A stretch of 51,675 bases of DNA from Cyclobacteriaceae bacterium SS2 (GTDB lineage: Bacteria; Bacteroidota; Bacteroidia; Cytophagales; Cyclobacteriaceae), in the NCBI GenBank assembly GCA_019192515.1, contig JAHCMM010000179.1, positions 2,503 through 54,177 on the forward strand, in the 5' to 3' direction. How positions within the stretch are numbered: the first letter of the stretch is position 1; each line of letters begins with the position of its first letter. This document shows, one piece after another, positions 1 through 51,675 of this stretch. The notes under the pieces are model-generated. The model had not been told where the DNA came from. It made no database searches and was given only the letters and a program-made list of their open reading frames with translations. The position numbers and the translations under genes were made by a program.

Positions 1-605
1 TAATCTTCCTGGGTTAAATACTGGGGTTCATAGGTAATTCCCAAAGTGCTTAGATTCCCCACAAACGCACGGAGGTGGTTTCTCGAACCTTTCATCAGAT
101 TTTCAAAAACAATTGTAATGTCTGCATTATCCACGGTAGTATCCAACTCTCTTTGCAGATCTATGATATCGATTTCTTCGATAGCTGCCCCAACTTTAAG
201 CGCAGCTTCAATACTGACAGATCCGACATCAATCAGATCGTCATACAACTGCTGAAGATCTCCATTTTGAAATGTTCCATATATATTGTCCGCGGCAGGG
301 TCATCCAAGTCATATTTATCAATCAGAACAAGAACAGCATCCATGTGTGATTGTTCGCTGTATGAAATATTCTGAAAAGACTTTACAGACCAGCTATCAT
401 AAAGATATGTGTAGACATCCCGGGCCAGTTTTTCTTCCTCTCGCATAAATAGTAATGCAGCTATCTCACCCTCATTAAGTGGTTCTGGAGTAAGCCCCAT
501 AATTTGATTCAGAGTAAGGTCACCTGAATGGATTTCGGTGCCCGGATCGTTACACGCTGTCCCCATCATGGCGACACTTAGCAGCAAAACAAGTAATATT
601 TTCAT
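1..605 (-). CDS. DUF2202 ferritin-like lipoprotein (C-terminus cut by window edge)
   Basis: This is an open minus-strand frame running off the left edge, about 201 residues visible. It begins with a lipoprotein signal (MKILLVLLLSVAMMGTAC, lipid-acceptor Cys18). The rest matches the DUF2202 pattern: an EEEKLARDVY stretch near residue 54, a later EQSHMDAV, then ALKVGAAIEEIDIIDL and a GSRNHLRAFV segment near the end. These Glu and ExxH residues are what a ferritin-like four-helix diiron site would use, but no function is established for the family. Only a few C-terminal residues appear to be missing. No partner gene can be seen on its downstream side because the window ends. Confidence 0.88.
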   Translation of the reverse strand, partial: MKILLVLLLSVAMMGTACNDPGTEIHSGDLTLNQIMGLTPEPLNEGEIAALLFMREEEKLARDVYTYLYDSWSVKSFQNISYSEQSHMDAVLVLIDKYDLDDPAADNIYGTFQNGDLQQLYDDLIDVGSVSIEAALKVGAAIEEIDIIDLQRELDTTVDNADITIVFENLMKGSRNHLRAFVGNLSTLGITYEPQYLTQED

Positions 606-709
606 GGCTAAAATGTATTGTTCCTATTAAGGAAAAACGTTGTCCGGAGGTGGTAGTTGGTAACATTTGTTACGAGGAGTGCCGGAAGATCAAGTGACTT
701 GAAAATAGA

Positions 710-1357
710 TCAGTTTCTTTCAGGTTCCTCATCCAAATACCTGACCAGGGCTGCTACCTGCCTGGTATCATTGAAATCAACCTCCTGCTTATTGAGATAC
801 TTCCTGAGTTGCTTTTTCTGATCGATAAATATCTTTCTAAAGTCATACTGTGTGGTGACTTCATGTAAAATGTCATCCTTTTTGATCCAGTAGATGTTGT
901 ATTCATCTACAATGAATTGATCCGAATCTTTGGTTTTATAAATAGTCATTTGTGGACTATCCCGTCGAAAACCAACCGGCAGATATTTCAAGGATGAGGA
1001 GTAAATGATCTTGCACTTATACTGAACCAGCAAGGCAGTGGCTTTTGAGTGGTAAGTCAGCTCCAGGAATTTGTTGTCCAGGCGAATGAATTTACGATCA
1101 TTGATATATGCAGTATCCAATAGTTCATTTTCCGTGTTATTGATTCCCATGATAATAGGGCCGGAAGCAACGAGCAGCTCCTCGGTGGATTTGTTATAGT
1201 TGACATACATCTTTTTACGCTGACCATCCTTCAACAAGATCATTCCCTCTACAAACTCCTCAAAGAGGAAGCATGAGGGTACGTTTGATTTCTTTTGACC
1301 TGAGGCCAGAAATACTGATAAGCTTAAGCAGAAGAAGAGGTGCATTTTGAGCTTCAT
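710..1357 (-). CDS. Secreted protein of unknown function
   Basis: A 215-residue protein is read from the ATG at 1357, which directly precedes a clean signal peptide (MKLKMHLFFCLSLSVFLASGQ). The frame is open for 21 codons upstream to 1420, but that start would bury the signal peptide. I do not recognise a named family. The middle is rich in beta-strand-like segments, and the C-terminus (RKYLNKQEVDFNDTRQVAAL) resembles a helical tail. It is divergent from the sialidase-like gene. Likely periplasmic; function unknown. Confidence 0.72.
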   Translation of the reverse strand: MKLKMHLFFCLSLSVFLASGQKKSNVPSCFLFEEFVEGMILLKDGQRKKMYVNYNKSTEELLVASGPIIMGINNTENELLDTAYINDRKFIRLDNKFLELTYHSKATALLVQYKCKIIYSSSLKYLPVGFRRDSPQMTIYKTKDSDQFIVDEYNIYWIKKDDILHEVTTQYDFRKIFIDQKKQLRKYLNKQEVDFNDTRQVAALVRYLDEEPERN

Positions 1358-1500
1358 CCCGTTGTTTTGAAAACCAAAATCAATATAGACATTTTGGAAC
1401 AAATGCATATTGAGGATCAATTCGGCTAAAGGCGAAAGAACAATCTCATTAAAATAACTTATTCTTGCGAATACCGACTTTTAACCTAAACACCCCAATA

Positions 1501-2646
1501 GTGAATTTTTACAGATTTTCAATCATCACTTTAAGCCTGCTTATTACGGTACTATCGTCATCTGCCCAGGATTACAGTTTCTTACAACCTGCTACAGTAT
1601 ATACAGCAGAAGAAATACCAACGACTCACTCCATACTAAAACGGAAATTCACCGGAATCCCCAGCCTGGCAATTGGCAAAAACGGTCGATTGTGGGCTAC
1701 CTGGTATACAGGTGTTACAGCTTCGGAAGATGAAAACAATTATGTGGTGCTGGCCACAAGTGGTGATCAGGGGGAGACCTGGGAAGAAGTGCTTGTAGTA
1801 GATCCGGATGGTGATGGTCCTGTGCGGGCATATGACCCGGAGCTGTGGGTAGATCCTACCGGAGAACTCTGGCTCTTTTGGGCACAGACAATCGGTCACG
1901 ATGGAACAGTAGCAGGTGTATGGAGTCTGACCACAAACGACTCAGGGATTGAAAAGGCCAAATGGTCTGAGCCCGAAAGGTTAACAGACGGAGTGATGAT
2001 GTGTAAGCCGACCGTGCTTTCTACCGGTGAGTGGGTGTTGCCAGCTTCTACCTGGAGAAAAACGGATAACAGCGCCCGTGTGATTGTTTCCACGAATAAA
2101 GGCAAGACCTGGAAGCTAAAAGGTGCTGTGCATGTACCGGAGGCTGATCGGGCCTTCGACGAACACATGATCATAGAGAAGAAGGATGGCAGGCTCTGGA
2201 TGCTCGTGCGAACGAAGTATGGCATAGGTGAGAGCTACTCGTCTGATAAAGGAGCAACCTGGGAGCCGCTAAAGCCTTCAGCAATTAAACATCCCAGTGC
2301 CAGATTTTTCATCCGGAGGCTGCAATCGGGAAATCTTTTGCTGGTGAAGCACGGGCCTGTAGATATTCAGACTAAGCGTTCACACCTGATGGCATTTCTT
2401 TCGCAGGATGATGGCAGGACCTGGTCCAAAGGATTGCTGATCGATGGTCGCCTGGGGGTTTCCTATCCTGATGGTCAGCAAATGGAGAATGGAGATATCG
2501 TCATTACCTATGATTTCAACAGGACCCGGGAGCAGCATATTTTAATGACCCGGTTCAATGAAAAGGATATTTTGAGCAAAGATTATGATAAAAGAATCGT
2601 TGGGATCTTTAATCACAGGAAAGTGATCAGCGATGGAGGGGAGTGA
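1501..2646 (+). CDS. Sialidase-fold (BNR/Asp-box) secreted protein
   Basis: This is a secreted beta-propeller protein of the sialidase superfamily. Four Asp boxes (S-x-D-x-G-x-T-W type) are visible: SGDQGETW, STNKGKTW, SSDKGATW and SQDDGRTW, at about 87-94, 197-204, 247-254 and 301-308 from this start. A GIPSLAI segment takes the place of the RIP-type N-terminal motif. There is no in-frame ATG. The GTG at 1501 gives a compact signal peptide (MNFYRFSIITLSLLITVLSSSAQ), while a TTG at 1465 would add 12 polar residues, so I chose 1501. The fold is well supported. Sialic acid as substrate is not, since many Bacteroidota Asp-box proteins act on other sugars. The gene stands alone. Confidence 0.85.
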   Translation: MNFYRFSIITLSLLITVLSSSAQDYSFLQPATVYTAEEIPTTHSILKRKFTGIPSLAIGKNGRLWATWYTGVTASEDENNYVVLATSGDQGETWEEVLVVDPDGDGPVRAYDPELWVDPTGELWLFWAQTIGHDGTVAGVWSLTTNDSGIEKAKWSEPERLTDGVMMCKPTVLSTGEWVLPASTWRKTDNSARVIVSTNKGKTWKLKGAVHVPEADRAFDEHMIIEKKDGRLWMLVRTKYGIGESYSSDKGATWEPLKPSAIKHPSARFFIRRLQSGNLLLVKHGPVDIQTKRSHLMAFLSQDDGRTWSKGLLIDGRLGVSYPDGQQMENGDIVITYDFNRTREQHILMTRFNEKDILSKDYDKRIVGIFNHRKVISDGGE

Positions 2647-2674
2647 GGTGGAAATACAAGATCAAGATCACTGT

Positions 2675-3061
2675 TCACCTCACGGATAGTAAGTCCTCAG
2701 CAAGTGTATGAATCCCATTCAGAATCTTTAATGAAGTTTTTTCACTTGGCTGCTTATGACCATCCTTATATTGGTGTAATTGGGTAGGGTTCATTCCTAT
2801 CCTGCCGGCCAAAGCAGATACATTGAATATGTCATAGAAGTCAAAAAATTGTTCCAGATCTAATACAAATTCCAACTTATAATTCTCGGGAATATTTTCC
2901 CCTTCCTCTGCCATTCCTTCAAAGTGGAGCTCTATAGCCTCATCATATTGTCTTTTCAATTCATCCCAGCTCCTAGCTGCGCTGACAACGCCTGGGTAGG
3001 AGTTGTTGTATGCGCTATAACCCGTTCCTGTTTTTTCAACAATTACTTTGATTTTTTCCAT
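2675..3061 (-). CDS. hicB: HicB-family antitoxin with C-terminal DNA-binding domain
   Basis: A 128-residue antitoxin lying 16 bp downstream of hicA. The N-terminal half (IKVIVEKTGTGYSAYNNSYPG, then SWDELKRQYDEAIELHFEG) has the partial RNase H-like HicB fold that binds HicA. The C-terminal half (NVSALAGRIGMNPTQLHQYK, then QPSEKTSLKILNGIHTLAEDL) looks like an XRE-type helix-turn-helix. HicB proteins neutralise HicA and repress their own operon. The order toxin then antitoxin is usual for hicAB. An inverted repeat just upstream of hicA is the likely binding site. Confidence 0.9.
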   Translation of the reverse strand: MEKIKVIVEKTGTGYSAYNNSYPGVVSAARSWDELKRQYDEAIELHFEGMAEEGENIPENYKLEFVLDLEQFFDFYDIFNVSALAGRIGMNPTQLHQYKDGHKQPSEKTSLKILNGIHTLAEDLLSVR

Positions 3062-3077
3062 CGCTTCACTTTTTGAA

Positions 3078-3260
3078 TCACTTCAATCCTGCTTGCTTTA
3101 AAATTGAATTTACAGTTCCTTTAGCTAGATCTGATTTAGGAAAAGGGACTGTCACCAATCCTTTTTTCTCAGGGTGCTTAAATTGGATGTGACTCCCTTT
3201 TTGCCTCACCTGATACCATCCATCTTTCTGGATCAGCTTTATGATTTCTTTCGAATTCAT
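3078..3260 (-). CDS. hicA: HicA-family mRNA interferase toxin
   Basis: A 60-residue protein with the dsRBD-like HicA fold. It carries KEIIKLIQKDGWYQVRQKGSH, with the conserved catalytic His in GSHIQFKHP, and ends in LAKGTVNSILKQAGL. HicA cleaves mRNA when free of HicB. The length is typical of the family, and nothing conserved appears missing, so the pair is likely functional. It is first in the operon, directly behind an operator-like palindrome. Confidence 0.93.
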   Translation of the reverse strand: MNSKEIIKLIQKDGWYQVRQKGSHIQFKHPEKKGLVTVPFPKSDLAKGTVNSILKQAGLK

Positions 3261-3265
3261 GTGTA

Positions 3266-3287
3266 AAAGTATATTTATTTATACTTT
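3266..3287. promoter_or_regulatory. Inverted repeat upstream of hicA, probable HicB operator
   Basis: Perfect 8-bp arms (AAAGTATA at 3266-3273, TATACTTT at 3280-3287) are separated by 6 bp and sit only 5 bp upstream of the hicA start. Position and symmetry fit autorepression by the DNA-binding HicB. The 122-bp gap to the next gene holds no other clear element. Binding is inferred. Confidence 0.55.
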
Positions 3288-3382
3288 ATAGCAAGCTTCA
3301 ACAAATATCAACTCATAAAGTGAAAATAGGTTCAGTTATTTCAAATAGGATTATTAAGAGATAGATAACTGTTTAACCCCTC

Positions 3383-4888
3383 TCAATAAAAACTCTCCCC
3401 ATACACCGACTCAAATCCATATTCAATCTCTAGTAAAACCAGCGCTAACAGGCCAACTCCGTCAACAGCATCGTATCGGGTTTCTCCGGTGTGGCTTCTG
3501 AACATGCCGGCTTCTTCCAGGTAAAGATTGGCAAGTGCTTCTGAAGCCAGTGTTTGCATCAACTGTCTACTTTCAGGGTCCTTGAATACCGTATGATAGG
3601 ATTTTAAGAAATGGATGATGCGGGCATAGTTTTCTGCGTAAAGAAGGTCATCAGGGTTTCTTTCATTTACCTGCTTCCGGACGTGTCGGAACCAGTTTTG
3701 GGCATGAGTCTCATAGAGGGAGTTCTTTGTTAGCAGAAACATCTCCAGTGTTGTTTCTGCAAGCTGCATGGGGTAGTTATGTGTTGGGAAAAGTGGATTG
3801 AAGATGTCCGAGTATTTATCAGGTTGATAAGGGTAGTCAGGTTGAGGCTTATAAGGTGAACCATCAAGGATGTTAAGACCCCCAAAATAGAGACCGACTT
3901 TCTCATCCCAACCATAGATCAGCCATCGGGCCATGGATCGGGAGGCAAGGGTCTGCCATTTTCGTCCCAATTTTTCTGGTACTTTTTGGCTGGCCTTCAA
4001 TACATAACCAGCCCATAGACCCACTTCTGTGGTGGCTGTGTATTTGTCCCATCGGTCCTGTGTCGGACTGTTTTCCAGTAAGCCGGTAGTTTTATTACGG
4101 TGCTCAAAGGTGTAATGGATGATCCGGTCGGCCAGATCAATCAGGGAGGTATCCCAGGTTTTCTCGTAAAGCCAGGCCAGCGTATAGCACAGCAAACCAC
4201 CATATTCTATGAAGGCATAGCCTCGCTCCCCATCTGCGTGACGATTAAATTCTCCTGTTTCAGGATCTACGATGTGCCTTTTGATAGTCTCGCGAAGATG
4301 CTTTTCTGTCAATACCGGATCTATCTCCCACAAGATGTCCCAGGCTGGAGAAAAGGGCCGAGCTTCGTACAGGTCTCCTGTTTCTGTGCTGAAGTCCACA
4401 GGTTGGGGAGTCTCTGAACTCTTAAATTTCAGACACTGATCCTTAAAAGCGTCATAGTAATAGTGATTGCCCCAAAGGATGATGCCATTATTTGCTTTAC
4501 AGTTTTCCAGATAGAAATTCAGGTATTGATAGACAGCTTCCCGGTACGATGAGTCCTCACTCAAACGGCTTAGTTCCAGAGCTGACACAAGGTTGGGGAT
4601 GTCCCAGTATGGAGTAGCCCCTTCAGGCGCACTGACCGATCGGTTGAGATATACACGCTGAGGGATGCTATCCGGTCGCTGATCGTTTTCCGGATATTGG
4701 CCGGTCATCGGATCCAGGCTTGACATCCATACAGGGGTAGATTTTTCCCCATAGGTGTCAGTTCCTGAGGAGATCAGCTTTTGAAAATGGTTTTTGATCG
4801 GAGAGGTGAAGTCTGGTCGGGACTGGCCAAAGAGATCACTGAAGGAAAAGAAGAATAGGGTAGTTAAAAGAATAAGGGTGTTTGGCAT
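3383..4888 (-). CDS. Secreted alpha/alpha-barrel-like protein, possible sugar-active enzyme
   Basis: A 501-residue protein with a signal peptide (MPNTLILLTTLFFFSFSDLFGQ). It is rich in Trp, Tyr and His and made of repeated helical segments (WDIPNLVSALELSRLSEDSS, YLNFYLENCKANNGIILWGN, FIEYGGLLCYTLAWLYEKTW). This pattern is typical of six-hairpin or AGE-type (alpha/alpha) barrels, which include unsaturated-glycan hydrolases, pectate-lyase-like enzymes and sugar epimerases. I cannot place it in one family or name catalytic residues. It is transcribed in the same direction as the upstream tetR gene, about 87 bp downstream of the tetR stop, but is probably not functionally tied to the efflux system. 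Confidence 0.7.
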   Translation of the reverse strand: MPNTLILLTTLFFFSFSDLFGQSRPDFTSPIKNHFQKLISSGTDTYGEKSTPVWMSSLDPMTGQYPENDQRPDSIPQRVYLNRSVSAPEGATPYWDIPNLVSALELSRLSEDSSYREAVYQYLNFYLENCKANNGIILWGNHYYYDAFKDQCLKFKSSETPQPVDFSTETGDLYEARPFSPAWDILWEIDPVLTEKHLRETIKRHIVDPETGEFNRHADGERGYAFIEYGGLLCYTLAWLYEKTWDTSLIDLADRIIHYTFEHRNKTTGLLENSPTQDRWDKYTATTEVGLWAGYVLKASQKVPEKLGRKWQTLASRSMARWLIYGWDEKVGLYFGGLNILDGSPYKPQPDYPYQPDKYSDIFNPLFPTHNYPMQLAETTLEMFLLTKNSLYETHAQNWFRHVRKQVNERNPDDLLYAENYARIIHFLKSYHTVFKDPESRQLMQTLASEALANLYLEEAGMFRSHTGETRYDAVDGVGLLALVLLEIEYGFESVYGESFY

Positions 4889-4975
4889 TATTGGATGTTG
4901 AGAAGTTTATGTATTACCCTTAAAATTAGTTGTTAATATAGAAATTTCGTTCTGGTTCCTATTAGGTGGGGTTTG

Positions 4976-5593
4976 CTAACCTACCTTATCGAAATTCTCC
5001 AGCAGATTAGAAAGATCTGGTTCAGGATCATATTTTTCAGGATTGATGATACCAAGGATCCTTGGGAAAGCAAAATATTGATACAATTCGAAAGACCTCG
5101 GGTCATGGGGGAGGATCTGCGTGATGAAATGGTCAAAAAGAATGATTTCAGTTTCTAAAAAAGTCTGAATATTCAATCCTTTTCTCAACAATCCCTTTTT
5201 TCTGGCAGCGGTCAAGAACGCTTGCATGGTATCCCTGAAAAAGAATCTACCCTGTTTGATCAACCTTGAAATGTCCTTGTAACGCTTACCCGATCTGTTT
5301 ATAAAGTCAGGGCTTACCTTTTTGATAAAAGCATAGTGTAGCAAATAGAATGAGAAAACCTTTTGTATCGGATTTTCACCATTTCTTTTAATGGTCAGGG
5401 AATTGGCTTCCCAATCTTCCCGACAACAATCCAGTATTTCAAATACCAGTTGTTCCTTACTGCTGAAGTGTTCATACAGGGTCTTCTTGGAGATTTTAAG
5501 TTCATGAGCGATATCATCCATGCTGACACTTTCTAGCCCATACCTGGAGAACTGACTTAGGGCAAAGGTTCTGATTTCTGATTTGGTCATCAT
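4976..5593 (-). CDS. TetR/AcrR-family repressor, probably of the adjacent RND efflux operon
   Basis: A 205-residue regulator. The N-terminal helix-turn-helix is clear (VSMDDIAHELKISKKTLYEH followed by FSSKEQLVFEI, about residues 23-54). The C-terminal 140 residues are a divergent helical ligand-binding and dimer domain with no recognisable ligand. It is divergent from the tolC-hlyD-RND operon, the classic arrangement for a local repressor of a multidrug pump. The palindrome at 5664-5687 in the shared intergenic region is its likely operator. The inducer cannot be predicted from sequence. Confidence 0.92.
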   Translation of the reverse strand: MMTKSEIRTFALSQFSRYGLESVSMDDIAHELKISKKTLYEHFSSKEQLVFEILDCCREDWEANSLTIKRNGENPIQKVFSFYLLHYAFIKKVSPDFINRSGKRYKDISRLIKQGRFFFRDTMQAFLTAARKKGLLRKGLNIQTFLETEIILFDHFITQILPHDPRSFELYQYFAFPRILGIINPEKYDPEPDLSNLLENFDKVG

Positions 5594-5663
5594 TTTATGT
5601 GTAATGGGTTGCGATCTGGTTGATTAAAACTATCGTCTTTACTCAAATGTTAAAAGTTAATAA

Positions 5664-5687
5664 TAAGTTCAATAAAAAATGAACTTA
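5664..5687. promoter_or_regulatory. Palindrome between tetR and efflux operon, probable TetR operator
   Basis: Perfect 8-bp arms (TAAGTTCA at 5664-5671, TGAACTTA at 5680-5687) are separated by an A-rich 8-bp spacer. The site ends 12 bp before the -7-like box of the efflux promoter, so a bound dimer would block RNA polymerase. TetR operators are commonly palindromes of this size. Binding by the neighbouring TetR is inferred. Confidence 0.62.
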
Positions 5688-5699
5688 ATGAAACTTTTG

Positions 5700-5707
5700 T
5701 ATTTTTG
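5700..5707 (+). promoter_or_regulatory. -7 box of the efflux operon promoter
   Basis: TATTTTTG matches the Bacteroidota -7 consensus TAnnTTTG exactly. No good -33 TTTG is present at the expected distance, so the promoter may be weak or need activation. Transcription would start near 5713, leaving a leader of about 40 nt. Confidence 0.45.
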
Positions 5708-5752
5708 CAGCGTTGAGATGTTTTGATTGGATCATTAAAATTTTAAGAAAAG

Positions 5753-7078
5753 TTGAATAAGAACATTTTTATAGCGCTTTTACTTCTGTTTGGAGGGGTT
5801 TATGCCAAAGCGCAAGACAGCCTTTATGGCCAAAGCTATTCATTGAAAGATGCTTTGGATTATGCTTTAAAGTTTAATACGAGGATACAGAATGCTCAAT
5901 TGACCGAGCAGGAGAAGGAGCTTTATACCAGGGAGGTTAGAAGTGCGGCCTTGCCTCAGATTTCCGGTAGTACCAGCCTTACACACAATTATTTGTTACC
6001 CGTATTGATCTTTCAGGGTCAGCAGGTTTCGATTGGTACGCAAAACAATGCAGTGGCTGGTGTAAACCTGAGTCAGCAAATTTATAATCAGTCGATCTTT
6101 ACTGGTCTTAAAGCTGCAAAAGCTGGTGCGGCCTACTATGAGTTGAATACAAAACTCACCGAGGAGGAAGTGATTGAAGGGGTAAGCCAATTGTATTATC
6201 AGGCTCTGATCACCTCTCGCCAACTTGAATTTGTGAATAAGAACCTGGATCAGGTCAATAAGTTACTCGAGATATCTACCAGTCAATATGAAAACGGGCT
6301 GATCAAGAAAGTGGATCTAAGCAGGATCCAGGTGAACAAGACCAACCTGATATCGCAACAGAAAAAGTTGGAAACTGCCTATATCCAGCAACTTAACCTA
6401 TTGAAATACAATATGGGTCTTACTGTTGAGGACGAGCTGCTGCTTGAGCATGCTGAGATCCGTCCGTTGGAAGAACAGACACTGATTGTGGACAATCATA
6501 TTGATAACCACACACAATTGCAGCTGCTTGGGCAGCAGGAGACGCTGCTGAAGCTGGAAGAAAAGAGTTTTAAAGCCGGGTATTACCCTACTGTATCTCT
6601 TTCCTTCAACTATCAATACAACATGAATAGCGACAATTTTAATTTTTCCGAATCCAATGCAAATGTGGCCAGGTATGACGTGGGAGCTATAGGCCTAAGT
6701 GTCAATATTCCAATCTTCGACGGATTTAAGAAGAAGTACCAGGTGCAACAAAACAAGGTCCGACAACATCAGCTTGTCAATTCTATGAAAGATACACGCA
6801 CATACCTGGACGTTCAGTTTATGAATGCTCTCAACAGCCTGGAAACTAGTAAGTCCACGCTGACAGCACAGGAAGAAAATATGGAGCTGGCACTGGAAGT
6901 TTATGATGTTACCCAGGAAACCTATCAATATGGTCTGGCATCACTCACGGATTTGCTTAATGCCGAGACGGCTTTGACCCAGGCACAAACAGAATATGCA
7001 ACAGCCCTCTTGAGTTACAAAGTGGCTGAAATTGACCTGCTAAAATCAAAAGGAGACATCAGGTTACTCCTGCAATAA
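5753..7078 (+). CDS. TolC-family outer-membrane efflux protein
   Basis: The outer-membrane channel of a tripartite RND pump, 441 residues, usual length. It has a signal peptide (MNKNIFIALLLLFGGVYAKAQ) and two repeats of long coiled-coil helices typical of TolC. Examples are YSLKDALDYALKFNTRIQNA at the start and QETYQYGLASLTDLLNAETA near the end. The start is TTG: no in-frame ATG lies between the preceding stop and the signal peptide, and a purine-rich AAGAAAAG lies just upstream. It is first in the operon, 35 bp ahead of the adaptor gene. Confidence 0.94.
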   Translation: MNKNIFIALLLLFGGVYAKAQDSLYGQSYSLKDALDYALKFNTRIQNAQLTEQEKELYTREVRSAALPQISGSTSLTHNYLLPVLIFQGQQVSIGTQNNAVAGVNLSQQIYNQSIFTGLKAAKAGAAYYELNTKLTEEEVIEGVSQLYYQALITSRQLEFVNKNLDQVNKLLEISTSQYENGLIKKVDLSRIQVNKTNLISQQKKLETAYIQQLNLLKYNMGLTVEDELLLEHAEIRPLEEQTLIVDNHIDNHTQLQLLGQQETLLKLEEKSFKAGYYPTVSLSFNYQYNMNSDNFNFSESNANVARYDVGAIGLSVNIPIFDGFKKKYQVQQNKVRQHQLVNSMKDTRTYLDVQFMNALNSLETSKSTLTAQEENMELALEVYDVTQETYQYGLASLTDLLNAETALTQAQTEYATALLSYKVAEIDLLKSKGDIRLLLQ

Positions 7079-7113
7079 TCAATATATCAAGATATAACTA
7101 ATAGCATTTAGAA

Positions 7114-8175
7114 ATGAAAAAAGTAATCATCTATACGGTGGCCATCGTGACTTTACTGGGAATGTTTGCCTTTATTCTCAAAAGCAATAAAGAAGCCAAT
7201 GCAAAACAGGCAGAATTGGCCTCGGTTACCAACGAATACATTCCTGTGGAGATACATGAAGTAAAAAGAGAACAGCTTGGAGGGAGCTTTAAGTCGACGG
7301 GTAATTTCCAGGCAGAAAGCGAACTGGATTTTGCTTCTGAGATTTCTGGCAGAATCACTTCAATCCTTGTTGAAGAAGGAAGCTATGTAAACAAAGGTCA
7401 ATTGCTGGCCAGAACAGATGACAAATTCTTACTCAATGAGTTAGCAACTATTCAGGCATCTTTCAATCAGGCCAAAACAAATAAAGAACGATTCGAACAC
7501 CTGATTGAAACCGGAGGGATCACTCAGACTCAGCTCGAGGATGTGTCGTTGAATTATCAAAATGCCCAGGCCAGACTGGAAAACATCAAGCTTAGGATAG
7601 CGGATACTTACATCAAAGCACCAATTAGTGGCATTATCAATGCACGGTATATTGAGACAGGTTCTTACCTTTCACCGGGCACTAAAATGTTCAACATTGT
7701 AGATACACGAAATCTGGAGCTTGTTGTAAATGTCACTGAGTCCCAGGTTTTACAAGCCAGGGAAGGAGAAACTGTTCATGTGGTGGCCGATGCGCTCCCT
7801 AATCAGGAGATCACCGGAAAAGTAAAATTTATTGGAGTAAAAGCGGATAACTCTCTGAGCTATCAGGTAAAGATTGCGATCATCAATGATAGCGAGCTTA
7901 CGCTCAAAGCCGGCATGTTTGGAACCGCCATATTTGATCAGGACCATAACCAGATTGCCATGACCATCCCCAGGTCAGCCATTTTCGGAAGTGTACAAAA
8001 TCCGCAGGTTTATGTAGTGGACGGACAAAAGGCAGTTTTGACTTCTATCAATATTGGCAAAATTGAAGGTCAGGTGATCGAAGTTAAGTCTGGTCTCAAT
8101 GTGGGTCAACAGGTAGTGGTTAGTGGCCAGATCAACCTTGAGAATGGAACGAAAGTAACAATCATCGAAAGCTAA
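7114..8175 (+). CDS. RND efflux periplasmic adaptor (HlyD/MFP family)
   Basis: The membrane fusion subunit linking the inner-membrane pump to TolC, 353 residues. It has an N-terminal membrane anchor (VIIYTVAIVTLLGMFAFIL) without a lipobox. A barrel-sandwich half-motif follows (GRITSILVEEGSYVNKGQLL), then a short coiled-coil hairpin at about 100-165. The second half-motif is ADTYIKAPISGIINARYIET, and the beta-barrel and membrane-proximal domains finish the protein. It ends 5 bp before the pump gene, implying coupled expression. Substrate unknown. Confidence 0.95.
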   Translation: MKKVIIYTVAIVTLLGMFAFILKSNKEANAKQAELASVTNEYIPVEIHEVKREQLGGSFKSTGNFQAESELDFASEISGRITSILVEEGSYVNKGQLLARTDDKFLLNELATIQASFNQAKTNKERFEHLIETGGITQTQLEDVSLNYQNAQARLENIKLRIADTYIKAPISGIINARYIETGSYLSPGTKMFNIVDTRNLELVVNVTESQVLQAREGETVHVVADALPNQEITGKVKFIGVKADNSLSYQVKIAIINDSELTLKAGMFGTAIFDQDHNQIAMTIPRSAIFGSVQNPQVYVVDGQKAVLTSINIGKIEGQVIEVKSGLNVGQQVVVSGQINLENGTKVTIIES

Positions 8176-8180
8176 GAGAG

Positions 8181-11100
8181 ATGAACATCACGGAATTATC
8201 GATTAAGCGTCCAAGCCTGATGGTGGTAGTGTTTACCATACTTACCTTTCTTGGATTGCTTGCTTACACCACACTCAACTATGAGTTGTTGCCCAAGTTT
8301 TCGCCTTCGGTATTAAGTGTATCTACTTTGTATCCCGGTGCTTCGCCGAGTGAAGTAGAAAACTCCGTTTCGCGTAAGATAGAAGATGCCTTATCCTCAC
8401 TGGAGGGAGTAGATGAAATTACGACCACCTCTATGGAGAGTGTCTCAGTTGTCACCATCGAATTGAGCAATAGTGTAGATGTGGATGTTGCGCTTCAGGA
8501 TGCACAGCGTAAAGTAAACGCAATCCTCAACGAACTACCGGATGATGCGGAGATACCTGCACTCAACAAGTTCTCGTTGGATGATCTACCCATTTTGAGA
8601 CTAGGAGCAACAGCCAGGATGGATGCAGGGCAATTCTATACTGTTATTGATCAACGGATTAAGCCGGTACTTTCTCAAGTAGAAGGAGTGGCAGAGATTA
8701 GAATTGTTGGTGGTCAGGAACGTGAAATCCGCATAAACATCGATCAAAATAAACTGGACGCTTATAATCTGTCTATCCTGCAGGTGAACAACATCATCCA
8801 AAGCTCAAACCTGGATTTTCCTACAGGTAAAATAAAGGGGGATGAGCAGCAGGTGTTGATCCGGGTGGCTGGAAAATACAAGTCACTTGATGATCTTAAG
8901 AACCTGGTTATAACCACTGCATCAGATGGAACATTGGTGAGGCTGGAGGATGTGGCTGAGGTACAGGATGCCCTGAAAGAAGCTGAAAAACTTACCCGAG
9001 TAGATCTGAAGCCTGCCATTGGCTTGGAAATTGTCAAGCAATCAGACGCGAATGCTGTGGCTGTGAGCGAAGATGTAAGGGCCTCTTTGGCAAATTTGGA
9101 GACCCTTTATGCAGGCAATCAGCTGCAATTTGATGTGGCCCAGGATAGTTCTGAATACACGCTTGAGGCAGCTGATGGGGTCATGCATGACCTCGTGTTG
9201 GCTATCATCCTGGTAGCTGCGGTTATGTTGCTTTTCCTTCATAGCATGAGAAATGCACTGATCGTAATGGTTGCGGTTCCTTTGTCGTTGATCGCTACAC
9301 TGATAGGCGTAAGCGTGATGGGATTCACACTCAACCTGATGACCCTTCTGGCCCTGTCGCTGGTGGTTGGTATTCTTGTGGATGATGCCATTGTGGTGTT
9401 GGAAAATATCTACCGACATATGGAGATGGGAAAAAGCAGGCTTCAGGCTGCTATTGATGGAGTAAAAGAGATTTACTGGACGGTAATATCCATTACCCTT
9501 GTGTTGGTAGTAGTTTTCTTACCTATTACCCTGGTTGATGGTTTGATCGCTAATATTTTACGACAATTCTCTCTTGTGGTAGTGGTCTCGGTACTTCTTA
9601 GTTTGCTGGTGTCTTATACCATCATACCACTTTTGTCATCCCGATTTGGGAAGCTGGAGAAGCTGACCAGTAAGACGCTCTATGGTCGTTTCATCCTTGG
9701 CTTCGAAAAACTCCTGGATCAGTTTTCGACCTGGATCAATGGTATTCTGGACTGGGCTTTAGATCATAAAACCGTAACATTGATGATTACCGGGGTATTG
9801 TTGGTCGCATCTGTAGCATTGGTGCCCCTTGGTTTCATTGGAAGTGAATTTGTCTCACAGGGAGATCGGGGTGAGTTTATCATGCAGATAGAGATGCCCA
9901 AAGATGCCACGCTGGAGCAAACTAACCTGACTACCCGTAAAGCGGAGGAATTTCTTCATGCACAAAACTATGTGAGCTCCTTATTCACTACCGTTGGTCA
10001 GACCAGCGACGGGATGACTTCTTCTGGCACTGCTTACAAGTCGGAGATTAACGTGAAAATGGTGCCTCAGGATGAAAGGGATGTGTCCAGTGACATTTAT
10101 GCTGTTCAGATGAAAAATGCGCTTGAGGCTAATATTCCGGGAGCAAAATTCAAGTCGACGCCCTTGAGTATCCTGGGTACTGCTAACCGTGCTCCGATAG
10201 ACATCGTGATCAAGGGTGCTAATCTCGATAGTGTAATGGCTGCGGCAAACGAAGTGCTGGCTGAGGTGAAGCAGATTGACGGAACAATGGAGGAAAAATT
10301 ATCTGTGGAAGATGGTAACCCGGAAATCAACGTAGTGCTAAACAGGGATAAGATGAGTTCACTCAACCTGGATCTTTCTACGGTGGGGGCCACACTACAG
10401 ATGGCTTTTAATGGAAATACTGACGCCCAGTACAGAGATGGAGAATTTGAGTATGATATCAACATCAAGCTGGATGAATTCAACAGGAAGGAGATTGATG
10501 ATATACGTTCTATCGTATTGATCAATAAGTTAGGGCAAAAGGTGAAGCTGGAGCAGGTGGCTGATGTTATTCAGACTACAGGACCATCCCGGTTGGAGCG
10601 TAAAAACAGGATCACTTCGATTTCTGTTCAATCACAGGTGCTGGGAAGACCTGTAGGAACGGTGACTGCAGACATTGGTCAAAAACTGGCGTCAATGGAA
10701 CTGCCACAAGGCATCACTTACCAGTTTGGTGGAGATGCCAAAAACCAGTCAGAGGCATTTGGGAGCCTTGGTCTGGCCTTCCTGGCATCCATTTTCCTGG
10801 TTTACCTGATCATGGTGGCATTGTATGACAACTTCATTTACCCTTTGGTGGTATTGTTCTCTATTCCATTAGCCATCATCGGGGCCTTGATGGCGCTTGC
10901 GCTTTCCAATACTTCTCTGAGCATTTTTACCTTGTTAGGTATTATCATGCTAGTGGGATTGGTTGCCAAAAATGCGATTTTGGTAGTCGACTTTGCCAAC
11001 CAGTTGAAAGCAGATGGTCTAAAGACTCGTGAAGCATTAATGGAATCTGTAAAAGTGCGGATGCGTCCGGTATTGATGACGTCTATAGCGATGATCATTG

Positions 11101-11327
11101 GTATGTTGCCGATCGCACTGGCTTCAGGAGCGGGAGCAGCCTGGAAGAATGGCCTGGCCTGGGCGATTATCGGAGGGCTTACGAGCTCAACATTCCTTAC
11201 CCTGGTTATCGTACCGGTGATTTATTACATCGCTGATAAATTCCAGGAGAAAACCACCCATGTGATCCTGAAACAGATCAATAAGCGGAAAAATAAGAAA
11301 CCGGAACTTGTAGAAAGTTTGGGCTAA
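8181..11327 (+). CDS. RND multidrug efflux permease (HAE-1/AcrB type)
   Basis: The proton-driven inner-membrane pump, 1048 residues, full length for the AcrB family. Twelve membrane segments flank two large periplasmic loops. The proton-relay residues are present: Asp401-Asp402 in VDDAIVVLENIY (TM4) and Lys930 in GLVAKNAILVVDFA (TM10), corresponding to AcrB Asp407/Asp408 and Lys940. The N-terminus (MNITELSIKRPSLMVVVFTI) is typical of the family. It likely exports hydrophobic drugs or metabolites under TetR control. A hairpin terminator follows 7 bp after the stop. Confidence 0.97.
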   Translation: MNITELSIKRPSLMVVVFTILTFLGLLAYTTLNYELLPKFSPSVLSVSTLYPGASPSEVENSVSRKIEDALSSLEGVDEITTTSMESVSVVTIELSNSVDVDVALQDAQRKVNAILNELPDDAEIPALNKFSLDDLPILRLGATARMDAGQFYTVIDQRIKPVLSQVEGVAEIRIVGGQEREIRINIDQNKLDAYNLSILQVNNIIQSSNLDFPTGKIKGDEQQVLIRVAGKYKSLDDLKNLVITTASDGTLVRLEDVAEVQDALKEAEKLTRVDLKPAIGLEIVKQSDANAVAVSEDVRASLANLETLYAGNQLQFDVAQDSSEYTLEAADGVMHDLVLAIILVAAVMLLFLHSMRNALIVMVAVPLSLIATLIGVSVMGFTLNLMTLLALSLVVGILVDDAIVVLENIYRHMEMGKSRLQAAIDGVKEIYWTVISITLVLVVVFLPITLVDGLIANILRQFSLVVVVSVLLSLLVSYTIIPLLSSRFGKLEKLTSKTLYGRFILGFEKLLDQFSTWINGILDWALDHKTVTLMITGVLLVASVALVPLGFIGSEFVSQGDRGEFIMQIEMPKDATLEQTNLTTRKAEEFLHAQNYVSSLFTTVGQTSDGMTSSGTAYKSEINVKMVPQDERDVSSDIYAVQMKNALEANIPGAKFKSTPLSILGTANRAPIDIVIKGANLDSVMAAANEVLAEVKQIDGTMEEKLSVEDGNPEINVVLNRDKMSSLNLDLSTVGATLQMAFNGNTDAQYRDGEFEYDINIKLDEFNRKEIDDIRSIVLINKLGQKVKLEQVADVIQTTGPSRLERKNRITSISVQSQVLGRPVGTVTADIGQKLASMELPQGITYQFGGDAKNQSEAFGSLGLAFLASIFLVYLIMVALYDNFIYPLVVLFSIPLAIIGALMALALSNTSLSIFTLLGIIMLVGLVAKNAILVVDFANQLKADGLKTREALMESVKVRMRPVLMTSIAMIIGMLPIALASGAGAAWKNGLAWAIIGGLTSSTFLTLVIVPVIYYIADKFQEKTTHVILKQINKRKNKKPELVESLG

Positions 11328-11334
11328 TAGAAAG

Positions 11335-11368
11335 ATGAGCCGTCGGGATTTACCGATGGCTCATTCTT
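11335..11368 (+). terminator. Stem-loop terminator of the efflux operon
   Basis: A 12-bp stem (11335-11346 with 11353-11364, one G-T pair) closes a 6-nt loop and is followed by TCTTATT. It lies immediately after the RND stop codon and before the next gene's promoter region. It looks rho-independent, though the T-tract is short. Confidence 0.75.
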
Positions 11369-11393
11369 ATTAGACAAATTGAATTGGATGGAC

Positions 11394-11405
11394 ATGATTA
11401 ATCAT
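11394..11405. promoter_or_regulatory. Perfect 12-bp palindrome before the GbsR/MarR gene
   Basis: ATGATTAATCAT is a perfect palindrome 21 bp upstream of the first possible ATG (11427) of the regulator. Its placement suits an autoregulatory operator, but a 12-bp AT-rich palindrome could also be chance. Confidence 0.3.
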
Positions 11406-11474
11406 ACTTAAAAATTTCATTACTTTATGATCCCAAAAAACCAAAATGATCTATCCAATACAGAAGGTGAGACA

Positions 11475-11954
11475 ATGACAGACGAGAAAGTACAACTTAG
11501 AGAGGAGCAAATCACCCTGCTAGAAAAACTTGCAGTAGTCAATGAAAAGATGGGGCTACAACCGGCTATGGCTAAAGTACTTGCCTTACTGACGGTGAGT
11601 GATGACCCAGAGTTGAATTTTGAACAGATCATGGAAACCCTGAACCTGAGTAAGGGAGCGACCAGTCAGGCAATCAATCACCTGCTGTTGGTTAATCGCA
11701 TTGATTATAAAACCAGGATTGGAGACCGGAAACGTTACTTTTATAGCAAGATCATAGGCTGGAGAGAAAACTTTCTGGAGCAGGTCACCAAGCTAAAGCA
11801 GCTTGCCGCCATTCACAAAGAGGTGTTGGAACACAGACCCTCGGAGACAAAAGAATACAATCAAAGCATCAGTGACCTGATTGACTTTCTTGAATACCTG
11901 GCCGAAGAAACGCCGGCACTTTACGAAAGGTTTGAGAAGCGGAAGAAGGGGTAG
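11475..11954 (+). CDS. GbsR/MarR-family transcriptional regulator
   Basis: A winged-helix regulator of about 159 residues. The DNA-binding core is at MAKVLALLTVSDDPELNFEQ followed by LNLSKGATSQAINHLLLVNR, with the wing at YKTRIGDRKRYF. The helical C-terminus would dimerise. GbsR-type members control osmoprotectant or membrane-transport genes. I chose the ATG at 11475 because AAGGTGAG sits just upstream and the preceding 16 residues are polar and unlike the family. The frame is also open from an ATG at 11427. It is separated from the RND operon by a terminator, so it is probably an independent unit. Confidence 0.85.
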   Translation: MTDEKVQLREEQITLLEKLAVVNEKMGLQPAMAKVLALLTVSDDPELNFEQIMETLNLSKGATSQAINHLLLVNRIDYKTRIGDRKRYFYSKIIGWRENFLEQVTKLKQLAAIHKEVLEHRPSETKEYNQSISDLIDFLEYLAEETPALYERFEKRKKG

Positions 11955-11974
11955 TGATACCTTGCGATATTTGT

Positions 11975-12343
11975 TTATAATTCGATTAAAATAATATCCA
12001 GTTCCTTGATCTTGGTGAAGTCTTTGTCAGCAGTAATTAATGGTATGTCACTGTATAAAGCTGTAGCAGCAATGATGGCATCTGGAATTTTAAGATGATA
12101 ATCTTGCTTCAATTCAATAGCTAATTCGTTGATTGCGTCAGAATGTGGTACAATAAAACAGGTGTCAAGCATCTGTTTGACTGTTTCAATTTCTTTTTGA
12201 GTAATTCCTGGTTTACCTAATAGTTCTATTTTGGTAATAAATGAATAACCCCAGACAGTATCAATTAAGGGTTTTACTGCAGGGTGCTTACGTAGTAAAT
12301 AGATGAAAGCATTTGTATCAGCAAGAGACCTATTCCCACTCAT
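11975..12343 (-). CDS. PIN-domain (VapC-like) ribonuclease toxin
   Basis: A 122-residue PIN-domain protein. The expected acidic residues are present: Asp in LADTNAFIYLL near residue 9, Glu in TKIELLG near 40, Asp in LKIPDAIIAATA near 88, and Asp in LITADKDF near 103. PIN toxins cut tRNA or rRNA using bound metal ions. It overlaps a small upstream ORF by 14 bp, the standard antitoxin-toxin order for vapBC-like pairs, so translational coupling is likely. Confidence 0.9.
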   Translation of the reverse strand: MSGNRSLADTNAFIYLLRKHPAVKPLIDTVWGYSFITKIELLGKPGITQKEIETVKQMLDTCFIVPHSDAINELAIELKQDYHLKIPDAIIAATALYSDIPLITADKDFTKIKELDIILIEL

Positions 12344-12509
12344 TACGAAGCTTCTGTTGGTATGTCAATCCATCTTCAAAGGCAAGAGGTAATGCGCCGT
12401 AGAATTCAGAGATTGACTTTTTCTTTTTTTTTGATTTTCTGATTTTCTCTAGTGCTTTGGAAATTGCAGTAGGTTTTTCTTTTCCAGATACCTTAATTAC
12501 TTGTCCCAT
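12330..12509 (-). CDS. Small antitoxin partner of the PIN toxin
   Basis: A 59-residue basic protein starting MGQVIKVSGKEKPTAISKAL and ending TYQQKLRNEWE. It is too short for common ORF cutoffs and is easily missed. Size, charge and the 14-bp overlap with the toxin start support an antitoxin role. I do not recognise the family: the start could be a short DNA-binding segment, and the Lys-rich middle (KSKKKKKS) is followed by a toxin-wrapping-like C-terminus (SEFYGALPLAFEDGLTYQQK). The coding strand has a run of nine A, then G, then five A. Confidence 0.8.
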   Translation of the reverse strand: MGQVIKVSGKEKPTAISKALEKIRKSKKKKKSISEFYGALPLAFEDGLTYQQKLRNEWE

Positions 12510-12539
12510 ATACCCAGGATTTACATTCTCTCTAACAAT

Positions 12540-12569
12540 AACAATAAAGTTATTAATAAATTTATTGTT
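12540..12569. promoter_or_regulatory. 30-bp near-perfect palindrome upstream of the PIN toxin-antitoxin operon
   Basis: The two 15-nt halves are complementary at 14 of 15 positions. The outer arms are AACAATAAA (12540-12548) and TTTATTGTT (12561-12569), around the core TTATTAATAA. It begins 30 bp upstream of the antitoxin start and contains a -7-like TAACTTTA on the minus strand. This fits an operator for toxin-antitoxin autoregulation. Confidence 0.6.
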
Positions 12570-12645
12570 GACACTGTATTTTTAATCATAGCATGGATTA
12601 TATACTATATTTAAATGACATCTCTCCACCTCCATGGGTCTATTT

Positions 12646-13854
12646 CTACCCACCCAATCTCCCCGCAATAAATCCTGTACTCCACGCTGCCTGGAAATTA
12701 TATCCCCCTGTTATGGCATCAATGTCTAGCACTTCACCGGCGAAATACAAACCCTGAACCACTTTGCTTTGCATCGTATTCAGATCCACACCATCCAGGC
12801 TCACGCCTCCGCAGGTCACAAACTCTTCCTTGAAGGTGGTTTTGCCTTTAGCCGTGTAGATATCATTGGTCAGAATGCTGGTTAATTTATGAATGCCCTT
12901 TTTTCCCAATTCACCCCAGGGCTTGGCAGCGGGTAGGTCTGCTTTATCGAGTAGGTACAACCAAAGTCGCTCAGGCAAATCAAATAGTTTGTAATTACTC
13001 ACTGCCTTTTGAGGATGCGATTTACTCACTTCTTCAAGCAGGTGATAAACCTTTTCCTGGTTAGCTTCCCCCGCCCAGTTTACCTGAAAGGAGAAAGCAT
13101 AGTTTCGTTCGTGTAGTTCCCTTGCAGCAAATGCAGAAAGTTTTAGAATGGCAGGACCACTCATACCCCAGTGAGTAATCAGCAAAGGACCATTTGTTTT
13201 GAGTTTACTTCCCTGGAGTGAAACGATTGCATTCGGTGCAACAACACCCATCAGTTGGGTCACAGGATCTTTAGGCAGATTGAATGTGAAAAGGGATGGA
13301 ATCGGTGGCTCGATATGATAACCCAGTTCCTGCACCCAGGTAAGCCCATCTATTTTGGGAGAGCCTCCTGTTGATATAATCACCTTAGCAAACTTTTGCC
13401 GACCTGTTGAAAACTCCAATGAAATTTGCTCAGCATTAGGCTGTATGGAAAGCACAGGTTGCTGTAACTCTACCCTGATTTTGAGCTTCCTCACTTCTTT
13501 GGTCAGGCAGTCAATAATACTTTGGGAGTTATTGGATACCGGGAATACCCGACCATCTGCTTCCTCTTTTAAGGGAACCCCTCTGGATTGAAACCAATCG
13601 ATTGTATTGGTGGTATTGAACTCTCTAAAGACCTTCTTGAGCTTATTTCCCCCTCTTGGGTAGGCTTTGCAAAGCTCTGCGATGGAGGTACACCCATTGG
13701 TGACATTGCATCGGCCACCCCCGGAGACCTTGACCTTGGCCAGCACTTTACTCGTTTTCTCAAAAATGGTGACAGCAGCTTCCGGATGATGGGTTTTTGC
13801 TGAGATGGCAGCAAAGAAACCAGCAGCACCGCCTCCGATTACAGCAACTTTCAT
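12646..13854 (-). CDS. BaiN/HI0933-family FAD-dependent oxidoreductase
   Basis: A 402-residue flavoprotein. The Rossmann motif (VAVIGGGAAGFFAAISA) is at the very N-terminus. The family signature VSGGGRCNVTN is near residue 43, and the C-terminal FAD-contact segment reads YFAGEVLDIDAITGGYNFQA. Members of this family (YhiN, HI0933, BaiN) include a bile-acid reductase, but most have no known substrate, so only the fold and cofactor are firm. The start overlaps the end of the CvfB-like gene by 4 bp, so the two are co-translated. Confidence 0.92.
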   Translation of the reverse strand: MKVAVIGGGAAGFFAAISAKTHHPEAAVTIFEKTSKVLAKVKVSGGGRCNVTNGCTSIAELCKAYPRGGNKLKKVFREFNTTNTIDWFQSRGVPLKEEADGRVFPVSNNSQSIIDCLTKEVRKLKIRVELQQPVLSIQPNAEQISLEFSTGRQKFAKVIISTGGSPKIDGLTWVQELGYHIEPPIPSLFTFNLPKDPVTQLMGVVAPNAIVSLQGSKLKTNGPLLITHWGMSGPAILKLSAFAARELHERNYAFSFQVNWAGEANQEKVYHLLEEVSKSHPQKAVSNYKLFDLPERLWLYLLDKADLPAAKPWGELGKKGIHKLTSILTNDIYTAKGKTTFKEEFVTCGGVSLDGVDLNTMQSKVVQGLYFAGEVLDIDAITGGYNFQAAWSTGFIAGRLGG

Positions 13855-14693
13855 TTTTTGCGGCTTAGAGTAATCCCATCAGGTTTGATCAGGATCTTTT
13901 TCTGTTTGTACAATGCTCCGATGGCTTTTTTATATGCTTTCTTGCTGATGCCGAATGTCTTATAAATGTCCTCAGCATCACTTTTATCGCCAAGCTTCAG
14001 CGTTCCATCGCTTTCGATCAGCTTCTGATAGACCATCTCTGCATTTGGGTCATTGAAATTGGTATAACCAATTGGCTGAAGCGATATGTCTACCTTATTG
14101 TCTTCCCGGACTTTTTTCACAAATCCTTTGAGCTGATCTCCGACTTTAACGGGTTTAAAAACTTCATTCCTGAATACCATTCCTCCATAAAGACTGTTGA
14201 CAACAACAGGGTACCCAAGCTCCGTTTCCCGGTAAACCAATACTTCGACCTCCTGGCCAGGACTGAATGGTGGACGTCCTTCCTCAAACCTGTTTTCGAT
14301 TTTACTGCTGGCGTACAGTCGGCTCGTTTTATGATCCAGGGAGAGTTGTACTACATAGCTTTCACCTTCTTCCATGGGCACAGCTTGCTCCCGGAAAGGC
14401 ACCAATAGGTCTTTTTCCATCCCCCAGTCCATAAACGCCCCAATATCTGAAGCCGATTTTACTTTCAAAGAAGCAAATTCATTGAGCAGGATCCTTGGAG
14501 TGAGTGTAGTAGCAACTTTGCGGGCTTCATGGTCCAAATACACAAATACTTTTAATTTATCTCCGTACGTGTATTTGGTGGGGCAATACTTATTGGGCAA
14601 CAAGACTTCCTCGTTGAAGGCATCTTTCAGATAGAGTCCATTATCTGTGGACCTCACAATTTCCAGTTCGCTATATTTTCCTACAGGGATCAA
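13851..14693 (-). CDS. CvfB-like S1 RNA-binding protein
   Basis: A 280-residue protein with several S1-like beta-barrel segments and a C-terminal winged helix (EMVYQKLIESDGTLKLGDKS, then KAIGALYKQKKILIKPDGI). This is the CvfB architecture; CvfB proteins bind RNA and influence virulence-factor or stress genes in other bacteria. The start is TTG at 14693, with no in-frame ATG upstream. A perfect TAnnTTTG box lies only 14 bp away, so the leader would be very short. It overlaps the downstream flavoprotein gene by 4 bp. Confidence 0.88.
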   Translation of the reverse strand: MIPVGKYSELEIVRSTDNGLYLKDAFNEEVLLPNKYCPTKYTYGDKLKVFVYLDHEARKVATTLTPRILLNEFASLKVKSASDIGAFMDWGMEKDLLVPFREQAVPMEEGESYVVQLSLDHKTSRLYASSKIENRFEEGRPPFSPGQEVEVLVYRETELGYPVVVNSLYGGMVFRNEVFKPVKVGDQLKGFVKKVREDNKVDISLQPIGYTNFNDPNAEMVYQKLIESDGTLKLGDKSDAEDIYKTFGISKKAYKKAIGALYKQKKILIKPDGITLSRKK

Positions 14694-14706
14694 TGTTTTT
14701 TTGATG

Positions 14707-14714
14707 CAAAGCTA
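14707..14714 (-). promoter_or_regulatory. -7 box for the CvfB-like/BaiN operon
   Basis: On the minus strand this reads TAGCTTTG, an exact TAnnTTTG. A TTTA about 20 nt further upstream is one base from the -33 consensus. The predicted transcript would start roughly 10 nt or fewer from the TTG codon. The rest of the 187-bp divergent gap shows only AT-rich sequence. Confidence 0.5.
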
Positions 14715-14880
14715 ATGGGTTGACGAGTAATCACTAAAGCTTGATTAAGTAGAAGTTATATTTCGATTGTATATAATAATAGAAAGTAGAAAATTCTCAA
14801 TTCATATTTGAATAATGGCTTTTCCGAAAAACTTACTTAAAGGAAGCTAGTCATTATTAACGAGTGTGAAACTTAAATCA

Positions 14881-16317
14881 ATGAAAAACAACAGAAGAGA
14901 TTTTTTAAGGCGAGCTAGCGTAGCAGGAACGGCTTTGATGGCAGGAGTGGGACAATCTCAAGCAAATTGCCCACAGTTTTCACGTGTGTCGGGCCAAAGG
15001 TTCAATATGAATGGCTATGCAGCACCAAAGCTGGATACAGTGAGAATTGGGATCATTGGTGTGGGCAGTCGTGGATCAGGTACCCTTCGTCGGCTAGCTG
15101 GTATCGAAGGGGTAGACATCAAAGCCATCTGTGACATTGCGCCTGAGAGAGTCAACGAATCCATTAAATCTATTAAAAAAGAGTTTCCTCAGTACGACCC
15201 GCAGGGTTATACACGTAAGGATGATTGGAAAAGAGTGTGCGAACGCGAAGACATAGACTTGATATATACGGCCACTCCCTGGGGCCTTCATACACCTATT
15301 GTAGTCTATGCTATGGAAAATGACAAGCACGCATTTACAGAGCTTCCTGTTGGTATTACAATTGATGACTGCTGGCAGGTAGTTGAGACCTCTGAGCGGA
15401 CAAAAAAACATTGCTACATGGAAGGAAGTGATTGTTCTGATGGGATATCTGCGGTGGTATTGAATCTGGCGAGAAATGGTTTTTTTGGAGAGGTTATCCA
15501 TGGAGAAGGAGCCTACATTCATGACAGAGTATCTGATACACAAACAAGATGGGTGCGAGACAAACAAAATAATGATTGGTTTGGATACAGGCCCTGGAGA
15601 TTGAAGGAAAATGTAAACCGAAATGGCAATCTCTATCCAATCCATGGTTTAGGACCCGTAGCTCAAATAATGGGCATCAACTCTGGAGACTCAATGGACT
15701 ACCTCGTTTCAGTTTCTGGTGACGATTTCACCATGAAGCACAAAATGGCTGAGCTTGCTGAAATGGATGAATATTACAAACCTTATGTGGGTCTTGATTT
15801 TAGAGGCAATATGAATACAACCATCATCCGGACCAAACTGGGCAAGACCATCATGTTGCAGCATGATATCAGCTCACCAAGACCTAATGTTCGATTCAAT
15901 ATGATCAGTGGGACTAAGGGCATGTTTTGTCAATACCCTTATCCGGCAATTGCCATGGGTCATGATTGGATGAATGCTGAAGAGTTTGATTCATTGGTAA
16001 AAGCCAACAAGCCCGAGATCACTAAAAAATTTAAAGATAGGGTTCAAACGGCAGAAAAGGTAAGCAAGGGAAGGTCCTATGAAAGGGTAACAGCAAGTGA
16101 CTGGCGTTTGATTGATTGCTTAAGAAATGGACTTCCATTGGATAAGAGTGTATACGATGCTGCTTTATGGAGTTCTATTACACCGTTGAGTGAATGGTCT
16201 GTTGATCGAGAGGGAGCATCTGTGAAAGTTCCAGACTTTACCGATAATTCATGGAAGACCAATAAGCCAGGTATGGATCTGTCTATTAATGAAGGCGGAA
16301 CTACGGGACTTTTGTAA
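14881..16317 (+). CDS. GH109-like Gfo/Idh/MocA protein, exported
   Basis: A 478-residue NAD-dependent enzyme with an N-terminal Tat-type signal (RRDFLRRASVAG). The Rossmann motif VRIGIIGVGSRGSGTLRRL follows. The usual Gfo EKP is replaced by TELPVGITIDDCW, as in GH109 alpha-N-acetylgalactosaminidases (EVPAA-like). Other GH109 hallmarks are FGEVIHGEGAYIHD and YPIHGLGPVAQIMGINSGDS. GH109 enzymes cleave glycosides through transient oxidation by bound NAD. The ATG at 14881 was chosen over a GTG at 14866 because it directly precedes the signal. The segment MEGSDCSDGISA deviates from the GH109 ENCCY motif, so specificity may differ. It is first in a three-gene run. Confidence 0.9.
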   Translation: MKNNRRDFLRRASVAGTALMAGVGQSQANCPQFSRVSGQRFNMNGYAAPKLDTVRIGIIGVGSRGSGTLRRLAGIEGVDIKAICDIAPERVNESIKSIKKEFPQYDPQGYTRKDDWKRVCEREDIDLIYTATPWGLHTPIVVYAMENDKHAFTELPVGITIDDCWQVVETSERTKKHCYMEGSDCSDGISAVVLNLARNGFFGEVIHGEGAYIHDRVSDTQTRWVRDKQNNDWFGYRPWRLKENVNRNGNLYPIHGLGPVAQIMGINSGDSMDYLVSVSGDDFTMKHKMAELAEMDEYYKPYVGLDFRGNMNTTIIRTKLGKTIMLQHDISSPRPNVRFNMISGTKGMFCQYPYPAIAMGHDWMNAEEFDSLVKANKPEITKKFKDRVQTAEKVSKGRSYERVTASDWRLIDCLRNGLPLDKSVYDAALWSSITPLSEWSVDREGASVKVPDFTDNSWKTNKPGMDLSINEGGTTGLL

Positions 16318-16345
16318 CAAGAAACAGAAGACGAAGTAATCTTAA

Positions 16346-18547
16346 ATGATCAAAGATTTGCGAGGGGTTAGCTACATAATTTATTCAATCATTATTCTCT
16401 TTAGTGCTTCATGTTCTTCAGGGGAGAACCCTTCTAGTCAAAAAAATACCATTGACAAATCCAATTATGTGGTCAATGGGTCCCAAGTGCATAACCGCTG
16501 GAAGTACTTCAACCATCAGCCCGACAATCTTTACAATCATTTTGCAGAAAAGGCATTTGGATTTTTAGAACAAAGAGCTGAAGAGATTGCTGATATCAGT
16601 ACCCTGGATGGCTGGAAGGAAAGGCAAGCGAGTGTAAAAGAGAAGCTGCACAAGCTAGTTGGTCCATTCCCTGATAAAACACCCTTAAATGCACAAGTTC
16701 TACGCACAGTTCAAAAGGATGGATACCGAATCGAATATATCGTTTTTGAATCCGTGCCCGATTTCCATATTACATCAGCAATGTTTATCCCTGATGGACT
16801 TGAACAAAAGGCACCAACCATTTTATTTGTTAATGGTCACACCGATATAGCATTTAGAGATGAGCTCTATCAGCAAGTGATCATAAATCTCGTCAAAAAG
16901 GGATTTGTGGTCTATACATACGACCCAACAGGTCAGGGAGAACGACTCCAGTATTTTGATGAAGGTACAGGTAAGTCAAAAATAGGTGGATCGGTACAAG
17001 AACATTTTCATGTTGGAAATCAGGCCTTTATTCTGGGTGGATCATTTGCAAAGTATGTGATTTGGGATGGTATCAGAGCCATTGACTTCCTGGTGTCCAG
17101 GGAAGAGGTAGATGCCACAAGGCTGGGTGTTGCCGGTCATTCTGGTGGCGGGACCCAGACTGCATATATTTCGGCGTTTGATAACAGAGTTCAAGCTGCC
17201 GCCCCTTCCAATTATATCACGAGTCACAAAAGACTTATTCAAAGCATCGGACTTCAGGATGCAGAGCAAAATTTTTATCAGGGCATATTACATGGGATTG
17301 ACCATGGTGATTTGCTAGCCGTTCGGGCACCTAGGCCAGCATTAGTAATGGCCACCAGTAGAGATTTCTTCAGTATCCAGGGCGCTCGAGAGACTGTCCA
17401 AGAGGTTTCCCGCATTTATCAGGCAAATGATCGAAGCAGTGATTTTGGTTTTGTAGAGGATAACGACAATCATACTTATACAAGAAAAAATAGAGAAGCC
17501 CTCTATGCGTTTTTTCAAAAACACTTAGACAACCCCGGGGATGCTTCGGATATGGAAGTGGAGTTTCTCACAGGGACTGATCTTCAGGTGACAAAGACCG
17601 GGCAAATATCTACAGATTATGATGGTAAAAACGTGTTTGATCTGATTGCCGAAGAGACAGCCTATCAAATCAATGTATCAAAAAAAATCAGTCATCATGA
17701 CACAAAATCTCTTCAGGCAATCGTGGAAACTTCAAAGAAAATATCAGGCTATCAGGAACCTGAATCAAACCTTGACCCAGTTTATTCAGGAGGTAGACAA
17801 CACAATGGATATACCCTGGAAAATCACTTTATCAAAGGAGTAGGAGATTATGTGATACCGTTTCTACTGTATAGGCCTGAGAAAGCAACTGGAAAAGCGA
17901 TCATATATCTTGATCCTCAAAGAAAAACAAGCAGTGTAGCTACTGGAGGTGAACTGGAAAAACTGGTAATGCAGGGCAATATGGTTCTTGTACCGGACAT
18001 GATAGGATATGGAGAAATGGGATTGAATAACAAACTGACAAATACTTTGTGGTATTTGACCATGTCTGTGGGAGAAAGTCTCACTGGAACCTGGACTAGT
18101 GATCTTACCAGACTGACATTATTTTTAAAAGAACATGAACAGATCACTGAAATAACGGGAATAGCCCATAAGGAGTTGTCACCTGTGCTTTTACATGCTG
18201 CAGCCTACGATTCTTCTATCAGTACGGTGATTCTTTCGGAACCATATATTTCTTATCGTTCAATAGTAGCCAGCGAATACTACAATCATGATTTTTATTT
18301 GAGCGCAGTGCCGGGGGCAATTAAGCATTATGACTTACCAGATTTAGCTGCTTCTCTAGCCCCTAGAAAGCTGATGATTATTGGTCCTACAGAGGGTGCT
18401 GGCGGCTACCTGAGTAGTGAAACCACGAATAGTGAATTAGCCGTGGTACAAAATCACTACAAGAAGTCAGATGCCCTGGAAAACCTCAGGATTGTTTCTG
18501 GTCAACAACCAGATGGTCATCGTCTAATTCAGGAATGGGTCAGATAA
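16346..18547 (+). CDS. Tandem alpha/beta-hydrolase lipoprotein, acetylxylan-esterase-like
   Basis: A 733-residue lipoprotein (lipid-acceptor Cys23 in FSASCSS) with two alpha/beta-hydrolase units. The first resembles acetylxylan esterase/cephalosporin deacetylase: YDPTGQGERLQYFDEG, then the nucleophile elbow GVAGHSGGGTQTAY with Ser266, and a candidate catalytic His in EDNDNHTYTRKN. The second unit (from about residue 480) keeps the fold (YLDPQRKTSS, VPDMIGYGEMGL), but the matching elbow reads GIAHKE, with Lys609 in place of Ser. It is therefore probably non-catalytic. The gene lies 28 bp after the GH109-like gene and likely removes acetyl groups from the same glycan. Confidence 0.88.
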   Translation: MIKDLRGVSYIIYSIIILFSASCSSGENPSSQKNTIDKSNYVVNGSQVHNRWKYFNHQPDNLYNHFAEKAFGFLEQRAEEIADISTLDGWKERQASVKEKLHKLVGPFPDKTPLNAQVLRTVQKDGYRIEYIVFESVPDFHITSAMFIPDGLEQKAPTILFVNGHTDIAFRDELYQQVIINLVKKGFVVYTYDPTGQGERLQYFDEGTGKSKIGGSVQEHFHVGNQAFILGGSFAKYVIWDGIRAIDFLVSREEVDATRLGVAGHSGGGTQTAYISAFDNRVQAAAPSNYITSHKRLIQSIGLQDAEQNFYQGILHGIDHGDLLAVRAPRPALVMATSRDFFSIQGARETVQEVSRIYQANDRSSDFGFVEDNDNHTYTRKNREALYAFFQKHLDNPGDASDMEVEFLTGTDLQVTKTGQISTDYDGKNVFDLIAEETAYQINVSKKISHHDTKSLQAIVETSKKISGYQEPESNLDPVYSGGRQHNGYTLENHFIKGVGDYVIPFLLYRPEKATGKAIIYLDPQRKTSSVATGGELEKLVMQGNMVLVPDMIGYGEMGLNNKLTNTLWYLTMSVGESLTGTWTSDLTRLTLFLKEHEQITEITGIAHKELSPVLLHAAAYDSSISTVILSEPYISYRSIVASEYYNHDFYLSAVPGAIKHYDLPDLAASLAPRKLMIIGPTEGAGGYLSSETTNSELAVVQNHYKKSDALENLRIVSGQQPDGHRLIQEWVR

Positions 18548-18564
18548 TACAAATACGATTTAGC

Positions 18565-19710
18565 ATGAGAGTATCTTTACGTTGGTTGCTTTTATTGGTT
18601 TGGTTTTATTCAAATTCACAAGCAACATCAGGTCCAGGGATCAGGTCTTCAGAAGCATGGAGAGAAGCAAAATATGGGAAGTGGGGGGGACCGGGTGTCT
18701 CTTCAAAACCAGGACCAATGGATTCAATATTATTGAGCGAGTATGCTCCGCAAAACTCTCTGGTAATTGAAGAGACAACAATACAAAAGGCAAAATATCC
18801 TGTAATTGACGTACATGCACATGTTCTGGCAAGAACTCCGGATGAGGTGGATGAATGGGTAAGAACGATGGATGAGGTGGGTATTAAAAAAAGCATTGTG
18901 CTGACCCATACAATTGGTGAGGAATTTGGTATATTGGCTAAACTATACCTCGAACCTTACCCTGATAGATTTATACTCTTTTGTGGAATAAGTTATGATG
19001 GACTTGATGAACCAGGTTATTCACAAAGGATCGTGCAGGAACTGATTGCATGCTATGAAATGGGTGCGCGAGGTGTAGGTGAAATTACAGATAAGGGTGC
19101 AGGAATCAATAGAACTATGGATAACCCGGTTCACCCTAATGACCCAAGGTTTTTTGATTTCTGGGAACAATGTGGGAAACTTGGTATTCCCGTAAATTTT
19201 CATATTGCTGATCACCCTTCAGCCTGGCAACCCCTCGATATTTACCAGGAAAGGACCCCAGATTATCAGCATTTTAACCTGCATGGAAAAGATATTCTTC
19301 CTTATGATGAATTGATTGGTGTATTTGAAGCAATACTGGAAGCTCATCCACGGACCAATTTTATCGCATGTCACATGGCTAATCTCGGAAATGACCTGAC
19401 TCGTCTAGGAGGCGTCATGGAGCGTTATCCTAATCTATATTTGGACATATCTGCAAGAGACTATGAAATAGGGAGAACTCCGAGAGCTGCATTTGCTTTC
19501 ATTGAAAAGTATCAAAAAAGGATCATGTATGGATCTGACATGGGACGTGAACCAAAAATGTACCGGGCCTGGTGGCAGTTATTAGAAACCAATGATGAAT
19601 TTATTACTGGGAGAGTGTGGTGGCCATATTATGGATTAGGACTTTCTCCTAAAGTTTTAAAAAACATCTATCAGAAGACAGCCAGTAAGGTTTTTGATCA
19701 ATGGGATTGA
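18565..19710 (+). CDS. Secreted amidohydrolase (ACMSD/amidohydrolase-2 type)
   Basis: About 381 residues. The ATG at 18565 gives a signal peptide (MRVSLRWLLLLVWFYSNSQA); an upstream ATG at 18535 would overlap the previous gene. The metal-binding HxH is in PVIDVHAHVLARTPDE, further likely ligands are His in VNFHIADHPSAW and FIACHMANLG, and the Asp is in MYGSDMGRE. This is the PF04909 TIM-barrel pattern, whose members hydrolyse or decarboxylate many small molecules. It follows the esterase gene closely and is the third gene of the run. Substrate unknown; deacylation or lactone opening is possible. Confidence 0.87.
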   Translation: MRVSLRWLLLLVWFYSNSQATSGPGIRSSEAWREAKYGKWGGPGVSSKPGPMDSILLSEYAPQNSLVIEETTIQKAKYPVIDVHAHVLARTPDEVDEWVRTMDEVGIKKSIVLTHTIGEEFGILAKLYLEPYPDRFILFCGISYDGLDEPGYSQRIVQELIACYEMGARGVGEITDKGAGINRTMDNPVHPNDPRFFDFWEQCGKLGIPVNFHIADHPSAWQPLDIYQERTPDYQHFNLHGKDILPYDELIGVFEAILEAHPRTNFIACHMANLGNDLTRLGGVMERYPNLYLDISARDYEIGRTPRAAFAFIEKYQKRIMYGSDMGREPKMYRAWWQLLETNDEFITGRVWWPYYGLGLSPKVLKNIYQKTASKVFDQWD

Positions 19711-19940
19711 TCCTTTTTCCTTTACAGCCGATAATTGTTGAGTTGCCTACCATTGTATTTTTCTCATAATATTAATCTAATATTAAAGTGGCTGTTCTTT
19801 TTCATTCCTTCTCTTAAAATGTGATTTAATGTATCATATTTCTAATGATTCCTACTATTTATAGAATCAGTGAATACATAATTTTATTGATAGATCAATT
19901 GAGGATTATGCTACAATTAAATTTTTGATAAGGAGTAGCA
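19711..19940. other. Intergenic region with paired TAATATTA repeats
   Basis: 230 bp with no gene. It holds two copies of the self-complementary octamer TAATATTA (19767-19774 and 19778-19785) 3 bp apart, which could fold or bind a regulator. No exact TAnnTTTG box is seen. A strong AAGGAG (19930-19935) precedes the next ATG. Confidence 0.4.
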
Positions 19941-20486
19941 ATGTGTTGCATTTACTGCAAGGAAAACAATTGTCTGATTTTTATTGAAATGAAAAATATT
20001 GATATGGATGGATCTGTTGCACGATCATTTTCTCTTTTCCTTTTAAGAATATTCATAGGTTGGCACTTACTATTTGAAGGCCTCATCAAAGTTATGGACC
20101 CATCATGGACAGCCCATGGGTTTTTAAAAGGTTCAAAATGGATTTTTTCAGACTTTTTCTTGATGATAGCCAATAATTCTGCCCTTTTGGGGATTGTCGA
20201 TCTACTTAATCAATGGGGTTTGGTATTGATTGGCCTTGCATTATTCATAGGTGTATTTACTCGCATTGCTGCCATTTCAGGGGTGGTTTTGCTGATGCTC
20301 TATTATGTGTGTATGCCGCCATTCATGGGTCTTGATTATGCGAGTACAACAGAAGGTAGCTACATGATCGTCAATAAAAATTTGATTGAAGTAGCAGCTC
20401 TTTTAATACTGTCACTTTTCTCTGCAGGAGAACACTTCGGACTCGACCTTTTGCGAAGAAGGAGGACCGGAAAGCTGGCATTCTAG
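19941..20486 (+). CDS. DoxX-family membrane protein
   Basis: About 181 residues with four membrane segments. The DoxX signature is at FLLRIFIGWHLLFEGLIKVM, and further helices are WGLVLIGLALFIGVFTRIAA, GVVLLMLYYVCMPPF and LIEVAALLILSLFSAG. DoxX proteins are linked to quinone or thiol redox chemistry, but most have no proven reaction. The ATG at 19941 has AAGGAG five bases ahead, so I kept it; it gives an odd Cys-rich start (MCCIYCKENNC). The ATG at 19989 is an alternative giving a more usual N-terminus. It is 31 bp upstream of an exported Gfo/Idh/MocA gene, suggesting a redox pair. Confidence 0.85.
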   Translation: MCCIYCKENNCLIFIEMKNIDMDGSVARSFSLFLLRIFIGWHLLFEGLIKVMDPSWTAHGFLKGSKWIFSDFFLMIANNSALLGIVDLLNQWGLVLIGLALFIGVFTRIAAISGVVLLMLYYVCMPPFMGLDYASTTEGSYMIVNKNLIEVAALLILSLFSAGEHFGLDLLRRRRTGKLAF

Positions 20487-20517
20487 GGTTGGGTTTTTTA
20501 GTAAGATAACAATTTAG

Positions 20518-22059
20518 ATGATGATGAAATTTAAAGATTTTGACCGAAGAACACTCCTTAAAGGAATGGCATCATTCCCAGTACTGGGTCTGTTTGGTTA
20601 TGAATTTTTTAGAAGAGAGTTGTCCGATCAAAAGGAACCCGTAGATATTCTAAAAGAATTGGGAATAGACCAAAAAATGGATTTTTCTGGTGATCTCAAA
20701 AAAAACTCCGCACAACTGATTCGATTAGGCATTATCGGAGCAGGTACCCGGGGAAAGACGTTGCTTTTCCGTACGGGGTTTGCACCCAAGGAAAGAATCA
20801 AAGGCATGAATGCTGAGCAAATGGAAGCCTGGATGGATTATGCAGACCTCAATGTAGTGGTGACCGGAGTATGCGATGTTTTTGATGACAGGGCCGAAAT
20901 GGCTTTGGATGCTGCCGGCCATAGTGTTAAGGCAGTAAGTGGTGAAAAGAACTTACCAAAAGCAAAAAGGTATCGAGACTACCGGGACCTGCTTGCTAGT
21001 GATGATATAGATGCTGTGATCATCGCCACACCAGATCATCACCATGTCCAAATGACCATTGATGCTATCAATGCAGGGAAGCATGTGTATTGTGAAAAAG
21101 CACCCACCAGAACTGAAGCCGAAGCCTATCATCTATATGAAGCCATTAAAGACACAAAACTTGTCTATCAACTTGGGCACCAGATTAGGCACAATCCTAT
21201 CTATCCCTATGCTGCTAAATTGGTCAATCAGGGCGTATTGGGTGCGGTGAATTTGGTTGAAGTCACCACCAACAGGAATACCTCAAGCGGGGCCTGGGTT
21301 CGCCACGTGAACAGGGACGGCAGTCCCAAGCCAGGTGACTTAAAGAGCATCGATTGGAACAGGTGGTTAGGTGATCGTCCCGAAGTACCATTTAGCACTG
21401 ACAGGTATTATAATTGGACAAAGTACTGGGATTATGCCAATGGGCTTTTAGGGCAGTTGTTCTCTCATGAATATGATGCAGTCAATGGTATACTCGACCT
21501 GGGAATACCCCATTCATGTATGTGCTCCGGAGGGATCTATTACTTCGATGACGGTAGGGAAATTCCTGATCTTATGCATGCGGTATTTGAATACCCTGAT
21601 AAAGGAATGAGCCTTGTTTACAGTGCTACACTGGCCAATAGCCGCAACCGTGGAAGAGTGATTATGGGCCGTGATGCCAGCATGGAGATTGGCGGCAGCA
21701 TAGAAATAACCGCAGATGGAAATTCAGAGCGATACAAAGATGTGCTCGATAATAAACTGATTGATTCAAGTAAACCCTTTGTTACGGCGGGGGGCCAAAG
21801 AGACGTTGATGGAGTATCCTCAGCAACAGAAAAATACTATATAGACAGGGGATTGACAGAGGTGAAAGTGAATGGAAAATCTCAGGATGTCACACACCTT
21901 CATCTAAGAGAATGGCTGGATGTGATACGCAACGGAGGTAAGGTGAGTTGTGGACTCAATAATGCTTTCGACGAAGCGATTACTATTCAAATGGCCAAAA
22001 AATCCTACACCGAGGGCCGTAGAGTGACGTGGGATCCTGTAAGTCGGAAAATAGTTTAA
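20518..22059 (+). CDS. Exported Gfo/Idh/MocA-family oxidoreductase
   Basis: A 513-residue protein with a Tat-like signal (DFDRRTLLKGMASFPVLGLF). The Rossmann motif is LGIIGAGTRGKTLLF, preceded by about 65 extra residues, and an insert follows before the second strand (VVVTGVCDVFDDRAEMA). The family EKP motif reads YCEKAPTRTEAEAYH, with Ala in place of Pro. Substrate-side residues DHHHVQMTI and SHEYDAVNGILDLGIPHSC are well formed. It likely oxidises or reduces a sugar unit in the periplasm using tightly bound NAD(P). It is 28 bp upstream of the ECF sigma gene. Confidence 0.9.
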   Translation: MMMKFKDFDRRTLLKGMASFPVLGLFGYEFFRRELSDQKEPVDILKELGIDQKMDFSGDLKKNSAQLIRLGIIGAGTRGKTLLFRTGFAPKERIKGMNAEQMEAWMDYADLNVVVTGVCDVFDDRAEMALDAAGHSVKAVSGEKNLPKAKRYRDYRDLLASDDIDAVIIATPDHHHVQMTIDAINAGKHVYCEKAPTRTEAEAYHLYEAIKDTKLVYQLGHQIRHNPIYPYAAKLVNQGVLGAVNLVEVTTNRNTSSGAWVRHVNRDGSPKPGDLKSIDWNRWLGDRPEVPFSTDRYYNWTKYWDYANGLLGQLFSHEYDAVNGILDLGIPHSCMCSGGIYYFDDGREIPDLMHAVFEYPDKGMSLVYSATLANSRNRGRVIMGRDASMEIGGSIEITADGNSERYKDVLDNKLIDSSKPFVTAGGQRDVDGVSSATEKYYIDRGLTEVKVNGKSQDVTHLHLREWLDVIRNGGKVSCGLNNAFDEAITIQMAKKSYTEGRRVTWDPVSRKIV

Positions 22060-22087
22060 GGAATGGTTTTATCTAAACAGATCTAAT

Positions 22088-22639
22088 TTGAGAAACTTTG
22101 ACGCAGATTTAAAATTGCTGAAAGCAATAAGAAAGGGAGATGAGAAGGCATTTGAAAAAATCTTTGAGAGATACTCTACACAACTATTCAATGTTGTACA
22201 AAAATTCACAACTTCTCGTACGGATGCAGAAGATGTGGTACAAGAGGTATTTTCAAAGGTCTGGAAGCATAGGATAAGAATAAACCCCGAGTTACCATTC
22301 ACCCCATATATCATCAAGATTGCTAAAAATATGGTTATTAATATCGCTAAAAAGCGGATATATGAGACCACCTATTTGAGCTACAAATACCACGTCCACT
22401 CTAAATTCAACTACATCACAGAGAATCAGGTATTGTTTAGAGAGCTTCAAAGCATCCTGGAGGAAAAAATTTCGATGCTTCCAGACAAAAGGCAGGAAGT
22501 CTACAGATTGAGCCGACAGGAAGGTTTGACAGCCAACGAAATCGCTGAAAAGTTAGGCATTTCGGTAAGGACTGTAGAAAATCATATTAATCAGGCACTT
22601 AAGGAAATAAGGCATCATCTGGCTCAAAAGTCAAAGTAA
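22088..22639 (+). CDS. ECF RNA polymerase sigma factor
   Basis: A 183-residue sigma-70 factor of the ECF class common beside SusC/D loci. Region 2 is at AFEKIFERYSTQLFNVVQKF and RTDAEDVVQEVFSKVWKHRI. Region 4 is at LPDKRQEVYRLSRQEGLTAN, then EKLGISVRTVENHINQALKE. The only plausible start is TTG: the frame is open only to 22055 upstream and holds no ATG. With FecR and the STN domain of SusC it would form a trans-envelope relay that switches on susCD when the glycan is sensed. Confidence 0.95.
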   Translation: MRNFDADLKLLKAIRKGDEKAFEKIFERYSTQLFNVVQKFTTSRTDAEDVVQEVFSKVWKHRIRINPELPFTPYIIKIAKNMVINIAKKRIYETTYLSYKYHVHSKFNYITENQVLFRELQSILEEKISMLPDKRQEVYRLSRQEGLTANEIAEKLGISVRTVENHINQALKEIRHHLAQKSK

Positions 22640-22689
22640 TGAATGCCTACCCTGTACTTAGAGAAACTATTTTTTGTAGAAGGGTTGAG

Positions 22690-22724
22690 TATCTACGTCA
22701 AGTTAATTGTATTAACTGTAGATA
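22690..22724 (+). other. Stem-loop between sigma and FecR genes
   Basis: A 7-bp outer stem (TATCTAC 22690-22696 with GTAGATA 22718-22724) and a 5-bp inner stem (GTTAA with TTAAC) are separated by a lopsided internal loop. There is no T-tract, so it may tune the sigma to anti-sigma ratio rather than terminate. Function inferred. Confidence 0.35.
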
Positions 22725-22759
22725 GACAAAAACCTAAATAAAAGATAACCCTAAGAGCT

Positions 22760-23767
22760 TTGAAGATAAAAGGAGATAACATTCGGAAATTTATTCACAG
22801 GAAGGCCAATTTGAAGGATGAGCTGGAAATTCTGAAATGGGTACAATCCGAAGATTATGATGCTCAATTAGAAAAAATTGTTTCTGACGAATTGGAGGAA
22901 GCATATTCCGTTGATGAATTGGAGTCCGAGGATCTTTCCCACATTTCAAAAAAGATCATTGCTAGCGATAAACCTGTTAAACATTCCCCGTTTACCCGTA
23001 CCAGGGTATTCTATAAGTATGCAGCTACTATCCTTCTGTTTTGCCTGATAGGGATTATTGTTAAGGAATATGCATTTGAGGTTGAATTATCTGAAGAGAC
23101 CTCTTCAAATCAAATTGAAAAAACCAATGTAAAGGGAAGGAAGTCTACCATTCATCTATCAGACGGATCTACAATTTATTTAAACGCTGAGAGTTCGATT
23201 ACTTACCCACAAAGGTTTTCCGATAGCCTAAGAATTGTGGAACTAAAAGGAGAAGCATTTTTTGAAGTGAGCCATGATAAAAGTAAACCATTTATTGTAC
23301 GAACTGGGTCGATTAATGTACGGGTTCTGGGTACTTCTTTCAATGTACGAGCCTTTGAAGAAATGGATAATACGGTGGTATCTCTTTCTTCTGGAAAAGT
23401 AGAGTTGGAAGGCCATCGTGGTAATCCCGATACTAATGAATCAGTTTTCCTCTTACCTGGACAAAGTATCAATTACAATAATAAAAACAATGCCTTTGGC
23501 GAGGTGTCCACCTTCGATCCGGTACTTGAATTTGGTTGGAAGGATGGAATATTAGCCTTTGATAATGCTTCTGTAAGTGAGGTTGTTGAGACACTTGAAC
23601 GCTGGTACAATGTGGATATACAATTACAGAATTATCCCGGGACTGATTGGCAATACAAAGCAAGACACGATAATGAGAGTCTTGAGCTTGTGCTCAAGAG
23701 CATAGCTTACAATGAATCAATTGATTTTGACATTGAAGGTAAAAAAGTGACAATTCGATTTAGATAA
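22760..23767 (+). CDS. FecR-family anti-sigma factor
   Basis: 335 residues. The cytoplasmic N-terminal part is followed by one membrane segment at about 85-103 (YKYAATILLFCLIGIIVKEY). The periplasmic FecR domain reads TIHLSDGSTIYLNAESSITY then ELKGEAFFEVSHDKSKPFIV. The C-terminal domain (VSEVVETLERWYNVDIQLQN) is the STN-like DUF4974 that contacts the SusC signalling domain. It starts with TTG (no in-frame ATG near), as does the sigma gene. It holds the upstream sigma factor inactive until SusC binds substrate. Confidence 0.95.
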   Translation: MKIKGDNIRKFIHRKANLKDELEILKWVQSEDYDAQLEKIVSDELEEAYSVDELESEDLSHISKKIIASDKPVKHSPFTRTRVFYKYAATILLFCLIGIIVKEYAFEVELSEETSSNQIEKTNVKGRKSTIHLSDGSTIYLNAESSITYPQRFSDSLRIVELKGEAFFEVSHDKSKPFIVRTGSINVRVLGTSFNVRAFEEMDNTVVSLSSGKVELEGHRGNPDTNESVFLLPGQSINYNNKNNAFGEVSTFDPVLEFGWKDGILAFDNASVSEVVETLERWYNVDIQLQNYPGTDWQYKARHDNESLELVLKSIAYNESIDFDIEGKKVTIRFR

Positions 23768-23815
23768 AAAATAAACGAAAGTGCCTATGAAATATTAGAT
23801 GATAAAATAAAAAAA

Positions 23816-23850
23816 CTCTCCTTATGCATTTTGACAGGTGATAAGGAGAG
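23816..23850 (+). other. Leader hairpin upstream of susC
   Basis: A perfect 10-bp stem (CTCTCCTTAT 23816-23825 with ATAAGGAGAG 23841-23850) closes a 15-nt loop. The right arm carries AAGGAG placed 4 nt before a six-codon ORF. There is no T-tract after it. It could be an attenuator, a processing site or an RNA-stabilising element between fecR and susC. Confidence 0.5.
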
Positions 23851-23852
23851 CT

Positions 23853-23873
23853 ATGCGATTACAATTATTTTAA
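23853..23873 (+). other. Possible six-codon leader ORF before susC
   Basis: ATG to TAA encodes MRLQLF and sits four bases after an AAGGAG that is held in the stem of the adjacent hairpin. It ends 19 bp before the susC ATG. A regulatory leader peptide is possible, but Bacteroidota seldom rely on Shine-Dalgarno pairing, so this may be chance. Confidence 0.2.
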
Positions 23874-23892
23874 AATGTAAACATTCAAAGTT

Positions 23893-26800
23893 ATGAAATT
23901 AAAACCTTTACTAATAGCGTTAATGAAATATTCGCTCATAGTATTCATACTGACTCTATCCTTAAGTGTATTGACGGCGGGGGATTTGGATGCTCAAAAA
24001 AGTCAGAGTATCAAGGAGGTGAATATTGAACTTAATCTTCAGGATGCGTCTGTCAAAGATGCACTCTCCTACATCGAATCGAAAACTGATTTTGTTTTCA
24101 ATTATGATCAGCGAATACTGAGAAAACTAAGAAAAAAAATAAGTATTTCAAGGTCTAGTGGGACCGTAGAAGATGCATTGGTAGTCATTTCCAATGAAGC
24201 AAAGCTGAATTTCAGGCAGATTAACAAAAACATCAATGTGATTAGTAGTCCGGACGAAAATAAATCGCCCACTGTTATTGTGGAAATTGAAGATATTAAT
24301 GTCTCTGGCCGTGTTACCTCTTCAGAAGATGGAGCAGGGATTCCAGGAGTGAATGTGGTAATTAAGGGAGCCGCTAGTGGTACTGTTACAGACATTGATG
24401 GAAGATATTCATTAAGTGTCCCCGGTGGACAGACCGTATTAATATTTAGTTCTGTTGGCCTGGTTACTAAGGAAGTTACAGTAGGTAGTGATGAAGTAAT
24501 CAACATCGAAATGTCTCCGGACGTCACTGCACTAGATGAATTGGTTGTTGTAGGGTATGGAACCCAGGAAAAAGTGAACCTTACCGGTGCCGTAGATGTG
24601 ATATCAAATAAGGCACTAAAGAACAGGAGTAACTCAAATGTCTCCATGTTGCTGGAAGGATCAGCTGTTGGAATAAATTTCGACCTTGACAGAAACGGTT
24701 ATCAACCTGGAGCTGAAGGAGACATTACCCTACGTGGAATAGGCTCATTGAATGGCGGAACACCTTTTGTGGTAATAGACGGTTTTGCTGGAGATATGAA
24801 CCGGCTTAATCCGGAAGATATTGAATCAATAACAATTTTGAAAGATGCTGCTGCATCGGCTATTTATGGAGCGAGAGCGCCTTATGGAGTGATCTTAATC
24901 ACAACCAAGTCCGGGGGTAAAAATAAAAAGCTATCCGTAACTTATAATGGTAGTATGAGTCTCGTAACACCTGCAAAACTTCCAAATACACTTGATTCAT
25001 ACACATTTGCGCGCGTAATTAATGAGGCTGCTTCAAACAGAGGTTCCTCCCATCCTTACACTGATGAACATATTGACCGTATTATTGCTTATCAGGAAGG
25101 AGACTATGACTATTTAGCTTCACAGTTTCCATCTAATTTTCCTATGGACAAGGTTGTCAACTGGGATAATCTTCCAGCTGATAATGGTAACTGGTATGGT
25201 GGCGGACATGCCAATAACGACTTGTGGGACATCTATACAGGACCTAATTTGGGTCATCTTCAAAACTTCTCCTTACAGGGGGGTGGGGAAAAGACTTCTT
25301 ATTATTTCTCTTTCGGATACCTTGATCAGGCAAGTTCACTCGAACTGGGCGACGATTATTTCAAGCGGTATAATGTGATGGCCAAAGTTAATACGGAGAT
25401 TACCGATTGGTGGGATTTCAGATATGAAACACGTTTTATGAAGAGTAATAGACATTTTCCAAATGGTTCACGCCCGGAAGATCAGGATACCTATAATGCG
25501 CTATTCCATATCATCTATAATACCTCTCCAAATACCGCTGTATTTACCAACTTTGGTGATGATTTTCAGGGATATAATCAATTTTTCAAGGCGGGATTCA
25601 ATGACGATGAGCGCACAGAAAACTGGCAGATCTTTGCTACAGAATTGAGGCCGGCAAAAGGCTGGAAAGTAAATGCCAACTTTGCTTACCAGTCAATTGA
25701 TAAGTATGATCTCCATGATGGTCAGGAATTCAATATGAACAACTGGCTTACAGGGGAGCCAACATCTTCATGGTACCCAAGTCAGGTTTATGAATATCAA
25801 AACAGTGATTTTTATTGGACAACCAATACATACACATCGTATGAGTTGAGTTTAAATGACGTTCACAACTTTTTGGTGATGGGTGGTATGCAGGTTGAAA
25901 CAGGCACCTATCGGGCCTTGTATGCCAATGCAAGAGGTTTGATTGTACCTGAAGTCATTTCACTATCGACCGCCACTGGTGCTCCGGAAGTGCGTGAATC
26001 ATTGTCACATTGGGCAACTCAAGGTTATTACGGTCGATTCACATATAACTACAAACAAAAGTATCTGTTTGAATCCAATGTCAGATATGATGGAACCTCC
26101 AGGTTTCAGGAAGGTAAGCGATGGGGTTTCTTTCCATCGTTCTCAGCTGGGTGGAATGTTAGTTACGAGGATTTTTGGGAGCCAATTGCACCTATTATCA
26201 ATGACTTAAAGATCAGAGCGTCATGGGGTGAACTGGGAAATCAGAATGTCTCTTCCTATCAGGATTTAGCCCTTATTGGCTTTTCCAAGCAAAATCTTTC
26301 CTGGTTACCAGGAAACAGCCAGGTTGGCCAGGTTGGATATACGTTAACTCCCGGTTTGGTTAGCCCTGTGCTCACTTGGGAAACGGCAGCTACAACAAAT
26401 ATTGGGGTGAATTTGGCTTTTCTGGAAAACAAGTTGCAGGTTGATTTTGACTGGTTTGAACGAAATACCACTAATATGATAGGCCCTGCTGAAGCATATC
26501 CAGGTGTCCTAGGAGCATCAGCCCCACGATCTAATAATGCTTCGCTGCAAACACGGGGTTGGGAGTTGGCACTTAGATGGCAACAAGAATTAGCAAATGG
26601 ACTAGGCTATTTTGCGAACCTTAACCTGTATGATGCAACAGCTATAGTAACCAAATACCATAACCCCACAGGTTATCTGGGTTCATGGCGAGTTGGACAG
26701 GAAGTGGGTGAAATATGGGGTTGGTCTTCTTCAGGTATGTTCAAGACCCAGGAAGAAATAGATAATCATGCTGATCAATCTTACATCTACAACGTGTGGA

Positions 26801-27462
26801 ATACCGGGGATTTAAGATATGATGATATTAACGGTGATGGAGTAATAGACAAAGGGGAAAATACTATTGACGATCATGGTGATCTCATCTTACTTGGCAA
26901 CTCAAGCCCACATTACCAGTTTGGCATCTCTGCGGGAGTCGATTTTAAAGGTTTCGATTTTTCTATGATATGGAAAGGTGTTGGAAAGAGAGACCTTGGA
27001 TTAAATGCATCAAATGCCAACGCATATTATGGATTCTTTAGAACCAATTGGTCTCAGCCCAAAGAAGAGCATTTGGATTATTACAGAGATCAACCCGGAA
27101 CCAAATATGTAGGTCTGTATGAAGGGGAAGCAAATATCAATACGGATGCATATTATACAAGACCCTATCTTGATTGGAATGCGTCAATGAAGAACTTCAA
27201 TGAAAATTCATGGTTTTTAGCCAACTATGCATACCTAAGACTGCAAAATGTACAGTTAGGATATTCTCTTCCTGATCAACTGATTTCCAGGATAGGTCTC
27301 CAGAAGTTAAGGTTCTATTTTTCAGGAGATAATTTATTGACATTACATCACTTACCCGATGGGATGGATCCAACGACACCAGGAGGTGGATATCGTGATA
27401 ATACAGGTAAGGAATATCGTGCTGACCGGATTTATTCCTTTGGAATAAATATTACCTACTAA
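23893..27462 (+). CDS. SusC/RagA-type TonB-dependent receptor with STN signalling domain
   Basis: A 1189-residue outer-membrane glycan importer. Order: signal peptide to about residue 34; STN domain at about 36-118 (NIELNLQDASVKDALSYIES); carboxypeptidase-like Ig domain (VSGRVTSSEDGAGIPGVNVV, DIDGRYSLSVPGGQTVLIFS); plug (ELVVVGYGTQEKVNLTGAVD, TILKDAAASAIYGARAPYGV); and a 22-strand barrel ending in RIYSFGINITY. The STN domain marks it as a FecR-coupled transducer, matching the upstream sigma/FecR pair. SusD follows after a few bases. Import is powered by TonB-ExbBD, which is not in this window. Confidence 0.97.
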   Translation: MKLKPLLIALMKYSLIVFILTLSLSVLTAGDLDAQKSQSIKEVNIELNLQDASVKDALSYIESKTDFVFNYDQRILRKLRKKISISRSSGTVEDALVVISNEAKLNFRQINKNINVISSPDENKSPTVIVEIEDINVSGRVTSSEDGAGIPGVNVVIKGAASGTVTDIDGRYSLSVPGGQTVLIFSSVGLVTKEVTVGSDEVINIEMSPDVTALDELVVVGYGTQEKVNLTGAVDVISNKALKNRSNSNVSMLLEGSAVGINFDLDRNGYQPGAEGDITLRGIGSLNGGTPFVVIDGFAGDMNRLNPEDIESITILKDAAASAIYGARAPYGVILITTKSGGKNKKLSVTYNGSMSLVTPAKLPNTLDSYTFARVINEAASNRGSSHPYTDEHIDRIIAYQEGDYDYLASQFPSNFPMDKVVNWDNLPADNGNWYGGGHANNDLWDIYTGPNLGHLQNFSLQGGGEKTSYYFSFGYLDQASSLELGDDYFKRYNVMAKVNTEITDWWDFRYETRFMKSNRHFPNGSRPEDQDTYNALFHIIYNTSPNTAVFTNFGDDFQGYNQFFKAGFNDDERTENWQIFATELRPAKGWKVNANFAYQSIDKYDLHDGQEFNMNNWLTGEPTSSWYPSQVYEYQNSDFYWTTNTYTSYELSLNDVHNFLVMGGMQVETGTYRALYANARGLIVPEVISLSTATGAPEVRESLSHWATQGYYGRFTYNYKQKYLFESNVRYDGTSRFQEGKRWGFFPSFSAGWNVSYEDFWEPIAPIINDLKIRASWGELGNQNVSSYQDLALIGFSKQNLSWLPGNSQVGQVGYTLTPGLVSPVLTWETAATTNIGVNLAFLENKLQVDFDWFERNTTNMIGPAEAYPGVLGASAPRSNNASLQTRGWELALRWQQELANGLGYFANLNLYDATAIVTKYHNPTGYLGSWRVGQEVGEIWGWSSSGMFKTQEEIDNHADQSYIYNVWNTGDLRYDDINGDGVIDKGENTIDDHGDLILLGNSSPHYQFGISAGVDFKGFDFSMIWKGVGKRDLGLNASNANAYYGFFRTNWSQPKEEHLDYYRDQPGTKYVGLYEGEANINTDAYYTRPYLDWNASMKNFNENSWFLANYAYLRLQNVQLGYSLPDQLISRIGLQKLRFYFSGDNLLTLHHLPDGMDPTTPGGGYRDNTGKEYRADRIYSFGINITY

Positions 27463-27490
27463 TTGCTTGTTAAAATTAGACTTTAAGACG

Positions 27491-29209
27491 ATGAAAAAAC
27501 TATATATATTATTGTTATTAACAGTGCCATTCATACAGGCATGTGATGAAGATTTTCTAGATCGGCCTCCATTGGACCAAATTGGAAATGATAGTTATTG
27601 GAGATCCGCAGTTGACCTTCAAAACTATACTGCAACTTTTTATCAAAATTTACCAGGTTTCCCGGGAAGTGCTTACAATACCTATAATCAAGCAACTGAC
27701 CAGTTCACCTATCAGAATGCAAATAACTTGCTGAATGGGACCACTGTTATTTCAACAGGTTCATGGCAATCTGATTTTTCAGCTGTCAGGGGGATCAATA
27801 TCTTTTTTGACAATTATGGGAAATGTGAGGATGATTTTGAGACCTGGAAGCATTACTTAGGTGAAGCACAATTCTTCAAAGCCTGGATTTACTTCAACCT
27901 GGTCCAGAAATATGGTGATGTGCCCTGGTATTCTAATTCACTCACTACAGAAGATGAGGATGAGTTAATGAGGCCAAGAGACCCGCGAACACTGGTAGTT
28001 GATTCTATCTTATATCTATTAGATGAAGCTACTGAGAATGTGGCACTGAGAGATGCGGCTCCATGGAACAATAACTCTATCAATAAAGAAGCTGTTCTAG
28101 CTTTTAAATCAAGGGTTGGTCTTTATGAGGGTACCTGGCAAAAATACCATGCAGGAACAGCTTTTGGTACTTCCGGAGCAGATCCTGACAAATACTTTCA
28201 GGCAAGTGTAGATGCAGCAGAGGAGTTGATCAACGGTGGAGAATACAATGCTGGGATTTATACTACCGGAAATCCTGATACAGATTACTTTTCATTATTT
28301 GGTATGGGAAATATGGGACCGATCAATGAAATACTGTTATATCGTGCATATAGTATTGCAGACAGGATTGGTCACAATCAAAATTACTATACCACAACAT
28401 CTCCCAATCAACTGGGCGCTACCTGGTCTTTTGTGACATCACACCTGGCCAATGACGGTACACCCTTTGATTACACGACACTCGCTCAAACTACAAAGGG
28501 TAATGATTTTTTGACGGCCATAGCTGCCAATTGTGATCCTAGGTTGAGGCAAAATATCTGGATTCCCGGAGATGTCATGAATAACGGAGAGGCATTGGTG
28601 TTTGATTATCCTCCTATAGATGAAGGCCCCATAAATGTGAGCCCAACGGGCTTTCAGGTTAAAAAGGGTGTAAATCTTGACCTAACCACAGGATATGCGA
28701 ATGCGAATGATGCTGGCTTTATCCTTTTTAGTTATTCGGAGGTGCTCCTTAATTATGCAGAAGCAAAGTATGAATTAGATGGAACCATTGCTTATGCCCA
28801 GTTGAACGAGTTGCGTGCCAGAGTTGGGATGCCTGATTTTGTTATAAATCAACAGACTGATGATCCAAATCTGGTAGATTATGGATACGCTATTTCTGAT
28901 GCGCTTTACGAAATTCGCAGAGAGAGAAGTGTTGAGTTGGTCTTTAACCGTTTCCGTGAGTCAGACTGGAAACGTTGGGCAGCGCATAGTTTGTTTGATG
29001 GCAAAAGACCTTTGGGCTATCCCTTTAAAGCTGATGAATTTCCTGGTTTCACGCCATCTCTCGATGAGAATGGATTGATAGATATTCTGCAAACCGAAAT
29101 TCCGAGTGGATATACATTTAGAGCTGACAGGGATTACCTGAGTAGCGTACCTGAAACAGAGCTGACGCTTAATCCAAATCTAACCCAGAATCCAGGGTGG
29201 ACTGAATAA
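27491..29209 (+). CDS. SusD/RagB-family surface glycan-binding lipoprotein
   Basis: A 572-residue lipoprotein. The ATG at 27491 gives a lipobox signal (MKKLYILLLLTVPFIQAC); a TTG at 27467 only adds eight residues ahead of it. The N-terminal family motif DEDFLDRPPLDQIGNDSYWR and the conserved C-terminal ALYEIRRERSVELVFNRFRE are present, with TPR-like helices between. It binds oligosaccharides at the cell surface and lids the SusC barrel. A large stem-loop follows the gene. Confidence 0.96.
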   Translation: MKKLYILLLLTVPFIQACDEDFLDRPPLDQIGNDSYWRSAVDLQNYTATFYQNLPGFPGSAYNTYNQATDQFTYQNANNLLNGTTVISTGSWQSDFSAVRGINIFFDNYGKCEDDFETWKHYLGEAQFFKAWIYFNLVQKYGDVPWYSNSLTTEDEDELMRPRDPRTLVVDSILYLLDEATENVALRDAAPWNNNSINKEAVLAFKSRVGLYEGTWQKYHAGTAFGTSGADPDKYFQASVDAAEELINGGEYNAGIYTTGNPDTDYFSLFGMGNMGPINEILLYRAYSIADRIGHNQNYYTTTSPNQLGATWSFVTSHLANDGTPFDYTTLAQTTKGNDFLTAIAANCDPRLRQNIWIPGDVMNNGEALVFDYPPIDEGPINVSPTGFQVKKGVNLDLTTGYANANDAGFILFSYSEVLLNYAEAKYELDGTIAYAQLNELRARVGMPDFVINQQTDDPNLVDYGYAISDALYEIRRERSVELVFNRFRESDWKRWAAHSLFDGKRPLGYPFKADEFPGFTPSLDENGLIDILQTEIPSGYTFRADRDYLSSVPETELTLNPNLTQNPGWTE

Positions 29210-29224
29210 CCATGTTCTTTAAAT

Positions 29225-29270
29225 ATTGAGACAAGGGAAGTTGCCATAAAGCAACCTCTTTTGTCTCAAT
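29225..29270 (+). terminator. Stem-loop after susD
   Basis: A 10-bp outer stem (ATTGAGACAA 29225-29234 with TTGTCTCAAT 29261-29270) continues inward through GGGAAGTTGC and GCAACCTCTT with one mismatch and two G-T pairs. This gives about 19 pairs in 46 nt. There is no clean T-tract, so it may stabilise the susCD message or partly terminate before the enzyme genes. Confidence 0.6.
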
Positions 29271-29350
29271 AATTGTCAAAATTTTGTTAGTCGATTCACA
29301 AACTATTGAGGGTTTGAAGGGGAAATCCTTTCCTTAGTAATTATTACCAA

Positions 29351-31657
29351 ATGTCTGTAAAAACACTAGTAATCTGTCTTGTCATTTCCATTCTTTTCTC
29401 AGGCATGGTTGAAGCGCAGTCAGATATGCAATCTTCCGGGAATAGACCTATTATAAAAGACAGCTACCACTATAGTACTGTATTCGCTGGAAACAGGGAC
29501 TATAGGATTTTTTTGCCACCCGATTATGAAAAAAATTCTAATAAGCGGTACCCGGTTATCTATTTTTTTCACGGTTGGGCTCAGCGTTATTTTGGCTCCT
29601 GGGCGGATGGATACTCAGATTATGACATGGGTGACGAAAATAATGGAGATAATATTGAAAAATTTGTAAAGGAAAATGATGTGATCATTATAAAGGTGGA
29701 TGGTCGTAATCAGTTTTCTATTGACGAACTGAATATCACACCTTGGAATGTCAGTTCCGTAATGACATTTCGCCAATTCCCATCATATTTTAAGGAATTG
29801 GTTAATTATATAGATACACACTATCGCACTATTTCTGATAGGGAGCATCGAGCTGTTTCTGGTCTTTCGATGGGTGGGTTTATGACGTTTTGGCTGGCTG
29901 CCAAATTTCCGGATATGATATCCGCTGCAGGCAGCTTTTGTGGGTCATCTGAATTCATGGCTGGACCTGTAGAATTCCCTGTCAGGTATGCACACGCCGA
30001 AATGTATGATAATCTAAAAGCTGTTCATGTGCGACTCAACAATGGCACACGAGACCGGCTGCGTTTTTATCACAGGGATCAAAACCGCTACATGGGTAAT
30101 GTATTGCCACAGTATCAGTATCATGTTTATGATGCTTCTCACATCACTTGCGGTATGGGGGATATGTTCAGCTATATTCTGGATGCTTTTGAGAATCCCT
30201 TACCAATACCTGATCAATGGGATTACATTGACATTTATCCATTTTTTGATGTTTGGGGGTATAAAGTAGAAACGAGTAGGAATCAGGCAGGCTTTACCAT
30301 TCTGGAAGATGTGAATAAAGAGGGATTTAAGTTCTCTGTTCGGAATTTTCTGCCTGATGGAGAACTGATGCCAAATATATCTGCAAAAGTGGTCAGTGCT
30401 CCTATATATCAACCCTATCAACAGTATTACATCACAGATATTGACATTATCAATGATGTAAAAAAGAATTATGTGACCAATGCGAATGAACATGGAGAGC
30501 TTACCATAGAAACAAATGGAAGCTTACATCAAATTGGAATAGCTGAAAGTACCGAAACACCAATTCTTTGTATGTCAGGTTTTGCTATTGACAATATGCC
30601 GTGGGCAGTGACAGGAAAGGTGCTGTCATTGTCTATCGGTATTCTGAATAAGGGATTCAGTAGTGCAAAAGATATCTCAGTCGAGTTATCACCACTTAGT
30701 GAGGGTCTTGAAATTCACGTGGATAAGGGAAAGCTTAAGCATTTGACTTCCCTCTCCAAATCGGAGTTAAAATCAAAATTTAAGGTTACTAACACTAAAG
30801 AAGGTGTAGATATCGCCAAACTACAGGTGAAAATCAATGACGGTGAAGGGAATTCCTGGCAGGAAGAGTTTGAGATCCGGTTTAAAGATCCGGTAGAGGA
30901 GATCCCTGATTTCAAGATTGCTGATGGGGTAAAAATGACCGTAGTGAAAGCTGCTGTAGATTCTGTAACAGAGGTTGTAGGATCGGGCAATGGTGATGGC
31001 ATCCCTAACCCCGGAGAGAATATAGTCATACTAGTGGAAGAAGAAGGTAAGTACATCCGTACGCATGCACAGACTCTAAACTCAAATATCAACCCAAATC
31101 AGACTCATATCAGACCTTATGATCCCTGGCAGGAGTATGATCACATTGGTGGTGCAGCAAAGTATTCCTCACCCTTAATATCCTCTAATACTCCCCAGGG
31201 TGAAAAGATCCATTTTTATACTGAATACTGGATTCCTGGTGATACCAGTGGAGAACATATTACCAAAAAAGGGAGTGTAAGCATCGTGGTAAAGGGTAGT
31301 GACAAGACGGCTCCACAAGTGGAATGGTTGCAGGTATTGACAAATGATCGAATTGAGGCCAGGGTTTATGATGGTTCCAGTGTAGAAAAGGTGGAAGTTA
31401 CCCTGGTCCCAAATAAGGAAAAGTCAACCATGAGGTATATCAAATGGGAAAGTAGACCTGAAACATTCACTGTTGAACTTGTTGACACTGGAAAAAATGG
31501 AGACAAGGTTGCAGGAGATGGAGTTTATAGCATTCGCCTGGAAGACAGTCCTTCTTATTTCTATGATCTTGATATCACAACCGCAGATAAATATGATAAC
31601 CAAATGACCTTAAGATGGCCAGGGACCATTTACCTAAAAAATACTCAAAGACCATAA
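29351..31657 (+). CDS. Multidomain secreted esterase (esterase D/feruloyl-esterase-like)
   Basis: 768 residues with a signal peptide (CLVISILFSGMVEAQ). The N-terminal 290 residues are an alpha/beta hydrolase: FHGW oxyanion strand near 72-76, nucleophile Ser173 in SGLSMGGFM, and likely His264 in YDASHITCGMG. Domains after 300 are Ig-like; one carries GNGDGIPNPGENI, common in Bacteroidota secreted proteins, and the last ends in AGDGVYSIRL. It probably removes acyl or aryl groups from the glycan. It is the first of six genes spaced by a few to about 50 bp, the enzyme arm of the locus. Confidence 0.88.
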   Translation: MSVKTLVICLVISILFSGMVEAQSDMQSSGNRPIIKDSYHYSTVFAGNRDYRIFLPPDYEKNSNKRYPVIYFFHGWAQRYFGSWADGYSDYDMGDENNGDNIEKFVKENDVIIIKVDGRNQFSIDELNITPWNVSSVMTFRQFPSYFKELVNYIDTHYRTISDREHRAVSGLSMGGFMTFWLAAKFPDMISAAGSFCGSSEFMAGPVEFPVRYAHAEMYDNLKAVHVRLNNGTRDRLRFYHRDQNRYMGNVLPQYQYHVYDASHITCGMGDMFSYILDAFENPLPIPDQWDYIDIYPFFDVWGYKVETSRNQAGFTILEDVNKEGFKFSVRNFLPDGELMPNISAKVVSAPIYQPYQQYYITDIDIINDVKKNYVTNANEHGELTIETNGSLHQIGIAESTETPILCMSGFAIDNMPWAVTGKVLSLSIGILNKGFSSAKDISVELSPLSEGLEIHVDKGKLKHLTSLSKSELKSKFKVTNTKEGVDIAKLQVKINDGEGNSWQEEFEIRFKDPVEEIPDFKIADGVKMTVVKAAVDSVTEVVGSGNGDGIPNPGENIVILVEEEGKYIRTHAQTLNSNINPNQTHIRPYDPWQEYDHIGGAAKYSSPLISSNTPQGEKIHFYTEYWIPGDTSGEHITKKGSVSIVVKGSDKTAPQVEWLQVLTNDRIEARVYDGSSVEKVEVTLVPNKEKSTMRYIKWESRPETFTVELVDTGKNGDKVAGDGVYSIRLEDSPSYFYDLDITTADKYDNQMTLRWPGTIYLKNTQRP

Positions 31658-31696
31658 GCATTTCATAAAGCATTTTAACGATTAACCAGAATCAAA

Positions 31697-33925
31697 ATGA
31701 ATCTATCTTATAAAGCTGATAATTATTTTAAGCTTGTTTTTATAATGCTGATAACATCAGGATTGTTCAGCTGTCAAAAGACAGAACAATCTTTGATTGA
31801 TAGCAATAATTTACTGCCAGCGCCACAAAAAGCAACCCTGGTGGGTGGTGAATCATTAGACCCTAATGACATTGAGATCATCTATTTGTTTCCAGGACTG
31901 GGCGATAATCCACAATTTGCAGCCACGCTACTAAAGGATGAACTTAAGAGTTTGTTTGGCAAGGACTTATCAGTGAAAGAAATTAATTCTATGGATGAAA
32001 TTTCAGGATCTGCTATTGTTTTAGGAATTCCTTCGGCAAGTGAATCTTTTGAATTGTTTAGTGAAAATCTCCCTGCTCCGCAAAAGGATCAACAGGATGC
32101 ATATGTGATAGATATTACAGAAGAACTAGTCGTCATTTCAGGTGCAGCCGATCAAGGACTTTTCTATGGTGTCCAAACACTCATTCAGCTATTTGAAGAA
32201 GCAAAATGGAATGATGCAGCTGTTTCTGGGATGCTAATCGAAGATTGGCCGGATATGAAATTAAGATGGGTTCAATACAACTATTTTTTTCATCTGGATC
32301 GCTATGAATACATCAAAGAATCTATCAAAAAGCTGGCGAAATACAAGATCAATGGAGTTGTCTTCGAATTTGAAGATAAGTTTCAATATCAATCACACCC
32401 CTTTGTTGTTGCCCCAAATAATCTAGCACCAGATCAGGTAAAAGAACTAACCCAGTTTGCTCACCAGTATCATGTAGATATTGTGCCGCTGGTGCAAGGA
32501 TTCGGACATGCAGGATATCTCCTCAAGCATGAGGAACTTAAGCATCTAAGAGAGGATCCGGAGATATATCAGTCTTTCTGCCCGTTGAATGAGGAGACGT
32601 ATGAATTTATATTCGATCTGTTTGGTGAGACAATTGATGCTACTCCAGGAGTTGATTATTTCCACATCGGTGGGGACGAGGTACGCATTATGGGTAAATG
32701 CTCATTGTGTAAAGAGAAGATGGAAGAGATTGGAGATCTTGGATTATATCTGATCTGGCTGGACAAGGTTAGAGAGTTTATGGAGGAGAGAGGCCGCAAA
32801 CTTGTTTTCTGGGATGACATGCCATTGAAGCAAGCAGGAGTTTATAAGACCACATATAATAAAGCTGATTCTACATTTGACAGGGTTTGGGAAGATGGAG
32901 AGAAAAAACTTAACGGAATTGTCAATAAGTTTCCTCAAGACGGGATCTTCATGAGATGGAACTACGGCTTAGCAAGGGATGAGGGTAACTATAAAGCCCT
33001 TGAATGGTACCGGGACAATAACTTCAATACCATGATTGCTACAGCCGTAATTGGTGACTGGCCCCTCATCCCCAAATATGAATCCATGCCAGAGAATATT
33101 AAAAGCTTTGTAACGCTAGGTGCAGAAAAGCAGGCTCTTGGTGAACTGTGTACGGCTTGGGGTGATGATTCTGGAAATCATTTTGAGATCTACTGGTTTG
33201 GATTTTTAGAGTCATCGGAGTTTGCCTGGAGTAGTAAAAGCCCTGAAACAGTAGATCAATATTGGCGAAAATATGTTTACCGGTTTTTTGGTCCAGGTCA
33301 TCAGGAGTTAATACCGGCATTCAACAACCTGGCTGCAAGAGTCCCTTTCTGGGATACTTCGCTCATGAAGCGAGGAAATAAACGCCGGGTTGGATATCAA
33401 CACATCACGCTTCCAAACCTGGATGGTTTACCAGAAGAAGGCAGCTGGGGTAAACGCTTTCAGCCACTACTTGATACGGCTCGTTTAGAAAAAGCACGAT
33501 GTGCTGAAGGAACCGCGACCATTAAAAAGCATATAAGTTCAGCCAGGGGCAATGCATATAATCTGGAGATTTTTGCATCCATGGGGGACTTCATGGAAGC
33601 CTATACCGACCTGGTACTCTCCATAGAACATATTGCAGCCTATTGTGATAAGCAAATCGCCGCCTCCAAAGCCGGTAAACAACTGGATGATTCCGAATAT
33701 ACCAAAATGATTCAGAAGGTAGAGGCTGCATGGAATGGCTATAAAACCACTTATAAGGAGTTGGAGGAACTTTGGGAAGAATCCAGGTACCCAAAAGGAG
33801 GTGAAGATTATATGATGAATGATCAGACCATCTATATGGCCGGAAGAACCAGGGATCTTTCATATCTGATCCTGGCAGAGCAGGAGTTGGATCTGGTTGG
33901 ACATGTGAAGGGCCTGGCCAGATAA
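31697..33925 (+). CDS. GH20 beta-N-acetylhexosaminidase lipoprotein
   Basis: 742 residues. The signal ends in a lipobox (SGLFSC). The N-terminal GH20b domain (LLPAPQKATLVGGESL to GLFYGVQTLIQLF) precedes the TIM barrel. The catalytic pair is Asp327-Glu328 in FHIGGDEVRIM, and GH20 enzymes use the substrate's N-acetyl group as nucleophile. A Cys cluster follows (GKCSLCKEKM). The C-terminal 200 residues are helical and unassigned. It would release GlcNAc or GalNAc, which is the strongest clue that the target glycan contains amino sugars. Confidence 0.94.
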   Translation: MNLSYKADNYFKLVFIMLITSGLFSCQKTEQSLIDSNNLLPAPQKATLVGGESLDPNDIEIIYLFPGLGDNPQFAATLLKDELKSLFGKDLSVKEINSMDEISGSAIVLGIPSASESFELFSENLPAPQKDQQDAYVIDITEELVVISGAADQGLFYGVQTLIQLFEEAKWNDAAVSGMLIEDWPDMKLRWVQYNYFFHLDRYEYIKESIKKLAKYKINGVVFEFEDKFQYQSHPFVVAPNNLAPDQVKELTQFAHQYHVDIVPLVQGFGHAGYLLKHEELKHLREDPEIYQSFCPLNEETYEFIFDLFGETIDATPGVDYFHIGGDEVRIMGKCSLCKEKMEEIGDLGLYLIWLDKVREFMEERGRKLVFWDDMPLKQAGVYKTTYNKADSTFDRVWEDGEKKLNGIVNKFPQDGIFMRWNYGLARDEGNYKALEWYRDNNFNTMIATAVIGDWPLIPKYESMPENIKSFVTLGAEKQALGELCTAWGDDSGNHFEIYWFGFLESSEFAWSSKSPETVDQYWRKYVYRFFGPGHQELIPAFNNLAARVPFWDTSLMKRGNKRRVGYQHITLPNLDGLPEEGSWGKRFQPLLDTARLEKARCAEGTATIKKHISSARGNAYNLEIFASMGDFMEAYTDLVLSIEHIAAYCDKQIAASKAGKQLDDSEYTKMIQKVEAAWNGYKTTYKELEELWEESRYPKGGEDYMMNDQTIYMAGRTRDLSYLILAEQELDLVGHVKGLAR

Positions 33926-33977
33926 AATGAGTAACGATAGATGAGATAATCAAGACACAAATAAATAACTACATGAT

Positions 33978-35441
33978 ATGAAAAGATTTAATAGAACTGG
34001 ATTTCAACTTGCTATAGCTTTTATAGTCGTTGTAATACTCAGTTGGTCATTGCAAGCCGTAGCCGAAAATACTGAAGACAATGTGTTCATGGCAGGAGCC
34101 GCCACAGCCAACATCACTCCACCCTTAGGTATGGGGTTGGTTGGTGGCTGGGGTACTCCTCCGGCTACTCACATCCACGATGAGCTACACGCAAGGTGTT
34201 TGGTACTGGATGATGGAAGCACAAAGCTGGTTTTCGTTATCGTAGATAATGTGGGGCTGCGAGATGATTTGCTGGATGAAGGCAGAAGAAGAATCCAGGA
34301 AAAAACAGGTATACCCATGAAGAATGTCATGATTTCATCCACACATACACACTCCGCAGTAAGTGCCGCTGGAGCCGAACGTTATGATTACAGTAGTGGT
34401 GGAGAATTCGACGAATATCAGGAGTTCTTGCTGAGCCGGTTTGTGGATGGGACTCAGATTGCGATAAATAATCTTGAGCCGGCAAAGATTGGTTGGGGTG
34501 ATATTGACGTTCCCGAGCATCTGTTTGTTCGTAGATGGAAAATGAAGCCTGGTACGCCATTGCCTAATCCTTATGGCGGACAGGATAAAGTGAAAATGAA
34601 TCCGGGACATAGTCCTGATTTGTTGGAACAAGCAGGTGTTCCGGATCCCGAAGTATCCTTTATCTCTGTGCAATCTACCAGTGGAAGACCCATTGCCTTA
34701 ATGGCAAATTATGGATTGCATTATGTTGGCTATGTTTCCGAAGGACATGTTTCTGCAGACTATTTTGCCTTGTTTGCTGATAATATTCAGAAGTTGCTCG
34801 GAGCTGACAGACAGGATCCTCCATTTGTAGGGATCATGACAAATGGTACTTCAGGAGATGTAAATAATAATAACTACAGCAAAGCAAGTAATCGGAAGCC
34901 TGATTATGTACAGATGCGATATGTGGCCGATGATGTGGCTAGAAAAGTTTACAGTGTGTGTAATAACATTGAATACAAAGACTGGGTACCACTTAAAGCT
35001 GCTGCAGAAAAGCTAACCCTTAAAGTAAGAAAAGCTCCTAAAAAACTGGTGAAAAGATCTGAAGGAGTACTTGCCAGACCAGAAACAGTGGAGCCAATTC
35101 ATCGACATGAGGTGACTTATGCAAAGCGAATTCTTCTTATGGATAAGTGGCCTGATGAAATTGACATCACCTTGCAGACATTTAGAATAGGAGACCTTGG
35201 AGTCGCTGCTATTCCTTTCGAAGTATTTGCTGAAATAGGGCTTGAAATAAAAGAAAGGACTCCTTTCCAAAAATCATTTACCATCAGTCTGGCAAACGGA
35301 GGCTTTGGATATTTGCCGACTCCTCCTCAACATGAGCTGGGTGGCTACGAAACATGGTATGGGACCAATAAGGTAGAGATCGATGCTTCTGTGAAAATCA
35401 TCGATAAACTAATGAATCTGTTCGGGGAGATCCAGGAATAA
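33978..35441 (+). CDS. Neutral-ceramidase-like secreted hydrolase
   Basis: 487 residues with an N-terminal signal segment (LAIAFIVVVILSWSLQAVAE). The first half matches the neutral/alkaline ceramidase N-terminal domain: GAATANITPPLGMGLVGGWG, a His pair in MISSTHTHSAVSAAG, and a later His in NYGLHYVGYVSEGHVSADYF that would complete a zinc site. TNGTSGDVNNNN is another family-like loop. The C-terminal ceramidase domain is shortened. Members beside carbohydrate genes in Bacteroidota have no proven ceramide activity; amide or ester cleavage on a glycolipid or glycan is plausible. Confidence 0.85.
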   Translation: MKRFNRTGFQLAIAFIVVVILSWSLQAVAENTEDNVFMAGAATANITPPLGMGLVGGWGTPPATHIHDELHARCLVLDDGSTKLVFVIVDNVGLRDDLLDEGRRRIQEKTGIPMKNVMISSTHTHSAVSAAGAERYDYSSGGEFDEYQEFLLSRFVDGTQIAINNLEPAKIGWGDIDVPEHLFVRRWKMKPGTPLPNPYGGQDKVKMNPGHSPDLLEQAGVPDPEVSFISVQSTSGRPIALMANYGLHYVGYVSEGHVSADYFALFADNIQKLLGADRQDPPFVGIMTNGTSGDVNNNNYSKASNRKPDYVQMRYVADDVARKVYSVCNNIEYKDWVPLKAAAEKLTLKVRKAPKKLVKRSEGVLARPETVEPIHRHEVTYAKRILLMDKWPDEIDITLQTFRIGDLGVAAIPFEVFAEIGLEIKERTPFQKSFTISLANGGFGYLPTPPQHELGGYETWYGTNKVEIDASVKIIDKLMNLFGEIQE

Positions 35442-35467
35442 GGCAGTGCTTTTCATCTAACAATAAC

Positions 35468-36871
35468 ATGCAAAACAGGCGTAAATTTCTTTCAACAATA
35501 TCGTTGATCGCAGCAGGATCTCTTGTGTCCGATCATCTAAAGGCTGGGATTCTTGCAAAGGGTAAGAAGCTCAAGGTAGTGTTGATCGGTACCGGTGTTA
35601 GAGGAACTTCTTTTTGGGGTAAGCGGCTGATGGATGCTTATAGTGACATCCTAACATTTGATGCGTTGGTAGATCCCAATGCTGGTCGGTTGGAGTATGC
35701 GAGGAATTATATTAGTGTTGGAAAGGATTGTGGGCTTTATCATTCGTTTGAAGCGATGATTAAGTCTCACGATCCTGATTTAATAATTGTTACCACTCCT
35801 GATTCTTCCCATCACGAATACGTCATCAAGGCACTTGAAAACGGTATTGATGTACTCACCGAGAAACCCCTAACGGTGGATGAAGCAAAATGCCAGGCCA
35901 TACTTGATGCAGAACAAAAGTATCAACGAAAAGTGTTTGTGGGGTTCAACCTAAGGTGGTCTCCTTACAACGCCAGGATCAAGCAAATGCTGAATGATAA
36001 AATCATAGGAGACATTGTTTCAGTGGATTTTTCCTGGAACTTAAATACCAGCCATGGAGCATCCTACTTTCGAAGGTGGCATGGTCAGATGGAGTACAGT
36101 GGTTCACTACTGGTTCATAAGTCTACCCACCATTTCGACCTGCTTAATTGGTGGTTGAACTCTGAACCTGAGAAAGTGTTTGCCTTTGGTGATCTGGAAT
36201 ATTATGGTCGCCGACAGGAAAAGAAGGGTGTCAACTGCAGGAATTGTAATGAAAAAGATACCTGCAAGTTCTACTGGGATATCAATACAAGTAAGTCAAG
36301 TGTTGATTTATACGTCAAAAATGAGCACCTGGATGGGTACATACGCGATAGTTGTGTGTTTAGGCCTGATATTGATATCTATGATAAAATGAATCTTAAT
36401 ATCAGGTACGCCAACAATGTATATGTCAACTATATGCTCACTACATATTCCCCCTGGGAGGGCTGGCACATTGCCTTTAATGGGACAAAGGGAAGACTGG
36501 AAGCATTTATGGATGTGCCTTATATGGACTCCAAAAACTTGTCTCAAGAAGAGCTCCATCGCATGGAAATGAATCAGCAGGGCAGTGAGGATTCAGATAC
36601 ACGCCCAATCATAACTCATAAGCTATGGGACAGCCAGGAAACATTAAGTGTACCTCATAATCGTTCCGGGCATGGTGGTGGAGACAAACTTTTGCAAGAC
36701 AATATCTTTAGAAATATTAAAGCTGAAGATACACTCCATCAAACTGCGGGAACAAGAGATGGTGCCATGTCGGTGTTAATTGGTATTGCAGCAAGAAACA
36801 GTATAGAGACAGGAGAGCCTGTATTGATCAGTTCTCTGACCGATTTAAAACCGAAAGCTCAAAGGTTTTGA
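35468..36871 (+). CDS. Exported Gfo/Idh/MocA-family oxidoreductase
   Basis: 467 residues with an N-terminal NRRKFLSTISLIAAGSLVSD export signal (Tat-like). Rossmann motif KVVLIGTGVRGTSFW and the classic LTEKPLTVDEAKC lysine motif are intact. A Cys cluster (NCRNCNEKDTC, near 258-268) is inserted in the catalytic domain and could bind a metal. HKSTHHFDLLNWWL supplies the usual active-site His. It is the third exported member of this family in the locus. It ends just before the DUF6807 gene. Confidence 0.9.
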   Translation: MQNRRKFLSTISLIAAGSLVSDHLKAGILAKGKKLKVVLIGTGVRGTSFWGKRLMDAYSDILTFDALVDPNAGRLEYARNYISVGKDCGLYHSFEAMIKSHDPDLIIVTTPDSSHHEYVIKALENGIDVLTEKPLTVDEAKCQAILDAEQKYQRKVFVGFNLRWSPYNARIKQMLNDKIIGDIVSVDFSWNLNTSHGASYFRRWHGQMEYSGSLLVHKSTHHFDLLNWWLNSEPEKVFAFGDLEYYGRRQEKKGVNCRNCNEKDTCKFYWDINTSKSSVDLYVKNEHLDGYIRDSCVFRPDIDIYDKMNLNIRYANNVYVNYMLTTYSPWEGWHIAFNGTKGRLEAFMDVPYMDSKNLSQEELHRMEMNQQGSEDSDTRPIITHKLWDSQETLSVPHNRSGHGGGDKLLQDNIFRNIKAEDTLHQTAGTRDGAMSVLIGIAARNSIETGEPVLISSLTDLKPKAQRF

Positions 36872-36876
36872 GAAGG

Positions 36877-37827
36877 ATGAAGTTCAAATTCAATGCCTTT
36901 GGCCTCGTGCTGCTTTTTGTAGTGGTGTGCTCATTCACTATGCTTTCATGCCAGACAGACAATACTGTTTGGGAAATCACAAAAAGCGAAATCGGTATAC
37001 TGATCATGGAGGGAGCGGATAGCGTCTTATATTACCAGCAAGCTCCAAAATCATTTGAAGGTAAATTCGAAAGGTCCAATTACTTTCATCCATTATATGG
37101 CATGAAGGGAGGCATACTTACTGAAGATTTTCCAGAAGATCATTTACATCATCGGGGAATCTTCTGGTCATGGCATCAGGTCTTTATTGGAGACAAACCT
37201 CTCGGAGACCCGTGGGATCTCACTGACTTTGAGACGGATGTGGCAAGTGCGGATGCTAACTATACGGATAAGTCATGTATCCTTCATACTGAAGTTAATT
37301 GGAAGTCTCCCTTATGGCTGGATAAAAATGACGATCAGAAGTCTTTTATTAAGGAATATGCCAAAGTGGAGGTTTTCCCAAAGAAGGACAACTACCGGAT
37401 AATTGACTTTGAGATAGAGCTTTATGCATTATTCGATAGTGTTTCGATAGGGGGATCTGAAAATGAAACCGGATATGGTGGGTTTTCCTGGAGGATCAAG
37501 CTGCCAGAGAATGTGAAATTTGAAGGACAGGATGGAGAGGTCACACCTCAAAGTACAGCCGTAGAAGCTGGTGAATGGATGAACATTTCTGGAAGTTTGT
37601 CTGACCAGAGTGTTCAGGAAGGTGTTGTGGTGGTTTCGCACCCCACCAATCCTAACCATCCACAATCATGGGTACTTAGAAGGCGAAGAAGCATGCAAAA
37701 TGCACAATTTCCGGGTTCAGAAAGGGTATTCATTCCTAAAGATCAGCCTTTAAAGCTCAAGTATAGAGTGATCGTTTATTCCAGATCTATGAATTCGGAG
37801 CAAATTCAACAATTAGCTAAATTTTAA
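36877..37827 (+). CDS. DUF6807 (PmoA-like) lipoprotein
   Basis: About 316 residues. The ATG at 36877 gives a lipoprotein signal (MLSCQTDN lipobox); a TTG at 36868 would overlap the previous gene. The DUF6807 signature is clear: NYFHPLYGMKGGILTEDFPE followed by DHLHHRGIFWSW. The His-rich stretch could bind metal or sugar. The family was named PmoA for methane oxygenase by old annotation, with no evidence of that reaction. It often sits next to Gfo/Idh/MocA genes, as here, implying a shared sugar pathway. Confidence 0.85.
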   Translation: MKFKFNAFGLVLLFVVVCSFTMLSCQTDNTVWEITKSEIGILIMEGADSVLYYQQAPKSFEGKFERSNYFHPLYGMKGGILTEDFPEDHLHHRGIFWSWHQVFIGDKPLGDPWDLTDFETDVASADANYTDKSCILHTEVNWKSPLWLDKNDDQKSFIKEYAKVEVFPKKDNYRIIDFEIELYALFDSVSIGGSENETGYGGFSWRIKLPENVKFEGQDGEVTPQSTAVEAGEWMNISGSLSDQSVQEGVVVVSHPTNPNHPQSWVLRRRRSMQNAQFPGSERVFIPKDQPLKLKYRVIVYSRSMNSEQIQQLAKF

Positions 37828-37830
37828 ACT

Positions 37831-38607
37831 ATGAACATCTCGAAAAAATATAGAAATCTATTTTTTACAGTATCGGTGATATTGGTGCTTTTCTCTTTCA
37901 TTGAAAAGAAATCGACAAACATTTATATGATAGGGGATTCAACCATGGCCAGCTATAAAGAGGACAGAGCACCTTTGACTGGATGGGGGCAGGTTATGTC
38001 TGATTATTTTAAGAAGCCAATAAGGGTGGATAACCATGCCACCAGCGGCAGGAGTACAAAAAGCTTTATCAGTGAGGGGCGCTGGGACAAAGTTTTTGAA
38101 AATTTACAGCCAGATAATTATGTGTTCATTCAATTTGGACACAATGATGCCAAAAAAGATGACCCAAGAAGATACGCTGACCCCAATGGTCTATATAAAG
38201 AGAACCTGATAAAATTTGTGAAGGAAACACGAGATAAAGGGGCCATTCCAATTTTGTTGACTCCAATCGCGAGACGTGCATTCAATGATGATGGGTCAAT
38301 AAAGAACACCCATGGAGATTATCTAAAAGCCGTAAATGATGTAAGCAAATCTTTAGATGTGATCATGATAGACATGTTCAAATTGACTTCTGAGTATGTT
38401 GCTAAATTAGGTCCTGATAAATCAAAAGATGTTTATTTATGGGTTGAGCCAAATGAGATTTATCCGGAAGGTAAAGAGGATAATACACATTTATCAACAT
38501 TGGGAGCTCACCAATTTGCAAAACTTGTCCTGAGGGAAGTTATCAATCAAGATATCCCACTTAAATCGCAAATCAGGAAAAAAATGCTGGACTCACCCGG
38601 AAGGTAA
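37831..38607 (+). CDS. SGNH/GDSL esterase, rhamnogalacturonan-acetylesterase-like
   Basis: 258 residues with an N-terminal hydrophobic signal (LFFTVSVILVLFSFIE). All four SGNH blocks are visible: nucleophile Ser in YMIGDSTMASY, Gly in HATSGRSTKSF, Asn in QFGHNDAKKDD, and Asp/His in EDNTHLSTLGAHQFA. This is the pattern of rhamnogalacturonan acetylesterases (CE12). It removes acetyl groups from polysaccharide. Last gene of the enzyme run, starting 3 bp after DUF6807. Its 3' end faces araC with 28 bp between and no obvious terminator. Confidence 0.92.
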   Translation: MNISKKYRNLFFTVSVILVLFSFIEKKSTNIYMIGDSTMASYKEDRAPLTGWGQVMSDYFKKPIRVDNHATSGRSTKSFISEGRWDKVFENLQPDNYVFIQFGHNDAKKDDPRRYADPNGLYKENLIKFVKETRDKGAIPILLTPIARRAFNDDGSIKNTHGDYLKAVNDVSKSLDVIMIDMFKLTSEYVAKLGPDKSKDVYLWVEPNEIYPEGKEDNTHLSTLGAHQFAKLVLREVINQDIPLKSQIRKKMLDSPGR

Positions 38608-38635
38608 CTGGTAGCCGCCCCGATAGCACATTCCG

Positions 38636-39496
38636 TCAGTTCTTAATGATTTGAATATATTCTCTTGGGGTAACACCTTTCAATTGTTTAAAATGGCGAT
38701 TGAAATTAGAAAGATTCTCAAAACCAGATTCATACGCAACCTGAGAAATATTGAGCCTTTCCTCTGCCAGCAACCTACAGGCAAATCCAATTCTCATGTT
38801 TAATAAATAACTTTTGAAAGGCATCTTATACATTTTCTTAAAAGACAGGAAAAACTGGGTGTTTGACATGTTAGCGATCTCCAGCACATCCTTTAATTGA
38901 ATGTTCTTCTTGAAGTTTTTCAACATGTATTCTATCACATCTCTCAAAGGCTCACTTTCATGCATTTTGTAGGGTTCAAGAAAAGCGGAGCTGCATAAAA
39001 GACTATACTCGTTTGTAGTTGCCAGAATCTCAAAGATGTTGAACAATGAGTATAGCCGATTTACCGGTGTCATTGATTTCATGTCAAGCATGATTTTGAT
39101 AATGTCTTTTTGTGCTTGTCCCAGGATCAGGCAACCCTGGGAAGATTTAGAGAAAAACTGTTTAAGCTGAAGGTTCTCAGGAAACTCAAAAAAGCGCGAT
39201 CCAAGAAAATCCTCCAGGAATTGGATGACAAGACCTTCACCGATGAAGTTGCCATCTTTTTCGTAAAATTCTTCGTCACACTTCCAAACATGAGGAAGGT
39301 AAGAACCTAAAAATACCAGATCGTTTTCTTCAAATTCGTTGATCGTGTCACCCACTATCCTAATACCCTTTCCTTTAGTTATCAATACCAATTCATACTC
39401 CGGGTGATGGTGGTATGTCGAAAAGTCCTCGGTCTCATGATGATAAATAAATGAGCTTTCAGAATCCTTAAAAAGTCGTACTTCAGCAATTTTCAT
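38636..39496 (-). CDS. AraC-family transcriptional regulator
   Basis: 286 residues. The N-terminal half is a cupin-like sensor (SFIYHHETEDFSTYHHHPEY, then ITKGKGIRIVGD). The C-terminal half has the two AraC helix-turn-helices (LKDVLEIANMSNTQFFLSFK and NISQVAYESGFENLSNFNRH). It is divergent from the RidA-led run and probably activates it in response to a substrate or intermediate. Paired inverted sites in the intergenic region support this, and one lies 24 bp from its own start. Confidence 0.93.
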   Translation of the reverse strand: MKIAEVRLFKDSESSFIYHHETEDFSTYHHHPEYELVLITKGKGIRIVGDTINEFEENDLVFLGSYLPHVWKCDEEFYEKDGNFIGEGLVIQFLEDFLGSRFFEFPENLQLKQFFSKSSQGCLILGQAQKDIIKIMLDMKSMTPVNRLYSLFNIFEILATTNEYSLLCSSAFLEPYKMHESEPLRDVIEYMLKNFKKNIQLKDVLEIANMSNTQFFLSFKKMYKMPFKSYLLNMRIGFACRLLAEERLNISQVAYESGFENLSNFNRHFKQLKGVTPREYIQIIKN

Positions 39497-39519
39497 TTCC
39501 CACGGTCATATTGTGATTA

Positions 39520-39591
39520 TATGATACTAAAATTCTGATTAATTATTTGAAGATAATAATAATGGAGTTAATAAAGACGATTAGTATCATA
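39520..39591. promoter_or_regulatory. Paired inverted half-sites between araC and the RidA-led run
   Basis: TATGATACTAA (39520-39530) and its exact reverse complement TTAGTATCATA (39581-39591) are 11 bp each. Their centres are about 61 bp apart, close to six helical turns. One flanks araC, the other faces the promoter at 39632. A looping or dual-site AraC operator is the best reading. The rest of the 215-bp gap is AT-rich. Confidence 0.6.
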
Positions 39592-39631
39592 AAAGACAGT
39601 TTTTGTATTATCTAATCTTTTGGAATCAGGA

Positions 39632-39639
39632 TAGCTTTG
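39632..39639 (+). promoter_or_regulatory. -7 box of the RidA-led operon
   Basis: TAGCTTTG matches TAnnTTTG exactly, 40 bp downstream of the nearer AraC half-site and 72 bp before the ridA-like start. No proper -33 box is found, as expected for an activator-dependent promoter. Confidence 0.5.
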
Positions 39640-39711
39640 AATATAAAGAAATGGGAAGGTGTGGCATTTTGACTAACCTGATTATTTAGATAAAACAAAA
39701 CTTTTCGCGCT

Positions 39712-40104
39712 ATGCATAAACAAAAAGTAATTCATCCTAACAGGGATGAAAATTTTGATACCGGAGCGTATTCTGACGGGGTCATTTGTGATGGTCTGCT
39801 CTTTTTAAGCGGTCAGGCATCAGTTGATTTCAAGACTTCCACTTTTGTCCTCGGGACCATTGAAGAAGAAACACGTCGAACTCTGGATAACATTAAGGCG
39901 ATCGTGGAAAAGGCAGGTGCCAGTTTGGATAATGTGCTGAAAAGTACCGTCCACTTAAGTGATATAGAAGATTTCGGCAAGTTTAATGAAGTCTATGCAA
40001 CATACTTCGATGGAATACGCCCGGCAAGAACGACGGTTCAATCAGTTTTAGGAGAAAACATCAAGGTAGAAATTGATGTAATTGTCAAACTGCCCAACAA
40101 GTAA
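39712..40104 (+). CDS. RidA-family (YjgF/UK114) enamine/imine deaminase
   Basis: 130 residues, full length. The substrate-binding Arg is in GIRPARTTVQSVLG, and the terminal block VEIDVIVKLPN holds the conserved Glu. RidA proteins hydrolyse reactive enamines or imines made by PLP enzymes to keto acids. Its place before two PLP enzymes fits that role exactly. It is first in the run, 6 bp ahead of the aldolase-like gene. Confidence 0.93.
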   Translation: MHKQKVIHPNRDENFDTGAYSDGVICDGLLFLSGQASVDFKTSTFVLGTIEEETRRTLDNIKAIVEKAGASLDNVLKSTVHLSDIEDFGKFNEVYATYFDGIRPARTTVQSVLGENIKVEIDVIVKLPNK

Positions 40105-40110
40105 TTGGAT

Positions 40111-41217
40111 ATGAGCTTTCACCGTGTCAAATCCAATATAGTTGAAGCCATTGATTCACCAGCACTCTTGATCTATCCCGATATTGTAAAGGAGAATATT
40201 TCAACAGCTCAGTCAATTCTTGATGTTTCAAAGAACAATTCACTAAGACCACATATAAAAAGTGTGAAGTGCTTGGAGGTTATTCAAATGACAATGGGTC
40301 ACGGGATTGAAAAGTTTAAGTGTAGTACCATCGCCGAGGCGGAATTGTTAGGAATGGCTGGAGCAAAGGATGTCCTGCTAAACTACCAATTGTCTACAGT
40401 TAAAGCGCAGAGGTTTAGGGAACTAATTGAGTCTTACCCGGATGTGACTTTTTCATGTCTGGTAGATAATATTGAAAGTGCCCAAATAATGTCTGCTCTT
40501 ACTACTCACACAGATGTCAATGTCTACATAGATATAAATCTTGGTATGGATCGAACCGGGATCAAAGCTGACAATGCTCTCAGTCTATTGAAAGAATTAA
40601 GACAGTTGAATGGAATAAAAGTTCAGGGGTTTCACTGCTATGAAGGGCATATTGATTCGTCGAACAGAGGATCGAGATTGGAGCAGGCTTTTGAAGCTTA
40701 TCTGACAATGATGGATTTGAAAAGAGGAGGAAGCCAGATAATGGAAAGAGACCTGGCTGTCGTATTGGGCGGATCTCCCAATTTTGAATATTATGGAAAA
40801 CAGTGTGGTCTGGAATGCAGTCCCGGAACCTTTTTTCTCTGGGACTATGGATATGGGAAAAACTACCCTGAAATACCTTTCAAGATTGCTGCTTTTGTTC
40901 TTACCCGGATCATTTCCATCATTGATGAAAAGAAAATGTGTTTGGACCTGGGTTACAAAGCAGTAGCTTCGGATTCACCTTTGCCAAGAGTAAAGTTTCC
41001 TGAACTTCCTGAATATACAGTATTAGGGCAGTATGAGGAACATTTAGTCATTGAGGTTCCTGATACATCAGTCTTTAATGTGGGCTCTCCTTTATATGCG
41101 GTCCCGTATCACATTTGCCCAACAGTGAATCTCTATGAGAAGGTATTTGCCATTGAGAATGGACAAGTCACCGATACCTGGGATATAGTTGCAAGGGACA
41201 GACAGATCAATATTTAA
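40111..41217 (+). CDS. D-threonine aldolase/D-serine dehydratase-like PLP enzyme
   Basis: 368 residues from the ATG at 40111; a TTG six bases earlier adds nothing. Fold type III: PLP Lys50 in SLRPHIKSVKC, and the barrel strands VNVYIDINLGMDRTGI and HCYEGHIDSS. The C-terminal His and Cys metal ligands are in PYHICPTVNLYEKVF. Enzymes of this family split D-threonine or D-threo-3-hydroxyamino acids to glycine plus aldehyde, or dehydrate D-serine. Sequence alone does not tell which. RidA upstream fits a dehydratase making an enamine. Confidence 0.9.
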   Translation: MSFHRVKSNIVEAIDSPALLIYPDIVKENISTAQSILDVSKNNSLRPHIKSVKCLEVIQMTMGHGIEKFKCSTIAEAELLGMAGAKDVLLNYQLSTVKAQRFRELIESYPDVTFSCLVDNIESAQIMSALTTHTDVNVYIDINLGMDRTGIKADNALSLLKELRQLNGIKVQGFHCYEGHIDSSNRGSRLEQAFEAYLTMMDLKRGGSQIMERDLAVVLGGSPNFEYYGKQCGLECSPGTFFLWDYGYGKNYPEIPFKIAAFVLTRIISIIDEKKMCLDLGYKAVASDSPLPRVKFPELPEYTVLGQYEEHLVIEVPDTSVFNVGSPLYAVPYHICPTVNLYEKVFAIENGQVTDTWDIVARDRQINI

Positions 41218-41229
41218 TAATAATAAGAA

Positions 41230-42537
41230 ATGGATGTAAAATATAGTAAATCCAAAGCGTTGCTGGACCGTGCAAAACGATCCCTTGCGGGAGGTGTCTC
41301 TTCCGAATTTAGAAAATATGGTCATCCACATGCACTTTTTTACACCCACGCAAATGGTGTGAGGCTTTATGATGCAGACGGAAACGAATATCTTGATTTT
41401 ACCCTTAGTCAGGGACCCATGATCGTTGGACACTCGCATCCGCATGTGCTTGAAAAAGTACTGACCTATTCTGCAAAAGGGCAATTATTTGCTGGGCAGC
41501 ATATGCTCGAAATAGAGCTTGCAGAGAAATTGCAAAAGTACATTCCATCGGCAGAGCTGATGCGCTTTTGTCTGGATGGAACTACTGCAATTCAAACCGC
41601 TTTCCGGCTAGCCCGGGCAAAGACAGGAAAGCAAAAATTTGTTCGTTTTGAGGGGCAGTACCACGGTTGGTTAGATAATGTTTCCTGGGGTATCTCCGGG
41701 AGCGAAGAACAGCTGGGTCCAAGAAATCACCCGACCCCCGTGCCGTGGACTAGAGGAATGTCTGATCACTCCTGCAAGGAGTTCATCATTCTACCGTGGA
41801 ATGACCTCGATTTGTTGCAACAGGTGATTCAGGAGCATCACCGGGAGATCGCGGCTATCATCACTGAACCGATCATGTGCAACAGCAGCTGTATCCTTCC
41901 AAAAGAGGGGTTTTTAAAGGGAGTAAGACAGCTATGTGATCAGTATGATATTACCCTGATTTTTGATGAGGTCATCACAGGTTTTCGTACTTCTCTGGGA
42001 GGAGCTCAAAGCTATTATAACATCATTCCTGATCTTTCGATTTTTGCTAAGGCAATGGCGAGTGGATACCCTATTTCCGCCATTGTAGGTAAAAGGGAAT
42101 GGATGAAGATGCTTGAAAGTGGAGAGGTTATTCATGCAGGAACAATGAATTCGGCTTGTCCATTGGTAGCAGCTGCATTGGCTACAATAGAGGTGCTGGA
42201 AGATCCAGGCACACATGACAGAATATTCAGTTTGGGATGTAAACTCATGGATGGCTTAAAGGAGGCTGCCAAAATAACTGGTGAGAACTTATTGGTACAG
42301 GGCTTAGGTCCCATGCTGCATACCGGATTTGCCAATACTGAAAAGGTAGAAGACTTCAGAGGGATGAAACACTATGACAAAGTCAAGTCTTCTCTATTCA
42401 TTTCAAGACTACATGACAAAGGGATAAGGGTAATTGGCCGGGGTTTATGGTATATCTCAGCGGTTCATACTGAGGCAGATATTGATTTGGCTATTGAAAA
42501 ATCATTAGAAGTATTAAAGGAATTAAACAAAAAGTAA
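41230..42537 (+). CDS. Class III PLP aminotransferase, GSA-aminomutase-like
   Basis: 435 residues of the HemL-like branch. The PLP Lys is K274 in LSIFAKAMASGYP, and the cofactor Asp is in LIFDEVITGFR (D246). The N-terminal GGVSSEFRKYGHP resembles beta-amino-acid transaminases more than true HemL, and the usual GTEA reads GTTA (118-121). HemL proper is a housekeeping heme gene and would not be found here. A role in moving an amino group from a beta- or hydroxy-amino acid is more likely. Confidence 0.87.
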   Translation: MDVKYSKSKALLDRAKRSLAGGVSSEFRKYGHPHALFYTHANGVRLYDADGNEYLDFTLSQGPMIVGHSHPHVLEKVLTYSAKGQLFAGQHMLEIELAEKLQKYIPSAELMRFCLDGTTAIQTAFRLARAKTGKQKFVRFEGQYHGWLDNVSWGISGSEEQLGPRNHPTPVPWTRGMSDHSCKEFIILPWNDLDLLQQVIQEHHREIAAIITEPIMCNSSCILPKEGFLKGVRQLCDQYDITLIFDEVITGFRTSLGGAQSYYNIIPDLSIFAKAMASGYPISAIVGKREWMKMLESGEVIHAGTMNSACPLVAAALATIEVLEDPGTHDRIFSLGCKLMDGLKEAAKITGENLLVQGLGPMLHTGFANTEKVEDFRGMKHYDKVKSSLFISRLHDKGIRVIGRGLWYISAVHTEADIDLAIEKSLEVLKELNKK

Positions 42538-42571
42538 GCCTATCCATAAGGATAAGCCAGAGAAAACCATT

Positions 42572-43567
42572 ATGAATTCATTAAATAAATCATCAGTTGG
42601 GGTCGTGGGTCTTGGTTTGATGGGAACAAGTATTATTACTGATCTATTGATCAATGATCAGAAAGTTGTTGCCTTGGCACCCATTTCTTCAGATTTGGAT
42701 GATAATGCCCTGCATAGAATCAAGAAATCACTTCAATCATGTTATGAAAGGGGGATGAGCCAATCTAAGCCAGAGGTTTTTCTGGAGAATCTGACCATGA
42801 CCCGAGACTACCATGATCTAGCACAATGCTGGATTGTGATGGAGTGTGTTTCAGAAAAAATTGAAATTAAAAAAGATGTGTACAACAAAATTGAACTTGC
42901 AATCGGCGATGAAGTATTGTTGACTTCAAATACATCTGCCATACCCATTAGTACGCTACAACAGTTTGTTAGAATACCACATCGGTTCTTTGGAATGCAT
43001 TGGGCTGAACCGGCATACACTACACGATTTTTAGAAATAATATGTGGTGAGAAGAGCTCGTTGGAGCTTGGTGAAAAATTGCATCGGATAGCCAATGGAT
43101 GGGGGAAAGAGCCTACACTGGTTAGAAAGGACATTCGTGGATTTATTACAAACAGGATTATGTATGCCATGTACAGGGAAGCTTTTCATCTGGTTGAAAA
43201 CGGATACGCAACTATTGAAGATGTTGATCGGGCCTGTAAAAATGACGGTGGTCATTGGATGACGTTTTGTGGTCTCTTTAGGTATATGGATTTGACGGGC
43301 CTACAGGCCTATCATACGGTAATGAAAGACCTCTTCCCTGAATTGAGTAATCGGACATCTGTCCCTAAGCTGATTGACGATATTGCCAGAAAAGGAGGGA
43401 ATGGTATTTCTAATGGGATAGGCTTTTATAACTATACGCCTGAGCAATCAAAGAAATGGGAGGAATCATTCGAAGAATTCTCATTTGAAATAAGTCAATT
43501 ATCCTCCAGGTTTTCCGAGAGTAAGTTCCTTCAAAAAAGTAACGGTCGAGATAATGGCAAAGACTAA
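42572..43567 (+). CDS. 3-hydroxyacyl-CoA-dehydrogenase-like NAD enzyme
   Basis: 331 residues. NAD-binding VGVVGLGLMGTSIITDLL, substrate loop TSNTSAIPISTLQQFV, catalytic His in FFGMHWAEPAYTTRF, and the C-terminal 3HCDH helices (RKDIRGFITNRIMYAMYREA). The active-site block reads HWAEPA rather than the HFFNPV of fatty-acid enzymes, so the substrate is probably a small hydroxy acid, as in carnitine or gulonate dehydrogenases. The 3' end overlaps the dipeptidase gene by 14 bp. Confidence 0.88.
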   Translation: MNSLNKSSVGVVGLGLMGTSIITDLLINDQKVVALAPISSDLDDNALHRIKKSLQSCYERGMSQSKPEVFLENLTMTRDYHDLAQCWIVMECVSEKIEIKKDVYNKIELAIGDEVLLTSNTSAIPISTLQQFVRIPHRFFGMHWAEPAYTTRFLEIICGEKSSLELGEKLHRIANGWGKEPTLVRKDIRGFITNRIMYAMYREAFHLVENGYATIEDVDRACKNDGGHWMTFCGLFRYMDLTGLQAYHTVMKDLFPELSNRTSVPKLIDDIARKGGNGISNGIGFYNYTPEQSKKWEESFEEFSFEISQLSSRFSESKFLQKSNGRDNGKD

Positions 43568-44660
43568 TTTTATTGTTGACGCCCATCTCGATTTAGCAAC
43601 CAATGCAATGGTTTTGAATCGGGATCTTACCAGACCGGTTCATGAAATCAGGAAAAAAGAGAAAGCGCTTCAACTAAATGACTTTCAGGATCGCGGTAAT
43701 GGAACAGTGGCACTACCAGAGCTTAGAAAAGGACAAATAGGTTTGGTGTTTGCTACCATGATCTCCCGGGTCTCTGAAGAGGGGGCCGTACTTGACACTA
43801 TGAGTTTGCCTGGCTGGTATTCTCCACATCAAGCTTTTGCCAATGCGATGTGTCAGCTGCATTGGTATAGGGAGATGGAGGAGATTGGTGAGATGGTCCA
43901 GATAAAAACGAAGGATGAGCTGACTGATCATTTGAATTTGTGGAATGATGTAAATAATGAGCAGAAAAGGCCAATTGGTTATGTTCTGGCATTGGAAGGG
44001 GCAGATTCTGTAGTTAACCTGGACTACCTCGAACGCTTCTATGATTTGGGTCTAAGATCAATCGGCATCTCTCACTTTGGCCCTGGTAGGTATGCGGCAG
44101 GCACACATTCTAATAATCAAGGATTAACAACTCACGGAGTTGTATTGCTCAAGAGGATGAATCAGATGAATATGCTTCTGGATCTTACCCATTTGACCGA
44201 TAAAGGATTCTATGAGGCCATAAGCATTTATCATGGGAAAGTTATAGCGAGTCACCAGAATTGCAGAAGTATTGTGGATGGTGAAAGACAGTTTAGTGAC
44301 GATCAGCTTAAAGTGGTTATTGAAAGAGGTGGTGTAATAGGTGGGGCATTGGATACCTGGATGCTTCATCCTGATTTTAAAATGGGGAAAGATGACCCAA
44401 AATCTCTCGGCATCGATTTAGAAAAACTGGTAGACCATTTTGATCACATATGTCAAATGGCAGGCAACACCCAGCATGTGGGTATCGGTAGTGATCTGGA
44501 TGGATTATTTGGTTTGGAGCAGTCACCCATGGATCTTGATACCATTGCTGACCTACAGAAATTCCACTCTATTTTGTCTGGGCGGGGTTATACCGAAGAA
44601 GATATTGAAAACATATTGTACAAAAATTGGGTAAACCTCCTTTTTGAAGTGTTGACTTAA
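43554..44660 (+). CDS. Renal-type membrane dipeptidase (M19) family
   Basis: 368 residues. Zinc ligands are all visible: HxD in FIVDAHLDLAT, Glu in LALEGADSVV, His in LDLTHLTDKGF and ASHQNCRSIVD, Asp in VGIGSDLDGLF. There is no signal peptide, so it acts in the cytoplasm. M19 enzymes accept dipeptides with a D-residue at the second position, or N-acyl-D-amino acids. Beside a D-threonine-aldolase-like enzyme and an amino-acid permease this points to D-residue dipeptides. Confidence 0.93.
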   Translation: MAKTNFIVDAHLDLATNAMVLNRDLTRPVHEIRKKEKALQLNDFQDRGNGTVALPELRKGQIGLVFATMISRVSEEGAVLDTMSLPGWYSPHQAFANAMCQLHWYREMEEIGEMVQIKTKDELTDHLNLWNDVNNEQKRPIGYVLALEGADSVVNLDYLERFYDLGLRSIGISHFGPGRYAAGTHSNNQGLTTHGVVLLKRMNQMNMLLDLTHLTDKGFYEAISIYHGKVIASHQNCRSIVDGERQFSDDQLKVVIERGGVIGGALDTWMLHPDFKMGKDDPKSLGIDLEKLVDHFDHICQMAGNTQHVGIGSDLDGLFGLEQSPMDLDTIADLQKFHSILSGRGYTEEDIENILYKNWVNLLFEVLT

Positions 44661-44684
44661 ACAGAAAAATTAAATTTAGAGAAA

Positions 44685-46046
44685 ATGCAAAAAGATACTC
44701 AAGTAGCTGATCAGCCAAAACTGAAACGTGTTTTAGGCTTGTGGGATCTGATATTCTATGGTATCATTCTGATACAGCCCATAGCGGCTATTGGTTTGTT
44801 TGGTATTGCCTCCAAAGAATCTGAAGGCCACATGGTGACAACTTTGCTGATCGCGATGTGTGCCATGATTTTGACAGCCATCAGTTATGGCAGAATGGCA
44901 TCACTGTATCCTTCAGCTGGATCAGCGTATACGTATGTGGGAAAAGGGTTGAATCACCACATGGGATTCCTTGCAGGTTGGTCGATGTTTCTGGATTATT
45001 TGGTGATCCCTATCATCAATACCGTGTATGCGTCGCTCACACTTGAGCGACTCGTTCCATCCATACCTTTTGTGGTATGGGTTATTCTTTTTGTAGTTGT
45101 GATCACGATCTTCAACTTAAGAGGTATGAAGACCACAGCCAATTCCAACAAGATTCTCTTGTTCATTATGTGTGTGGTCATAGGGATTTTCATTGTTCAG
45201 GCCATTAGGTATATCTTAGATAATGAGGGTATTGGTGGTCTCATTTCTATAAAACCCATTTACAACCCTGAAACATTTGATATTGGAAATATAATGGTAG
45301 CAACCTCATTTGCGGTTCTGACCTACATTGGTTTTGATGGGGTGACCACGTTGGCTGAGGATGTGAAGAATCCAAAAAGAAATATGCTGTTGGCCCCAGT
45401 TATTGTTTGCTTGTTTACAGGGTTGTTTAGTGGGCTTCAGATATATCTGGCTCAGCAAGTTTGGCCTGATTACAACACCTTTCCAAATATCGAAACGGCA
45501 TTTTATGATGTTGCTGCAAAAGTTGGTGGGATGTTTTTGTTCAATGCCATAGCTGCCATTCTTTTCGTTGCCTGCCTGGGTAGCGGATTGGCTGGTCAGG
45601 TAGGTGCTGCCAGGCTATTATTTGGAATGGGGCGAGATAACGTGATACCTAAAAAGATTTTTGGCCACCTCAACCCAAAAACAAATACGCCCACCTACAA
45701 CATCATAATAATGGGTATCCTTACTGTTATTGGCTCTTTAACTTTAAATTATAAAAGTGCAGCTGAGCTATTAAACTTTGGTGCTTTTCTGGCCTTTATG
45801 GGTGTAAACCTGGCTTGTCTTCGTCAGTTCTATTTTTTTAAAACAGCAGGTCATTCACGAAATTTATTCTACGATATGATTTTGCCTATGCTAGGATTCT
45901 TAATCTGTTTGGCTATCTGGTTGAGCTTACCGACACCAGCAAAAATCATGGGGGGAGTGTGGCTTTTAATTGGTTTGGTATATTTAGTGATCCAAACAAA
46001 AGGATTTAAGAAAAAACCGGAGGTTATTGATTTCAGTGAGGTCTGA
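44685..46046 (+). CDS. APC-superfamily amino acid permease
   Basis: 453 residues, about 12 membrane helices. The first helices carry GLWDLIFYGIILIQPIAAIG and the conserved GSAYTYVGKGL; a later FVACLGSGLAGQVGAARLLF segment is family-like. It probably imports the amino acid or dipeptide degraded by the neighbouring enzymes. It is followed by a stem-loop. Confidence 0.93.
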   Translation: MQKDTQVADQPKLKRVLGLWDLIFYGIILIQPIAAIGLFGIASKESEGHMVTTLLIAMCAMILTAISYGRMASLYPSAGSAYTYVGKGLNHHMGFLAGWSMFLDYLVIPIINTVYASLTLERLVPSIPFVVWVILFVVVITIFNLRGMKTTANSNKILLFIMCVVIGIFIVQAIRYILDNEGIGGLISIKPIYNPETFDIGNIMVATSFAVLTYIGFDGVTTLAEDVKNPKRNMLLAPVIVCLFTGLFSGLQIYLAQQVWPDYNTFPNIETAFYDVAAKVGGMFLFNAIAAILFVACLGSGLAGQVGAARLLFGMGRDNVIPKKIFGHLNPKTNTPTYNIIIMGILTVIGSLTLNYKSAAELLNFGAFLAFMGVNLACLRQFYFFKTAGHSRNLFYDMILPMLGFLICLAIWLSLPTPAKIMGGVWLLIGLVYLVIQTKGFKKKPEVIDFSEV

Positions 46047-46063
46047 GTAATTACCCAGGCCTC
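46038..46063 (+). terminator. Stem-loop overlapping the permease stop codon
   Basis: A 26-nt inverted repeat pairs 46038-46050 with 46051-46063 (one wobble, one mismatch). It overlaps the TGA stop. No T-tract follows, so it may be a partial terminator or stability element before the PTE-like gene. Confidence 0.4.
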
Positions 46064-46138
46064 CCAGGAGAGATAAACCTTTAGGTATTCATTACTGCTA
46101 AGTATACTTTGTTAAATTAGGGTATGCATAGCCTCAAA

Positions 46139-47206
46139 ATGAAAAACATATTACCAGCTATCATGGTCCTGGTGATAACCGGGGGGTTAGTTGGGTGTAA
46201 CTCTACTGATCAGAAATCCAGTAATCCTAACGGCTCTATCATGACTGTACTCGGCCCCATATCACCAGAGAGCCTTGGTACGACCCTGATACATGAGCAT
46301 GTTTTTCTGGATTGGTCGCCAGCCGGGGCTGAAGATCCCTGGAAATGGAATAGCGTGGATGCCTTTCAGTTTATTCTTCCATACCTCGAAGAAATGAAAT
46401 CACATGGCGTGCAGTCATTTCTGGAGTGCACCCCCAAATACATTGGAAGAAACCCGAGGTTGCTGAAGAAACTGGCCGAGTCTGCTGAACTGAATATTCT
46501 GACAAACACAGGATTTTATGCAGCTCGCAATTACCAACACATTCCTGAGTTTGCGAAGTCAGCTACTCCTGATAGTCTTGCAGGTATCTGGATCAAAGAA
46601 TTTAATGAGGGGATTGAAGAGACCGGGATCCGACCTGGCTTTATCAAGATCGGACTTGATTATAATGATAAGCTGGAGTTGACCCGACTGGATGAAAAGA
46701 TTGTTCGGGCTGCGGCAATTACTCACCGTGAGACAGGGTTGACCATAGTTGCTCATAGTGGAACCGAAGCGATGGCCCTGGCTTGCCTTGAAGTGCTGGA
46801 GTCTGAAGGTGTTGCACCAGGTGCTTTTGTTTGGACACATGCACAAAACAGTCTGCCTGGCGAACATGAACATATCGGGAGTCATGGTGCCTGGGTGTCT
46901 ATCGATGGGATGGGAAGCATCCGGGTTGATCCGGATTCAGGTGATACTCTGCAGCTTTCACGCTATGTCGATTACCTGGTCAATTTGAAGCAGGCTGGCA
47001 TGCTTGACAAAACGCTGATTTCCCATGATGGGGGATGGTATACAGTAGGGGAAGAGAATTCGGGAATGAGCAGACCTTTTACAGCGATTTTTGAGTTTGT
47101 GATCCCTATTTTGAAAACAAAAGGGTTTACAGATAAAGACGTTGACCTGCTGTTGGTTCAGAATCCCAGAACTGCCTACACAATCAGAAGACGATTGATA
47201 AACTAA
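46139..47206 (+). CDS. Phosphotriesterase-like lipoprotein (amidohydrolase)
   Basis: 355 residues from the ATG at 46139, which starts a lipoprotein signal (MKNILPAIMVLVITGGLVGC); an ATG at 46124 adds five residues. Metal ligands are complete: HxH in TLIHEHVFLDW, the carbamylated-Lys site in PGFIKIGLDYN, His in IVAHSGTEA and FVWTHAQN, Asp in LISHDGGWY. PTE relatives are mostly lactonases. Located outside the cytoplasm, it may open a lactone or amide released from the substrate. Confidence 0.88.
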   Translation: MKNILPAIMVLVITGGLVGCNSTDQKSSNPNGSIMTVLGPISPESLGTTLIHEHVFLDWSPAGAEDPWKWNSVDAFQFILPYLEEMKSHGVQSFLECTPKYIGRNPRLLKKLAESAELNILTNTGFYAARNYQHIPEFAKSATPDSLAGIWIKEFNEGIEETGIRPGFIKIGLDYNDKLELTRLDEKIVRAAAITHRETGLTIVAHSGTEAMALACLEVLESEGVAPGAFVWTHAQNSLPGEHEHIGSHGAWVSIDGMGSIRVDPDSGDTLQLSRYVDYLVNLKQAGMLDKTLISHDGGWYTVGEENSGMSRPFTAIFEFVIPILKTKGFTDKDVDLLLVQNPRTAYTIRRRLIN

Positions 47207-47244
47207 AAGATCCCAACTATCTTTACTCAATAACCTAACCCGAT

Positions 47245-49074
47245 ATGAGACATTTCTTTTTATTGGCTATCATAGCCGCACTATTCATCAATTGCTCCGA
47301 GCGCAGGGAGTTGCCGAATATCCTATGGATCACTTCTGAGGACAATAGTACTTTTCTGGGTTGCTATGGAGATAAATTTGCGACCACCCCTAATCTGGAT
47401 AAGTTAGCCTCTGAAGGTTTTCTATATACCCATGCTTATGCCAATGCGCCGGTTTGTGCACCTGCCCGGAATACGATTATCAGCGGGATCTATGCCATCT
47501 CGGGAGGTAACCAACACATGCGGAGCAAATACAAAAAGAGTGATATCATAAAGCCATACCCGCTCTTTCTTAGAGAGCTGGGCTACTACTGCACCAACAA
47601 CAGCAAGACCGATTATAATATCCAGGTGGATCAGGTAGATACGCTGTGGGATGAATCTTCGAAAGATGCCCACTATAAAAACAGGGCAGAGGGTCAGCCA
47701 TTCTTTGCAATCTTCAATACTACCATCACCCATGAAAGCTCCATTCACAGGTCTATTCCTACTGAAGAGCTAAGGCATGATCCGGAGCAGGTACCTATTC
47801 CTCCGCATCATCCGCCTACAGAAGAGATGAAGCATGACTGGGCACAATACTATGACAAGATGGAGGATATGGATGCCTATGTGGGTGAAGTGTTGAAAGA
47901 GCTTGAGGAAAGCGGACTGGCAGAGAACACTATTGTATTCTACTACGGGGATCATGGTGGCGTTTTGGCCAGGAGCAAGCGTTATGTTTACGAGTCAGGG
48001 ACGCACGTGCCTTTTATTGTTCGCATCCCCGATAAATTCAAGTATTTATTTCCCGCAGAAGAGACCGGATCAAAGGTGGATCGATTGATCAGTTTTGTTG
48101 ACCTGGCGCCAACGCTATTGAGTATAGTGGGTATCTCAATCCCGGATTTTATGCAGGGTAATGCCTTTCTTGGAGATCAGAAAACTGCAGATCCGGAATA
48201 TGCCTTCATGTTCCGGGGCAGAATGGATGAGCGATACGATATGTCCAGGGCCGTCCGTGGACAAAAGTACCGGTACATCAGGAATTATATGCCACACCGC
48301 ATCTATGGCCAGCATTTAAACTACCTGTGGCGTGCGCCATCTATCCGATCATGGGAAGAGGCTTATCTGAAGGGTGAATGCAACGAGACCCAAAGTATTT
48401 TTTGGAATCCTAAGCCAAGTGAAGAGCTGTATGATACAGAAAATGATCCCTGGGAAGTAAACAACCTGGCTGATGATCCGCAGTATGCTGAAGTGATGAA
48501 GAAAATGCGAAAGGCTAACCAACAGTGGATGTTGAGGATTAAGGATACGGGATTTGTCCCTGAACCTTCCTGGGAAGTTCGAAGAGGAGACCGGTCATTC
48601 TATGATTTGATGAGAGATAGTGATCAGTTCGATCTGGAACGTCTGATTGAGGTAGCTGAAGCTTCATCTCTCCGGAAATTTGAAGACATCAACGTACTGA
48701 TTTATTACCTAAGGTCAGAAGATCCAGCCATTCGGTATTGGGGAGCCACCGGCTTATTGATTCAAGGAGACAAATCAAAACCTGCAATAGCTGATTTAAA
48801 GAACGCATTGAAAGATGATTCCGATCCGGTGGCCATTGTGGCGGCTGAGGCATTGTACCGACTTGGTGAAAAAGAACTGGCAGAAAATACACTAGCCGAA
48901 AAGGTTTCCGGTAGTGAGTTTGTTTCCACCTTCGCCATGAACGCAATTGACATCAATGATATTTCCAGTGCAAAAGTTAAGCAAGCAGTAGTGGCACATA
49001 AAAATGATGAAAATCAGTATGATCAGCGCATGGTAGAATGGCTGATGATGAAGTGGGGGATGGGAGAGAAATGA
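47245..49074 (+). CDS. Cys-type sulfatase lipoprotein with C-terminal HEAT-like repeats
   Basis: 609 residues, lipobox at Cys17. The formylglycine site is Cys71 in VCAPARNTIISG (C-x-P-x-R). Metal residues are in NILWITSEDNS and YYGDHGGVLARSKRYVYESG. The family resembles N-sulfoglucosamine sulfohydrolase-like S1 enzymes. The last 120 residues (LIYYLRSEDPAIRYWGATGL and following) form HEAT-like helices, perhaps for docking. No maturase gene is seen here. It is the last gene of the run, ahead of a bidirectional hairpin. Confidence 0.92.
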   Translation: MRHFFLLAIIAALFINCSERRELPNILWITSEDNSTFLGCYGDKFATTPNLDKLASEGFLYTHAYANAPVCAPARNTIISGIYAISGGNQHMRSKYKKSDIIKPYPLFLRELGYYCTNNSKTDYNIQVDQVDTLWDESSKDAHYKNRAEGQPFFAIFNTTITHESSIHRSIPTEELRHDPEQVPIPPHHPPTEEMKHDWAQYYDKMEDMDAYVGEVLKELEESGLAENTIVFYYGDHGGVLARSKRYVYESGTHVPFIVRIPDKFKYLFPAEETGSKVDRLISFVDLAPTLLSIVGISIPDFMQGNAFLGDQKTADPEYAFMFRGRMDERYDMSRAVRGQKYRYIRNYMPHRIYGQHLNYLWRAPSIRSWEEAYLKGECNETQSIFWNPKPSEELYDTENDPWEVNNLADDPQYAEVMKKMRKANQQWMLRIKDTGFVPEPSWEVRRGDRSFYDLMRDSDQFDLERLIEVAEASSLRKFEDINVLIYYLRSEDPAIRYWGATGLLIQGDKSKPAIADLKNALKDDSDPVAIVAAEALYRLGEKELAENTLAEKVSGSEFVSTFAMNAIDINDISSAKVKQAVVAHKNDENQYDQRMVEWLMMKWGMGEK

Positions 49075-49085
49075 GATCTTAACCC

Positions 49086-49108
49086 GTGGTCGGTGACTCA
49101 CCGACCAC
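49086..49108. terminator. Bidirectional hairpin between sulfatase and SDR genes
   Basis: A perfect palindrome with 11-bp arms (GTGGTCGGTGA and TCACCGACCAC) around one central C. It lies in the 61-bp gap between convergent genes, so it could terminate both. It resembles the hairpin at 50034-50054. Confidence 0.7.
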
Positions 49109-49135
49109 CATCAATTCCAACCTCACAATCATATT

Positions 49136-49900
49136 CTAAAAAACACTCGCCGAAATCCCTCCATCCACCGTAATGTTTTGTCCGGTGACAAAGGAAGAGT
49201 GATCCATCGCCAGGAAGGATATGACGGAAGCCATTTCATCCGGATCAGCCACCCGTTTCATAGGTGTTCGTTTAATGATGGCATCGATCCTTTCCTGCTG
49301 GGCAAACAAAGGCTTGGTGAGCGGAGTGGCAGTAAACCCGGGAGAGACGGTATTGACCCTAATGCCATCAGGAGCCCATTCTACAGCCAGGTTCTTGGAT
49401 AGCTGGATCATCCCGGCTTTTGACATTCCATAAGGAGATCCGGTAGCCACGTCAAATTGACCGGCTATCGACCCATTGTTGATGACAGAGGCATTACCCG
49501 ATGCTTTGAGCATGGGATACAATTGTCTGCACAATTCAAACTGTGCAATCAGGTTGATCCCAAGCACATGTTTATATTCTTCAGTTGTATAGTCGACAGT
49601 TTTCTTTCTGATGTTGACGCCGGCGTTATTAAACAAGATATCCAGCCGACCCCACTTTTCTTCAATCAGTTTACGAACCCTGGCAGTATCAGCTTCATCA
49701 GTCACTTCCGCTTTGATGCCAGTCACTTTAAAACCCTGCGATTGTAAGTCCGATGCTACTGATTCAATTTCATTTTCGTTCCGGGCTGTGAAGATTACCT
49801 CAGCACCAAGCTTCAGAAACTGTAACACCGCCGCATATCCGATCCCTTTGGATCCTCCTGTAACCAATGCTTTTTTGTTTTCCAGGTTCCAGCTTTTCAT
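49136..49900 (-). CDS. SDR-family dehydrogenase
   Basis: 254 residues, classical SDR. NAD(P) motif VTGGSKGIGYA near residue 14, NAG in LFNNAGVNIR, Ser in NNGSIAGQ, and YxxxK in SPYGMSKAGM. C-terminal VTGQNITVDGG is typical. It reduces or oxidises a hydroxyl on a small molecule; the substrate cannot be deduced. Transcribed after GH51, but 233 bp with hairpins separate them. Confidence 0.94.
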   Translation of the reverse strand: MKSWNLENKKALVTGGSKGIGYAAVLQFLKLGAEVIFTARNENEIESVASDLQSQGFKVTGIKAEVTDEADTARVRKLIEEKWGRLDILFNNAGVNIRKKTVDYTTEEYKHVLGINLIAQFELCRQLYPMLKASGNASVINNGSIAGQFDVATGSPYGMSKAGMIQLSKNLAVEWAPDGIRVNTVSPGFTATPLTKPLFAQQERIDAIIKRTPMKRVADPDEMASVISFLAMDHSSFVTGQNITVDGGISASVF

Positions 49901-50133
49901 ATTAATCAGGTTAGGGTTATAAACAAGTCGTAATATTAACCTATAGCATGATATTTAAAAAAATCCTCCAAACAAGGTTGCTTCAAGTGTTTAAAGGCCA
50001 AAGTTGGTGTTTTCACCAACTTTCATCACACCATGGTCGGTGTCTCACTGACCACCACGTATTATATAGATTGGTGAGACACTAACGGGATTTGCCTAAA
50101 TGCTGTCGGAGGCAAACCAACATACTAGATAAC
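49901..50133. other. Intergenic region with two hairpins and related repeats
   Basis: No gene. Hairpin A: AAAGTTGGTG (50000-50009) with CACCAACTTT (50014-50023), loop TTTT. Hairpin B: TGGTCGGTG (50034-50042) with CACTGACCA (50046-50054). A further GTGAGACAC (50074-50082) is complementary to the GTGTCTCAC in B, allowing an alternative fold. These likely terminate the GH51 transcript. Confidence 0.6.
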
Positions 50134-51672
50134 CTACTCCAGCTCCAACATCACCACTGACCTGGCTGGCAGCTCAACACTTAACCCATCCTTTGTCTTT
50201 TTGGCTCCGTTGAAAACAGTAGGTTTTACTATTTCTGGCTGATCGAATTTATTGATGTCTGTCACCTTTCCTGATGTCAGCACCTTCCCGGACACCTTTT
50301 TCCAATCAATGCCATTTACTGCACTTTTGATTGTGATCGATTTATTTGGATCAATGTTGACCAGGGTAATGTGCACTTTTCCATCCTGATCCAGGGAGGC
50401 CGATACATTCACCGCCGGAAGTTTTTTGTCTCCATTCACAAAATCTGGTGTGCTGATCGAAAACGGGATCAGCTGTGCATCCTGGTGGACCTGATAGAGA
50501 TCAAAGACATGATAAGTAGGCGTGAGGAGCATCTTTTCTTTGTCTGTGAGAATCAATGCCTGCAATACGTTCACTGTCTGCGCCAGGTTAGCCATTCGGA
50601 TCCGGTCCGCCCGGTTGTTGAATGAATTCAATTGAGTAGCAGCGATCAGCGCATCCCGCAGGCTGTTTTGTTGGTAAAGGAAGCTGGAATTAGTACCTGG
50701 TTCAGCATCCGTCCAGATACCCCATTCATCCACTGCGAGGGCTACCTTTTTCTCAGGGTCATAGCGATCCATGATGGCGATATGCTTATCCAGCAACTCA
50801 TCCATAAACAGGCAGTTCTTCATTGTGTTGAAATATTCTGCCTCCGTAAAGCTGGTTGCCGAACCTTTGGCTCCCCAGTCACCGGTAGGGATGGTGTAAT
50901 AATGAACAGAAATCCCCCACATGTGTCGGCGAGCTTCTTTCATCATCACCTCGGTCCAGTGATAATCAGCAGAGTTAGCCCCCGAGGCGATCCTTTTGAT
51001 GGGTGCCCCGGGATAGCTTTTGGCATAAGTCGCGTAGCGCTTGTAGACATCAGCGAAGTATTCGACCGTCATGTTGCCTCCGCATCCCCAGCTTTCATTC
51101 CCTATGCCCCAGAAGGCTACGTTATAGGGTTCCGGGTGACCGTTTTCTGCTCGTAGCTTAGCCAGTGTGGATTCCCCATTATAGTTCACATACTCTATCC
51201 AGTCATTCATCTCCTTCACAGTTCCACTACCGACATTCGCCGCGATATAAGGCTCTGTGCCCAGCAGGTCACAAAGCTCAAGGAACTCATGCGTCCCGAA
51301 GCTGTTGTCTTCCACACCCATACCCCAGTGTGTATTGACCATGTTGGGACGCTCCGCTCTCTGGCCGATACCATCTCTCCAGTGATACTCGTCGGCAAAA
51401 CATCCACCTGGCCAACGCAAGTTGGGAATGTTGATTTTCTTCAGGGCTTCCACCACATCTAACCTGATGCGATCCTTTTTCTGCACGTCCATGTTTTCAT
51501 CTACCCAAAATCCATCATAGACACATCGACCCAGGTGCTCAGAGAAGTGACCATAGATGTGTTTGCTGATGGTAGGCTGACTGTCATCGACGTTCAGTGA
51601 AAGATAAGCTTCCTGTGCCCGGATACTTGTCCATAGCAATGTTATGAGGAGTAGGGTGAATAGGGATCTCAT
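50134..51672 (-). CDS. GH51 alpha-L-arabinofuranosidase
   Basis: 512 residues with a signal peptide (LFTLLLITLLWTSIRAQ). The GH51 core is clear: IYGHFSEHLGRCVYDGFWVD, NLRWPGGCFADEYHW, acid/base Glu193 in FWGIGNESWGCGG, nucleophile Glu316 in ALAVDEWGIW. A C-terminal beta domain follows (SVVMLELE end). It releases terminal L-arabinofuranose from arabinan, arabinoxylan or glycoconjugates. The gene is complete, ending 3 bp from the window edge. Confidence 0.96.
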   Translation of the reverse strand: MRSLFTLLLITLLWTSIRAQEAYLSLNVDDSQPTISKHIYGHFSEHLGRCVYDGFWVDENMDVQKKDRIRLDVVEALKKINIPNLRWPGGCFADEYHWRDGIGQRAERPNMVNTHWGMGVEDNSFGTHEFLELCDLLGTEPYIAANVGSGTVKEMNDWIEYVNYNGESTLAKLRAENGHPEPYNVAFWGIGNESWGCGGNMTVEYFADVYKRYATYAKSYPGAPIKRIASGANSADYHWTEVMMKEARRHMWGISVHYYTIPTGDWGAKGSATSFTEAEYFNTMKNCLFMDELLDKHIAIMDRYDPEKKVALAVDEWGIWTDAEPGTNSSFLYQQNSLRDALIAATQLNSFNNRADRIRMANLAQTVNVLQALILTDKEKMLLTPTYHVFDLYQVHQDAQLIPFSISTPDFVNGDKKLPAVNVSASLDQDGKVHITLVNIDPNKSITIKSAVNGIDWKKVSGKVLTSGKVTDINKFDQPEIVKPTVFNGAKKTKDGLSVELPARSVVMLELE

Positions 51673-51675
51673 GTG

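Follow-up and report, generated by a model that had tools for sequence, protein, structure and literature searches.

Three exported Gfo/Idh/MocA enzymes and a conserved DoxX partner in a glycan-utilisation locus of Cyclobacteriaceae bacterium SS2

Gene content and protein export

The window analysed here is a stretch of 51,675 nucleotides from Cyclobacteriaceae bacterium SS2, positions 2503–54177 of contig C89 in a 5.47 Mb genome that is 98.9% complete. Coordinates are those of the window, and the features described all lie on the forward strand. Three intact open reading frames encode Gfo/Idh/MocA proteins, here called P1 (14881–16317), P2 (20518–22059) and P3 (35468–36871), and all match PF01408 in a profile search, with 46.1, 57.1 and 77.2 bits, respectively. 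P1 is followed by an exported abhydrolase or acetyl-xylan-esterase-like protein (16346–18547; PF12715, PF05448) and an amidohydrolase (18535–19710; PF04909), and P2 is directly preceded by a gene for a DoxX-family integral membrane protein (19941–20486). Downstream of P2, the translations reveal an ECF sigma factor (22088–22639), a FecR-like anti-sigma protein (22760–23767) and a glycan uptake pair, SusC-like (23893–27462) and SusD-like (27467–29209). An exported esterase (29351–31657; PF00756), a GH20-like beta-hexosaminidase (31697–33925; PF00728, 59.6 bits) with the catalytic motif HIGGDE at residue 323, and a neutral-ceramidase-like exported hydrolase (33978–35441; PF04734, 45.8 bits) then lead up to P3. 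The 3′ end of P3 is overlapped by a DUF6807 gene (36868–37827; PF14100, 154 bits), and a GDSL or pectin-acetylesterase-like protein follows (37831–38607). The region is thus a glycan-utilisation locus with a three-enzyme exported oxidoreductase set, and the SusC/SusD pair bears out its description as a glycan locus in an earlier note, made from the DNA alone.

The three proteins carry twin-arginine (Tat) motifs at their N-termini (NRRDFLRR in P1, DRRTLLKG in P2 and NRRKFLST in P3) and TatC is encoded in the genome, so that each has the marks of a Tat substrate; the earlier note had held that all three carry export signals. The sequence marks it listed are also present: TELP in P1, CEKA in P2, and TEKP together with CxxC-x5-C in P3. 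Export is not an unusual trait in this organism: twin-arginine signals occur in 32 of the 47 PF01408 proteins of the genome, all of which were retrieved, and exported Gfo/Idh/MocA enzymes are therefore normal here. PF01408 genes are also clustered on other contigs, two or three together (three on C120). The Tat system translocates folded proteins, and a cofactor loaded in the cytoplasm can go out with its enzyme; the worry over how an exported NAD-dependent enzyme would keep its cofactor is therefore answered in principle.

Catalytic loops of P1 and P3

P1 combines the Gfo Rossmann domain with the C-terminal domain of GH109 enzymes (Glyco_hydro_109_C, PF21252; 129.4 bits), and its best match in the PDB is AmGH109A (6t2b, E 9e-71). 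It shares with AmGH109A and EmNagA (2ixa) the fold, the PF21252 domain, the histidine of NGNLYP-HG and the tyrosine of AYIH. In AmGH109A the acid/base is His404 in a GGHGG loop, acting with Tyr226 and His259 (PMC10755693). Equivalents of the latter two residues are retained in P1, in the conserved motifs YPIHG and GAYIH, but the acid/base histidine is missing: where AmGH109A reads KMGGHGGMDF, P1 carries KVSKGRSYERVTASDWR (16057–16107), in which SYERVTASDWR replaces the loop. Both other PF21252 proteins of the genome (on C315 and C336) have the GGHGG loop, as do 62 of 67 relatives, while four have the YERV loop. These four form one clade (support 100/100) nested within loop-bearing relatives, and the replacement loop is itself conserved as YERV[TS]A[ST]DWR, which favours a new function over decay. 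With its acid/base lost, P1 is unable to follow the published mechanism and, judged by its residues, is no working GH109 enzyme by the known route; a reshaped reaction is probable. A gene of the same family as the window's amidohydrolase lies directly upstream of the YERV-type P1 in two of the four members (G046 and G034), with amidohydrolase homologues at L193 and L195 showing 56% identity; in the window the amidohydrolase is placed two genes downstream of P1.

The loop that P1 has lost is found in P3. Its SGHGGGD segment aligns exactly onto the GGHGG loop of GH109 in a joint alignment (GHGGGD, including H402, at 36668–36685), and the HGG is kept in 30 of 31 relatives, alongside the EKP lysine (K133) and the motif HK(S/A)(T/S)HHFD, which includes H217, H221, H222 and D224. 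The active-site set as a whole is conserved in 30–31 of the 31. Four cysteines, C257, C260, C266 and C296 (36236–36355), are invariant in 31/31 and probably form a metal site, for which zinc and iron–sulphur are both candidates. While P3 resembles AmGH109A and EmNagA in this loop, it differs from them in its EKP lysine and four-cysteine site, and in the profile search it has no PF21252 match, only PF02894 and PF22725 besides PF01408; because that domain is missing, we do not file P3 as GH109. The residues present suggest that it has the groups for a redox-neutral cleavage like that of GH109 or GH188, which it could use on a glycoside. With the GH188 NAD-dependent sulfoquinovosidase ArSqgA it would share the logic of a redox-neutral NAD glycosidase, and it could have the lysine and two site histidines of that enzyme, but the sequence similarity is distant: the matches to 8qc2 and 8qc3 (E 7e-10 and 4e-9) are no better than those to many other Gfo enzymes.

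The division into subtypes proposed for the three proteins was therefore right in that they do differ, but its labels were functionally scrambled. The protein called GH109-like (P1) lacks the catalytic loop of that family, and the one called classic (P3) carries a GHGG loop of GH109 type at the aligned position.

P2 and its DoxX neighbour

The closest PDB relatives of P2 are 8tdf and 8tdh (profile E 7.7e-35). Among 17 P2 homologues, G71, G74 and G76 of the GxGxxG motif, the catalytic pair E193-K194 and the twin arginines R10 and R11 are invariant. The third letter of the EKA motif, which had been taken to mark P2 as a variant, changes between A, S, P and C in the same homologues and therefore defines no subtype; it was discarded as a subtype mark. 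What P2-type proteins do share is a long N-terminal segment, in P2 RRTLLKGMASFPVLGLFGYEFFR (20545–20613) and in homologues RRD.LKGLAT.PVLG...Y..KK, followed by a polar arm. By comparison of the homologues this segment looks like a membrane anchor, which would be left uncleaved; a count of AxA motifs failed to separate anchored from cleavable signals (29/59 versus 10/14). Zymomonas glucose-fructose oxidoreductase is a parallel, as a Tat-exported Gfo/Idh/MocA enzyme with an N-terminal arm and a tightly held cofactor, though P2 resembles it at the family level only and we know of no DoxX partner for it.

The glycoside 3-dehydrogenase BT2158 acts in the periplasm (PMC11300592), and the hydrolase of 3-ketotrehalose, BT2157, belongs to PF06439 (PMC9007349). 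Like BT2158, P2 is an exported Gfo/Idh/MocA protein with the EK catalytic pair, and PF06439 genes occur at loci homologous to its own; unlike that system, P2 has a DoxX partner and the N-terminal segment, and the window has no PF06439 gene. Its score against the BT_2158_fam model (NCBIfam NF058561) is 105.9 bits, far below the cut-off of 750. The 8tdf/8tdh relatives and the PF06439 genes at homologous loci make an exported glycoside dehydrogenase the best reading of P2.

The DoxX gene beside P2 was absent from the earlier note. The pairing of DoxX with P2 is conserved. In a scan of 80 loci, a DoxX gene adjoins the P2-type gene in 61/61 evaluable cases from several phyla. The scan comprised 60 loci with an adjacent DoxX gene; one (L239), counted among the 61, in which the P2 reading frame is broken and DoxX lies at its true start; six cut at or near the upstream end, which were left out of the 61; and 13 shorter homologues that have ordinary Tat signals in place of the N-terminal segment, none of which has a DoxX neighbour (0/13). 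In a second set, made up of family and phylum draws, DoxX was adjacent in 21 of the 24 evaluable loci: immediately adjacent in 13 of 19 P2 homologues from the family, where contig ends account for three of the six misses, and in all eight further homologues from the phylum draw. Two of the three exceptions lack the N-terminal segment. The two sets overlap slightly, since L192 (G001) and L270 (Aquiflexum lacus) are identical over 4545 bases. The two genes lie on the same strand with gaps of about −99 to +23 bp, and the hosts belong to Bacteroidota, Calditrichaeota, Neomarinimicrobiota, Aminicenantes and Gemmatimonadota and include a Lysobacterales MAG. The SS2 genome has six DoxX genes, and only two adjoin Gfo genes: one beside P2 and one beside a distant P2-like paralogue on C157, which has the opposite gene order, with DoxX on its other side.

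PF06439 genes are found near 24 of the 60 DoxX–P2 genes; other recurrent neighbours are xylose-isomerase-like genes (11 and 7), a second Gfo gene (9) and an MFS or nucleoside symporter (7). The window's contig carries no PF06439 gene, while 23 are encoded elsewhere in the genome. Searches of the open literature found no link of DoxX with MocA or with polysaccharide utilisation.

The DoxX protein itself scores 22.9 bits alone and 23.9 bits with the neighbouring stretch against Pfam PF07681 (cut-off 23.6), while homologues reach 27.6 and 35.5 bits. Against the NCBIfam model TQO_large_DoxD (NF041179) it scores 24.2 bits, far below the cut-off of 300; NCBIfam names DoxD a subunit of thiosulfate:quinone oxidoreductase. 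A sequence search of the PDB found no relative of the protein, and Foldseek with its AF2 model (pLDDT 85.8) gave no significant match in the PDB, the weak neighbours being TMEM35A/NACHO (the best, prob 0.82, E 1.5) and vitamin K-dependent carboxylase (E > 1). DoxX proteins elsewhere are tied to redox complexes, for example the MRC complex of Mtb (PMC10501769). The DoxX of the window is likewise a small membrane protein, probably of the PF07681 type, but its partner is an exported sugar dehydrogenase.

A redox core and its alternatives

Known systems act through oxidised sugars, among them GH109 and GH188 enzymes and BT2157/BT2158 (PMC10755693, PMC11300592, PMC9007349), and PF06439 is often found at DoxX–P2 loci elsewhere. 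These precedents make the glycan cleavage through oxidised sugars that the earlier note had proposed plausible, although the window's contig offers no 3-keto hydrolase of its own. We consider it an even question whether the following model holds as a whole. P2 and DoxX would form the redox core of the locus, within the exported oxidoreductase set and with P1, P3 and DUF6807 alongside. P2 would leave the cytoplasm folded via Tat, presumably with NAD(P) bound, and its N-terminal segment would keep it near the inner membrane, where it may oxidise a hydroxyl of a glycoside, probably at C3. Reoxidation of the reduced cofactor would run by way of DoxX, with the quinone pool as the most likely acceptor. 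P3 could act without net redox change, cleaving or reducing the glycoside whether oxidised or still intact; P1 probably performs its reshaped reaction on the same sugar, and DUF6807 and the other exported hydrolases would finish the degradation.

Of 48 DUF6807 genes sampled in the family, 31 have a Gfo/Idh/MocA gene no more than 2.5 kb away, mostly on the same strand and at under 150 bp, where by our estimate from gene density about 7% would be expected. The link drawn earlier between DUF6807 and these enzymes is thus sound for the family, but the subclade of the window's protein is mostly found away from Gfo genes, the window and L221 being the exceptions, and the adjacency of P3 and DUF6807 was rejected as a conserved pair for this subclade. 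A scan of viral contigs for DUF6807 gave no match and a PDB sequence search no relative. An AF2 model from three sequences was too weak to use (pLDDT 50.8), and its Foldseek matches (LacZ, E ≥ 2e-3, TM about 0.3) hint at best that the fold is all-beta and sugar-binding.

With 47 Gfo/Idh/MocA genes in 5.47 Mb and clusters of them on other contigs, the three enzymes might have come together by chance, each with a separate function, and a genome of the same genus (G032) does have a P3 homologue with no close P2 or P1. Elsewhere, distant genomes repeat parts of the arrangement. The order is P3–DoxX–P2 in a member of Calditrichaeota (L222) and P1-like–DoxX–P2–P1-like within a SusC/SusD locus of Petrimonas (L282); L221 has a GH109-like gene, DoxX–P2 and a DUF6807 gene of the window's subclade; G046 has amidohydrolase–P1, DUF6807, P1′, P2 and DoxX; and G034 has P1, P1′ and P3 together. 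P1, P2 and P3 in one locus are seen in the window only, with two at a time, or combinations with paralogues, in the others. Such adjacency in several distant genomes is far above the roughly 0.7% per pair that we estimate for proximity within 20 kb in a 5.5 Mb genome, and the recurrence of P1, P3 and DUF6807 beside P2–DoxX makes a chance cluster improbable. The recurrent grouping argues for a shared substrate.

What DoxX does for P2 is the more contested point. Because its structural and family matches are weak, coupling of P2 to quinone through DoxX is a reading to which we give somewhat less than an even chance, and its main rival is that DoxX transfers no electrons and instead helps P2 to fold or docks the Tat-exported enzyme at the membrane. 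P2 would then run a closed redox cycle, as DgpA does, in which its bound NADH is reoxidised with another keto-sugar. We regard this rival as rather unlikely. TMEM35A/NACHO, the protein to which the DoxX model comes closest in structure, is an assembly factor, but that match is not significant; DgpA-type enzymes do regenerate NAD+ by reducing 3-oxo-glucose (PMC11239390) and a second Gfo gene is present at many DoxX–P2 loci, yet the SS2 genome encodes Gfo enzymes that bear ordinary Tat signals and have no DoxX gene beside them. DoxX could also be a small permease through which the product of P2, such as a keto-sugar, crosses the inner membrane. The tight pairing on one strand would suit this, as would the nucleoside or MFS-type symporters downstream of P2 in seven loci, since transport belongs to such operons; however, a representative locus with an MFS symporter (L271) still keeps its DoxX gene, and the DoxX proteins in the literature surveyed are redox-linked (PMC10501769), which leaves a permease with a slim chance. 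Returning to quinone coupling, its fuller form, in which DoxX and an N-terminally tethered Gfo/Idh/MocA protein make up a two-gene quinone-linked glycoside dehydrogenase, with nicotinamide bound outside the cytoplasm and reoxidised at the membrane, is put forward tentatively. LacABC, the lactose 3-dehydrogenase of Caulobacter, similarly carries out membrane-linked periplasmic 3-oxidation of a sugar beside a PF06439/DUF1080 hydrolase (PMC9007349), but it is a three-component dehydrogenase, in contrast to the two-gene pair described here.

The chemistry of keto-sugars is already known; the novelty lies in the constant DoxX neighbour, a link absent from the papers searched, and in the exchange of catalytic loops. 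The YERV swap in P1 and the GHGG loop in P3 mean that annotation by similarity, as GH109 or as a ‘classic’ dehydrogenase, will mislead CAZyme inventories. This lineage is rich in exported NAD-dependent sugar oxidoreductases, and the net oxidation of sugars outside the cytoplasm needs an outlet for electrons. In the literature surveyed, the one route described for regenerating NAD(P)-type enzymes is that they reduce other metabolites (PMC11239390). A DoxX partner that is near-invariant across several phyla is a concrete candidate for such an outlet, and one that can be deleted. If the proposal is true, glycans would feed into respiration through P2–DoxX, which in this locus would work with a loop-swapped enzyme derived from GH109.

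Cysteine site of P3 and a ceramidase-like protein

Four cysteines of P3, the Tat-exported Gfo/Idh/MocA dehydrogenase (C257, C260, C266 and C296; window 36236-36355), are invariant in 31 of 31 relatives, and this set is likely to be a zinc or iron-sulphur site. An exported neutral-ceramidase-like protein (window 33978-35441) also sits within the glycan locus, its PF04734 match being confined to the N-terminal part.

GH109-like and DUF6807 relatives

In L221, a locus in a Bacteroidales MAG, a GH109-like protein (3865-5244) lacks both loop patterns, GHGG as well as YERV. At C215:11499-12212 of the genome studied here (G000), DUF6807 lies inside an open frame of ~1300 aa; in many relatives such frames span about 1220-1320 aa, and in a second group about 660-684 aa.

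Downstream block and genome repertoire

Products of the next gene block (window 39712-49074), read by eye, are RidA-like, D-threonine aldolase/alanine racemase-like, aminomutase-like, 3-hydroxyacyl-CoA dehydrogenase-like, dipeptidase-like, amino-acid permease-like, phosphotriesterase-like and sulfatase-like proteins; this block may be an operon for the catabolism of amines or amino acids.

Across the whole G000 genome, the oxidised-sugar repertoire is very large, with 23 matches to PF06439 (3-keto-disaccharide hydrolase) and 47 Gfo/Idh/MocA genes.
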